Shown one piece after another: positions 1-64,000 of a stretch of DNA of 64,000 nucleotides (positions are counted from its first letter, which is position 1; each line of letters starts with the position of its first letter). Under the pieces are notes generated by a model. It saw nothing but the letters and a program-made list of their open reading frames with translations. It did no database searches and was not told the origin of the DNA. The translations under genes and the position numbers were made by a program. Origin of the DNA: Tetradesmus obliquus (lineage: Eukaryota; Chlorophyta; Chlorophyceae; Sphaeropleales; Scenedesmaceae); the NCBI GenBank assembly GCA_030272155.1, contig CP126193.1, positions 2,542,001-2,606,000 on the forward strand, written 5' to 3'.

Positions 1-3000
1 CGTGGCTGCGACAGGGCCTGGCGGTGACAGCAGCAGCTGCGAAGACCCAGTGAGCCGGCTGAAGCAGGCGCTGCAGCACACGCGTACTGATAGCGTGGAT
101 GCGGAGGCTGTCATGGCGGCATTGGAGGAGAACGGCTTCCATGCAACTGACGCGCCAGGTGGGCCCCGTCACATGTAACAGTAATGCCTGATTCTTGCAC
201 CTTGATGGTGCCTGTGTCGCCGTAAGCAGCAGCAGCAGCAAGGGGACTGGGTGGGCCCTTGCAGGCAAGAGCGACGGCAGCAGCTTCTGTGATGCCTGGC
301 ACCCTCATCTGCTTGCCTGTTATGCACGAATAAGACGTCGTTTGCCGAAAAGTTGTCGAACTGCACTCTTTGCACACGCTTGCACCTGACCGTACATCCT
401 GCAGCTTTTTTGTTTTGACGATTTTGCCCCTGCAGGCGGCGCATCTGTGTATGCCAAGCTGACGCTGGATGGCGACAGCCACACCAGTTGCATGGTGTAC
501 TGAAGTGCCCTGTCTGGCCCATCACCCTACACCGGCAAACATGCATTGCTGCTTGCAGCGCGTTTGTGTACGCCAAGCTGACCCTGGATGGTGATGCCTT
601 TTGGTGTGCTGTTTGTCCCCTGTGCACTCAGTCACCCTGCACCCGCATAAATGACCCTGCAGGCGGCGCGTCTGTGTATGCCAAGCTGACCCTGGATGGC
701 GACAGCCACACTAGCCGGGTAGTATACTGAACAACCCTATCTGCCCCCACCTTACACCCCCATCCATGCCTGTGTCCTTGCAGGCGGCGCGTTTGTGTAC
801 GCCAAGCTGACGCTGGGTGGCGACAGCCACACCAGCCGCGTGGTGTGCTGAATAACCCTTTCTGCCCCCATCACTTCACACGCCCTTCCATGCATGTGTC
901 CTTGCAGGCGGCGCGTTTGTGTATGCCAAGCTGACCCTTGATGGAGACAGCAACACCAGCTGGGTAGTATACTGAAACCCTGTCTGCCCCCATAACTTTA
1001 CACCCTCGTCCATGCCTGTGTCCCTGCAGGTGGCGCGTTTGTGTACGCCAAGCTGACGCTGGATGGCGACAGCCACACCAGCCGCGTGGTGGAGCTGGGC
1101 CAGGCAGGGGAGGCCGTGTGGGAGCAGAGCTTCTGGCTGGCTGCTGCAAGGCCTGCAGCGCCAGGCACCACACTGGAGGTGGAGCTGCTGGCCAGCAAGG
1201 ATGACAAGTGAGGCCATCTTTGCGATTCTTTTGTATTTTACAAAAAGCCGCATGCAGCAGGACTCCAGTCAAGTAGTCCCCAAAGGCTTGACAGATGTGG
1301 CAGCTTCTGGTGCTTTTATGCAGTGGGACTCTGGGCTTGTGGCAAGCTGCAACGCTGCAAGCGCCTTGCAGTTTACTGCTGTTGGCGCTGCAACTCACAG
1401 CAGGTCACATGAGGAGCAATACGCACATCTGCAGTCGTGCATTTGATGTTGAGCAAGGCAGCTGGGTTTGCACCCACTGACTCTACCAGCAACGCATCAT
1501 GACTTCAACACGCATCGTGCTTGTTGTTCTGCTACCCTGCAGGACACGCGGCAAGCCAGTCGCACACGTCAAAGCACCCCTGCACCAGCTGCTGCAGCAA
1601 GCACATCACGCCGACAGCAGCAGCAGCAGCAGCAGCGTGCCTTGGTTCAAAGCCAGGCACGTGATGCAGGCGCGCTTCTCAGACCACTTGCATGGTAAGC
1701 ACCGCCCTGGGTGCCGCGCCTGATCATGTGCATGACAAGAATGTAACAATGGGCAGAGTAGAATTTGCCAGAGCAAGCTAGTGCTGCTGGTAAGTAAGTA
1801 ATCGAATTCGAGGCTCCTTGATTGATTGGTGGCCCAGCAGCTGACTGATCTATGTGCCTGCTGCTGCTGCTGCCGCCGCTTGCAGGTACGCTGTCGTTCA
1901 CTGTGGAGGCAGCAGACTGGGACAGCCGCGCTGCGCTTGCAGGGCTGTCGCGCACTCTGCCGGAGCCCGAGCCAGCGTACAGCAGCAGCCAGTCTGGTGC
2001 TGCAGGCAGCCGCAGCCCTCAGAAGCAGCGCTCAAGCCTGCAGCTGAGCAGGACAGCAGCAGAGGCGGCAGCTGCAAGTGGAAGCGCACCAGGCTCACCC
2101 ACTGCACAGCAGCAGCAGCAGGTGCAGCAGCAGCAGGAAGGTGCTGCGAAGGCGGCGGCGTTGAACAGATCAGATAGCTCTGTGTCCAACAAGAGCGAAG
2201 GCGCTAGGAGCACAGCAAGTGGTGCTGGTGGTGCTACTGTCACCAGCGGCAGCAGCAGCAGTGGCAGTGGTGGCGTCGCCAAGGGTGCTGCGGCTGCTGA
2301 TGTGTCTGCAGCAGTGCAGGGTGCTGCTGCTGCTGCTGAGCAGCGCGCACCTGCTGGAATGCTGGATCTTGCTGTGAAGGCGTTTGACACGCGAAAGTGA
2401 GCAGCAGCAGACTCACACAGCTTGCCAGACTGATCATCTGCTTCTGACAGCAGTCACATGCATGCATGACGTTCAGACTGCAAGCCAATTGTCTGTGCTG
2501 ATGAGAAGACACAAACAAACACGCATAAAGTGGAAAGCCAGCTGATCTTCAGTTAACTCAAAAGTCATATTGCCTCCATGTTTGCAGGCCGCTGGATGTG
2601 TTCTTTGTGCTGCTGCTGGGCCCCTACTGCCTCGTGAGCAGCACCAGCCACTCCACGCACCACCACAGCTGGGGCTGGCACCTGCAGCTGCCTCTGGGGG
2701 ACCCCTCAGACATGCTGACGCTGGTGAGCAGCTTGCACAGATGCCTGCATCTCCCCCACATGCACCTGCACAGGCACCTGCACAGGCACAGGTGCCTCTT
2801 GCAGCACACACATGGCACCTGCACAGGCACCTGCAACTGCCTGGTTCCTGAAGCTGGCTCTCTGCTGGCTCTCTGCTGGACTCCCACTCAGTAACATGCA
2901 CGCTGATATGTGCGGCAGAGTTGCCTCAGCCCATGCTGTCGTTCTGCCTGATCGCCAACGGCCTGGGCCAAACGTGCCAACCGTTCTGCTGAATATGTTC

Positions 3001-5811
3001 TGTGGCTGCTCGTGTTGTTCTGGCAGGCACTGTTTGCGCGCGAGGACCAGGCGGGCGGCAAGCGCAAGGTTGGCGCCAGCATGCTGACCAACCTGTTCAG
3101 CAGCAGCATCCGGCTGGTGGGCAAGCTGCGGGTGCGGCTGAGCACGATCACGCCCAACGCGCCGCTCAACATCACGCTGCCGCTGCAAGGTGCGCGGACT
3201 GGGGATGCCTATGGCGTGATGCATGCAAGAAGAAAGTGTGTTTGTTGCGTCTGGAGAACTTTACACAAGTCTGGTGCATGTGCAGCAATGTGTCAGGATA
3301 CATGCGGTTTGGCTTCTCCTGCACTGCTTGCAGCTGGCTCGCGTTGCATAGATGCTGCTTCCTGATGTTCGTGCCTTCCCTACCTATATCTTGCCTGCAG
3401 GCGAGCGCACTAACCTGCGTGCTGGCCACAGCTCAGCGGCCGTGGCGCACCTGTAATTCCACCTGCTTGCAGCTGGCTGGCGTTGCATTGATGTTGCCTG
3501 ATGTTCGTGCCTTCCCTACCTGTATATATTCTCTGCAGGCGAGCGCACCAACCTGCGCGCTGGCCACAGCTCAGCTGCCGTGGCACACCTGTACTTCCAC
3601 CTGCTTGCACCTTGCTGGCGTTGCATTGATGTTGCCTGATGTTCGTGCTGTCCCTACCTACATTTTCTCTGCAGGCGAGCGCACCAACCTGCGCGCCGGC
3701 CACAGCTCAGCTGCCGTGGCGCACCTGTACTTCCACCTGCGTGTGCCGCACCTGCTGCGCTACTTGGGCTGCTACTTCCGCTTTGCTGCCTGCACGCCCG
3801 AGCTGTACCTGCTGGCCAGCAGCAGCAGCGGCTGGGCCGGGCCTGGCGGCGGCAGCCAGGACTGTAGGCTGGAGGCGCTGGCTGCGGAGGTGCAGGAGAC
3901 GGCTGCACGGTGCGTAGTGCGCTTGATGCAGTGGGTTGCTGCTGTACTGTGTCGTCCCGCTGCTGCCGCCAGCCAAGACAGGCTGGCGGCGCGGTGCGCG
4001 GCGTATGATTGCTGCAGTGGTTTGCTGTTGGTGCTGCCAGTGATGGCGGCGCCGTGCACACACAGCATCTGCCATGTGGAAAAACACCATCAGCGATCAG
4101 ACACACCTCTGTCAACTTGTTGTGAATGCATGGATGGCGCAAACTGGCACACAGTCTGCCTATGTTTGTGCACTGTCTCCGCGTTCTCCCGCAGGTGGAT
4201 GGAGCAGCAGCAGCCGTGCCTGCCAGCCAAGATCTTCCGCAAGGTGCAGGATGACGGCAGGGCGGAGTTCACACTCAGCAGGACACGCGCCAACTGGCGG
4301 CGGCTGATCCTGTTGAGAGAGGCGGCTGCGCCAGCATGGGCAGCCTTCCAGCACCTCTGCAGCTGGGAGAGCACGCTGCACAGTGTGGCCTGCTACTGCG
4401 TGATCCTGCTGCTGGGGGTGTATCCGTCCAAGGTGGGCGGCAAGGGAGGTGGAAGGTGCATCAGCAGTGCTGTTAACATGGAGTTTGCTGTGACGTGCGG
4501 GTGGATGGTGTGCCGTGTTACAGTGTTTTGGTGCACGAGGTGCTGCATTGCGTGAGGGGTGTGAGCAGCATTACCATGCGGCGTGCCCTTCGCAGCATTG
4601 ACAAGGAACCAGGGGCAGGATACAGTTGATCACTGACAGACTGAGGCTGTGTGGGCAGCAACTTGTTGCATGCGTTTAATGTTGCTGGGCTGACTCCTCC
4701 TGCGCTTCGTGCACTTGCTGCAGGTGCTGTCTGTGCTGCTGCTGCTCTGCTGCATCGCGCTGGCGCGCTCAGCCTTCTCACGGCCCGGCAAGCCCACAGC
4801 AGCCATGGTGTCGCTAGCAGCAGCTGCTGCATCCACATCTGGCTCTAGCAGCACAGCTCGCAGCAGCTCCAGCACTCCCAACCCAGCAGCAACAGCAGCA
4901 GTAGCAGCAGCTGGCAGCAGCAGCAGCAGTGGCCAGATGGAGGCTGGCTGGCAGCTGCTTGAGGCGCGGCCGCCGCCTGTGATGTGTGACGTGGCGCTTG
5001 CTAGTCCCGATGACGCGCTGCCTGGCACTGCCGTGCCCACAGACCCCTACACCAGCCTGAAGCAGAACTATGATGGGCTGGTGCAGTTCCTGACGCTGGT
5101 GAGCGGCTGCTGGTGGAAAGTGCGAGCTGTGCTGTGTGGCCCTGCCACTTCATTTGGTGCTGCAGCGTGAAATAAGGCAGATGGTGCTCACTTGCAGGAC
5201 TGTTGTGCACATCAGCTACGTACAATATGCCTTTGCACTGCTGCCTGCTGTGCCGCATGTGCCTGCAGGTGCAGAATGTGCTGGACCACTGGGCCGCAGC
5301 TGGTGAGCGGCTGCAGCTGATGTTCAGCTGGTCTGACCAGCTGGCCACTGGCGTGGTGCTGCTGGTGCTGCTGCTGCTGGCTGCTGGGCTGTGGCTGCTG
5401 GGCCTGCGGGTGCTGGTCACTGCAGGCCTCCTGTGGGTGTTCAGGTGAGAAAGGAGGGCAGCTGACAGGTGGTTTGATAGGACTTGTGGGTTTTGAGCAT
5501 GGTTGATGCTGGTCAGGTGATGCTGGACTGCTGCTGCTTGTCACAGCTAGCGAGCCTGTTCCTATCGCTGCTGCCTGCAAGTCAGCTGTAATGCTGAGAG
5601 CGAGCTTGCTGCAGCAGCTCCAGTAGCAGGTGCAGCAAGTACTTCCTGCACGGTCAATCAGCTAGGCGTGGCCAGCAAGCGCTCTGACTGTGTCGCATGG
5701 CGTGCTGTGTGTGTGCTGCGCTGCAGGCACCCCATCCTGCGTGACCCGCTGCCGCCGCCTCCAGCCAACTTTGTGGCACGCATGCCCACGCAGTCTGATG
5801 TGATGCTGTGA
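1..5811 (+). CDS. MCTP: MCTP-like protein (multiple C2 domains and transmembrane region), 3' part
   Basis: The gene enters from the left edge. Exons in consistent frame are 2-158, 1030-1207, 1543-1694, 1886-2396, 2588-2723, 3027-3189, 3675-3909, 4195-4432, 4724-5098, 5269-5444 and 5727-5811, giving 801 residues in the window. A C2-type beta strand segment (FVYAKLTLDGD) opens exon 2. Exon 4 holds a roughly 150-residue Ser/Ala/Gln-rich insertion. The C-terminal half has a hydrophobic segment across exons 8-9, then FSRPGKP, a second long hydrophobic segment in exon 10, and the ending FVARMPTQSDVML. That architecture and ending match the phosphoribosyltransferase C-terminal region of plant MCTPs, whose members tether ER to plasma membrane, often at cell junctions, through calcium-dependent C2 domains. 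Upstream C2 domains should lie outside the window. Family call is strong. Exon 2 and exon 7 are preceded by tandem copies of their own heads. Confidence 0.83.
436..1092 (+). repeat. Six tandem copies of acceptor plus exon-2 head
   Basis: Heads start at 436, 559, 663, 784, 908 and 1030, spaced 104-124 bases. Each is preceded by a pyrimidine-rich stretch and (T)GCAG and then reads GA(F/S)VYAKLTL. Only the sixth continues into the exon. Copies 1, 3, 4 and 5 reach an in-frame TGA about 60 bases after the AG, and copy 2 has diverged. This fills most of the 871-base intron 159-1029. Confidence 0.9.
2761..2842 (+). repeat. GCACCTGCACAG minisatellite in an MCTP intron
   Basis: Imperfect 12-base units GCACCTGCACAG recur across this stretch of intron 2724-3026. 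GGCACCTG near 2774 faces CAGGTGCC near 2790, so a short hairpin can form. No coding role is seen. Confidence 0.8.
3401..3745 (+). repeat. Three tandem copies of acceptor plus exon-7 head
   Basis: Heads start at 3401, 3539 and 3675 (offsets 138 and 136), each after CTGCAG, and each encodes GERTNLRAGHSSAAVAHL when joined to the preceding donor at 3189. Copy 1 then hits TAA. Copy 2 stays open for a few codons beyond. Copy 3 is the functional exon. The intronic part of the unit (GTTGCAT...GATGTTCGTGC) is also repeated. Confidence 0.9.
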
Positions 5812-6712
5812 AGCAATGCTGCAGCTGCAGCTGCTGGCACTTGTATCGCGCTTGCCAGGACACGCTGCAGCAGTGTCACCAGCAGTGTGGAAGGACGTTG
5901 ATTGTTGGGCCTAACACAAGCTTTGCATACCGCCTGGCCGGCATCATAGTGAGCAGGCCCTGCTTGATTTGTTGTTGGTGTTGTGCACTTTGGTTGCTCA
6001 TTGGTCTTACATCAGAAGTTGCCTGCGTCATGTGGTGGAGGGCAGATCATCATGTGCTAGAACTCCATTGGATCTGGTTGTCTGCAGCATGTAGCCTCCT
6101 TTGTTTTTGGTACTGGTGGCTTGGCAGGTAGCACTGGCACAGCGTGTGTGACGAGCAAGGCACACATGTAGGAGGGGAGTGCAATCTGTAGCACTGTTGT
6201 GTCCACACACAGTGCGAGGGATCACCTGCGTTTAGTCACTGCTGCGCCCTGTTACCTTGCAAAGCGCCCTCAGAGCAATGTCTTCCAGCACCCTCAGGAG
6301 ACTGGAGCAGAGCAGTGGATGGTGTGTTGCTTGCTATGCGATACTGGTCACTTGAAACGCTGCTGCTGCGCGGTTCACCATGATTAAACGAGTTGAAATG
6401 TTGAGTTTCAGCGGGCTTGTTGGGCTTAGATTCTGGCGGTTGAGGTGAACTGAGCAGGTGGCCCCCGTGCTATCACGTGACAGGCGAAGAGCTTCTCAGT
6501 GGAGTGCACGCTCGCCCCCTTCATCACGAGCTTAAGCAACGTAGTGTTTGTTGCGTCAACTTCCTTACCACACTAGGGCTGTGGTCATAACGTAACTTGG
6601 CCGAAGGGTTCCCGACAGACTGGCACACAGCAAGATATAGGCCAGCTCCACATTGTTTGCTGCAAACAGCCCTCTGTTACTCGCCGCTACTTTGATAGGT
6701 CGACTAGGAACA
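5812..6712. other. Spacer between MCTP-like gene and DUR3
   Basis: Holds the 3' untranslated region of the upstream gene and the promoter and 5' untranslated region of DUR3. I see no TGTAA signal and no convincing open frame. A palindromic TCACGTGA lies at 6473. Confidence 0.6.
6473..6480. promoter_or_regulatory. TCACGTGA palindrome upstream of DUR3
   Basis: A perfect palindrome with a CACGTG core, about 230 bases upstream of the DUR3 start codon. This core is bound by bHLH and bZIP factors in plants and algae. A functional role here is inference from position only. Confidence 0.3.
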
Positions 6713-9700
6713 ATGGTGGCCTCACCTGCCTGCTTTGACTGGCAGCCCTACTCCTTTGGCTTGGGCACCGAGCACTTCACGCCCGGTCAATGTTCTTTCT
6801 TTGGATCCAGTGAGTTGAAAGCAGCGGCGGATCAACACTGTGATCACTGGCATGTCAAGGAGCCCAAGTGTCCCAAGTGTTGAGTACTTGGTTGCAGCAC
6901 GCCTGACCCGCTTTTGCCCTTGATCTACAGGTCATGCAATCTCTGAGGCCGTCGGATGGGTGCGCTGCTTTGCTGACGGAGATAGGACGCAACTGTAGTT
7001 CATCCAGCCGATCGCAGTGCTACATTGCAGCAGCAACCTGCTCACAGTTTGCAACATGTTTCTAGAAACTACAATAGCGGTTGAGCAGTGTACTCCTGCA
7101 GCCACAGCGATCGCGGCCCGGCAAACCTAGTTCAAGACAGAGCGAAGGGCGGCGCTTCCTGCAGCGAGGGACTACACTACTTCTAGTGCTGCAGCCGTTG
7201 CTTTTATGGCAGTGCTTGAGGTACCATCAGCCGGGTCATATGGAGCACGTGGGTACTGCAGTCAGCCGCTGCGCCCTCGCAGGCTTGCATGCCCAGCTTG
7301 GTACCCGATTCACTTGGTATACATTGACTAAAACGATGCTTTCTGGCATTGTTTGGGTGTCTCCTGCTGCAGGTGATTGTGGTGGCCTTTGGTGCCCTGT
7401 TCACCCTGCTTACCAGCGTGCTGGTGTTCCTGGACTACAGATTTGGAGGAGCCAGCCACACCAGCGAGCAGTTCTCTACTGCTGGTAAGTACTGCATACA
7501 TTGGCCAGCATGTGGCACGACCCTTAAGCTATCAAACTGCTCAGGCGCCACATGCGCCCAGCGTGCATCACACCATACGCGTGTGCATCCATCCATAGGT
7601 CCGGCCTATCTGTGACGGACGATCCTTCGGACAATGCGCAGCCGTTGACCAAGACAGCATTACTCCCTGCAGCATGCACACTGCCAGAACAAAATAGCCT
7701 GTGATGCTGCCAGTTCCTCCTCTGCTGCTGTCTTCCCACGATTCATGCTATACGCGTGCTGTGCCCGACATCAAGCGCTGCTGTGTCTGCTGCTGCTTGC
7801 TTCCTGTGCAGGCCGCAGCATCAAGGCGGGCCTCACGGCATGCGACATTGTCTCCAAATGGACCTGGGCTGCCACTCTGCTGCAGTCATCTAATGTGAGT
7901 CAATTGCATCCACTGCATCACACCAGTTTGCACTTTTGGTTCGATCCATAGGCCTGCTGTCATCTGTTGTTGGCATCACACATGTGCGGCCAAGCGTCGA
8001 GGGTTGAGGCACCTACAACCGCACATCCTCTGCCGTAGATGGCTGCAGGCTGCCTGATACTGAGTCATCATGCACAAATCATGCATGCCATGCAACCATG
8101 CGGCACGTGCGCAGATAAATTGCTGATGTTACGCTGGTTGCAATGTATGTGCAGGTGGCCTACAAGTTTGGCGTCTCTGGCCCGTTCTGGTATGCTTCAG
8201 GTAAGCCTACAGCTGCTCCCCCGCCACCATGCATGCAAGCATGTGGTTGTTATCAGCACACCTGTGTTTCTGGTGTGGGTGCTCTTCCAATTGCGTAACC
8301 TTTGCCATGCTCTGCGCGCATCACGGCTGCGCGGTCGCTGCTCTGCTGCTGTAGCATGCTGCTGTACTCGCTGCCTTGACCCACAGTCAGCGCTCCTTCA
8401 ACACTGTTGCAGACATAGTGAGCACACTGCTGACCTGCTGCTACTGGTGCTGCTGCTGCAGGCGCCACCATCCAGGTGCTGCTCTTTGCTGTGCTTGCTG
8501 TTGAGATCAAGCGCAAGGCGCCCACCACGCACACCTGCCTGGAGATCATCAAGGTCCGCTGGGGCACAGCAGCCCACCTGACCTTCCTGGTGTTCTGCCT
8601 GCTCACCAACATCATCGTCACATCCATGCTCATCCTCGGTGAGTGCAATAGCATGCAGTGCCGCGAGAATATGCTGCACAATGTTGCACAGTCGCACACG
8701 TGTGTGATATCGCGTCACTTCCCTGCTCATCCTGGGTGTGTGTGCAATACTGCGGCACACAGTGCAGCGTTGCATGCTTGTAAAGCGCCACAATTTCCTA
8801 AAGGCTTGGCGCAAACTCTAAAACCTGTGTCGAGCGTCCAGTTCTGCAGCAAGCTGCAGTGCAGCCCTGCCGGCCTGCACATGGCTTGTGTCGCTCTCTG
8901 CGCACGCACACATCTGCTGATGTATATGCACCATCTGCAATGTGTGAAATGCATGCAGGTGGCGCCAGTGTGGTGACTGCTCTGACTGGTGTGAACATCT
9001 ATGCGGGAGCCTTCCTCATCCCTGTTGGGGTCATGCTGTACACCGCTCACGGCGGCCTGAAGGCAACATTCATCGCTGCATGGGGTGAGACTGCGGCCCA
9101 CAATCTGGTGCCTTGACAAACAGAACAACCGCTCACGCTGGCAGTGCCGCTGCTGCAGCGGCTGGCCATAGCATGTTGCTTGCTGTCAAGGGTGGCGCTG
9201 CAGTCTCTGGGTGTTGTGCAGCCATGCTGCTCGCAAACAGGAGGCACGCCACGCAGATTAATGGCACTACAGGTTCCGCTTGCTTGCTGCAGTTTTGGCA
9301 GCACCACTTGCGCTCCACTCTCCCGCCCACCCCCTCTAACGCAATCATGTCGCCACCCATCTGCTGCTCTCTCCCACCTTCTCTCCCGCTGTGTTCAACT
9401 GTACACAACCCAACCCCAGGCCACGTGGCGGTCATCTACATCGCGCTGTGCACCTTTGCCTTTTTGATCTACGCCTCCCCAAACAGCAAGGTGGGCCTGG
9501 GCTCCATCAGCCAGGTCTACGACAACCTTGCGGCCATGAGCATCAAGCGCCCTGTGCAGCACAACAAGGAGGGCAGCCTGCTGACGATGTGGTCCATGGA
9601 GGGGCTGGTGTTTGGCATCATCAACGTGATTGGCAACTTTGGCACCGTGTTCGTGGACCAGGCCTACTGGTGAGTGTTGGTTGGGGGCAAGTTAGATGTG

Positions 9701-9874
9701 CTGCGGCAGTGTCACAGTGCAGCATCGACAATGCAAAGCATTTAGCTGTCTGGTGGGCGCGCGAGTGAACACATGGTTTCATTGTGCCCACTTAACAATG
9801 ACCTTCCCATGGCCAGGTGCTCCATGCACAGAGAGTCAGAGAGTCCCTGGGCACCACCTTCCTGCTGCTGACAT

Positions 9875-9923
<49 letters not shown>

Positions 9924-11592
9924 ATCAATCACAGGCAGGGCGCCATTGCTGCCAAGCCCTCCGCCACCTACCGCGGCTACCTGCTAGGAGGCCTCTGCTG
10001 GTTTGCTGTGCCCTTCACCATGGCCACATCCATGGGCCTCGGAGCCCGTGCAATGAACCTGCCAATCAGCATTGAGGAGTCGAACGCCGGCCTCGTCCCT
10101 CCTGCTGTAGCCACAATGCTGCTAGGCCCCGGCGGAGGCTTCCTGCTCGTCTTCCAGCTTTGGATGGCGGTGACTGCTTCTGGATCGGCAGAGCAGATCG
10201 CTGTTTCCAGCCTGATTGCGTATGACGTGTACCGCAGCTACATCAACAAGAAGGCGTCCGGCAAGCAGATCATCTTTGTGTCGCGCTGCATCGTGCTGGT
10301 GTACGGCGTGCTGTCCGGCGTGCTGGCCATCGTGCTGCTGTGAGTACCCTGTCAGTGTACTGGCTGTGTATGTACAAATCAATCTGCAGCTGTGCGCGCC
10401 GTCCCACATCACTCAATTCAAACGTCCTGGTCTATGCTGAGCCGCAACGAGTACCGCCCAGCTGCCTGTTTCGGCCGTTGCTGCTGGTCCTGCTGCCTTG
10501 TGTCAATGATTGTATCTTCCTGCTCGTAGTAATAGCCCACAGCAAGATCTGGCTGTCCCTTCGCATGTGTGCACCTGTCCACCGCAGCGGGAGATTCTTG
10601 ACCCTGACTGACTCAATTTTCTGCTGGTGCGTGTCCCTCCCTTCAAACTCACCAATCTACCAACCAACTGCAGCAAGATCGGGCTGTCCCTGGGCTGGGT
10701 GTACCTGTTCATGGGCATCGTGGTAGGCTCAGCAGTGCCCCCTATTGCCTTCTCCATCACCTGGTCAAAGATCAGCGCTGCAGGAGCCATCTCAGGTGCT
10801 ATCTCAGGCCTCGTGGGAGCAGTCATTACCTGGTGTGCTACTGCCAAGGGCCTGACAGGCGCTGTTACAATCGACACCCTGGGCGGGGACTTCCCAATGC
10901 TTGCCGGCAACGTGGTGGCGATTGGCCTGTCTGCAATTGTGTGCATCGTGGTGTCGTTCATCAAGCCACAGGACTATGACTGGTGAGCGGCTGGCTGGCG
11001 GTTGCAGGCAATTGCGCAACCCTTGTTCAACTCTTGCTATTTGACCACTGAAGGTGGTGCTTGTTGGCGTGAAAGGGATGCATCCGTCTGATCAGGTCAT
11101 GTGTCTGCCTGGTATCAATGGCTGCACATCAGTTGTGCACATGTAGAAAATATTTTCCCCTGTCACCCCAATGCGCTTGCTCCTCACACTTCCAACATTG
11201 CTCTGCCGCTGCTGCTGCTGCTGGTGCTGCTGCTGCTGGTGCTTCTGCTGCTTCTGCTGCTGCTGCTGCACCCCAGGGCTCTGATGAAGGAGATCCCCAT
11301 GGTGGAGGACGACCCCAACGCCTTCTCAGCAGACGGCGAGGTGAGCAGCAGCAGCAGCAGCAGGTGCAGCAGTGAAGCAGTAGTGAAGCAGCAGTGCCTC
11401 AGCAACCAAGCCGCCACATGCGGCTGCGCTTGAGAGCAGCGGCACTGTTCTTTCTCTACGATTGTTGCTTCAGCTGCGTGGTGTGCCATGGCTGTGTGGC
11501 GCGCTTGCATTGCCTGCTGCATGTCCTTGGTCGCATAGCATAAGTTGGTAAGCTCCCAACAACAGCAAGCTGAAGTGCTGCATGCACATTTC

Positions 11593-11623
<31 letters not shown>

Positions 11624-12186
11624 AGGACTCCCCCGCCAGCCTGACCAGGGCGCTGCGCTGGACCTACATCACGGGCGGCACGCTCACCCTGGTGCTGGTC
11701 ATTGCGTGGCCGCTGCTGGCACTGCCTGCCGGCGTGTTCAGCAAGAGCTACTTCACTATGTGGATCATCATTGCCATCATCTGGGGCTTGCTGGCATCCG
11801 GTGAGCAGGATGACAAATAACAACTCGCGCGACACCAAGATAACATGATGGATATGCTTCTTGTGTACTCTGCATCCAGAAGGATACAGCAGCCAGCGGG
11901 TTGTCATCTCTGCTGCATCTCATGTGCTTGTGCACATCTATCCATTCACCATGTTTGTTCTCTGTGCTCACCATGCTGCTGCTGCTGCTCTGCATGTTTG
12001 TTACCTCCCCCTGCAGCCTGCTGCATCCTGTACCCTATCATCGAGGCCGGCCCGCACATCCTGAACATCCTGAGCCACCTGGTGCGCTGCCAGACTGCCG
12101 AGTCCCGCGATGAGGCAGTGCTGGACACAGTCAAGGCAGTGATGCCGCCCGAAGACATGGTGGGCGCGCACCCAGTCAGGGCTTGA
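6713..12186 (+). CDS. DUR3: DUR3-type urea/proton (sodium:solute family) symporter
   Basis: Thirteen exons read in frame: 6713-6809, 6931-6959, 7373-7484, 7812-7894, 8155-8200, 8462-8638, 8959-9084, 9420-9669, 9935-10339, 10674-10982, 11277-11340, 11626-11800 and 12017-12186, for 680 residues, the usual DUR3 size. The order [20 protein letters not shown], then [12 protein letters not shown], then [17 protein letters not shown] is diagnostic of plant and fungal high-affinity urea transporters. About fifteen hydrophobic helices follow in sodium:solute symporter style. The product should sit in the plasma membrane and import urea for nitrogen nutrition. The start is the first ATG of an exon whose phase fits exon 2. 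The intron before exon 10 carries a copied exon head, and the intron after exon 6 carries a copied exon tail with donor. Confidence 0.93.
8611..8750 (+). repeat. Duplicated exon-6 tail plus donor in a DUR3 intron
   Basis: The exon end and donor at about 8611-8648 (TGCTCATCCTCG then GTGAGTGCAAT) recur imperfectly at about 8709-8748 as TGCTCATCCTGG then GTGTGTGTGCAAT. The copy lies 98 bases downstream inside the intron. Confidence 0.65.
9879..9918 (+). repeat. (CTG)13 run near a DUR3 acceptor
   Basis: About thirteen uninterrupted CTG units lie 16 bases before the CAG acceptor of the exon starting at 9935. The run sits where a polypyrimidine tract is expected. Confidence 0.9.
10543..10691 (+). 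repeat. Copied head of DUR3 exon 10
   Basis: CAAGATCTGGCTGTCCCT at 10543, directly after CACAG, differs at one base from the true exon head at 10674. The offset is 131 bases. The copy diverges after 18 bases. Confidence 0.8.
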
Positions 12187-14686
12187 TCGATGAGTGTTTG
12201 AATATTTCTCAAAATTTTGGGCGCAAGGATGAGGCCATCCGGGTTGGGGTGTGCATGGACAAATGCTGGATGCCAGTCGCAGCTTTGTTGGGATGCGGCT
12301 AGCAGTATACTGCAGCAGCCTGCTGCTGCAACCTGAGTAAGTGAAAACTGGTGGCCAGTTTTATGCTGCCACGCATGGTGTGTCTGACGTAGCTGTATGC
12401 AGCAGAAAGCATGCATGCGCCTGGTGCTGTGGTTACCACGAATGCCGCCAGCAGCGCGGTGCTGGGTGCTGTTGCATACTATGCTTGAAAGTGCACAGAA
12501 GGATGGTGCCGAAGCAGGTGGCAGTGAGCACTCTGCGGCCGCTGCACTTCTGGTGCAGCTGTCTACTATCAAATTTCCATGATGCTTTTTGCACTGAACA
12601 ATAGCCGCAACTTTGCATTGCGTGCCTCTAATCTCAGTTGATTTCATTGGAAGAGCTGCGCTTTTGAAGGAGCCTTGTCTACAAGCATGCTACAGCAGGG
12701 AAGTGCTGGGCAGGCTGAGGCGTGTGGATGTGTGTGTTTATGTATGTGTGTGTTGTTGGGAGCTGTACAACAAAGAATGGCTCAGCAGTTGCTAATCCCC
12801 TGCGCTGCAGGACTGCAGACACCAGCTGTGTGCAGTGGTGTGCTGAGTTTGTGGGCTAGCAGTGCCGCTGCACATCATGCATTGCGTCCCCTGACAATGC
12901 TGTGCTTCGGCTGCTCTGGTTGGTTTGTCTGGTGTGCATTTCCTTCATTTGATTGTGGTTTTCTCTGCAACGAGTGGAAACTGCATCCACTCGCTGGCAC
13001 CTGCTCTTTACTTTGGTTGTCTAATGTCAAGCTCTGCGCTTGTCTCTGTCTTGGGCTAATGCCATGCACTGAAGTGCATGCAGGCTCGGTGTATGACATG
13101 TCGAATGCTTGTGTCCAAGATTGGGTCCTTGCTCAGGTCACACTTTGATGTGCTGTTCTAACATCTTCTGATATGACAAAGGCAGGCTTTGATGGAGTTG
13201 CCTGTTCCTGCTGCAGCCGATTCTAATTGTGTGCTGGATGAAGTGCCAGATGATATGCTGCTTTGGTCTTCCCTTGATGGTTTTGGGAATCTGGGAGCTG
13301 GGCGGTTTTGGATGGTCCATTCCACTCGGCTTCGTGGTGGCTGTTGTAACGTCACATATGTTTTAGTTATTGGAGATCTGAATCAGCTGCCAGTCGATGC
13401 CGCTCTCTGCTCTTTTCAGATGGCTGATTTATGCATATTGTCTTGCATTGTGGCCAGGACATGTTGAAGCTGTTGAAGTGCTGCTGTCCGCACGTGTGTA
13501 TGCGATCTTTTACAGCTTCTACTTACTTATGACTGTGCTGCTCTGGCTTTGCGTGTGATGCTACTCTTTTGTGTGCGCTGACCTGTGTGCTGGAAGCCGC
13601 CATGCAACCCAGGTGTTTGTGGTTGGAGCCCTTGCACTCTGTGTATTTATGTTTCACAGTGACTGAAATGCCTTTGTGCACACCTGCATGTGCGTGGCCT
13701 GTCCTTGTTGAGTGCGCAGTATGGAAGCACCAGAACACAGTTGTTATTCCATGATGATGTGATGTCTCAGCAGGCTCCGTGTGTGAAGGAGCCATTGCGT
13801 GTGGGTTTTGCTGCGTGCATTAGGGTTGGCGCAAGGGTGTGCAATGGCAGCAGAGTTGGCAGGGCGCAGCAGCTGCAATGTCGGCTGTTTATTGCTGTTT
13901 CAGTGTGCATTGTGACAGGACAGTGGAGCACCATGACCTGGCGATGTGTGATTCTCATCGAGCCAGAACAGTGCTGAGATGGGGGTGTCTGAGTGCACAA
14001 CAACACGTGTGTGCTTGTGGGGTTGCTTCAATCATATCATGGACCATTCACGTCCACAGATGATGCTTGCTGCAGCTGCTCTGCGCATTGTGCAGCCAGC
14101 GTGTGCTGCATGATGCGGTCAATTGCGCGCTACATTGCATACGTCTGCTGCGGCAAGCGTGTGTCTCTGTGCAGTGTGGCTGCATACCCCCGGCTGTACT
14201 GCTTTGGGAGCGCCAGCCTGTGTACAGACCTGTACGCCTAGGCATTGTACGTAAACAAAATGGTGGCTGGCGGTTGGTGAATTCAGTTCCGGCAGAGCCG
14301 TGGCCCGGGGTTCAGCTTGGGAGCGCTTGCTCCTGGCCATGCATGGGGTGAGAGCACGTACAATGCCATGACAGACAAGCTTTTGGCTGTCCCGGAGAGG
14401 CGTGTGCAAACATGTGTGTGTAAACAACCTGCTGAGCATGCTTTGGGTGCTGAGTCAGCGCCGGTCTGGCAATCCTGCCTGGCAAGACACTCGCTGCTGC
14501 ACAGCAGCGATGTGCCATGTGAGGAATGTGTGCGTGGGTTTGCTGCTAGGTGTACTGCTTCGTAGTCAATTGCCTTGCGCTACCGCCCCATAGGCGCTCA
14601 TGCACGCTTGTACACGCTGGCGTCGTTGATGGGCTTGGTGGTGGTATGATGACGAGATACACAGAGGGCACCGTTATGCATGATAT

Positions 14687-14691
14687 TGTAA
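14687..14691 (+). terminator. TGTAA polyadenylation signal, candidate for DUR3
   Basis: TGTAA is the usual chlorophyte polyadenylation signal. This one falls exactly where plus-strand G+T richness ends. Use by DUR3 would imply a 3' untranslated region of about 2.5 kb. An earlier TGTAA occurs near 13345. Confidence 0.35.
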
Positions 14692-16060
14692 ACCGCTCTT
14701 GTGCCGTGCTGCATTTTTACCAACCCACACGGCACCACAAAGACATCACTGGCTTGGTTTGGCAAGCCGTGCTTGCATACAGCCAAAACATACAGCAGAG
14801 CTCTGCGCTGCTTGCGTCGCAGCTGCGGGCTGCAGCTAGTCGCCATGTACTGCAGCAAAGGGCAAGCGGCTCAGAGCTCACCACAGACCTACAGTGCTCT
14901 ATGTGGCCTTCAGGTCTCTTTCAATTTCATCAGTCACGCCTGCAACAAGTCGCCATTACAGTATGGCCATCACCTGCGCAGCAACATTGCTGCAGCCACG
15001 TCTGCTCAGCCTGATCAGGCACCCACACTCATTCACAGTTCATCCCACCACCTGCTGTCAACTCCAGCCGTATATGGCTGTTACGTAACAGCACCCAAAT
15101 GCAGCCAGCTGCCAGCGTCTCAGCAACTAGCCGCAACTAACAGCACGACAAAGCAAGGAACCCTCAGGCACAACAGCAGGCCGGCCAAATCATGATAAGC
15201 CTGAGGCCCACGATCTACAGCCCCTCAGACAACTGACAAGCTCTGCAGCAACACCCAGAAGGTGATCAAATCACCGTGTCACTCTGCAGTGTGATCGCTC
15301 TCCATACACAGTACATGACAATGCAAAGCAGGCCTGCAATGCGTCAGTGACTGATGCAGCAGCAGCTTGATCACACTGTGTGCACAGCCACGATCCGCAT
15401 GGCGTGCACTTTACCGTCTCATCAACTTGCATTATGTAAGGTTGGGTTCTGCTCACAAGCTGCTGTACACAAGTGGCAAGAGAGCGACAGCAAGCCACCA
15501 ACACAGCTCCTACAACTCTGCATCCCTACAGAGCTGCTCCAATTATACGTCCAAAGTCACAAAAGACAGACAGCCTGTTACACTGCCATTGCAAGCACAC
15601 TCAGTGTGCGTGCTGTTGCAGCTTGCACAACTCAGACGGCTACACACGAGTACCAACACCATGAAGTACGGCACAGTACAAAGGGTGTCGTGACAAGCAA
15701 CAGTACATTCACAGGCCCCACGCCTCTACATTATTCAAAAGCATAACATTGCACTGCTATGCGCGTCCAGCTGCTACGTGCAACGTGGTACGACGCCAAG
15801 CATGCTTGCAACGTGCTGCAAACAGTCATCAAGGCTGAGAAGAGACACACTTTCAGCAAGCGCAACCTCCTCAGAATACTACAACATTTGCTGAGCTATG
15901 CACAACTCAGGATGAACACAACTAATACAGAGCTGTCAACAGCTTCCCCAGCATCAGCACCCAGTAGCAGCGAACTACTGCCATGCATTGCCACTGTCAC
16001 CGTGCACAGACCAGCAAACAAAGCTAGCTGGTAAACCATTCTTTTGAATCAGCACAAGCA

Positions 16061-16253
16061 ACACACAGAGCTGTATGGCTTGCAGGACAGCAGCCACACA
16101 GGCACAGAGCCGGCCCTGCCCTAGAGAGAGGCTTGCCATAGCCTGACTTGGGGAGCACCAGGCCACTCAGCTTCTCAACACACAGAGCTGTGCGGTTTGC
16201 AGGCCAGCAGCCACACAGGCACAGGGCTGCCCCTGCCCTAGCCTGGCTTGCAG
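16061..16253. repeat. Two imperfect copies of a 117-base unit
   Basis: The stretch beginning ACACACAGAG at 16061 recurs at 16178 with several substitutions and a short deletion. It continues through CCACACAGGCACAG to GCACCAGG. It lies just downstream of the ATPase stop codon, so it is probably 3' untranslated. Confidence 0.75.
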
Positions 16254-16324
16254 AGCACCAGGTCACTCATCTTCCAGCACCAGGTCACTCATCTTCCAGC
16301 ACCAGGTCACTCATCTTCCAGCAC
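16254..16324. repeat. 22-base tandem repeat over the ATPase stop codon
   Basis: Three perfect 22-base units (AGCACCAGGTCACTCATCTTCC on plus) plus a partial fourth. On minus the innermost unit encodes VLEDE and the TGA stop, so the repeat spreads from the last codons into the untranslated region. Confidence 0.9.
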
Positions 16325-19300
16325 AAAGTGTGAGAGAGGCACGCTGGTAGGAAGCTTCACAGCATTGCCTGCACCCGCTGCTGCTGCAGCAGCAGCTTTG
16401 CCGGCTGCCGCAGCCCTGCTAGGACTCCTGCTGCTGCCGTTGCTGTGGCACAGCCCATCCTCCATGTCTGCAGCGCCAGCAGGTGACAGCCTGGCACCCT
16501 GCTTCACCGCATGCGCGCAGCAGCCGCTGCTAGGCCCATGGGCTTCCCCGCAATGCGTGTGGTGGTGGTGCTCATGCTGCTGCTTGCGCTGCGGCATGTG
16601 CGGCAGCTGCACATCAGACTGCCGCCGGCTGACTTGCTGTTGGTCTGCTGCTGCTGCTGCAGAGCTGCCGCCTAGCAGTGGCGCTGCCCCACCTCCGCTG
16701 AAGCTCTCGCAGCGAGATACTGCTGCAGATGCTGCTGCTGACGCTGCAGCTGAGGCACCCGCTGAGCGACTGTCCAGCCGTTCATAGGCACCACCCAGCC
16801 AGCTGCCACCCGGAAGCTGCAGCAGCAGCTGCTGCCACCAGCTGCTGTGGCCGCCACTGCTGCTGCTGCCGCGAACACCGCTGCCGCCAGCACCCAGCTG
16901 CTGCTGCTGCTGCTGCTGCTTTGGTGCGTGTGTGCCGAACTCGGGCCAGTGCTTGGTGATGCTGCTGGTCCTGCGGACCAGGCTGCTGCCCTCGCTGCTG
17001 GCTGCATCATGCGCAGCCTCAAAGCGCAGCAGCGTCAGCGCATGCAACGTCACCAGCAGCGACGAGCCCACATCAGCCATCAGAGATAGCCACAGGCTTG
17101 CAGCGCCGCATGCAGCCGCCACAAGCACCGCGACCTTCATGCTGCATGCAAATGCAGTGTTGAAGGCCACAATCCAAGCCGCGCGCCGCCCCAGCCGCAC
17201 CGCAAACGGCAGGCTGGTGAGGTTGTTTGAGAACAGCGCCACATCAGCTGCATCCACTGCAAGCGCAGCACCCGCCACGCCCATGGCAATGCCCACATCA
17301 GCAGCAGCCAGCGCCGGGGCGTCGTTGATGCCATCGCCAACATGCGCAACGCACACGCCTTTGCTGCTGCTGCTGCTGGAAGGTGCAGCAGCACCGTTTG
17401 CTGTGCCAGGCCGGCCGCCGCTGCTGCTGCTGCTGAGGCCCATGCCGTTAATGGTGACCCTACACTCGCACTCCTGCAGCCCACAGCTCGAGCAGCAGCT
17501 CGGCTGCAGCCCCTCCCCACACGCTGCGGCCCACAACCGTCCCAAGATGCTGTACTGCCAGCCGCCAGGCTGCTGCTGCTGCTGCTGCCAGGGCAGGCAG
17601 CGCTGCTGCATGCGCTGCTTGTGCCGCTCTGCTGCCAGCCGCCGCCGGATCACTGCCAGCATCCCGAGCTTATCCTGCGGCAGCAGCTGCGCGCACACGT
17701 CCCCTATATCCATGCCCAGCTGACTTGCGATGTGTGCAGCTGCGCCCATGTTATCGCCTGTCATCATGACACAGCGCACACCGAGGTCCTGCAGCTCCTG
17801 CAATGCCTGCATGGCATCCCGCCGCGGCTTATCGCTCAGCAGCAGCACTGCCACAACTTGGCCGTCCACTACCACACACACTGCGGTAGCGCCCTGGCCA
17901 TCTGCTGCCGTCATCAGCTGCCGCACAACTGCCATGCCTTCCGGGTGCTGCAGGCTAGCGCTGTCATCACCCGCTGCCGCTGCTGGTGCTGGTGCAGCCG
18001 TCTCAAATGATAGCCGGCCCAGGTGCTCATCGCTGCTGCTGCTGTTGCTGGCGCGGTGCGCTGTTGCTGCTGCCGCTGCCAGCTCCTGAGCAAATCCCCA
18101 GCTGCCGACAGCTACTGTCTGACCCCCTAGCTGCCCCAACAACCCCTTCCCAGCCACCTCCACCACTCCAGTCGGCACTGCCGCAGCAGCACCACCCGTT
18201 GATGCAATGCAGCCTCGCGCGGCAGCAGCACCTACCACAGCATGTGCGATCGGGTGGTTGGAGTGCTGCTCCAGCGCTGCCGCGAGCTGCAGCGCCTGCT
18301 GCTGCGTGGTGCTGCCAAAGGTGTGTAGCTGAGTGAGCTGGAAGTGGCCTTCCGTGAGGGTGCCGCTCTTGTCAAAGCTGGCTGCAGTGAGGTTCCCTAG
18401 CATCTCGAGGTACCTGCCGCCCTTGATCAGCACACCCTGCACAAACAGCGCGTTATGACGCGTTTTATGTACAGCACGCAGGAGCAGCGTCAGTGACAGC
18501 GGGAGTGTGTGATGCAGGTTGCGGCTGGATTATTGCGCGCCCAGCTGCAGCTGCGGCAGCGAGATGCTCAGCAGGCTCAACACACAGTGTGCTGCAGGCT
18601 GCTGGCCAGCTGCTGCAGTGGCGCAGGAAGGCACTCGCCAGCTAGCATGATCATCACAGGCAGCAGTCAAACACGTGCTCAACTCAGCTGCACCAAGCAG
18701 TCATTCACTCCTGCACCCCATATGCACACTGCGCTTGCGCCTCACAAGCATTCAAAACCTATATCTAACAATCTAAAATCAAATCATACATAGCCAAGCC
18801 ACTCACCCTGCGTGCTGCACGTGTGAGCCCAGCCACACTAGCCACAGGCGTGCTTATGACCAGCGCACAGGGGCACCCTGTCACCAGCACCACCAGCGAC
18901 AGGTACGCCCAGTGACGCCACGCCGCAGGCTGCAGTGCCGCACCCAAGCCCACTGTCAGCAGCGCCACAAGCACCACCAGCGGAGTGTAGTACTTTGCAA
19001 AGGCCTCAACCGCCATGTCGTGGCGAGATTTGGATGCAGCAGCAGCCTCCATGAGGGACGCCAGCCGCGCGACGGTGCTGTCGCCTGCTGCTGCTGTCGC
19101 GCGCACTTTGAGGGCGGTTGACCCGCTGTTGACCGTTCCTGCAAGCACTGCTTGACCGATCGACTTTGTAACAGGCTTTGACTCCCCGGTGACCATTGAC
19201 TCGTCCAGGACGCTTGTGCCAGATTCAATGGCGCCGTCAACAGGCACTTTGTCGCCTGGCCGCACCAGCACCAGAACACCCGCCTGCAGCTGCGCAACTG

Positions 19301-19341
19301 GCATTGGAAGCAGGTCTGGGCTGGGACTGCTGCTCACCCTG

Positions 19342-19381
<40 letters not shown>

Positions 19382-19534
19382 GTCCATGGCTGTGGTTGTG
19401 CGCATGCGCATGACTGCTGCTGTGGGTTGAGCAGCAGCCTGGTGCACAGCTGCCAGCTGCAGGCTTTGCAGCCGGGCCGTTGCAGCAGCCGCTGCCAGCA
19501 CAGGCATGTTTGGGGCTGCAGGCAGCCTCATGCC

Positions 19535-19566
<32 letters not shown>

Positions 19567-19679
19567 GCGTGGCTGCTGGGGCAGCAGCTGCTGCTACAGG
19601 TGCTGGCACATGCTTTGTCAGCCGCACAGCAGCTGTCGTGCTCATGCTGGTGGTGGTGAACATGCTTGTGTCCACCCTC

Positions 19680-19714
<35 letters not shown>

Positions 19715-21597
19715 CAGTGTCACAGCAGCTCTGCTGCTTGCTGCAGCAGCCGCTGTCGGCGCAGCACCCTTCCTTCCCAGCTGCATGCTGCTGCTTGACC
19801 AGCACCGTCGCATGCTGTTCCACAATCACCAGAGCTGTCTCTGGCTGCAGCCTCAAAATATCTTCAAGAGCGCCAGCTGCCCTGCTGACGCAGCGCTCCT
19901 CAAGCCACTCTGCCAGTGTGAACAGGAACACCAGCGCACCCGCCTCAAACCATTCGCCCAAGCCCACAGAGCCCGCCAGAGCAACCACGACTGCACGTAG
20001 CAACAGATCGCAGCGGCAGCAGGCAGGAAGGAGCAGTGTCAGGGACTCGGTGCGCAAGGGAGTATGCTTGCAGCAGCTGCAACTGCAGCGTCAGCTGCAG
20101 ACATTGTGCTACCTTGCGGATCATGTATTCAGCACACGCAATATATCACCCGACTGTCACAGCGACGACATGTTCACACAAAACTAGCAGAACGCACAAG
20201 TAGCCTGCTTGCATGCAACTGCTTGCAGCTGCTCTGTCAACAACAGGCCGCGCAGGTGTGCAGCTGCTGCAAGCTATGCTGCGAGCACCATCACTCCTGC
20301 CTGCTGCACATCCTGTGAGCCGCTTACCAAGGCAGTTCATGTCCAGGTTGCGGTTCTTCAGCCCTGCCCAAGCCTTGCGCAGCACAGGCGGCACGCCAAC
20401 AGCCGCCGCCACCAGCGCAAACAGGCCCTGCTGCAGCAGCACCGGCGCCCCTGGCAGCAGCAGCAGTAGCAAGCTCAGCAGCAGCAGGCCGCCAGAGCTC
20501 AGCACACTCAGCGGCGGCACTGCAGGGTGCTGCTGCAGCTGCGCAATGCAGCGAAACAGCCCCGGCTGGCTGGCTTGCGTGCTGCTGCTGCTGCTGCTGC
20601 TGCCTGGCCCCTGGCCGCCAGTGCTGCGGGTGGTGAGGCTGGCTTGCAGCCCTGCGCTGTTGAGCGCTGCTACAATGGCTGCTGGGCTGATGACAAGCGG
20701 CTCGTGGTGCACTGTCACTAACTTTGTTACAACGCCCACATCCACTGTCAGCACGCCTGGCACGCTGTCGAGTATGCTATGGATGAGGCGGGACTCCATG
20801 GGGCAGCAGATGCCGGCAGCATGGATGCGCGTGGTGACGGGGCCTGTGCTGCTGCTGCGCATCAGCAGGGAAGACAGGCCGCCAGCTGCACTGTGGAACG
20901 GCGTTTGCTGCTGCTGCTGCCGCTGCTGCGTGTAGTGCTGCAGCTGCTCGTGGAGTTTCTCGCAGCCACAGCCACTGCTGCACGCGTCTGCATCAACGCT
21001 GCTGCTGTGTACATGCTGCTCCTCCTCCTGCTGCTGCTGCTGCCCTGGTTCTGCAGCAGCGCTGTGCGCGTGTTTGCTGCCCTCGTCGTGACAGCAGCCG
21101 CCGTTCTCGTGGTGGGCGTGGCTGCCGTTGAGATGTGCATGCTGCTTACTAGTCTCGTGCTTATGGTCGTGCCCGCAGCAGCCGCTGGCTCCAGCTGCAT
21201 TTTTGTGGCTGCTGCCGTAACCGCCGCCGCTGCAGCTACTGCCGCTGTTGCTGCAGGGGTCACTGTCATGGCTGCGGCTGCGGCGGTGGCTGCAGCTGGT
21301 GGTGTGCTTGCTCACGCAACTGCTGATGCCTGTTGCCTCAGCAGTGCAGACGCCATCGCTGCTGCTGCAGCTGGAGCCAGCATGATCGCAGTGGGCCTCT
21401 GACGCCTTCATTGCAGCACAACCCTGCACCGAGGTATGCTTGCGCTGCTGATTTGACCCAGGGCTGGCCTTATGCTCTTGCTGGTGCTGGTGCTCCTGCT
21501 GCTGCTGGTGCTGATGCCCTTCAGCACAGCCATGATGGGCACAGCAGCGCTCATCGGAACCCATCACAGCTGAAATTGAAGTCCTGCGCAGCAACAC
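16307..21597 (-). CDS. HMA: P1B-type heavy-metal ATPase, Zn/Cd group, with metal-binding insertions
   Basis: Three exons on minus: 21597-20328, 19990-18807 and 18436-16307, 1527 residues, about twice a bacterial homologue. A His/Cys-rich N-terminus leads to one heavy-metal domain with GICCPMES near residue 261. The CC-x2-E form is typical of plant HMA2/3/4 zinc/cadmium pumps. Then come membrane helices, TGES near 691, the membrane CPC near 796, the phosphorylation motif FDKSGTLTEG with Asp840, NHPIAHAVV and GDGINDAPAL. DKSGT replaces the usual DKTGT. About 160 residues rich in His, Cys and Gln interrupt the actuator domain (about 495-653), roughly 95 residues interrupt the catalytic loop before GDGIND, and the C-terminal tail has an HEHHHHTHC cluster. 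Expected role is ATP-driven export or vacuolar loading of divalent metals. An alternative start is the next Met 11 codons on. Confidence 0.93.
19342..19378 (+). repeat. (CTG)12 coding for polyglutamine in the ATPase
   Basis: On minus this is a CAG run giving about 12 Gln in the actuator insertion. Further CTG runs near 19541 and 19681 give two more Gln tracts in the same insertion. Confidence 0.9.
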
Positions 21598-22781
21598 GAT
21601 GGATAATGCAGACTACCATCGTCAGGGCAGCGTTGGAGCTAGCAGAGGCCAAGGATGAACACATTGGGCAACTGGCGCCTGTCTAGCCAATCCTTGGCCA
21701 ATCAGGCGACACAAACATTTGCCATCGACAAACACATATCCATCGACAGTAGTATGTAGGCTGCTGCGCTGTAGGAAGGGTCCCACACACACCTTTGCCT
21801 AATCCAGCCGGGATGGGCTGCAGCCAACCCCGGCGCCACCGGCTCTAAGGATCATCACGCAACAATCACGCTGCTGCTATCTAGAACACCAACAACTGGT
21901 ACCAAGGGACTCCTCCGACAGCAGTCTGCAGCGCGAAATCTGCACTGCCACGAAAAGGCGATCGAGAGAACTCAAGGTCAAACTGCAAGACGATGTGCAC
22001 CAATGAAGCATTCAATTGGCAGGGAACGACGGGTACTTGTTGTCCACTACGGTGATTGTAGACATTCTTCTTCAGTACCTGTCCTGCTGAAACCGCGGCG
22101 TAAAGAACATGAGCTCGATTGAATGTAGTTAAACCAATCATACCGAGGCTTGTATCGCGTGACGCAGTGCTGTTTGTGTGCAGTCATGAGTCACTAGGAA
22201 TTGACCACCACCTGTTGACTATGGTGTCCCATGGCTTGCACCAGCAGGCCTTGAACCACCTGCAGGCATCAAGGTGACGGTGATTCTGCTTTCTGATCAC
22301 GTTCAAGCTGTTGGGAAGGCTGTGGCACCAAGTGCTGTAGCAGCAGGATGCGGCTCAAGGTGCGCTGTGGCCACGCCCTATAAACAGTCTAGCACATATG
22401 CCAGTGTATTGATTCAAGGAAAAATAAAAGTGCTAAGTGCTTTCTAACATCATGAACCCAAGCCTGCAAGCAGATGAGCTGCTGTCCAACCATCATGCAG
22501 GTGCTGATGGCACCGTTAGGTGCTGGCCAGACTGAGCAAGTAGCACTGGACATTTTCTGTGGCCAAGGCCAGCAAATTCTGCGCTGGCTGGCATATGCAG
22601 CCTGCGCGCAGTTGGCTTACAAACGAAGTGGGTAGTGCAGGAAATAGGCCTGATCATACATCAACAGCAACAACGGCAACACGTGTACCTATGCACCTCG
22701 TGTTGCTGCTGAGCTGCAGTCGTCGTGTATACAGCAGCAGGAACAGACTAGCCAAACCATATACACTGCTCAGATAACAGC
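21598..22781. other. Divergent promoter region, ATPase and EF-hand-like gene
   Basis: Holds the 5' regions of both neighbours. A CCTATAAACAG sequence near 22378 could serve as a TATA element for the rightward gene. I see no conserved coding frame, though a short extra 5' exon of the rightward gene cannot be excluded. Confidence 0.5.
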
Positions 22782-25700
22782 ATGCCTGCAGGTGAGGCCC
22801 TGGGCAGGTATGTACCACAGACAGTGCTCAGCAAGGACGGCAATGTGCTGGATGTTGACCTGGTGCTCAGCGAGGCTGTGTCAGACCAAGATGAAGTGCT
22901 GGTAGAGTACTCAGATGGTCCCACAGCATTCAGGACAAGGTAAGCCAGGCGGCGGCTCAGCTCATGCAGGCAGGCAACTGTCCAATGATGCAGCAGCAGC
23001 CCCAAAGAGAAGCTACAAGCCACTGCTGTAGAGGCAGGTGGCCAAACATGCAGTGGCCATTTCCTGCAAGCAACGTCATCGCTGATTCGCCACCATGTTG
23101 ACCGCAAACAACTGAACTAGCACATGAATGGGTTGCACGTAGTTCATTCATACGATTGCATGCTACAGGCAAGACTGAGCAGCTGGTCCCCACACAAAGA
23201 CATGCGTGCATATCAAGAGCCTCGTTGCTGCTGTTGCTGCATGTGCAGGTGGGAGGGCAGACCAAAGAGCCCCCCGCTGAGCTGGAATGATGCTGGCAGT
23301 GAGGCTGAGCCCTCACCAGCAGCATGGCTGGAAGAACTTGACCTAGTAGCAGAGGGCTTAGCAGCACTGCAGGAGCCTTCAGAGCAGCAGGATGCAGCAG
23401 CAGCAGAGTCCAGCCTCAGCAGAGTGAGGGAGGTGCTGCTGCAGCATGCAGGTGAGCCATGCCTGCTACCATAGGGTGCTGTGCATGTTGCCAGATGGCA
23501 TGTGTGCACAACAGCATCAGCACACCAGGCGTGACCGTTGTGCAGCATGTCAGGCATGTGTCTGTATGTGGTGCCGTTTGATGTTGCAGCACCTCTGCAT
23601 GGTTGGCCCTTGTGGCCGCTAGGGGCCGTCCTTGTGAGAGCAGCACGTCTGACACAGCAGCTTGGCAGAACACCCCATCCTGCAAAAAGCCAACTAGAAC
23701 CGCAAGGGCTGCAAATTTGCCCCAGCTGGCCCCACTAGTTGCAGGAACTTCAGGAACCACATCTCTTGCTGCTGCCGCGCAGGTGCCCTGCAGATGCTGT
23801 TCCTACTGTACACCTGTGAGGCGTCAACGCCTATAGATGCCATCCACAGGATGACCTTGCCGCAGTTCAAGGCCATGCTGCATGCAGCCAAGGTGACCAG
23901 CAGCAGCTTGCCACCGGAGAAGCTTGACGAGCTGTTCACAGCTGTGCAAGCATCCAAGGGAGCAGTCAGCCGGTGAGCGCAGCAGCATGCACACGGCAGC
24001 AGCCTTGTTGTGGATAAAATGTTGATGTGACGCGGCTGTTGCGCAGGCTTGCAGTCGGCTGTCATGGTGCTCACTCGCCAGGCATGCAAATGAACAGCAC
24101 CCAGCAGCAATGTTGCAGCAAAAACTACAGTTGCACAGCACACATGCAGGGCTGTGCAACAGGCTGCTCTGGAGGTGGCAGTGATACAGAAACCAGCAAC
24201 TGCCTCTGCACACAGCAGTGCCTGCATGCACTGCATTATAATCATGATGGCAAGATGATGCAATGTCAATGCATGTGCGTTTTGCAGGAAGGGCCAGACA
24301 CCAAGCAACACAGCTGGGTTCGATCTAGCAGACTTCATGGTGGCTCTGGTGCATGTGGCGTATGTCAGGTGCGCGGCTCTCTGGCTTGGGTTGACACTCC
24401 TGCAAGGGGCATAATCTGAAGTGACAGGCCACTGTGATGTGGCAGGTTGACAGGTTTTCTGACTGCCACACGAGCAGATAACCTACCGTGTGTTGTCTGG
24501 CGGCCAAGCGCATGCAGTTGTAGCTCAAGACTCATCCATGATGCTGGTTGCCGCTCTCGCCTCTCTGCTGTGCAGGTTCTCTGCAGAGTCGTTCACTACT
24601 GGGCCCAGCAACACACCGCTGTCTACCAAGCTGCTGTCCATGCTGCAGGACTGCATTTTTGCACACCTGTTCCCAGAGCTGCAGCGCAGAGTTGAGAAGC
24701 TGAGCAGCGCTGTGACACCACCAGCACAGGCGCTGCTGAGGAAGGGCCGCAGGTGGGCCTAAATAGGCACAGTCTTGCCGTGGCAGCGGGTGGAGCAGCA
24801 GCAGCTCTTGTGCACTAGCAAGTCCACTTGCGCATGACTGCGGGTGCAGCTGTCAACAGACACACGCTACAAAACGCAACTGCTGCATGCCAGACTACCA
24901 GTGCTCATACATGCTCACTTCTCATCACCCAGCACCCACTTTGACATTGACAACGGTGCAACTGCTTTGCTTGTTCGTTGGTCCTGATGCATGATGCGCC
25001 AGTTGCAATCAGCACCAAGTTCCCTCCTCATTTGCACCAACCCAGAAACTCAAGCAGCCTGTGCCGCTGATCTGCATACGCCCGCTGCTGCTGCCCAGGT
25101 TGACTGAGCAGGTGCTGGAGCACTGCCAGATCAGGCGCGTGCGCTCGCGTGTGCTGCGTGTTGACGTGCGCTACGTGGCCAAGCACCTGCAGCGCTGGGG
25201 CCTGCTGGGCAAGGAGTTCACCCTGCCTGAGCTGGCGCCCGTCATCATCTTTGCAAAGCAGGCATCCACAGACCCGTACAAGTGAGCACGTGCGCTGCAC
25301 TGCTTATTATAGGTGACGCATTGCTGACACCGCCATCAGTACTATGAGGTGGGCCAGCAGCTGAAACAATGCTGCAGCACCTATCGGGCATCCTGAACGG
25401 TATGTTGGGCTATGCAGCTTGTTGCTCGAATGCCACCTGGCTGATCACGTCATGCCAGCTCCGAGAGTGACTATACGGCATGCGCTGGTTCCACCATTGC
25501 AATGCACAGCTTGTATGGCGCACAGATGCAGCATTGTATGTGATTGGCGGCCTACACACACCACTCCCACGTGGACACCCTCAGCAGATAAACTTGTTTG
25601 CAGCTGTTCATGTCAAAAGTGCCGGTGTCCCTCAAATACCCACATTTGTTGTCAACATGCACGCTCACTATGTCTTATGCTTCTTGCTGCATGAGAGCGC

Positions 25701-25999
25701 ACTCAACAAACATGCTTCCAGCAGACCCACTCTTGCTGCCCGGCCCACGGCATGCATGCCCTGCCTGCCCAACTCTGCACCTGCGCACGGTGTCCTGCAG
25801 GTTTGAGCAGCATGCGCAGCCGCTGGCGCTGGACTATGACGAGTTCGAGCGGCTGCTGCTGGGGCTGGCGCTGCTGCAGGCCCGCGTGCGCAAGCGCGTG
25901 GACGCCTTTGATGAGGTGCTGGGGGAGCTGCTGGACAGCGTGTACAACAAGGCAGGCGTGCTGCTGGGGCTGGACCAACAGCAGCAGCAGGCGCTGTAG
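22782..25999 (+). CDS. EF-hand/p25-alpha-like protein of unknown function
   Basis: Seven exons join cleanly: 22782-22939, 23249-23451, 23783-23972, 24288-24368, 24576-24752, 25099-25281 and 25801-25999, giving 396 residues. The N-terminus (VLSKDGNVLDVDLVLSEAV) may be a small ubiquitin-like fold. Residues about 120-220 (MLFLLYT, RMTLPQFKAMLHAAKV, LDELFTAVQ, FDLADFMVALVHVAYVRF) follow the helix pattern of p25-alpha/TPPP-like and degenerate EF-hand domains. A second similar half ends LDYDEFERLLLGLALLQ. Canonical calcium ligands are not evident. Such proteins are often cytoskeletal or ciliary, which is inference here. A TGTAA signal at 26235 supports the stop. The start is uncertain because AG precedes the same ATG region and an upstream exon is possible. 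Confidence 0.65.
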
Positions 26000-26234
26000 C
26001 AGATGCTGCCGTGTATGGCGTAGCACGTTTGCGTTGGGTGCTTCAAGCTGAACAAACGTCAGCAATGTTCTTGAAGCTGCGCAGGGTCAGCGCCTTTTAT
26101 GAGCGTCTACGCTGCCCAGTGGGCAATCTGCTGATGTGTTGGCAGAGTCTGTTTGCGCGGCGCAGCAGGACTCTCTTTCACGTGCGGTTAAGCTTTGAAG
26201 CCAGATTATGGCCTTGAACTTGAGATGATGTGAG

Positions 26235-26239
26235 TGTAA
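26235..26239 (+). terminator. TGTAA polyadenylation signal of the EF-hand-like gene
   Basis: First TGTAA after the stop codon at 25999, 236 bases downstream, a normal distance. Confidence 0.5.
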
Positions 26240-27156
26240 AAAGAGCAGTTATCTCAGTGGAGCTGTTGTCCAAGGATGTCCAAGATGCCAACTCGAACGT
26301 GACAGCTGCAGTTGCGAATGAAGGGTGCTGGCCGCGCTGCAGGCTCTGCGATATGGTGCATCTATAATGCTGCCCCAGACCCTGACTTCAGCAGGCCGAG
26401 AGCGTCTTGCGGCCAGGCTGGCTGAATGCTGGCAACAGCCTGAGATTGAGACCCACCCAGGTACTTTTAAATGCTGCTTATGTGGGGCGGATCCCGATGC
26501 ACTGATTGGTAACGCTAATGCAGCTCACATTATCACTTCTGCGGTGTTTGTGGCTGCAATGTTGACGGGCTGGTGGGCTTGAGCACGGTTGGGGACCTGT
26601 GCTGTGCAACAGCACCTGTCAGGTCCAGTGGCGTCAAACAGTTGCTGCTCACCCACCTGCCTAAAGAAGCATAACACCAATAGACATGCCATTTTGTGAC
26701 GTGAAAGTGAACAACCGGGCGTCGCTGAGCTCTGCTCGGCAGGTAAAACCTCCAACATGTTGTGCCTTGTTGTGCCTGCAAGAGTCCAGGATTTGCGCCC
26801 AGCCCCACGTGATTCTGCACTGTTCTGACTTGTTCCGCGTGGACGATTAAGCACGCTGCGGCCTTTGTGGACCAAACAAGGCTGGTCCAACCCCAGGGAT
26901 GCTATCGACACAGCGACGTGATCTATGCCAGTTAGTGATCAGGGATCAGTTCTAAGGCATCCCTGTGGCCGCTGCTGCTGGCAGGTGTGAGATTTTGTTT
27001 GGATCCTGGCAGGGGCCAGTCAATAGGGGAGGCGCTGGGTGTGCAGCATATTGAACACATTTCCGCGATCTTGCTCCTGCAGGACCAGCGCCAGGCAGCG
27101 GCAGGCGTTTGAGCAGCTGCAGGCCAACAGCGTGGCCTGGCCACAACGCCAGCCTG
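26240..27156. other. Spacer upstream of the polyQ gene
   Basis: Promoter and 5' region of the next gene. An open stretch 26367-26460 ends in a donor-like CCAG-GTACTT and would join in frame to an acceptor at 27082. It may therefore be a 5' exon, but the resulting sequence is not clearly protein-like. Confidence 0.4.
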
Positions 27157-27740
27157 ATGCACGCAACCGCCGTAGCAGCATCCCTTCGTGGCGGTTTGGA
27201 GGCCGCAGAATGTTCAGTTGACGCTGTTATCAAGGGGCAGCACGCGGTTGTGCAGCAGCCGCTTGGGGCTTACTTGCCAACAGCTGGGGACTGCTGTGAC
27301 AGCTTCGCTGACCAGCCCTGGGAGGATGTTTGTTTCGTGCCTGTGGGATGCACTGCTATGATGGACCAGCTGCTAGATCAGCTGCGGCCTGGAAGCACCT
27401 GCAGCAGCAGCCAGCCGCTGTCACGAGCAGCAGGAGTTAACAGCGATGGCAGCAAGAGCAGCAACAGCAGCCAGAGCAGCTGCCAGGCACAAGCAGCAGC
27501 GTCGATGCCTGTGCCGCGGTCGCCAGCAGCTTTGAGCTCTGCTGAAGTGCACACTAGTGCTTGCACGAGTCTGCTGGCCAGTTACAGTGCAGCTCCAGGC
27601 AGAACCTGGTGTGTGATGGAGCTGCCTCATGATTGCATTGTCAGCTTTGAAAGCGATGCAGGCGAGGCAGCACAGCAGCACACAGCACAGCAGTCGCAGT
27701 GCGCTGTGCATGGCAGCAACAGCGGCGAAAACAGCAGCAA

Positions 27741-27790
<50 letters not shown>

Positions 27791-28188
27791 CGCTGTTGTC
27801 TGCTGCTTGCGCGTCGCAGTACTTCAGTGCAGCAGCAGCCATGACAGCAGCGTTGCCAGCATCACCTAGTGCCGCCGCTGCTGCTGCTGCAGCGGGGACC
27901 AGCAACCAATTTCTGTCTGCAGCATATCACACTCTGCCAGCATGCAGTGACTGTTGCGAAGCCTGGCCAGACTACAGCGCAGCAGCGGCAGCGGCAGCAG
28001 CACCGCCGCTGCAGGGCGAGCGTGAGGTGCACATACATCTGCTGCAGCTGCTACTGCAGCAGAAGCTGGGTATTGGGGACTCGTTTGACTCCCTGGCTGA
28101 GCTGCCGCTGCACAACCCCTACGAACATGGAGCCGGGGCGCGCTGCAGCTGGGCAGCCGGCGCAGAGTGTTTTGTGGGCGAGTTTTAG
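27157..28188 (+). CDS. Low-complexity polyQ/polyA protein, unrecognised
   Basis: Open frame of 343 residues from the first ATG. I do not recognise a family. It has Ser/Ala/Cys-rich stretches, a run of about 15 Gln near residue 200, several Ala runs, and a less biased C-terminus (VHIHLLQLLLQQKLGIGDSF) ending CFVGEF. The order of a biased middle and a short helical tail resembles algal regulatory proteins, but that is only a style match. It may begin further upstream through an exon at 26367-26460. A different frame open across 27083-27221 ends RFGGRRMFS and is also protein-like, so the 5' structure is unsettled. Confidence 0.5.
27744..27791 (+). repeat. CAG run encoding polyglutamine
   Basis: About fifteen CAG units with one CAA interruption, in frame in the polyQ protein. 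Confidence 0.9.
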
Positions 28189-31100
28189 GGCTAGCGCGTG
28201 TAGCGACAATGGCTTGTTCTGTTCGACTCGTGTAGTGGGGCGTGCAGTGCATTGTGCTATCCTGTTCTTTTGAGTCTCGTGTGGCGTGCAACAAGCCACC
28301 AGCTGTGTGGCTGCTTGCACATACTTGGCACAGCTGGGGCGTACAAGGTTGCTGCGGCTGTGCTCTTGCGGATGCATTCTTTACGAGTGCACTGACATCA
28401 CATACTGTATCAGGTGGCAGCACACATTTGAGTGCTGCTGAGCTTGCCTTGAAATGCTCAGCATTGCAGGTGTACAACACAGGAGGCATGGCCGCAACAA
28501 AGGTCTGCCTGGTATGGCACTGAACGTACTGGTGACTGCTGCTGCTGCCAAGCTTGATTGGCTATCTTATGTACGTTGGCTCACTGCATCCCGCGCGTGT
28601 GCGCGTGGGAGGTTTGCTGGTGGTGGCGATGATGGTGTACGCTGCACATACAATCGTCTGCTGACATACGCACTGTTGAACCTTGTCAGCGTGCCGCACG
28701 TGGCACAACCTGCTGTACTGGTCAATTGCAATGGGTAGCTTTGCATTGGGGGTTGATGTCTGTGCCTGCTTTCTAGGCGAACTTGAAGGCAGGGGATGGA
28801 CAGTTGACGAACGCAGCACACAGCAGAAAGTACTAGGTGCCTGGGGCATGTCAGGCGCTGGTGCTGTTTGAAAGCTTGTTGTATGACTCAGCATCGACTG
28901 GCCTTGGCTGCAGCGCGGCTGAAGCTAACGCCCTGCTGCATGACAATGGCCCTGCCGTGCACATCAGCACTGGTGATTCACCCGTGTTGATACTGCCTTG
29001 ATTTTGCGCTGCCGCAGTATTTGGCTTGCTGTGCAAAAAGTTGTTCAGTGCAGATGCAGCTGCTAGTTTGTTGTGGCAGCGACAGCCTGCGCTGTCTGTC
29101 ACGCGTGCGACTTAATGTATTTGAATGCGCGGCGTTTGATGCCCTGTCACACTCTGCTGCAGCATGTGCGCGGCCGGCTGATGCGGCATGTGGAGTGAAA
29201 GTGCTGAGCGCATGCCATCTGCACACTCGTGAATCATGCATAGCGCTTGTGGCTGGTCGGCGCTCGGCGGCGGTACTGGTGTCAGCAGGCTTGAAAGCAC
29301 GTTGCATGCTGCGAAAGTGACGAAGGGAGCTTAGCTCCGTCACAGGCTTGTCTTTGGTGTGTGTGGCTCGTGCAGGGTGTGCGTTTGATGCATTGCTGCC
29401 TTGGGTTGGTGAGCAGTGCATGACGTGTGTGCTGCAGGCTGTTTTGCGGATGCTTGCGCGTGTTTTGCCTGCGTGTACGCAGGTGGAGATGCGCTGCAGG
29501 AAGTAACAGCGTGTTCATCTTTGTGTGGTTATGTTGCTGTGCACAGTGCAGGCGTGCTTGTTTCATGTGCGGCAGCCATGCTTGAGGGATGTTTCAAATG
29601 GATGGGGTTGGGGCAGCCAGCGGAGCGGAGTGAGCGCTGAGTTGCATGGTTTAGTCGTGCATGTGGCTCTGTTGTGGGAGCGCAACAACTCTATCTGTGT
29701 TGCCATTACACACTGCACTTGGATGGGCTGCTTGCGCTGTGACCTGCTTGCACGGCACAGCACGGGCCTCAAACATGGCGAGCAAAACCTCGCAGAGACT
29801 ACAGCGGGGTCTCTGGCCCACAATATGCAGCTGTACTTCTGTGCATGGGGTTGCACGCTTTGTTTGCTGGGAAGCGGCCAGGCGCTTTGCCGGGCAGGGT
29901 TTGTGCGGCAGGTGCTGAGTAACGTAGGGCGTGGGAGGTAGGCTGGGGTGTATTGCGCTCCTGTTTAGTGTGGAGCATTGCTGCAGGGGGCACTGTGTGT
30001 ATGTGCGTGTCAAACCCTGACGGCACATTAGCAGCTGCAGCTGGCAGCATGCTTTGATCGGTTTCTGGGATTATGTAGTGCAACGGCAAATATGCATCGG
30101 CTGCGCTTGTGGAGCTGTGGCTGTTTGCGTCACTAGGGCCGTCATCGTGCTTGTGATGTCTCCCCTGACCTACTTATGCACGCCTCCAAAAGCATTTGAA
30201 TGAACTCAACATGGGTTGCGCCGCGTGGCTATGCGCTGGCTTTTGCACCAGCAGCAGCGCCGGCAGATCCATATCATACATCACACCTGCGCAGTCGTTG
30301 CGTGGGCGGCGGCGCATGTTTAACACTTGGAGGAGTGTGCCACTTGTGCATGCATCAGCAGCAGCCGAGTTCAATGTGTTCACATGGCAGTCGCGGCATA
30401 CTTTTTATGTTGTATGCTTCACGATCATCACTGCTGTGTCCGGCCAATGGAGGATCAGTGGCAGTGGGTGGAGCAGCAGCAGTTCTTTGCTTTGTGCAGT
30501 GTATCATGTCCGACTTGTGGGTTGAAGCAGCTGCCTCGCCTGACGGTAGGACACACTGCTTTGGGCAAGCAGCTTGCTACTAATGAACGCTAACCTTGTG
30601 TTATGACGTGGGCAGAAGGTGGTTTGGCTACTGGCTTGAAAGATTGAACTAGTGCTTTTGCTCCAGGCGAAATGGTTGCAGCTGGGAAGGCAGCAGTCGG
30701 GCAGATCACACAACCCGCGGACGTGCTTGCTGAACGTGTTGTGTCTGCTGTAGCTGTCTGCCTGTTTGTGTGTGTCATTGGGGGAAGTACTGCGGGCGTG
30801 GTGTGAATCACTTATTGTATCTGAGTCGTGTGCGGCACGCCAAAGGGTTCTGTTGTGCGGCAACCCCACATCACCTGTAATGTTGCTCGTACAACTTGGT
30901 TGAGGTGTTCTGCATGTAGGCGTGCGGTGCTCTTGCATCAGGCAATGATTCTGTTGCTGAATGTACTTGTGGCTGTGGGCTGGCAGCAAGCAGCAGAACC
31001 ATGGTCAGGCCTTGTTTTCATCATGCTGTGGCGCTGTTGTTGCGTGTGCCATGCACACCTGCAGGGGCTCCTTCATGTGCTTGCACTGCTGTTGCTGTGC

Positions 31101-31945
31101 GTGCACACTTCTGATTGCCTTGCATCTGTCAAAATGTGACTGGCCACTTAAGATGCTGCGTTGGCGCAGCCAGCATTGCTTCTGAGTGCGAGGGCATGGC
31201 TCGGCAGCCTGACAGTTCTTTGTGCAGGCCTTGTGCAGGTCCAAAGGGCAGGCAGAAACCCTGTGAGGCAGCCTGTGCGCCACTTACACTGGCAGCTGCT
31301 GGGATCATGTGATGCATAGTGCTGCAGCTGTCTATCGTGTGACTTTGCAATACAGGGAATCTGTTGTTGTGGCTGGCATGCTTTCAGTGTGGGCAGCCCC
31401 AGCCATAAGACGCGGTTCTGTTAGCCCACACACACTCGATACACTCACACATTGGTCCATGTGTGCATACTATCACTGGCAGATGGTGTCGTGCTTTGTG
31501 CACTTTACTTTTGTCTGGTATTCACTCTCAGGGCGCTGAGTCAGCACCAGAGGTTCGTCCACATGAGTCCAGCTAGCATGCTGCAAGGGTGTATTGCGCC
31601 GGGAATGCCCTTTTTGTGTTTCATGCACCGTGCTTGCAGGCGTGCAGCCTGACGCTTCCTTGATGCGTCAGCATGCACTGCTGCTGTGTGCCCTGCAGTT
31701 GTTCTCTTGTGTTGACAGGCTGGTGGTTGGGGCCATATATGTGGATCTTTGGCAGCTGTCGTCTGCAAGTCAGCTCGACGTTTTGTCTGTAACCTGTGAT
31801 CCCTGACGCCCTGTATGTTCACAGGTGTTGAGAACAGCGAGTTGCCCACTGCTGCAGTTAGAGCATCAGCAGCTACATATCTATAAAGAAGGAAAGTTGA
31901 TGAGTAACATGATGATGATGAAGAAGGAAAGTTGCCGGTTGCATT

Positions 31946-31964
31946 TGTAACAGCATTCATTACA
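31946..31964. terminator. Back-to-back opposed TGTAA signals
   Basis: TGTAA on plus at 31946-31950 and TTACA at 31960-31964 (TGTAA on minus) sit 9 bases apart at the point where strand composition flips. They could end the two convergent transcripts. A nearer minus candidate for the protease is TTACA at 33776. Confidence 0.4.
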
Positions 31965-32041
31965 AGCACAATGCAACATCATGCATACTCACATAGCTAG
32001 ACGGCTCCCCAGGCCATCATGGCTGCTGCAACTAGCCACAT

Positions 32042-32129
32042 CCCACACTGCCAAGGAGGTGACCTGCCGCAGTTGGCAACTACCTACACCCCACACTGCC
32101 AAGGAGGTGACCTGCCGCAGTTGGCAACT
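32042..32129. repeat. 48-base tandem duplication
   Basis: Forty identical bases starting CCCACACTGCCAAGGAGGTG occur at 32042 and 32090. No gene overlaps. Confidence 0.9.
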
Positions 32130-34006
32130 CTCTGTACATGAAGTTGGAGCTGCAGCAGCCGTATGTACACGTACGCGTCATTCTTTGCCCGCGCCGCCTA
32201 TATTCCAGGAGTATGGGGTCAATGCTATCTCTAGTAGGGATGTTTTGTGAGCCTATAGGAAATTACCCTGGCGGCAGCTGCCATGGAATGCCAACCAAAG
32301 CTGCTGCACCACGTGCATGCACTGCATGATAAACATGCAGTCTAGAACAAGCCTGCGCATGCCTCTATAGGCATGCACGTAGAATACATGGTGGTCCAGC
32401 AGTGCAGTGAAGGTTGCAACTTGCATAAGCTAGCCAAGCGCTTGGTGCCAAGAATCCTTCTCAACTTGCTGCCTCTCACAGCAACCTGCGTGCCTAACAC
32501 TACTAGTGTGTGTGTAATAGTACTACATCTAGACAACACTATACATAGCAGCTACCTAGCCGGACCATAATATCTGTGCACTCACGCTCATGCAAACCGC
32601 TGTTGCGGGAGACTACTGCAAAATGTCAAGACAGACCTGCTCCGTACGCGGCCGGCATGCTGTCTGAACAGCCATCTATCACTCTACACGACAGCAGTCT
32701 TTGTTTGAACCGGTTGTGTGGTACCACAATGGCACAATGACCGTACGGCGCAGCATGCTGTGCGTTGCAAGCTGCAAGCTGTCTCGCGACCAAATGCGAC
32801 TGCAGCAACATTGGGCCTTGCAGGATGCCACAACAATGAATAGCCCATAATCACCGGATGGCGCAATCGTTCCTCACCACACTGCTGTTGGTAGTACTAC
32901 CACAGCAATGCAAGCCCACATGCGTTGACATGTGTCGGTCGGCTTGCATGCAAACCAAAAATTCACATGCTGCCAGGTCATCACCACCCCGGCCCATGCC
33001 CTTGCAAGCCCAGTTGAGTCTGCACGCAATGGTGCATGTCCTTGCTGCAAAGCCAGGTCTGTTCTTGTTCATAGTGTGGCCTGGTTTGTTGGCCAATCAC
33101 GCGCACCCGAACATGCGAGTCAAGTTTGCAGTTGCAGCTTTCTGTGTGCCGGCTGCCATCGGCAAGTAAATACACACACGCCAGCACAGGGACAAGCACA
33201 TCTGCACAATGGCCCAACAGTAGCAACACCGTGAAGTGCGCAAACTACTGGAATGAAAGCTCTGCATTGCATGCCAGCACCCAGGCATGAGTGCAAGGTA
33301 AGAGCAACAGTTGGCCCTGTTCTGTACAGACGGGCAGCAACAAGTAAGACCAATATATATCATGCAAGTGATGGAGGCTTCGAGCGGAGACAGTAACTGC
33401 TGTACAAACCAGCGACACATCCATAACAACAAAAAGCATGCGTGTGCATTCAGTGTGCACCAGCCACACGCAGCTGTGTCCTACGATGCGAGCAAGCAAA
33501 AGAACACAGAAGGAATGGCAATGACGTCGATAGTTCAGAACGCACAAGGCGGCGCCGATGCGCGGTAGCGCGCCGCGCCTGGTGATGCGGCAAACCACAT
33601 CTTTGGGCCGTTGAGGTGGCCTCTGTGATGTGATGCAAGCAATGTTGCTGGACACTGCAACAAATGAAAGGCATGCTCAGACGGAGCATGATAATGCAGG
33701 TGGCGTGAGGATGAGTCATGTGCGCCCTCTGTGCAGCAGCAACCAAGGTTGTTTCCTCTTGCATCCGCTGCCTGCTTACACCTTGGATGCGCAAAACCAC
33801 ACAACCCTGCTGATAGAGTGCATGTGATGATGACTCATGCAATGACGGATGCCTCTGCCGGCCGTGTCGGAGCAGAGCAGCATATGCGAGCATTTGTTCA
33901 AGGCTGCCGGCATGCCGTTGCTGCAGAGGAAAGACTTGCACACAACTTGAAACAGTGGTGTGCAGTCACATCTCGCAGCACACAGCAGCATGGCAACACA
34001 GCCTGC

Positions 34007-36744
34007 TCAGAACTTGGCCCACAGTAAGCTACCATAGTACTTGCCATTGGCGGTACTGCTCGCATCCCCAGCAAACCCATAGTCGGCCGACTGCGCCAGC
34101 CGCTCCTTAGCAGCAGCCTGCAGCGTGGTGAGCTGGTCAATCCCAGCAACGCCGCTTGTTGGGCACGCACCAGACAGAAAGCAAGTTGCAGCAACACCAG
34201 CCACATGTGGGCTTGCCATACTGGTACCAGAAAGCTCCCTGTACCCTGAAGCCTCCCGAGCATATGAGATAGTGCTCAGGATGCCATTGCCGGGTGCAGC
34301 AATCACGCGGTTCTTGTCGGCGGCCGCAGCATCTGCCGGCATGAAGTTGGAGAAGCTCGAGGGCGTGTTGCTGGCTGGATCCATGGAGGTGACAGCAATA
34401 ACAGTAGGGCAGGAAGCTGGCAGGTAGCCGCGGGTGTCACTTGCATAGTTTCCGGCGGCGGCAATGACCACAATGCCTGCGTCGCTAGCTGCCTTGAAGG
34501 ATGCACAGACCAGGTCCATTGTCGCCTGGTAATCAGGGTCTGTTGGCGCGATGTATGCAGCCAGCGAGAGGTTGATAACCCTGATGTTGGCCTTTGCTTT
34601 GCCCTCAGCGCTTGCAGCCCATTCGACAGCAGCCATGGCGTCTGACAGCGCACCAACGCCCTGCGCATCCAGCACCTTGAGGGAGTACAGGGGCAGGCCT
34701 GGGGCAATGCCCACAACGCCAGCTCCTGCAGATGGAAAGCGGAGAAAAGACACGTGGTAGGCAGGCGGCAGCAGCAGCAGCAGCAGGGCGTTCGAGGGGG
34801 CAGCTATGCCACAAAGCGCCCAGATGTGCCGGCAGATAGCAGAACCAAAGGCACAGAGCTCTGCAGATGATGCTGAGCAGCTGGATGTAGCAGCAAGTGC
34901 CAACACGGCATGTACGACACTACGGCAGTTCAGGGCAGCAGCTACTGCTTGCCACAACCATGCACGGCGGCTGCTGCACACTGCAGCTGCCTTCCACTGC
35001 TGCTGCTGCTGCTGCTCACCGTTGTTCTTTGCTGCCACAATGCCAGCCACATGTGTGCCGTGGCCATACTTATCCACATCAGCATCCGCCACATCACCAG
35101 CCACCTTGGCTGATGGGATGACCCACGAGCTGCCTCCGATCACATTCAGGTCCGGGTGTGTGCCGTCAATGCCGCTGTCAACCACGCCAACCACCACCTG
35201 CCTGTCTGCAGGCACGCCGGCAATGCTGAAGACAGCTGCTGCAGAGCCAGCTTCGATGCGGCCCACACCAGAGGGTATCTGGTCGCCGCTTGTTAAGGGC
35301 ACCCTGGCTTGGGTGAAGCCGGAAGGCCCACCACCACCATGGGTGGTGGTGGGCGGTGTGCCGGGGTTGCCAGTGGTGGCTCCGGTGCCGCCGGCGCCGC
35401 CAGAATTGGGGTTGGTTGTGCCAGAGCTGCCGCCTGCGCCTGGGTTGCCGCCTGTTGCTGAGCAGATGCGGGTGGGGAGTGTGCGCGCCAGTGATGGGGC
35501 TTGGCCGCTGCAAGCAAGCAGATGGCGCAGGGGAAGCAGGAGATGAAGCCAAGGGTAAGAGCAGCAGGGGGAGATGCGATGCTGCTGCTGGTGACAGGTG
35601 TAGCAAGCAGCCACATGAGCTTTGAACAGCCAGATGAGCTTTGACAGACAGCGAGTTAGCACAGCACGAACAGTGCAGTAGTGCATGCACAATACACAGC
35701 AAACACACGTGCACTTTGCAGCGCAGCAGGTAATACACGGCATGCAGAGCAGGGGCGCAGCTGCAGCAACTCACCAGGCTCCAAACCGCTGCCGAACAAA
35801 GGTGGCGCCAAGGCTGGCGGACCCAGACAGAGACAGCACGCAGGGGGCCCTGTTGTTCATGATCGGCGCATTTGTCTCTCTGTCGACGGATCTGATCTCA
35901 ATGTATGAGATCTTGCCGCCGCTGCAGGCGCTGGCACGCCAGATGAGCTTGGAGCGAGGCGTCATGCAGCCGGCCCATTTGAAGCTAGGGAGAGGCGTTG
36001 CTGTGATGCCTTTCTGCAAATACGAGCGCTCCACGCAAGCCGTCTGCTGTGAGGCAACCACGCGGTCCTTGACGACTGCCTTGACCACGCTCGAGGCCTT
36101 CATGAACTCGATAGCAGAGTCTGGCGCGCTGACAAGCAGAGACCTGGGGCGAGGGGCAGCTGCCGCGCCGGCTGCAGCAGGGCCTGCTGCTGCTGCTGCT
36201 GCAACGCCAGCGGCTGGCTCAGCAGCATCAGCGCTGCCCAGGGTGCGCAGCACCTTGAAGGCGCTGGCTTGGTGTGCTGCTGCTGTCACCACGCCATTGC
36301 TGACAGACGGCGCTGCTGCTTCCATGGCTGCCTGCACTTCGCTGACCAGCACCTCGCCTGCAGCTGCTGCATCCACAACATCATCTGCAAGATGCAGGAG
36401 AAACTGGCCTGATATTATGTGGTCCAGGTCTGCAGCAGGTGACAGAGCAGGGGCAGCACACGGCGACGTCAGGTATGATGTATGAGCGTTATCATTTGCT
36501 CACTTAATAACATGAGCGTTATCATTTGCTGACTGCCACATGTTTATGCTACAGGAATTGCCTACGAAGGCCTCCGAGCACGTCCGGATCCGGTGTGGCT
36601 CGCGGGAACCCGCTACACCAAGAAACTCAGCCAATGCACGATGTAAACCCAACGCATTTGCTTCAACGTACCTGGAGTCGACGCAACACCGCTGTCTTCT
36701 TGAATGGACTGTTGCTGAGACCCTGCACCCGGCCCCGAACACAT
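34007..36744 (-). CDS. Subtilisin-like serine protease (S8, proteinase K type)
   Basis: Four exons on minus: 36744-36672, 36429-35775, 35507-35020 and 34725-34007, 644 residues. The catalytic triad is visible: Asp353 in VVDSGIDGTHPD, His392 in GHGTHVAG and Ser574 in GTSMASPHVAG, with the oxyanion Asn498 in AAAGN. The N-terminal part from residue 26 (HIISGQFLLHLADDVVD) resembles an I9 propeptide start. It is followed by about 140 residues of unknown fold with several Cys, then a Gly/Thr/Pro-rich linker (about 262-305) before the catalytic domain. No clear signal peptide begins the predicted protein, so exon 1 is the weakest part. Secretion or vacuolar targeting would be expected for the family. 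Enzyme class is firm; substrate is unknown. Confidence 0.9.
36481..36528. repeat. Direct repeat, 18 bases, 30-base period
   Basis: TGAGCGTTATCATTTGCT occurs at 36481 and 36511, inside predicted intron 1 of the protease gene. Confidence 0.85.
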
Positions 36745-39700
36745 GTTAGCCTGCCAAGCCTTTGAAACTGGGCTGTATGACTGTTTAGGCAGCGTTTAAA
36801 GATGACATGAAGTAGATCGCCGTGATGCACGCCAGGTTGCCGCACCTGAGGTTGGCCCTAACCTGCATGCAGCATGCTGTGCTAATAGTAATAACGTGAC
36901 GACAAAGGTGAAAGAAACCATCCTTTAGTTTTTTTTTTGAAGGTCAGACTACAAAGACTGGTTGGAGTAGCTTGGAGACGTATGTATTTGCTTTTTGGTG
37001 CAGTCAATCAGGTTTCTATAAGTCTCAGTTGTAGCATCGCATTCATGAAAATTTCAAAGTGTAGATAGACAGGCCTGCGAGCCTATATGCAAAGCAATAA
37101 GGACTTGCAAGTGAACCGGCACGGTCATCAATATGACATGGACTGCAATGCCCACCGAATCCAGCTAAAAACAATGATCGGGCTTAAAGAAAACACTTCA
37201 TGCGAAGACACACGCCTGGCAAGCAAGTGTTACTTTTGGACTGGACTGGACTTCACCCTTCATACTGATCTTCGTAGAGCAGCCGACCACTCTCAAAGCA
37301 AACTTGATAAACGACACCTCAAAAAAATTCATACAAAAGCTTCAAATATATGTTCTTTATAGCAATGCACGAAAGCACTCAATAGGCACAGCAGAAGGTG
37401 CACGTGCTCAGGTTCGCCGTTCTTTACACGGACTTTGCTCACGTGCGGCACTATGCCGTATTCATACTGCGTCAACAGTGTGTCGGTGCGTTGTTCATGC
37501 CACAAGCAGCATCGCGGCGTTGCAGCCGTGCAGCATGGAGGTGGGCAGGTCAGGTCATCCTAGGTGCACCATGATCAACAGCCCCATGGCCATGCCCCAT
37601 GGGGCAAGTCAGGTGGCCTGCCAGGCCAAGTGTTCACCACTGTTGGCGACACCTAGCAGCTGGAGCCGGCTGAACGCAGGCGTAGCCGGTCACTCGCCTT
37701 TCTGTACTCAGTACAAGGAGTCCTTGCAGCGGAGAGTAAACGTGTGAATATTAGGGCAACAACATGTTTTCCGCCGCCTCTCACTGTTTTCCGCCGCCTC
37801 TCACTGTGGCAGATGCCATGAAAGGCGGCGTGAGCTGAAGTTGACGAGCCTCTTCCAGCTGGGATTGGGGATCCCACCCCTCCACCCTTTCCTCCAAACC
37901 CCATAGAGACGCACCGACAGAATCCGATGTGCCAGGCTTGCAATAGCAGCTCATCCTGCCGCAGGATGATCATGCTGATAAGTACTAGTCTTGTGAAGCG
38001 TTTTTACACTCGACGATAAATTTTAGAGTAGGTGCATGGTTACGCACCTCCAGTAGATGCTGTACCCGCATGACGTGTTGCAGCAGATGCGCACTGTACT
38101 GCTGTCATTGCTTACTACGGCGTGGACATGCCACGTGCAGTGCTCGCGCACTTGCGGCTGCTCCTGCTTGTACGTAAATCCCGGTCCAACCGCCCGTGGC
38201 TGGGCTAAAAAAGCAACTGGAACGGCTGGATTTGTGCGGGTAATATCGATTGCCCAAGTAATGAAGGAGGAACTGGGTACCTTTCCAACCCTCATGAGCG
38301 GTAGATCGGGGCGCGGTTGCCGATGCCGATGACAAGGTATGGCTTACAAGAAGACTATTATTATTATTATGAGCGGTAGATCGGCTCGCTGGGCTTGTGC
38401 CTGAGGTGGGTTCAGTCCCATACTTTGGTATTGGTATTGGTATTGGTAAAGCAACGGCCAGCAACAGCACTGCCAGTGGCACAGCGAAAGCTGGCATGCT
38501 ACGTAGCATGTAAACATGCATGCAGAGTGCCACTGGCTATCACAAATAAAAATGAAGAGAAAAATTCGAACAGGCCCCAGCCTGCAAGTTCCTGCCTGCG
38601 CGCCGGTTGTGAGGCAGCAGGTTGCAGCGTGGGGTTGTTGCATGCACCGCAGGATGAGCATACCAGAGCCTTGTGAAGAATGTCAAGGCCCCAGTGAAAC
38701 AAGCGCTGCACTGATGCTGGAAGCATGGTACGCTGTCAGATTGATGAATGGCCCTTGATCAAATGATGCAGGTCCTGTGACAGCCGGGCACCAGGTCAAA
38801 GCAAGCTGTGTTATTGCAATGCGCTACTGATCAAGAGCACCTGTGCCCCCAGGCCTCCTGGCAATCCACGCGTGCTGCACTCAACATCGCTGCCAGGCGT
38901 GCAAAATGGTCAGCAGGTTCTTGCCTGAACACTGGCATTGGCAACAGCAGCTGCAGAAACAGCGCTGCAACCCAGCAAGAGGAAAAGCATGCTAACTTTG
39001 CCATGTGCTGGTTGGCAAGCGTGGCTGTATTGATTGTACGCATCTGTATCGTTGCTGTTGCGTGCGTGCTTGCCCTGCTTAAATGACTGTCAGCAGCTGC
39101 AGCAGTGCCACTTGCAGGAAACCAGCACAGAAACAGGCATAACAACAGAGTAGGCCCTGGTCTGCATACAGTCAAAAAACGATCTTAAACAGGAAATGCA
39201 CATGCACGTAGATGTGCATCCTATCACACATAAAGCAGCGTGGATGAGAGCCGACATGATGTCTTGAAGGTTTGAGCAGTGGCATTGATGTCACCATAGT
39301 GGTGTCTGGCCACAGCACTCTGTTGCTGCTGAATCCATATTCCTGACTGCTCCAAGCGCAGAGTCCGCACACCACATTCCGAACAGTCCGCTCACAGCAA
39401 CCCTGCTACCAAGATGAACGTCCTTATCCATTGCCGCTCAGCCTTGTACAGCCTGTGCCCACACCACACACCGCTTGTGCCTGGTGCCTAGGGTCGTCCT
39501 TTTGCCTGTCATACGACAATACGGGTCAAAAAATGTCTTAAGGCTAATCCAAACCCTTGCGGTGTCATTGATTTCAGAATCATCAGCAAGATATAAGCTG
39601 AAGTGTGAGGGTTACCAGTGTCACGCCTGTGATGAAGGCACCAGCCGAGCAGTACTGACATTGCTGTGATCAACACGGTGCGCAACGTTCCGTCAAAGCA

Positions 39701-40923
39701 TGCTGCATGCAGGGATGTAATGCCATCCTTGACTGTTATGCCATTCTTGACAATCAATGTGTCTGTACAGACACTGTGATTGCTGTGATCAACACGGTGC
39801 GCAACGTTACGTCTGTACACATGTGTAAGGGCGACGATGTGCATGCAGCTGCACGGCAATGTAAGAAAAGGAAGCCGAAGCATGCTTATTTTGCTGCGGG
39901 AGCAAGCAAGCTGCAGCAATGTCCCTGGTGTCAGTCCCCTGCTTGAGGATGGCTGCATTACACACCCAGCCGGACCGAACTGGACAGGCAGCATACCCCT
40001 GCTATGACCGGAGTTTACAGTTGCGTTGCCAACGGTGTATGTCATTCTATAGGAAACGGCTTCAACAAACTTCCCGCTACCCAAACGCACGCACCTGCTC
40101 ACAGCCTGGGCAAGTGCTCCCACTATCTTGGAAACGTACCCCTGTCATACAGCAGGCAAAGCACCAGCAGTGCCTATCTTCCTCTGCAACTGTGCACCTG
40201 CTCGCCATTGGTTGTAATCTAATCAAAACGGTTTATATACACCGCAACAGCTCGCGGGCCATGCGACGTAGAGTGGCAATGCTCAGCAACATATGTTGTA
40301 CTGTAAGAACACAAGTGCTCGGATTTAGATTGAAGCGGTGCTGGGCAGTGCACGTCTCCGATCATGGTTTTTAAGCACGTAGATATGCTGTGAATGCTGT
40401 ATGGCAGCTGGGTCGCACAGCAGACCAGCTGCAGGTCGCAGCTCCCGAAGGGCGGGAGGCGACTGTCAAGCACGGACTGAATAGTAAAGCTCAAAACCAC
40501 TATCCCGGCAACGTGTTTTGAGTTAAATTGCCCTGCTGTAATTCCTGCTTGCCACTGAGTCAGCGGTTTTGACAGGACCTGGCACACCACGCGACGTTCC
40601 GAGGGACTGTTTGGGGCCATTACCAACTACACTGGCCCAATGTGATCAGTTTCCTGTTGAGCGGCCGTTGTCTCGCACGTGTCTAGTGTCTCAGGTAATG
40701 CAGTCCCCGTGTCTGTGGGTGCCTCACGCATAGTGTGACGCGCATCCAGGCCGTCTCTGCAGTGTTTGGCTGCTGTTTACCAAACTTCAATCAGTAGGCG
40801 TCTTTCTGGGCCCTCGTTTGAGCAGCGGGTCGAAGGCAGACACCAAACCAACCTGAGGAGTTCTTGCAGCTTCGTGAGCTGGCGAACAGTCTGAACAAGT
40901 AGAACAACGTCATCACGGATTGG
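36745..40923. other. Divergent spacer between protease and GATA gene
   Basis: Contains the promoters of both neighbours. From about 36880 to 37380 the DNA is clearly more AT-rich than its surroundings. A 91-codon open frame at 37087-37362, rich in Lys, Asn and His, lies there with no family match. Small repeats lie at 37772-37806 (a 20-base duplication), 38296 and 38370 (GAGCGGTAGATCGG), 38350 (TTA run), 38426 (TATTGG run) and 39660/39779. No convincing gene. Confidence 0.5.
39660..39808. repeat. Exact 30-base direct repeat, 119-base offset
   Basis: ATTGCTGTGATCAACACGGT and the following ten bases occur at 39660-39689 and 39779-39808. The intervening DNA has shorter repeats (ATGCCATcCTTGAC and ATGCCATtCTTGAC). 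Confidence 0.9.
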
Positions 40924-43900
40924 ATGTTGGCCATTCTGCAGCCATTCGACTGTGATCAGGCGGACAGCGAGCAGGGGCAGTTTCCCGCCCTCGACGAACT
41001 GCTGGGCAGCATGCAGAGACCGGTGAGCAGGCGTCAGGGTGCAGTCATGGGTGCGGACAAGCAGTGTGCTCCTAGGTTTTCAACTGTGCGGTTTGGGCGG
41101 GCCTGCATGGTGCCTGGTGTCTGCCCATAGTGTGACTGGGTCGTGCAGGCCACGCATCTGGCTGTAGCGGCAGCGAAATGCTATAATACAACATGTTCAG
41201 TGTCCAGCAAGATTGACAGAGCAGCTTGCACACTGAGCTAGCGTGGGCACGCGCTTCGCAGCACCTGCCTCGCCCAGCAATACGCCATGAGTAGGGGCGT
41301 GTGCAGGAAGGAATACCGATCTATTTTGGCAATATTTGCAAGCAGGTTGGGGGCGGCGTTGTTCGCTGGCTTGGGCATTTTTACGAACCCGCCAAATTTG
41401 ACGTGTGCTGTCTGCTGCTGCTACTGCTGTCTGTCTGTAGTGCATGCAGGCGCCTGGGTGCTTGCAGCCTGCCGTTGGCTGCTTTGCGCTGGAATTAGAG
41501 CAAGACATTGCTGCTCTTGAAGCAGAAGCTACTAGGTGCGTGCAGCTGCACTGGACCCGCACTGCATGAATGCATTGGCGGGACAGCACAGCTCACAGCT
41601 TCCTCCCCCATGCAGGTGTGTGGACACCATGGACTGGGAGGCCCCTGCTGGCGACGACCTGTTTGGGTCGTGCGCGACAGACATGGGCAAGGCGTTAAGC
41701 GCTGACCTGGACAGCTGCGGGCGCGACCAGGCATCTTCAGGTGCGTTGCCACTTCCTCGGACTGCAGGACTGTACTGCATGCTGGCGCATCTGCCCCTAC
41801 TAGTAGTACAGCGCGGCCATGCAGCCTTGCTGGCTTTGTTCCTGGTGTCTCACTTGGATGCATTATGAGAGCCTGAGGATGCACAATTCTTGTTGCTTGG
41901 CTGAATACTATCGTCATGCGTGTGTGCTGCTGCTGCTGCTGCTGCTGCTGCTGTGCAGACGAGGAGAGTGATGATGAGGAGTGGGACGCACCTGCAGCTG
42001 GCGAGGCGCCCGCCACACTCCCAGCAGCCACACGCGTCGGGCGGAGACGAGGCAAGCCCGTGAAGCACGGCGCTTGGCAGGGCTGCTGCAAGAGCGCTTG
42101 GTAAGTCCTGCGTACTGACAGCGCTGTCTGCGTAGCATGTTGTAGAACACATGCTGCCATGCGGTTGACTCGCTTGTGTCAGGGCTGCTCGCAGTCCCAT
42201 GATAGTTGTTGCCATATCTGTTGATGGGGTGATGCTCGCCTGCACTGCTGCAGCGTACAGTGAATTGCCAATTGTACGCACAGCGCATGACTCCCAGTGC
42301 ACTGTGCCTGACGCGCTGCTGCTGCTGCTGCACTTTTGTCCTGCAGGTGTGACAGGGAGGACAGGCATAGGGGCCTGTGCAACCACAAGGCAACAGTGCC
42401 CGGACCCACAGCCACCAGCCCACAGTCCGAGGACGCCTGCAGCACAGACAACCAGGACGCAGGTGAGGCACTGCTGAAAGCATGGTAACCTTTATGTCAG
42501 TGGCTCTTGAAATGCAGCATGCTTGATCCTGCTGGTGTACTGGCGGTCGTCTTCTACCAGCTGGCTTGGCATTGCTTTGTGCTTGTCTGCCCTTGAGATG
42601 TGCTAAGGTGTGCAGCATTCTGTGCATGAAGCTGCCCCGCTCAAGCACTGCAACTCACTTCGCATGCTCCTCCTGCCCTGCACTGTGTCTGCTTGTCGCC
42701 CCTCCAGAGTGCTGCGCGCACCCAGAGCAGCAGGAGCTGTCGTCAGGCGGGCACAGCCACAACTGCAGCAAGTCGCAGGAGGCGGATGGCGATGAGCGGG
42801 AGGTGGACAGCGCATTCAAGTCAGGTGGGTTGCGCCGGCTGTGCGTGTTGGCAGCACACCTACATCAGTGTCCAATGCTGTGCTGTGTATTTATTCGACC
42901 TTTGCTGCTGCACTAGTTGTCGTGTAAGCAGTTCCTATGCCGCTTCGCTGTAATTGACTGGCGCTGTGCTGTGCTTTGTATGCTGTTTGGCTCCTGCAGG
43001 CGCTGGCATCCAGCAGTCACCCAGCATGCAGGAAGCCAGCATGCCATTCAGCTGCCTGCCGCAGCTGCAGCGGCAGCCGCAGCAGCAGCTGCCACCAGCG
43101 GCACAGCAGCAGCAGCAGCAGGCTGAGGTGCTGTGCAGTGGCAGCCACCTGGCTGTAGCGGAGCAGCAGGAGCAGCAGCTCTTTGCCATGCCTGCCATGT
43201 ACCAGCCACGCGTGAAGGACCTAGAGGCAGCAGACATCAGCGGCATGCTGAGCGGCGAGGATGGGCTGTGCGGCCTGGAGACAGAGGCAACCGCCATTGC
43301 AGTGCCTGTCGTGGAGCCTGTGGAGGTGAGAGGAGCTGCTTGCAAACATGGGGGAGGCGTTTGGGATGCACTGCCAGTATCCTTGCGCCGCAGGCGTGTG
43401 CTGCTAGTGCCCTCGTAGTTAGGTGGCAGCAGCAGTCGCAACAACTTGGGACCCTTTCAATGCTTCGCACGCGTTTCTTGTTCTCCCTGCTTGCGTGCGC
43501 TCACTATTGTTGCACCATTGATGTTTTGACTGCAGATGGAGGCGGGCACAGTGGAGGCCAGCTGCCACACCACCCTTAAGCAGGCCCTTAGCACACCATC
43601 CAGCCCCAGCTGTGTGTCGGCAGCAGCGCGCACAGAGTCGGGCGCATTCTCACGGCCCACCATGAACCTGCTGCTGCCAGCCACGCTGGCGCCAGCAGCA
43701 GCAGTGGTGGCTGTGCCGTCTTCCTGCATGCGCGGCATGCTGCCGCTGGAGCAGGTGCACCCTACCATCAGCAACACTGCTGCAGCCGCCAAGCGCGCAG
43801 CGCCCGCAACCACCACAGCAGATGGCGCAGGGTCGCCGGCTGATGGGGGCCCAGCACTCAAGCGCGCCAAGTCAGCCACGGCAGAGGCACTGCTGCGCCG

Positions 43901-44584
43901 CTGCAGCAGCAGCGGCAGCAGTTGCGCCAACGACGCAGCCGCAGCAGCGGCGGCGCTGGCTGCTGCTGCACCCTCGCCTGCGTCAGTGTGCAAGGCAGCG
44001 CTCAGCGCGCACAAGCCTGCAGCTCTCAAGGCAGCCGTGCCACCCAAGGCACCAAAGCCTGCTGCTGCTAGTGCTGCTGCTGCCGGCGCTGGAGCTGCTG
44101 CTACTGCTGCTGTTGATCCCAAGCTACCGCCGCCTATGGCGCGCGCGCAGCGCATCAAGCAGCGCCCGAGGCGGCCCGACGACCCGCCCAGGCCCCTGCT
44201 GGACCTCAGCAACAGCAGCAGCCTCAGCAAGATCAGCATCTGCAACAAGAAGCGACCTGCTGCGCGCATGGCGCCTGCTCCCACCACTGGCCACAGCTGC
44301 TCGCAGTGCGGCGCAACGGTGAGCACCTGCAGCCTATCGAGTGTTTGCTGATTAGCAGATCTTGGTTTGCTTTGTCGCTGTGCAGCTGCTTTCGTCAGCT
44401 TTGCAGTGTGCAAAGTGCAGCATAATTGTGCATGTTTGAGGGTGTTACGCTGGCTGACATCAGTGCCCGCTGCTGTCCTGTCTGCTTGCAGTCCACACCT
44501 GTGTGGCGTGCTGGCCCAGCCGGGCCCAAGACGCTGTGCAATGCGTGCGGCGTGCGCTACATGAAGACATCCAAGCGCAAGTAG
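40924..44584 (+). CDS. GATA-type zinc-finger transcription factor
   Basis: Nine exons: 40924-41022, 41450-41535, 41616-41740, 41959-42100, 42347-42462, 42708-42824, 43000-43325, 43536-44318 and 44492-44584, 628 residues. The extreme C-terminus is a single GATA finger: Cys592-x2-Cys595-x18-Cys614-x2-Cys617 with STPVWRAGP and [11 protein letters not shown], the plant CX2CX18CX2C class that binds WGATAR-type sites. An intron splits the finger after CGAT. The body has an acidic stretch ([10 protein letters not shown]), a basic patch (GRRRGKPVK), and a Cys/His cluster ([20 protein letters not shown]) that may be a second zinc site. Gln- and Ala-rich regions and KRAKSA follow. Exon 2 could instead start at 41468 without changing frame. 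Expected to act in the nucleus. Confidence 0.87.
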
Positions 44585-46457
44585 GCCAGCTGGCAGGCGC
44601 AAAACAGACTGCAGCACCTTGTGTGGGCGATGACGGGAAGGTGCACAGGGATGTGCACATGGCAGGGCTAGTGAGGGGCCCTTTGACGAGCCTGTGTGTG
44701 TGGTGCGTGTAAGCTGGCTAGGTTTGGCTGCAGAAGCCAGCGGCTGGTGGGGTAGAACTGAGCACGTTTGTTGCGTGGCAAACACTCTGCAAGCCAGCCC
44801 TCAGGACAACGCTGCAGGGTTATGTCGTGGCAGTACTTACACCGAACTGGCGGGGGTGGGGGGTGGGGGCAGCTGGCGGGGTACCCTTTACCTAAACCGC
44901 GTGTAATAATGTGAGTATGTGCAGTTTGTGTACAGCAGAATCAGTCAACACTGCCGGGGAGCTGTGCTGCAGCCTGCTGTGTGCAGGGGCGCTGGCTTGG
45001 AGGACGTGTGTGCACGTCATGTGTTGGCTGCACCTTTGACCATCTTGCACTTGCACGGGCGCTGCAGGGGCTGGCTAAGACCACCCTGCAGCTGCCTGTG
45101 GTTGCACGAGTTTGACACCTTTCGCGCAGTGTGTGTGTGGCGACACGCGTCAGTTTACCTTCCTCTGGTGCACCAGGTGCACTGTAGTACGCACTTGCTG
45201 GGGCGCTTGGCAGCTGTGTCTGCAGCTGCAAGCACCTCTCAGCATCTCCACCTCCTCTGGTTACCTTTCCAGAGGTCGCGCAACCAGCAGAGCTCATGCG
45301 TCTGGCTTCTCCTATGGGTTGGCTTGGGCCTGGGCCTTGGGTGTGGTCCGGGACTGGTTGGCAGCCAGCTGCTATGCGGGTGTCTGGCAATGCATGCATC
45401 CTTCGTGCTGTACATGCTGTGGCGGCAGCGGCTGCTTGTGATGCTGGCTCGTGAGCTGTGAGTAGGCAGCAGGTCGTGATGGGATGGCGACGTGATACCA
45501 CCGCTGTTGCAGTAGGTGTTCTTTGTAGTGTAGCAGACACTGCCGGACAGGGCCATGACATGTGCTGTGTGCGCTGAGAAGACGTGCGGTTAGATGGTGT
45601 GCATGTGTGCAGGCGGGGTTGAGTGATGCAGGGTGGGTGCTGTGGCGCGCTTGGGTGCTGCAGCAACAGCATTTGCTGCATGCCGTGTGTACAGCATAAC
45701 TGCTGGCAGGCACATCACATTACAATTTGACGCAAAACGTGTGGAGTAGAATGACATGATACAGCATGTGTATATTCAATTCTCTTAGTTTCCTTACCTG
45801 CGATAAGCGGACGAAGGCTGAAAAGGTGGTGTCAGCCTTCTTGAGTACTTTTGATGGTCGCGTTGAATTGCTTTTGGCTGCCATTTATTTGCTTGTTGTC
45901 GGGAATGCAGGGACGGAGTTTTCCGTTGATGTACATGTCTGCACATGCCTGCCTGCACTGCAAGGATCTTCAAAATTGCTGCTTGCATGAGCGGTTTGTA
46001 TTGCTTCAAGTGGCGCGAGTGATCAAGGGATGCATGCATTGCTTGGTGTTGTTTGTGTCCGCAAGCAGACTGCCAGCCTCTCCTGCTGTTGCCTCTTTGG
46101 AGGTGTCTTCCTACTTTGCTGGACAGCTGGATGTGTAACAGATCACTTTAAGCATCATGAACGCGCGCATAAGTCTACGTTAAGTGCTCAAATGATTAAA
46201 GTACATGAGGTGTTCAATGCTGTAGGCGCTGCGCCAATTCAAAAGCGAAGCTCGCCGTGAAAGTCTGTCACTCGTCGTCACGCTGACATAGAACCAGCGC
46301 CAACGCCGAAAGCTGTGCTAATGTAGCAGCTGTCGACGTGGATACCCAGACATTCTATTGCTGGTGCTTTCCAACAATGTCAACATCCCAGCTGCTGCTT
46401 CAAGTAACGTGCTTGTGAAAAAGACTTCTAGCCCTAGCTGTCCTCGTCAGCGCACCT
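44585..46457. other. Spacer after the GATA gene, probably long 3' untranslated region
   Basis: Plus-strand G+T-rich as far as a TGTAA at 46134, after which composition becomes neutral. Earlier TGTAA signals occur at 44706 and 44902. No gene is supported. Confidence 0.5.
46134..46138 (+). terminator. TGTAA at the end of the G+T-rich stretch
   Basis: Candidate polyadenylation signal for the GATA gene, about 1.55 kb past its stop, at the point where G+T richness ends. Nearer signals at 44706 and 44902 compete. Confidence 0.35.
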
Positions 46458-49400
46458 ATGGAGACAGCATCCGCCGTGCCACAGGCAGAAGAAGCCAGCA
46501 CAGTATACGAGGTTGGTGCATGGTAGCAGCAGCTGCTTGAAGGGATGAAGCTGCTTGCTGCTGAGCAGCGTGCAGTGCTGGTGCTGCATCCATGCATCTT
46601 CGGTGTGCACTGTAATATGCCGTGCTGCTGCTGCTGGTGGCAGACATTGCCAGATGCATGAAGCACGATCTAGCCTCATGCAGGATGAAGCTATTTGAGA
46701 CTGTTGTTTGCATTGAACAAGATAGACTGAGGAACCTGCTGCTGCTGCACAGCGGCATACACAGCAATGCAAGCTGCTGCTCTGGCATAGCTGCACTGGG
46801 ATGCTTGCAGTCTAGCTGCCTGCTCAACTCCTGCCAAGCTTCGAGCCTCCTGTCTGTGGTGCACGCACACACCACCTATCCTAATAGGGCACTTGATATG
46901 ACACCCTAGTAGGCATGCCGCTAGGATGCTTGCATGCATTTGGATGCAACAACGATGTCGACACATCGCACACGTGTACATGCAGCGGAGCTTGCACAAG
47001 GGCGGGTGGTCGCCTGTGGCAACTCATCTGCATGCATCCGCTGCTGTTGACTTTTCATGTACCTGCACAGCCCTATGTAAAAGGAACGATTTTTAGCTGT
47101 ATGTGGCCGCAGCACATGCCCATCAACATCCTCCGCTGTGCTGATACACGCTTTCCTGCAGACATCCATCGCTGTCGTGGACGAGCCGAAAGGCATGCTG
47201 GCGCCTGAAGCAGCAGGCAGCGCTGCTCCACTGGATGCCCACCACAAGATGCTGCACGAGGGCTCCATCCTCTCCTCACACTTCAAATCTTACCAGCAAG
47301 CCCTCTCAAAGTACACAGCCGCCGCCAGCAAGTTCATGCACGCCGCAGACGACTTCATAATCAGCGCAGGCCAGCCGGCAAAGTACGAACACAAGCTGAC
47401 GCCAGAAGGCCAGGCCGCTGCTGCTGCTGCCGCTGCTGCTGCTGCACCTGCACCAGCCGGCGTAGATGAGACTGCAGGACCTGCTGCACTGGCAGCGCCA
47501 AGTGCATTTGCAGCAGATGCAGCACAGCCGTCCACGCTGCCACTGCAGGGCCCCGTGGCAGGCTACTACATCTGCCCCGGCATGCCTGGAAGCCCTGCGC
47601 TGGGTGCTGCTGGGCTGACACACACTGCGCCTGCTGACATCCTGCTGCCCAGGCAGCATGAGGCGCTGTTCAGGTGGGGCGCAGGGCTACTGCATCGCAC
47701 ACATCGTACGGACGACAGCGCCAATGCAGCGCTTCACCCTTGGGAAGTTTGTGGTGATTGCAAGCGCGTCACTTACAGCATCGCACACATCGTACGGACG
47801 GCAGCGCCAATGCAGCGCTTCACCCTTGGGAAGTTTGTGGTGATTGCAAGCGCGTCACTTACAGCATCGCACACATCGTACGGACGGCAGCGCCAATGCA
47901 GCGCTTCACCTTTGGGAAGTTTGAATCCTACACGTGTCCGTCGTACTTGCTGGCGGCGCGCTCGCTTCTGCTGCAGGCTTAGCCGAGCCCATCCGTATTT
48001 GGTTATCATAACGTTGATGTTTATCTGTGGTGCTTTGCAGGCACGACATGCAGCGCAAGCTGATCGCAGCCGGCAGTGACGGCCTGACAGCAGCACTGCA
48101 GGAGAAGCTGGCGCCTGCCTTCAAGGTGCGGCGGAGCCTCCTCTGCGAGTGCATCATGCATCAGCGCATTATTTATGCATCATCAATTCACTCACAGTGC
48201 ATCATCAGTGCATCGTCAGTGGAATTATGGGGCACCCGGCTTAGCCTGTGTGCCAGGAGCAGGCGCATTTTGGCTGCCAACAGCACACAGCCAATGCTAT
48301 AACAGGGCTGGTTGTGTTATGTGTGCTAATCCACTGGCTGGCTGACAAAGGCAGACTGGTATGGTGCAGTCAATCTGCTTTTTGCAGACACCCAGTGGAT
48401 TAGCTACAAATTGCGGCCAACAAACTGAACAGCACTGCACCTGCCTTCATCGTGTGACTACACCACTACACTGCTACATCATGGTAATCCTCATGCTTGC
48501 TTGCATGGATGCACTTTGACGCTGCTGCGCCCTTGCATTGCTGCCACCCTGCACTGCTGTGCTGCTGTTAACATGGAGTTTGCAGAGTTTTCTAGCATGT
48601 AAAGCAGCTGCTGTGCTGCTGCTACTGCTGCTGCAACTGCTGCTGCTGCTGCTCCTGCCAGGTGTGGCTGGGTGTGTATGATGAGTGCAAGGGCCTGCTG
48701 CCTGAGGTGGAGCGGCTGAGGAGGGACGCTGAGGGGGCACTGGCGCGCCTGCAGCATGCAAAAAAGAAGGTGAGCCCCCCCCCCAATGCATGGTGCTGTA
48801 TTGAACGTAGAGGCGATGATGGGAATCCAAGCAACAAGGATGATGCTGTGGCAGCATCGGACATGCCAGGCACTCCTGTGGTGTGCACGTTGACGTGATG
48901 TTGGCTACAAGGAAATGACTCGCTTTTGCATTTGCGCTTCGTGTTTCCTCTCACCACCAAGTCTGCGCCTTCTTGTCACTGATAGCACTGCCCTTGACAC
49001 CACAGCCGCCACCAATGCGCCCGCCGCCGCTGCTGCTGCTGCTGCCGCTGCTGCTGCTGCAGGTGCTAGAGGCCGAGGCCGCCTCCCCGCTGGTGAGTGG
49101 GCAGCAGCTGCAGGATGCCGGGCAGCTGCCGCGGGTGCTGGTGCAGGGCACTGCTGGCGGCTTGGTGGCCACGCCAGCTGGGCCACAGCGCCAGGAGATG
49201 TACCGCAAGGAGACCGAGTACACAGGTGTGGTGCGGGGTAATGTTTTGCTTACCTGGTGCTACCTAGTAGGGCTATGCTGTTGTTCAGCTTGTGGTGACG
49301 AGGTGTCTGGCTTCGGGGCTTTGTACTTTCTGCACTAATGTCAGCTTCAAAGAGCTCAGCGCCACTGACTGCAGAATTCATCTGCCTTGCAAGGGCGGCG

Positions 49401-51113
49401 GTGGCACATGCCAGGTTCCATGTGACCAGTTGTTCCTTGAAAACTAACCTTGCACACAATGTACACCTGCTGTTGCTGTGTCTCCCTGACACCTTCTGCA
49501 CGCTTGCTGCTCCATTGCCTGCACACCTGTGCTCCTGCTGCCTCGTTCATCTGCCCATCATCCAGATGCGTCTCTTGCATTCAAGCTGGCAGAGAAGGTG
49601 CTGCGAGACAAGCTGCTGCTGCAGCTGCAGCTGCTGACCCTGCCGGCATACTGTGCTCCTGCTGTCTTGTTCACCTGCCGCAGATGCTTCGCTTGCATTT
49701 GAGCTCGCAGAGAAGGTGCTGCGAGACAAGCTGGGCTGGCTCATGCAAGCAGGCGCAGGCCTCAAGGGCACTGCTGCTGCTGCACTGGGCCATGCGCTGC
49801 GCGCTGCAGCAGCAGAGGGGCAGCGAGGCCAGGCGCCTGGCGGCACTGCTGCTGCTGCTGCTGCTGCTGGGGTGGGCCTGAGGGCGCCTGGGGAGGAGCT
49901 GCTGGAGCCCTTTCCTGCACATGTGCTGGTGAGAGGGCAAAAAGCGCAGGACACAAGCCTGCGCTGCTACAACGAAAAGTTGTTAACTTGAGATGGGAGC
50001 TATGGTTGTGCCGTACTAGACTTGCACTTATCTGCCAGCTGTGCAATTATTTTTGGTTGCGACGTGAGCATGCTGCTCGTGTGGTACTGTATGTGGTGCT
50101 GCCTGCAGGCCCGCCTAGCCGGCCAGCACCTCCCAACCCTGCAGGCAGTGGTGATGGCAGATGCCAGCCGGCTGGCAAGGTGGGGCCAGCGCTGCCGCGC
50201 AGCCATTGCTACAGCAGCAGGCGCAGCAGCAGCTGCAGCAGGCGCTCAGATGCTGGCAGCAGCAGCGGCGCCTGCAGGCGCTGCCACTGCACTGCCTGCT
50301 GCTGGTGCGGTGGTTCCTGCAGGCCCGGTGCACGGCCTTGTGCGGACAGATGACAATGCAACGCAGCAGTCCGGTGCAGCAGGCAGTGCAACAGGGGCAG
50401 CAACAACAGCTGGCACCACTGCAGAGGTGCCCATGGGCGGTCCTGCTGCAGTCGGTACAGCAGCAGCACCAGTAGCTGGCAGCGCAGCGGCATATGCAGC
50501 GTCTGATAGCCTTGTTGGCGAGCTGCAGCAGGCGGCAGCAGCGTCAGACGTTCCGCTGGAGTTGCTTGCGGCAGCAGTGAGTGCAGATGTGCAGGAGCGC
50601 GAAGCTGTGGAGGCAGCAGCCAGCAGGGATGATGCAGCGTGGCACCTGCTGCATGATGCCAGTGTGGTGGCTGCTAAGGAGGAGGCTGTGCTGCTGCCTG
50701 CTGTGCTCAAGGTGGGCGTGGTGCAGAGGAGAGTTGTGCCGACATGACAATGTGGCGGCGCTGTAAGCTGTCCTGCCAGCCGTGGCTACATTGAGCACTT
50801 GCAGGACAGCAAGCAGCGAGTGTTTTGGCACCCCTGAACTATGATCATACCACCCCCACCGTGCACGACTGCCAGGTTTGAAGGACTTCTGTCATTTGGG
50901 AATTTGTGCAACGCGCCATTACTGAAGTGCGAGGCAGAGAGGGTGCTTGGTGACATGCCCTGCATGTGCTGCTGTGTTCACCAGCCATCTGCTGCTGCCG
51001 TCCAGCAGCTCCTTTGCTCCAGCAGACCATACCACACAGACGGTGCCTGTGACAGGCACCCTCAAGGCCACGACCCATCCAATAAAAACTGTGATGATAG
51101 TTTGCCCTGCTAT

Positions 51114-51145
<32 letters not shown>

Positions 51146-52019
51146 TGGCGGGGCTTCCCGGTCACCCCCTGCTGCTGCAGCACCTGGGTCAGCAGGCAGG
51201 GAAGCGGCTGCAGGCGCAGCACCAGGCGCTGGCTGCTGCACTGGCACACCTGGGCCAGACGGCCCCTGATGCTGCCGGCTTTGACCTGGCTCTGCTTGAG
51301 GTGCTGGAGGCGGTGGATAGCCACGTGCAGGTGAGAGAAGAGAGTGAGGTGGCGCCCCTGGCAGAGCAGCAGCGCAAGTTGCAGATGGAGTTGTCAAGGA
51401 CCCCTGCTGTGTGTGAACGCTTCCAGTGCCAGAGAGTGCTATATCAAAGAAGGGGCGGGTCTGCTGCTGTGCTTGCAAGCAGACGGAGGGTACCCATGCT
51501 AGGCAGGCGCTTTGCCTGTTGGGAGCATTCTGTTGTGACAGCATCTGTGAGCACTGCTGCCGTCACTACTGGTGCACAGCGCGTGTCAAATTGCTGACAG
51601 GAGCTGCAAGCAACAGCAGGTGTCGGTCACCACCGTCCGTATCAACTGCTGCTGTTGCAACCCAAATTCTGGCTACATGGCTGCAGGACCTGGAGACCAG
51701 CCTCTTACCGGAGCTGGCCGCTGCGCCCAGCCTGCCGCTGCAAGCCCAGCAGGACCTGGCCAAGCGCTACCAGCGCGCCGCAGCAGCAGCACCCACGCGG
51801 CCGCACGGCTGGTTCCTGGGGGCACCAAGCACCACAGCAGCATCGAAGGATGGCGGTGGTGGCTCAGGAGTGAGGGGTGCTGCGTCGGCTGCTGTCGCTG
51901 CCACTAAGGAGGCGCTGAGGAAGATGGTTACTGCCCCTGTTAAGGCTGGGGTGGCTGCTGTTGATGCTGCTGCTGATGTGGCACGATTTGGGCCTGGCAA
52001 GGTGCCGGAAAAGCTGTGA
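46458..52019 (+). CDS. Ala-rich helical/coiled-coil protein, unrecognised
   Basis: Ten exons fit in frame: 46458-46511 (tentative), 47162-47673, 47865-47942, 48041-48125, 48662-48769, 49063-49225, 49684-49928, 50109-50711, 51181-51330 and 51687-52019, for 776 residues. Without the tentative exon the first ATG is 47195. The N-terminal helix (HFKSYQQALSKYTAAASKFM) and the heptad-like stretch (YDECKGLLPEVERLRRDAEG) suggest a long helical bundle. A BAR-like or tethering role is possible, but I see no diagnostic motif. The exon at 50109 is mostly Ala/Gly/Thr-rich. The C-terminus is KALRKM-like amphipathic helix ending FGPGKVPEKL. Donors at 46512 (GTTGGT) and 47943 (GTACTT) are weak, so the first three exons are the least certain. 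Two introns contain duplicated acceptor-exon-head units. Confidence 0.6.
47692..47949 (+). repeat. Three 86-base units carrying an acceptor and exon head
   Basis: The block CATCGCACACATCGTACGG...GGGAAGTTTG recurs at exact 86-base spacing (reference base at 47692, 47778, 47864). Copies 2 and 3 are each preceded by GCGTCACTTACAG. The copies are almost identical, so the event is recent. As 86 is not a multiple of three, each copy shifts the frame, yet all remain open. Confidence 0.9.
49500..49730 (+). repeat. Duplicated acceptor plus head of the exon at 49684
   Basis: The head at 49566 (after ATCCAG) and that at 49684 (after CCGCAG), 118 bases apart, both encode DASLAF(K/E)LAEKVLRDKL. The intron part before each (TGTGCTCCTGCTG...GTTCA) is also copied. 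The upstream copy is open and in frame. Confidence 0.9.
51115..51144 (+). repeat. CTG run upstream of an acceptor
   Basis: About nine CTG units followed by a short pyrimidine stretch and the acceptor CTGCTGCAG at 51180. Confidence 0.85.
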
Positions 52020-53820
52020 GTAAGCAGACAGATTTTTGCTGAATTGAGTTGAGCAAGGACGCGCAGTGCCACTTTGCGGCATAACCACGAGCAGGAGCAC
52101 ACATATGTGCTGCAGTTGCAGCACAGCATGTGGTGCTGCCAGGCAGCGGCCTGGACAGAGGCCCATGCATGTGGTGTTGCTTGAATAATTTTCAAGGCCC
52201 CTGGATTGCGGCAAACTTTGCCGTTTGAAACGGGGTGCTAGCCGCGGCGGCTGCCGCAGTTGTTTTGTTTTCAATGCATGCAGGTATGCAGACGCTTGAA
52301 GCATGTTTGCTAGCACTGCAGACCATTGTTGTTATTGATGTTGAATAGCAGCCAGGCGGCTGAGTTGCACCTTCGCTGCTGGCCGAGGTTGCTGCAGTGT
52401 TAACTGTAGCTGTTGACGTGCACATGCAATACTCTGCAAGCAGTGCGCACAGGGTGCACGCCGTGGGCCTGAGCTGTACCACCGATGACAGCGACAAACG
52501 GCCGGCTGCGCAGGGCGTGTAACTGAGTCACACGGAAGGTGGGCAGGCACAACACTCAACCGCACGCTGCAACTGCGCATGGCATGCCATGGCCATTGGG
52601 GCCCGTTGACCTCCTGAATACTGTGAGAACAGCAGCGGCCACTCGCCGAAGACACAGTTGTTCACAATATGTGTGGGTGTGCAGGCTCCATCACATGAGT
52701 CTTGGCTGAAAGTTGTGCCCAAGGCCTCCACCACATCCAGGACTGCACATGTGCAGTAACGCCCGCCCGGCAAACGTTGTCAGAAAGCAGGCATCCGATC
52801 TCCCAAACTCATGCTATACAGACCGTATATTTTCATTGTTGAAAAATATTCGGTTCTAAACAGGTCAGCAGCCACAGCCGATGTGAAGTGGTTGACAAGA
52901 AGTACCACAAAGTGGACGACACAACATGTAGGACCGCAAGTCCTTTAACAGCCTTACATAGAAAAAAATAAACACTTCGATAGGTTTCAGTCCACTTGAG
53001 CGGCTGAAGTAGGCTGGAAGTTGAACAGACACATTACGGCTTCACTACAAGACCATTACTCCGGGAGCCATCTTGTCCCGAATCGGTCCGGAGCGAACCC
53101 ATCTGGCTCACCCAGGCAATGCAGACCTTTTTTGTTAGCGTTAGTGCTTTGCCACATCCCTTCCAGAGCGCGCAAACCGGTTTGCCAGCTTGCTTGCCAA
53201 CTTTCTGGCCGCTTGCTTTAGGTGCAACCACCTCAAGACATTTATGTTGAGATTAGACGCTCACTAGGCAAGCACACAGCCACAGGACGCTTCGATCGCG
53301 CTGCAGCTGGACGCCTTCAACCTGCCTCTCTGTCGTTAAGGCAGTTTCCTGCGCATAACCCGCGACATATATCAAAGGTGTGCTTAGCATGTGTTTCACA
53401 GCATGCTGGTTGGTGTAATGCGCTTGCTGCTCAGTTTCGGCGTCTCGGATACGTGTATCTTGGACAGCACTGTGCCAGCTGGCTGGTCGGGGCCAGCGCA
53501 CTTCTCGGGAATCCCATATCATTGCTATTGATCGGCTAGTAGCTTGCGGCTCGGGCTACACCTGGTTCACCGGGAAGTGTGTCATCACCAGCCCGTTGCA
53601 ACTGATGCACTTGCGCACTTATGCACTCCTGCCCCTGCTCATTACAACTCCTCAAAAGGCAGAGGCTTGAAGCAGAAATTTCTAGGCAGCAACACCTACG
53701 TGTGTTGCACCTGGCACACGCAATCATCAGCATTGTGAAGACGTACGCATCACATGATCCCCACATGACTTTTGCCAACCCTACAATCCCTGCACTGCCT
53801 TCCTTTGCCTCACTTCCACG
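52020..53820. other. Spacer before the Gln-rich gene
   Basis: 3' region of the upstream gene, with a TGTAA at 52518, followed by an AT-richer stretch near 52830-52990 and the promoter region of the next gene. No gene is supported. Confidence 0.5.
52518..52522 (+). terminator. TGTAA signal, candidate for the Ala-rich helical gene
   Basis: First TGTAA found after the stop at 52019, about 500 bases downstream. Confidence 0.4.
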
Positions 53821-55080
53821 ATGCAGATGGCAGACATCATCAGCGGAGACTTGTTTGAGGGCCTGCTGTTCCCTTCCTTGCATGACCTGAGCGACCCCCA
53901 GTGGATGACCTCACCAGGCAGCTGCGCAACCATGGACGCTGCAGCACACTGTCCTGCAAGCTCCGCTGCCTCCCCTTGCGACAAGCAGCACCCGCTGCTA
54001 AGGCCAGCTGAGAGCGAGGAAACCAGCGAGGATGTGTTTGACTCGCTGGATGCTTTCCTGGCTGCTGAGTTCCCTGAGCTTGACAGTGAGTGCATCCCAG
54101 CCCTCGCCTCACCCACACACAGCAGCAGCTACGCCGCGAGTCCTGCAAGCAACGCAGCGCCCGCAGCAGCAGCAGTCCCCGCACTCAGCTGCAGCAGCAC
54201 CGACAGCCACGGCGTGCAGCTGTTTGCCTGCAGCTCCCCCACATCATCAGGTGCCCCAGGTGTGGCTGAGTCAGCGGCGGCGGCTGCAGCTGCTGCAGCA
54301 GCAGCCAAGGCACAGGCGCAAGCATTCGCCTCTCTGACAAACTCCTCTTTCTCAGACATGGCCGCCAGCAGCCTCGGCCGCATGGGCAGCACTGCCAGCG
54401 CCACAACCTGCTCTGGCGCTGCCACAGCAGCAGCAGCAGCAGGCACCAGCACCGGCTCCATTCCTCGCTGGAAGCTGTACCACATGCAGCAGCGCCAGGA
54501 GCTGCTTGCACCCAAGCCTGCTGCGCCAGCCAAGCCACAGCCCAAGCTGCAGATCATCGCAGGACAGGGCGCACCAGCCGCTGGTGTGGCATGTGTGTCG
54601 CCAGTCAGCGTGGCTGTGCCTGCGCAGGTGGTGGGCGCTGAGCAGCTGCTGCTGCTCAACCTGCACCAGCAGCAGCAGCTGGCACTCCAGCAGCAGCAGC
54701 AGCAGCAGCAGCAGTGTGCGGTCATTGTGGGGGCCAAGCGGCAGTGGGCTGAGCCTGTTGGCACTCCCATTACTGTTCTGCCTTGCAAGGCCAAGCGCTC
54801 CCGTGTGACAGCTGCAGGCAACACAGCAGCGCAGCACATGTATGGCCTGGCTGCAGAGCCCTGCCAGCAGCTGCAGACGCTGCAGGTGCTGCAGCTGCAG
54901 CTGCAGCAGCAGATCCAGCATAACTACCAGCAGCAGGCAGAGATCTACCAGCAGACCCAGCTGCAGGCGCTGCACAACCAGCTGCACATGCGCCTGCAGG
55001 TGCAGCAGCACCCGATGGCCTTCCAGGCACCGGTGCAGACTCGGCACAAGCGCCAGGCTACGCGCGCGGTCAAGTGCTGA
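53821..55080 (+). CDS. Intronless Gln/Ala/Ser-rich protein, putative regulator
   Basis: Single open frame of 419 residues, not recognised as a known family. The N-terminus is acidic and hydrophobic in the manner of an activation domain (DLFEGLLFPSLHDLSDPQW and EDVFDSLDAFLAAEFPELD). The middle is Ala/Ser-rich with IPRWKLYHMQQRQELL. The last third is Gln-rich, with a nine-Gln run near residue 295 and QLQ repeats that may form a coiled coil. Basic patches (CKAKRSRV, RHKRQATRAVKC) could be nuclear signals. No DNA-binding domain is visible, so a co-activator-like role is only inference. The ATG has a CACG context and is the first in the frame; a short upstream exon is not ruled out. Confidence 0.65.
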   Translation: MQMADIISGDLFEGLLFPSLHDLSDPQWMTSPGSCATMDAAAHCPASSAASPCDKQHPLLRPAESEETSEDVFDSLDAFLAAEFPELDSECIPALASPTHSSSYAASPASNAAPAAAAVPALSCSSTDSHGVQLFACSSPTSSGAPGVAESAAAAAAAAAAAKAQAQAFASLTNSSFSDMAASSLGRMGSTASATTCSGAATAAAAAGTSTGSIPRWKLYHMQQRQELLAPKPAAPAKPQPKLQIIAGQGAPAAGVACVSPVSVAVPAQVVGAEQLLLLNLHQQQQLALQQQQQQQQQCAVIVGAKRQWAEPVGTPITVLPCKAKRSRVTAAGNTAAQHMYGLAAEPCQQLQTLQVLQLQLQQQIQHNYQQQAEIYQQTQLQALHNQLHMRLQVQQHPMAFQAPVQTRHKRQATRAVKC

Positions 55081-58000
55081 AGTGCGGCACAGCAGGTGGA
55101 GGTACTTACCTTGGTACTTTTGGCGTTGAGTGCTGGGCTTGTTTGCCTGTACTATGCTGGTGGCAAGAGCAGTAGTAGGCCGCATGGTGGATGATCACCC
55201 GCAAGCTGTGTGCCTCACCAGATTGCGAGTGTGAATGAGCCAACGTGGGATGATGATGACGATGATGATGCTGATGCCATGTGTTAGATTGTGCATACAT
55301 ACATCTGTCGGCTGTCCTGGTATGGACAGCAGAGCTTGTCTTTGGGTGGAATGGGCGGGCACAGTTTACCTTGCTGGAGCAGTATATCATGTGGGACAGC
55401 ACATCAGCAGCTTGTTCTTGGGAGCGTTTGGGTTGGGTTGGGTTGTGTCACGACTAGGGCTGCGTGCTCCTGTACAAAGTATGGCCTCTGGCAGTTTAGC
55501 CGCAGCACGCAGCCCTGTGCCAGCACTGATACGTCTGGCATGCAGTTTTTGCGTCCGCAGGAGTGATGCAACCGCAGCACGTGGAGAGCTGCTGCTGAAT
55601 CAGCGCATCACCGCGTGCTGCAGCTAGAGGGGTGGGGTCCTGCAGCAGCATAGCTGCGGGACGTGGCCTTTGTTGCGAGTGAGCTCTGCTGCTCTGCCTC
55701 TGCCGCTATGACTGAGCTGGCTTGTATAGCAGGCTGCATGCCTGCTGGGCTTTTGTGGCAGGGTGCACTTCTGTTCGTGTTTGGGGTGCCGTGGCTGTGT
55801 GGGCACCGCATGTGCCACGCCACGGTAAGGAAGTTGCAAGTTGGAGCTACCTAGTTTTGCTGGCGCCAGCGGTGTTGCGCTGGTGTTAGGATGGCTCCCC
55901 GTGTGATGATTACCTGCTTGGTTTGTTTGATGGTTGCTGCTGAACTGCATGCATACGCACACCTGTTCCCTTTGTAGGTGGTTTTGTTTGGGAACGTGTG
56001 CATCATAGGTTGTTTTCGAGGCACATGTTGGCTGTGTGCCCGTCCGTGTATGTGTTGTATGCAGCCTGCTCACCTTGTGCTGTGCCTGGCTGAGAGCACG
56101 CCGCTGCTCTCAGGTATGCTACGCGCAGCATGGCAGCAGGCTGTGTGTTGCTTCTGAGCACACCTGTTGTGGCTGATGCGTGCATATCTATCTTCCTTTC
56201 TTTTCCTGCTGGGGACACTGATATGTGGGTGCGCGTGCAAAGCTGCCCGTCTTTGTCTATGCACAGTACTCACACAGAGCCGCTGGTGGTAGTGGCGAGT
56301 ACATTGGCGTAACGGGTGCAAATGTGTGTTGTTGGCGCGGCAGAGCTTCGCGACATGCGGTTTTCTCTGCAGCAACAGCATTACACTGCTATGTATTGCG
56401 TAGGTTGTCACGGCGGGCAGCAGTGGTGCTTTCTTTTGCAGCTGCTTGCTCAAGGCACCGGTACTGTGTGTTTGCGATACAGTGTGCTTTTGCTTGGCTT
56501 TTTTGTGTGCTTTTTTGTGTGCTGAGGCAGCAGCTGGGGCGAGCAGGCACTTGAGGTGCGTTCTCGTCTGAGCGTTTTCAGCTGTTGCCAGCACGGCTGC
56601 AATGTCTGGCTGTGTACCGCTGCTGCCTAGATGGTGTGTTCCGATGTCTGTGTTTGCTCAGCGGCGTGTGTCTCGCACGTTCTGGTTTTTACGTATCCGC
56701 CAGTAAGCAGCTGGTGCTCCTTTCATGCAGCACGCAACAGCAAACATGCAGCTGTGCATGTATGTGGTAGGCGTAACTGCCCGCCGGCTGTGCCGCGCGT
56801 CTGCAGCTGCTGAGCTGCTCATATGAAGTTTACAGCATTGTCCGCTGTGTTTTGTGTTCCCGTTTGCCTTTGTACCCACTCATCTAGCAGTTGCGGTGCA
56901 CAACTAGTTGTACCATCAGCCCGGTGTAGGCTCTGAGGAAAGCAGTAGAAGTTCAGCACTTGCAGGCGCATGTGGGTGCAGAAACAGTCGGCGGCACCAT
57001 CACATGTGTAGCATGCTTGCTGTGCACAGGCCTTTGCTAGGCCTGTGCAAGTTGCACCTTGTCAGCTTTGCTTTGTTTGGCCTGGTTTTCAGCTGCTGCA
57101 GTAGTTGGTGTGTGTGTTGCTGCAGCTGACGCTTTACTGAATGACATAGACCAGTGGCAGACCAATAACCTAGGTGGTGGATTTAGTGCCGTACTATCAG
57201 CAACAGTGTAGGAGAGAACTCAACCTGGTTGGAGGCTCGCCTAGCTGCAATGGGAAGCAGCAGGTGAGGTGAGGCATTTACTGGGCTTTATTTGCGAGTT
57301 GAGTTGTCACGGGATATGGCTCGCCATTGCTGTGGCTGTGTGATGTTTGCAGGCTTGTGTACACCCGTGATGGCCTGCCTCTGATTCCTTTAAACATCAA
57401 CCGTGTGCATGGTGTGTTGCTGCAAAGGGAAGCAGCAACATGTCCATGCACAGGAGTCAACGACACAAACCGTCTGCAGGATTTGACAGCAGTTTGCATG
57501 CATGTTACGAGGCAGTATGCACAACTGGAACCCATTGTGTGCTGTCAATGCCAGTGTGAAGTATGAAACGCTGGCATGCAAACGACATGCACAACTTGCA
57601 CATGTTGTTGGTTGACACGTGTTTTCTACTGACTGTTCTGCGCATGGTGTGATGCCTCGTGGCGTTGTGCACTCAATTTGCATATCACGGTGCTGTCTTG
57701 TCCGCTGTAGAGTGGAAACAGCTGGACGCACGTAGACGCACGCAGCACAACTGCCCATTGCATACACATCCAACACTGCCTATGTCTTGGTGACCTGGTT
57801 GAAGCATGTAAAGCACCGTTGTTTGATTGTTTTGTTGCCATGGTGGGGCAGCATGAAGTGAAATGCTGCAGCCACATGTTATTCCACACGGGTGGCCCTT
57901 GTTGCCCTGACCTCTCCTTGAATGGTATATGTACATTATACTGTCAACATGTTCTCAGGGCAACCCTCGGTGCCACAGCCTGTGGGCAATCCAGCAAAGT

Positions 58001-60012
58001 GCATCCATGCTTCAATGGCGGACCTATTTACGTATATGTGATACGCGATCTGTGCGGAAATGGCCGGCCTGAGGACATACACCGCATGCGCACACGGCAG
58101 CAGCAGTTTAGCCTCAGCTTGCAGTTTTCATTACTACCGGGCTCGGGTGGTTTGGGGTTTGGAAGAGGTGTGGCTTGAAAGAGCTGTGAAAGCTGTGTGG
58201 TATGCAGGACTGCTGGGGATTTGCTGCAGCATGCGGGCTTGCTGGCTTGAGCTTGCAGCCAAGCACACTGGTGTTCGTTGGCATTAGCGCTGGCTGCTTA
58301 GCTTGGCAGTGCCAACATGCTGACCATCCACCTGGAGTATGCCATCTGCACTGACGAGTATTGGTGGCTACTTGCAATGTCTTGCCATTGGGAGCTTAGC
58401 CGCAGCCACAGGCGGCAATGCAGCAGTGTTGCCGACGTTGTGGTTGCAATGAAAGTGTAGGAAGCTTTCAGCTAGCATGGTTTGTCCCACAGTATTATCG
58501 CATCCACACATGGTGCTGCTGCGTGTCTGCGCCAGGTGTTGTGTAAGAGGCAGGCATGCAGGGGGTATTGGCTTTGTTGCTTGTGCTTGCAATACTAGCA
58601 CATGCGGCTGCGCCAGTGGCCGATTGCAGTAGGCTGTGCTTTAGTTTGTTTCCCATGCATGGTGTTCTACAATGCATTGCCAGACTGCTTGCTTCGTGTT
58701 TGTGCTGCATGCCTCTGCCGAGCCTTCTAGCAGGGGCATGCGATTGCAGTTTTGTGCAATGTGTGCAGTGGTGCTTTGCTGTTGTTAGCTAAGTTGGAGT
58801 GCTGGGATTGCGCTTGCAGCCTGTGCGTCTGCAGGTGCTTTTGACGTGCCTGATAGGTAGCAGCTTAAGGGTTGGTAGGGCTCAGACAGCTTTGTGCACT
58901 GCCAATGCTGCTGAGCGCTGCTGTGGCCACATAAAGCTGATGCCTTGAGTTGCTGGCGTGTGAGGGAAGCAGCGCATGCACGCGCGCGACTGTCAGACCA
59001 GCGCTGCCGACAAAATTTTGTGTACATGTGCGCGCTGGTGACGAGCTTTCAGGCTTTTGAAAGCAGCCCTTTTGAGTTGATGGAGTGATATATTGTGGTC
59101 TCGTATGAGATCTGTGAGCAGACCGCGTGGTTGTGGCAGCGCTTGGCGTCCTTGCATTGTCTACCAAAATGAAGGGGAGACGGGTGCTTGGCGCATTGGT
59201 GTGCATCTACTCTGGCTTGATTGGCTTGCCTTACACTACTTGGCCTGCCAGCTGAATTAGTAGGTCGTATGCACACTGTTTGTGCGGATCTGCATACGTG
59301 TTTGCTGTGTGGCGTCTCCCGGGGCTACTGTGCTACGGTAGGAGCGGCCGGCGGCTGCCGGCGTAAGAGTGATCAGCATATGGACATTACCATCAGATAC
59401 TATGCCGATGTGTTAGACACTGCTTTTGGGGCTGTTTGTTGATATAAATCAACTCAGCAGCGTCCTTTTTGGCGGCATCAACGGCAGCGTTGCTGATCAT
59501 ACGATTTACATGTTACCAGTTGACTACTTTTGGCGGCAATGCGTATGTCAAGACAGAACCAGCCAACAGATTTTGGTTATGGTAGTAGATGTCCAGGTGT
59601 TGACACTGCATGCAAGGTGGTGGTTTTGAAAGTTGGCAGCATCTGAATATTGATCCTTTTGTGCAGCACTGCTGTGCCTGTTGGCACCTGCGGTATATGC
59701 TTGCTGATCCGAGGTACAGGCTTGAGTTTGTAACAACATTGAGCTACAGAACGTTGACCCTTTGAGCGGCTCAAAGACATGTTGCCTTTGCAGCCAGCTT
59801 GCTTTGGTTTAGTCTGTAACATGAGACGAGACAAGGGGGCTGAATATGCAAGAATACAATCTGATACAACATAATAATAGCACTAGCGAGCGCTCTGACG
59901 GACTGATTAGAAATAGCAGTAGCGCACACAGCGGCAAAGCCATAGTGCTCGCCCTCCCTGCTCCAAATACACAGCATGCCACTGCACACTCTAATGCGGC
60001 ATCCGCAACACT
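55081..60012. other. 4.9-kb convergent spacer, Gln-rich gene to TEX10-like gene
   Basis: No credible gene. Plus-strand G+T richness continues for most of the length, to about 59830. TGTAA signals occur at 59729 and 59815. A TTACA at 59506 could end the leftward TEX10-like transcript, so the two 3' ends may overlap. Confidence 0.5.
59815..59819 (+). terminator. TGTAA at the end of the G+T-rich spacer
   Basis: Last plus-strand TGTAA before the composition flips. If used by the gene ending at 55080, its 3' untranslated region would be about 4.7 kb, which is unusually long. An unseen intervening transcript is the alternative. Confidence 0.25.
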
Positions 60013-60739
60013 TCAACTGCCACAAAGCAATGCTACAGCTGTCTGCAGCTGCGTCACTTGCACAACCACCGCAGCAGCAGCACCAGCGCCGCCCTCTTGC
60101 TGCAGCTGCGATGCTGCTGCTGCCAGCTGTGCAACCAGCTGCTGCAGCTGCTGCTCCTGCTGCACAAGGTGCATCTTCAGGCACTGCTGCCCCAGCACAG
60201 CATTACTGACATGCACTGCAGCCGCCAGCCCCCTGCTGGACGCTGCTGCTGCTGCTGTTGCTGTGGTGACGCAGCCATCCACTAGTTGCTGCAGGAACGG
60301 CAGCACGCACTGCGGCACAGCCGCCAGCAGCGGCAGCACCACAGGAAGGCATGCATCAAAAGCAGCAGCAGCTGCGCCATCTGATGCAGCAGCAGCAGCT
60401 CCGCTGGGTCCTACAGCTGCCAGTGCCACGGCCTGAGGCTGGCTGCTAGCGGCTGCTGCGCTGCTGCTGCTGCTGCCGCTGTGCTCTGCTGCTGCCAGGC
60501 TGCTGGTGCAGTAGGCAGCAAGCACACCTGGCACCTGCTCCAACAGCACATGAGGCAGTGCGGCTGCCTCTGCTGCTGCTGCTGCTGCCGCTGCTGCTGC
60601 TGCTGCTACAGTGCCAGGTGTCCTGCTGCTGCTGCTGCTGCTGCCAGCTGGGCACCAGCAGCCGGCTGCAAGAGCGGCAAGGCTTGCGCAGCTGTAGCTG
60701 CTGCACCACAAGCCATCTCTGCTGCTCACAACCACCCCT

Positions 60740-60784
<45 letters not shown>

Positions 60785-63678
60785 TTTTGCACTGCAACTG
60801 GCGCCAGCAGCTGCAGCAACTCTGGCAGCGGCCCATACACATGCAGCCACCTGCACACCGCATCCACCAGCTGCTGGTGCCTCTCAAAGCCGCCGCCGAG
60901 CTGCTTGCCGCTGCTGCGGTCAACATAGCCACCAGCTGGTGGGACACTCAGCAGCGTGGCTACAAAGCTCAGGAACTGATCAGGCGGCATGCTGCTGCCA
61001 GCAGCAGCAAGCACAGCATCCAACAGCCGGCCCACTGCAGCAGCACTGTAGCAGCTCAGGCGGCAGGCCAGCGCTACAGCCTTCAGCAGCGGCGGCTGTA
61101 GCTGCGGCTGGAAGCACAGCGCATCAGCAGCCAGGCTCTGCACGCTTGCAGGAAGTCCAGCAATGGGCCCAACTAACACAGCCACTGCAGCATCCTCACC
61201 CTGCAGGTCACCATCTTGCTGCTGCTGCTGCTGCTGCTTGCGCTTCTTGCTCTGCTTGCTGTTGCTGCCAGCCGCCGGCAGCGCTGTTGCCAGCAGCGCA
61301 GCAATCTGCGGCTGCACCTGCAGCAGCTGCTGCTGCGTCAGCGAACCAGGCTGCGCGAGCCTGCCTGCATGGTACAGCATCAGCAGCAGCAGCCTGCTGA
61401 CATGAGGCCGGGCAGTGCCCTGCTCCCACAGTAGCTTCGGCGCTGCAGCCAGCCAGGCAGCAACGGCAGCATCTTGCGTTGCATCTGGCACTGCATCATA
61501 CAGGTAGCGCAGCATCAGCTGCAGCTGCAGCTGCTGGCAGGCAGTGCGTACGGCACCCGTGACAACACCCCCTGCTGCTGCTGCCTGGCCAGCTTGCTGC
61601 TGCTGCTTGTGTGCAGCAGCAGTAAGGTGTGGAGCAGCAAGCAGCTGGTCGACTGCTGCCAGCAGCTGCTGACGCGGCGCTGTGGCCATGCAGGGCAGCA
61701 GCTGCTGCAGGCACTGCAACACAACCAGCACGCTGCTGCTGCTGCTGCTGCTACTGCTGTTTGGACCGGCCGTAGCACCGTCCTGCTGCTGCTGCTGCTG
61801 CTGCTGTGGAGTGCCACTGCCGGGCCTTTTCCCTTGCTTCTTGCTGCTGCCTGGTGTTGCTGCTGCTGCTGCCTGGTCAGGCTGCTGCTCTAGGGTGGAG
61901 AGGGCTGAGGTCGGCAGGCAGCTGCCAGTGGCAAGCACATCTGCAGCAGATGCCGAAGCGGCAGCAGCAGCGGCAGACATTGGAACCAGGCAGCACCAGT
62001 GACTTCCAGCATGGAAAGGACGGAAGTATGTACACAGGTGACTATCCGTCCACAGCGAAGACTTGCGGTTCTTTGACAACTGTAGACACTGCAGCATGTT
62101 CCGTGCACTCCAGTACACATGCATGCAATGCAGACCAACAAAGACACAGCAGCTGGCACCACTCTCACTGTCACCAAACAGCACTGCAGCATGTTGTCTG
62201 CACCCCAATGCGCTCATGCCAACGCACCCAATGCCCCTGCCGCAACTCTCACCTGCCATGAACTGCAGCAGCCGCTCCTGCCAGTCCCTCTGTGCCGCCA
62301 ACTCCGCCTTGCTGCTGCTGCCGCCGCCGCCCCTGCTGCTGCTGCCGCCGCCGCCCCTGCTGCTGCTGCTGCCGCCAGCGCCAGCCGCCGGCGGCCACTG
62401 CACCCTGCCTGCCGTAAACCCTGCCAGCAGCTGAACCGCCAGCAGGTTAAACCGCTGCAGCAGATCCTGCAGTGGCCCAGATAGCCTGGCAGCTGGTGCC
62501 ACTGCAGGAAAGGCCTTCAATAGCCGCGGCAGCACCTGTCCAGCTGCTTGGTTAAGCCACAGCGCCTTATCCTGATCCACAGTGTTGAACCCAGGGCACA
62601 AACTGCCGCCGCTGCTGCTGCTGCTGCCGTATGGCCGCACATCCTCTGCTGTTGCTGCTGCTGCTGCTGCTGCCGTGCTGATCTCCGGTGCAACATGAGT
62701 GAGCAGCAGCTGGCAGCAGCCCAGAATGTGCACCAGCACCTGTGCAGCCTCTTGTTCTGGTGCAGTGGATAAGCTGCCAGGCGCCGCCTCTGACCAGCAG
62801 TCAAACAGCACAGCAAGCAGCTGCAGCGATTGCGACTGCAGCTGCGCAGCCGACCCATGTGCTCCTACTGCGGCTGCTGCTGCTGCTGGTGCGGCGCTTG
62901 TGCTGCCGTGTTGTGTGCCAGGGGCCTGTTTAGGCTGCTGTAGCACTGTTGCAAAGCTGCTGCTGCTGCTGCTGCTGCTGCCGGCAGCATACAGGCGCAG
63001 CAGCTCCTGCGCTGCTGGCATGCGCATGCTTCCCGGCGGAGCTGCAGCACTCCTAGCTGCCAGCAGCGGCCGCCTGCTGCTGCTGCTGCTGCTGCTGCCA
63101 GCGCGTGGGGCAGCATCGGCAGCACCAGCAGCAGCTGCGGCTGCTGCGCCGCCTGTGCTGCTGCGTGCTGCAGCTGCAGCCTGCAGCGCTGTGTTGAGGA
63201 AGCGCTGCAAGCTTGACAGCACCTTCAGCAGGCCAGTCAGCGCTTGGCTCTTCACACTCTTGCCCCTGTTCGTGCGGGACAGCAGTCCGCTGTAATGCCC
63301 CAGGCTGCAGCACAGCTGCTCATCACTTGCCATACGCTGCGGCGCTGCCTCTGTAAGAGCTTCCAGCACTGCCAATGCATCTAGCCGCACATCAGCAGAT
63401 AGATGCGTGAGTGCTGCTGACAGGTGCGCCATGAAAAGCGGCACGAAGGGCGCGAGTGCTGCAGGCCCGAGAGCAGGTAGTGCTGCGCCGCGCAGCAGCG
63501 ACAGCAGCGCCGTGCGTACCGGCTGCTCGCCGTCGGCCACGCGTGTTGCGAGGGCCTCTAGGAGGAGTGCTGCGTGGCGGCGGGCTTCTGCTGGGTGTGC
63601 GGTGAGCAGCTGCTGCAGGCCGGCGAGTGCGTCGCGGCGCGTGTGGGTGTTGTGGTGGGACAGCTGACCCACGAGCTC
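60013..63678 (-). CDS. TEX10: TEX10/Ipi1-like pre-rRNA processing protein, 5' end not resolved
   Basis: Two exons are clear on minus, 63678-62253 and 61940-60013, giving 1117 residues. The exon at 63678 follows a GCTTGCAG acceptor, so at least one earlier exon exists, probably beyond the right edge. Its start (QLSHHNTHTRRDALAGLQQL, ALLSLLRG, APFVPLFMAHLSAALTHLS, VRLDALAVLEAL) is the helical-repeat N-terminus of the Ipi1/TEX10 family, which acts in the Rix1/rixosome complex in maturation of the large ribosomal subunit in the nucleolus. Later parts are helical with many Gln, Ala and Ser runs (three Gln runs of 8 or more) that enlarge the protein over yeast Ipi1 and bring it near animal TEX10 size. 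The 312-base intron is stop-free in frame. Confidence 0.83.
60742..60780 (+). repeat. (CTG)13 encoding polyglutamine in TEX10-like protein
   Basis: Thirteen perfect CTG units on plus, read as CAG on minus, giving 13 Gln in frame. Confidence 0.9.
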
Positions 63679-64000
63679 CTGCAAGCGACAAGTTGGGCGA
63701 CAAAGAGCACGGCAGAGGTTGGTGCTTAGGGGAAGCATGGAGATCCTAGATGAGTGTGTTGGGGAAGCATAGATTATCATTCTTGCTCCTGCAGCTGCAG
63801 AGTGGCTCAGCATGCTAACTGACAGGGCCCAGCAACCTGTTGGGAGAGGTGGCAGGGTGGCAGCAAGGGGTCACATGCCAACTTTGAACAAACGTGGCAG
63901 TGCGCGGGCTTCAAGTCCGCATGAAGTGATGTAATGTGCTGGAAGTGCACGTCTACGATTGTGTTGCTTGCAGAGGGATGCTGCTCGCGAGACATGCTGG
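63679..64000. other. Right edge, intron of the TEX10-like gene
   Basis: Sequence upstream of the acceptor at 63679 on minus. A minus-strand ATG near 63995 begins an open stretch, but I see no donor that supports it as the first exon. Confidence 0.4.

Follow-up and report, generated by a model that had tools for sequence, protein, structure and literature searches.

Copies of exon ends in adjoining introns of Tetradesmus obliquus: probable traces of recurrent short tandem duplication

The window, by which we mean the whole 64,000-nucleotide stretch of Tetradesmus obliquus DNA analysed here, carries an MCTP-like gene, DUR3 and an Ala-rich gene, together with the features collected in Table 1. 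Very many CTG/CAG runs are found throughout the window, both in exons and just before acceptors, and give rise to Ala, Ser and Gln runs. An earlier note on this DNA described five instances of a duplicated block composed of an intron end, its AG and the head of the next exon; those at exons 2 and 7 of the MCTP-like gene, in DUR3 and at the exon starting at 49684 stand, whereas the 86-base units of the Ala-rich gene do not.

Table 1. Exon-end copies, arrays and the corresponding working exons in the window
Feature	Position	Strand	Remarks
Array before exon 2, MCTP-like gene	425..1091	+	Five intronic copies and working head at 1030
Working exon 2, MCTP-like gene	1030..1207	+	Gene model; exon 1 junction as in relative P0003
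Array before exon 7, MCTP-like gene	3324..3743	+	Three full 138-base units: two intronic copies, working head
Working exon 7, MCTP-like gene	3675..3909	+	Gene model; exon 6 junction as in relative P0001
DUR3 exon tail, donor at 8639	8616..8645	+	Gene model
Weak donor-side copy of DUR3 exon tail	8713..8742	+	97 bases downstream of 8616-8645
Weak acceptor-side copy, DUR3	10543..10580 (end approximate)	+	131 bases upstream of working head at 10674
Working DUR3 exon	10674..10982	+	Gene model; spliced protein matches SSF family
86-base array, Ala-rich gene	47688..47923	+	Within predicted intron 47674-48040
Acceptor-side copy before exon 49684, Ala-rich gene	49566..49615	+	
Working exon, Ala-rich gene	49684..49928	+	Gene model

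The six copies of the exon 2 head claimed for the MCTP-like gene are all there. The first exon bases of the intronic ones lie near 436, 555, 663, 784 and 908; counted from the working head, the intronic copies are found 122, 246, 367, 475 and 594 bases upstream, and in the one at 475 the in-register AG is gone. The three copies described at exon 7 were likewise recovered, with the two intronic ones 136 and 274 bases upstream of the working head. The single decoy proposed for DUR3 is present in a weak form (38 bases, 84% identity, one indel), and the donor-side copy in the same gene, absent from the earlier note, is too short for the border test described below. Upstream of the exon at 49684 there is one copy, as had been stated, located 118 bases away and extending over 50 bases (90% identity). 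The 86-base units, taken at first for acceptor-plus-exon-head copies, form an array that is wholly intronic and includes neither a border nor an exon head; it consists of 2.7 nearly identical units and starts 14 bases past a donor. With this array removed, the offsets given as 86-138 bases narrow to 118-136 for the nearest copies. Other local duplications of the window are located at 16059-16324 (lag 117, next to a 22-base repeat) and, outside predicted genes, at 32028-32129 (lag 48) and 39654-39813 (lag 119).

The analysis covered 354 kb of the 104.7 Mb genome, 290 kb of which lie outside the window, on C1, C2, C9 and C14. Gene models are computational and come from a self-trained finder with explicit splice sites, its training being based on sequence only. 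On 314 kb, the finder converged on the donor consensus CAG/GTGAGT and the acceptor consensus TGCAG/G (the slash marks the border) and predicted 46 genes with 232 introns, while the 40 kb of C14 served as a held-out block predicted without retraining. In the border test, each exon's first 60 bases were searched for in the upstream intron and its last 60 in the downstream intron, a score of at least 18 being counted as a match; only copies still similar enough to be found are detected in this way. Local repeats scoring at least 20 numbered 306 in four blocks (38 + 113 + 46 + 109) vs 0 in a Markov-4 simulation made of one run per block with C14 left out.

Outside the window, an exon-end copy was found in the adjoining intron at 16/212 acceptors and 19/215 donors (Fisher test, 0.72), i.e., at 35/427 borders (~8%), while the wrong-end and exon-middle controls taken over all blocks gave 1/613 (Fisher test, 3e-13). 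When all blocks including the window are considered at the same threshold score of at least 18, the counts are 20/254 acceptors and 19/256 donors. Taken separately, the wrong-end controls yielded 0/189 and 0/179, the exon-middle control 1/245, and the search in another intron of the same gene 0/280 and 0/278. Of 191 windows placed at random in introns, 14 had a partner at another place of that intron, partly because copies resemble each other. Reverse-complement copies able to form stems were considered as well and rejected, being found at 1 of 510 borders (1/254 acceptors, 0/256 donors). The process is general in our sample and symmetric between acceptors and donors, and its recurrence beyond one window, for which the earlier note had argued, is borne out by the excess over the controls.

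The same counts bear on the mechanism put forward in that note, one anchored at acceptors such as replication slippage or template switching. The window taken alone speaks for such anchoring, as its test-passing copies are all found at acceptors (4/42 vs 0/41 donors). However, exon 3' ends, proposed there as the control, are matched outside the window as often as exon 5' ends (19/215 vs 16/212). The process is therefore not acceptor-anchored; this reading is refuted in the sample, and we give it hardly any credence.

Affected borders were counted in each block: 22/120 on C1, 8/65 on C9, 5/61 on C14, 4/83 in the window and 0/181 on C2. In the latter block (C2:1000001-1100000), exon-end copies were thus absent from all 181 tested borders, as against 39/329 elsewhere (2e-8). 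The introns of the C2 block are somewhat shorter (median 257) and its GC content is higher (0.605). Outside C2 and with the window included, 17 of the 35 tested genes have copies, and no clustering of affected borders by gene was seen (37 same-gene pairs vs 33.7 expected, P = 0.32, C2 excluded). Copy-bearing introns are longer than the others, with medians of 494 (n = 34) and 265 (n = 230), respectively. At four borders, three acceptors and one donor, copies lie within the exon instead of the intron.

In total, 76 copies were counted at the 39 affected borders, and 73 of these copies reach within 5 bases of the border. The exonic portion measures 23-102 bases (median 53), and its median identity is 0.91. 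In many of them the similarity stops 4-9 intronic bases past the border, just beyond the splice motif, and others repeat the whole unit. Steps between successive copies range from 87 to 250 bases, 62 of 73 falling within 85-170, and their median of 126 agrees with the clustering of unit size near 120 bases suggested earlier. In six full-unit repeats located outside predicted genes, the lags are 78-149; because these lags are similar, unit size seems to be a property of the duplication process. It might be set by the length of a replication fragment or of a nucleosome, which is only an idea. Within arrays, nearer copies tend only weakly to be younger (35 pairs for, 26 against). A spacer-anchored search returned 15 matches for 399 queries, 12 of them at already known introns, too small a yield for weighing the conservation of spacers against that of exon parts.

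Full-unit duplications, in which head-to-tail units of near-constant length are present, were recognized at 20 loci: 7 acceptor (of which one, C1 44781-45217, probably represents a read-through array predicted as exon), 5 donor, 1 intron-only, 1 multi-border and 6 intergenic. They include fresh repeats, such as one on C14 with a lag of 242. At 62 further, partial-unit loci, no more than a portion of the unit has remained similar; these comprise 14 acceptor, 17 donor, 3 intron-only, 2 multi-border, 11 intergenic, 10 exon-internal and 5 gene-edge cases.

Which of the copies is the working one was checked in three genes against independent proteins, and these comparisons suggest that it is the one contiguous with the exon body, which we infer for the other genes too. 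A COX15 model from another chromosome is identical to a UniRef Tetradesmus obliquus protein at 367 of 370 residues without gaps, and two affected junctions lie inside the alignment. For the MCTP-like gene, the junction of exons 1 and 2 is present in relative P0003 (judged by eye) and that of exons 6 and 7 in relative P0001, and extra copies are absent from both; the names of these two relatives resemble transcriptome accessions. Relative P0002, in which the 12 opening residues of exon 7 are missing, perhaps owing to a difference in annotation, gives no junction support. The third gene is the mitochondrial-carrier gene OEZ86_013444 (C11:1228900-1233600), a paralogue of a sampled gene, in which copies occur at most borders, at least six by our own reading; at each such border, its annotated protein employs the copy directly attached to the rest of the exon. 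One donor array of this gene has units near 240 bases.

These comparisons also argue against an artefact of gene models or assembly. The gene models are self-trained, and in C1 genes 5 and 10 fresh in-frame arrays do seem to have been taken as exon. Nevertheless, the proteins encoded by working copies fall into known families (COX15-CtaA, 6e-103; mitochondrial carrier; protein kinase; RabGAP-TBC) and match independent proteins, and an identity of ~91% combined with unrelated spacers is not what assembly duplicates look like. We consider an artefact very unlikely. The arrays of the C1 block at 44782-45217 and 67746-68349 have units of 120 and 108 bases, both multiples of three, and are predicted as in-frame protein repeats; they might be real repeats or exon-end arrays read through.

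Overall, we favour a scenario in which short tandem duplications of about 90-180 bases recur and are tolerated when one border is straddled, the other copies becoming decaying intron, and we assign to it a probability of about 0.7. The recurrence of such units is the part directly visible in the data. When a single exon-intron border, and no other, falls inside the unit, the old mRNA would still be made by splicing at whichever copy adjoins the exon body; the duplication would thereby be tolerated, and the remaining copies would turn into intron. Acceptor copies would then accumulate upstream and donor copies downstream, and the intronic copies would decay like non-coding DNA. Many of them may represent older or different versions of the exon end.

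Several observations stand against parts of this scenario. Tolerance alone may not account for the concentration at borders: under random placement, 53% of tolerated full-unit duplications should be intron-only, vs 1/13 among the single-border-or-intron cases. A real preference for borders may be at work here, although few fresh duplications are available and pairs lying only in intron, lacking a conserved side, fade faster. The 100 kb of C2 with copies at 0/181 borders and two copies with frame-restoring paired indels also speak against the favoured scenario, and the codon-position data discussed below do not fit simple duplication followed by neutral decay.

It is tempting to suppose that the copies are retained for a function, either as splicing decoys or as rare alternative exon ends, and their splice signals lend some colour to this. 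AG or GT is kept in 69/73 copies (three of the 76 were left out of the splice-site counts, being more than 5 bases from the border), and donor copies score on average 6.2 vs 7.2 for the working site, with 16/32 equal or better. Moreover, the exon part is kept better than the homologous spacer in 31/31 copy-copy pairs, and decay is slow relative to synonymous change. However, the loss of AG or GT in 4/73 copies equals the neutral expectation, most acceptor copies have lower scores than the working site (mean 5.8 vs 7.6; 7/37 equal or better), and the 31/31 result is biased, as copies were chosen by exon similarity. The earlier note supposed that the copies would supply alternative splice sites; predicted use of the intact ones would lead to a stop or a frameshift in 63/69 cases, so useful sites are not what they appear to provide. 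Among the 76 copies there are 16 indels, none a multiple of three, and 4 stops, and two copies contain frame-restoring -1/+1 pairs. The frame-breaking indels and stops indicate that no reading-frame selection acts on the copies at present. Retention for function thus appears improbable to us.

The differences between copies and working exons are less easily explained. By codon position, they number 61, 52 and 216, and the changed codons comprise 190 synonymous and 109 non-synonymous ones. The third-position ratio, computed on 72 copies of at least 25 bases at 38 borders, is 3.90 (bootstrap 3.11-5.03) and becomes 4.17 when each border contributes a single copy, as against 1.82 expected if the copy decayed neutrally and the exon changed only synonymously for an equal time. 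Several copies show 25-36% change at third positions and none at first or second positions. At multi-copy borders, sites where the copies are alike and only the exon deviates number 1, 2 and 19 at the three codon positions, and changes confined to a single copy 34, 29 and 59; hence, synonymous change of the working exon exceeds the decay of the copies. First- and second-position decay across bins of third-position change was 0.007, 0.039, 0.058 and 0.043 without a steady rise, a test limited by the detection threshold. Because their differences from the present exon are mostly synonymous, many copies seem to record an earlier or otherwise different coding state of the exon end. In a carrier gene on C1, the copies have Q for S, as do two of four relatives, which paired indels may explain; in the C11 carrier, two of three copies have W for R, W being the residue of relatives and absent from the working exon.

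For the synonymous excess, either a diverged-allele source or constraint on the copies might be responsible. The former would be a special form of the favoured scenario: unequal exchange between deeply diverged alleles would bring in copies that were once working exon ends on another chromosome and fell silent once joined in. Such exchange would jointly explain the synonymous differences listed above, the recent decay and the diverged spacers, which are 0.745 identical in the 34/72 real-copy pairs where they are recognisable and unrecognisable in 25/72. The COX15 model differs at 3/370 residues from the T. obliquus database protein, presumed to be from another strain; strain divergence from P0124 was dropped, this being most likely the assembly's own protein. 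On the other hand, the exchange would demand very large synonymous divergence for one species, and fresh whole-unit arrays clearly arose inside one chromosome lineage. A paralogue or homeologue source was rejected, as a genome-wide search with one copy (of 73) recovered that copy, its exon and its sister copy and no other locus; this lack of a second locus argues against paralogues and not for alleles. Exchange between alleles is a possibility to be taken seriously, although we lean against it.

Going further, one might speculate that introns form a fossil record of exon ends, holding earlier or alternative versions with their splice site, brought in by exchange between diverged alleles and restorable by contraction. 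We regard this broader idea as rather unlikely. If it were true, exon ends would be a small recombining multicopy family with one member expressed. Earlier coding states of genes in current use may survive in the copies, which are likely to mislead gene prediction and are associated with longer introns. In addition, intact-looking copies ~90-180 bases away amount to a natural large-scale test of how the spliceosome chooses the working border.

In the open full-text literature (subscription papers being mostly uncovered), no description of exon-end copies in introns was found. NAGNAG tandem acceptors can be set aside, as the smallest step here is 87 bases vs a few bases there, and so can introner-like dispersed elements, given that the one searched copy (of 73) had no other loci genome-wide. 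With decoy exons and cryptic sites, our copies share intronic splice sites that potentially compete with working ones; decoy exons would show an effect on splicing or intron retention, and the decay of the present copies looks neutral. Intronic minisatellites are head-to-tail arrays whose units measure some tens to hundreds of bases, and some of our arrays are likewise made of whole units. Possible points of difference are the concentration of the present repeats at borders in the sample, the narrow band of unit lengths and the often unrelated spacers beside persisting exon parts.

Tandem duplication also gives rise to mutually exclusive exons, and there too duplications span an exon and adjoining intron (PMC6071210). 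In those cases the whole exon with both splice sites is duplicated, whereas here 23-102 bases with one splice site are; the exons concerned are mostly longer than their copies, and in eight introns inspected by eye the far end of the copies did not generally carry another splice site, so that complete cassette exons were rejected. Tandem genomic duplication is an accepted route of intron gain under the AGGT model (PMC3443670), which shares with our scenario a short genic duplication tolerated since splicing removes the extra copy. In that account, an exonic AGGT is duplicated and an intron is born (PMC3443670), while here an existing border is duplicated and the intron lengthens, with ~1-7 copies. 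Intron gain of the AGGT type was rejected for our cases, as nearest-copy distances of 87-250 do not equal the intron lengths, which are 281-1258 in most rows; the few short predicted introns (55-67) among copy-bearing rows are read-through arrays. Overall, the events are of the same kind as known tandem duplication, but they are placed at an existing border and occur at high frequency.
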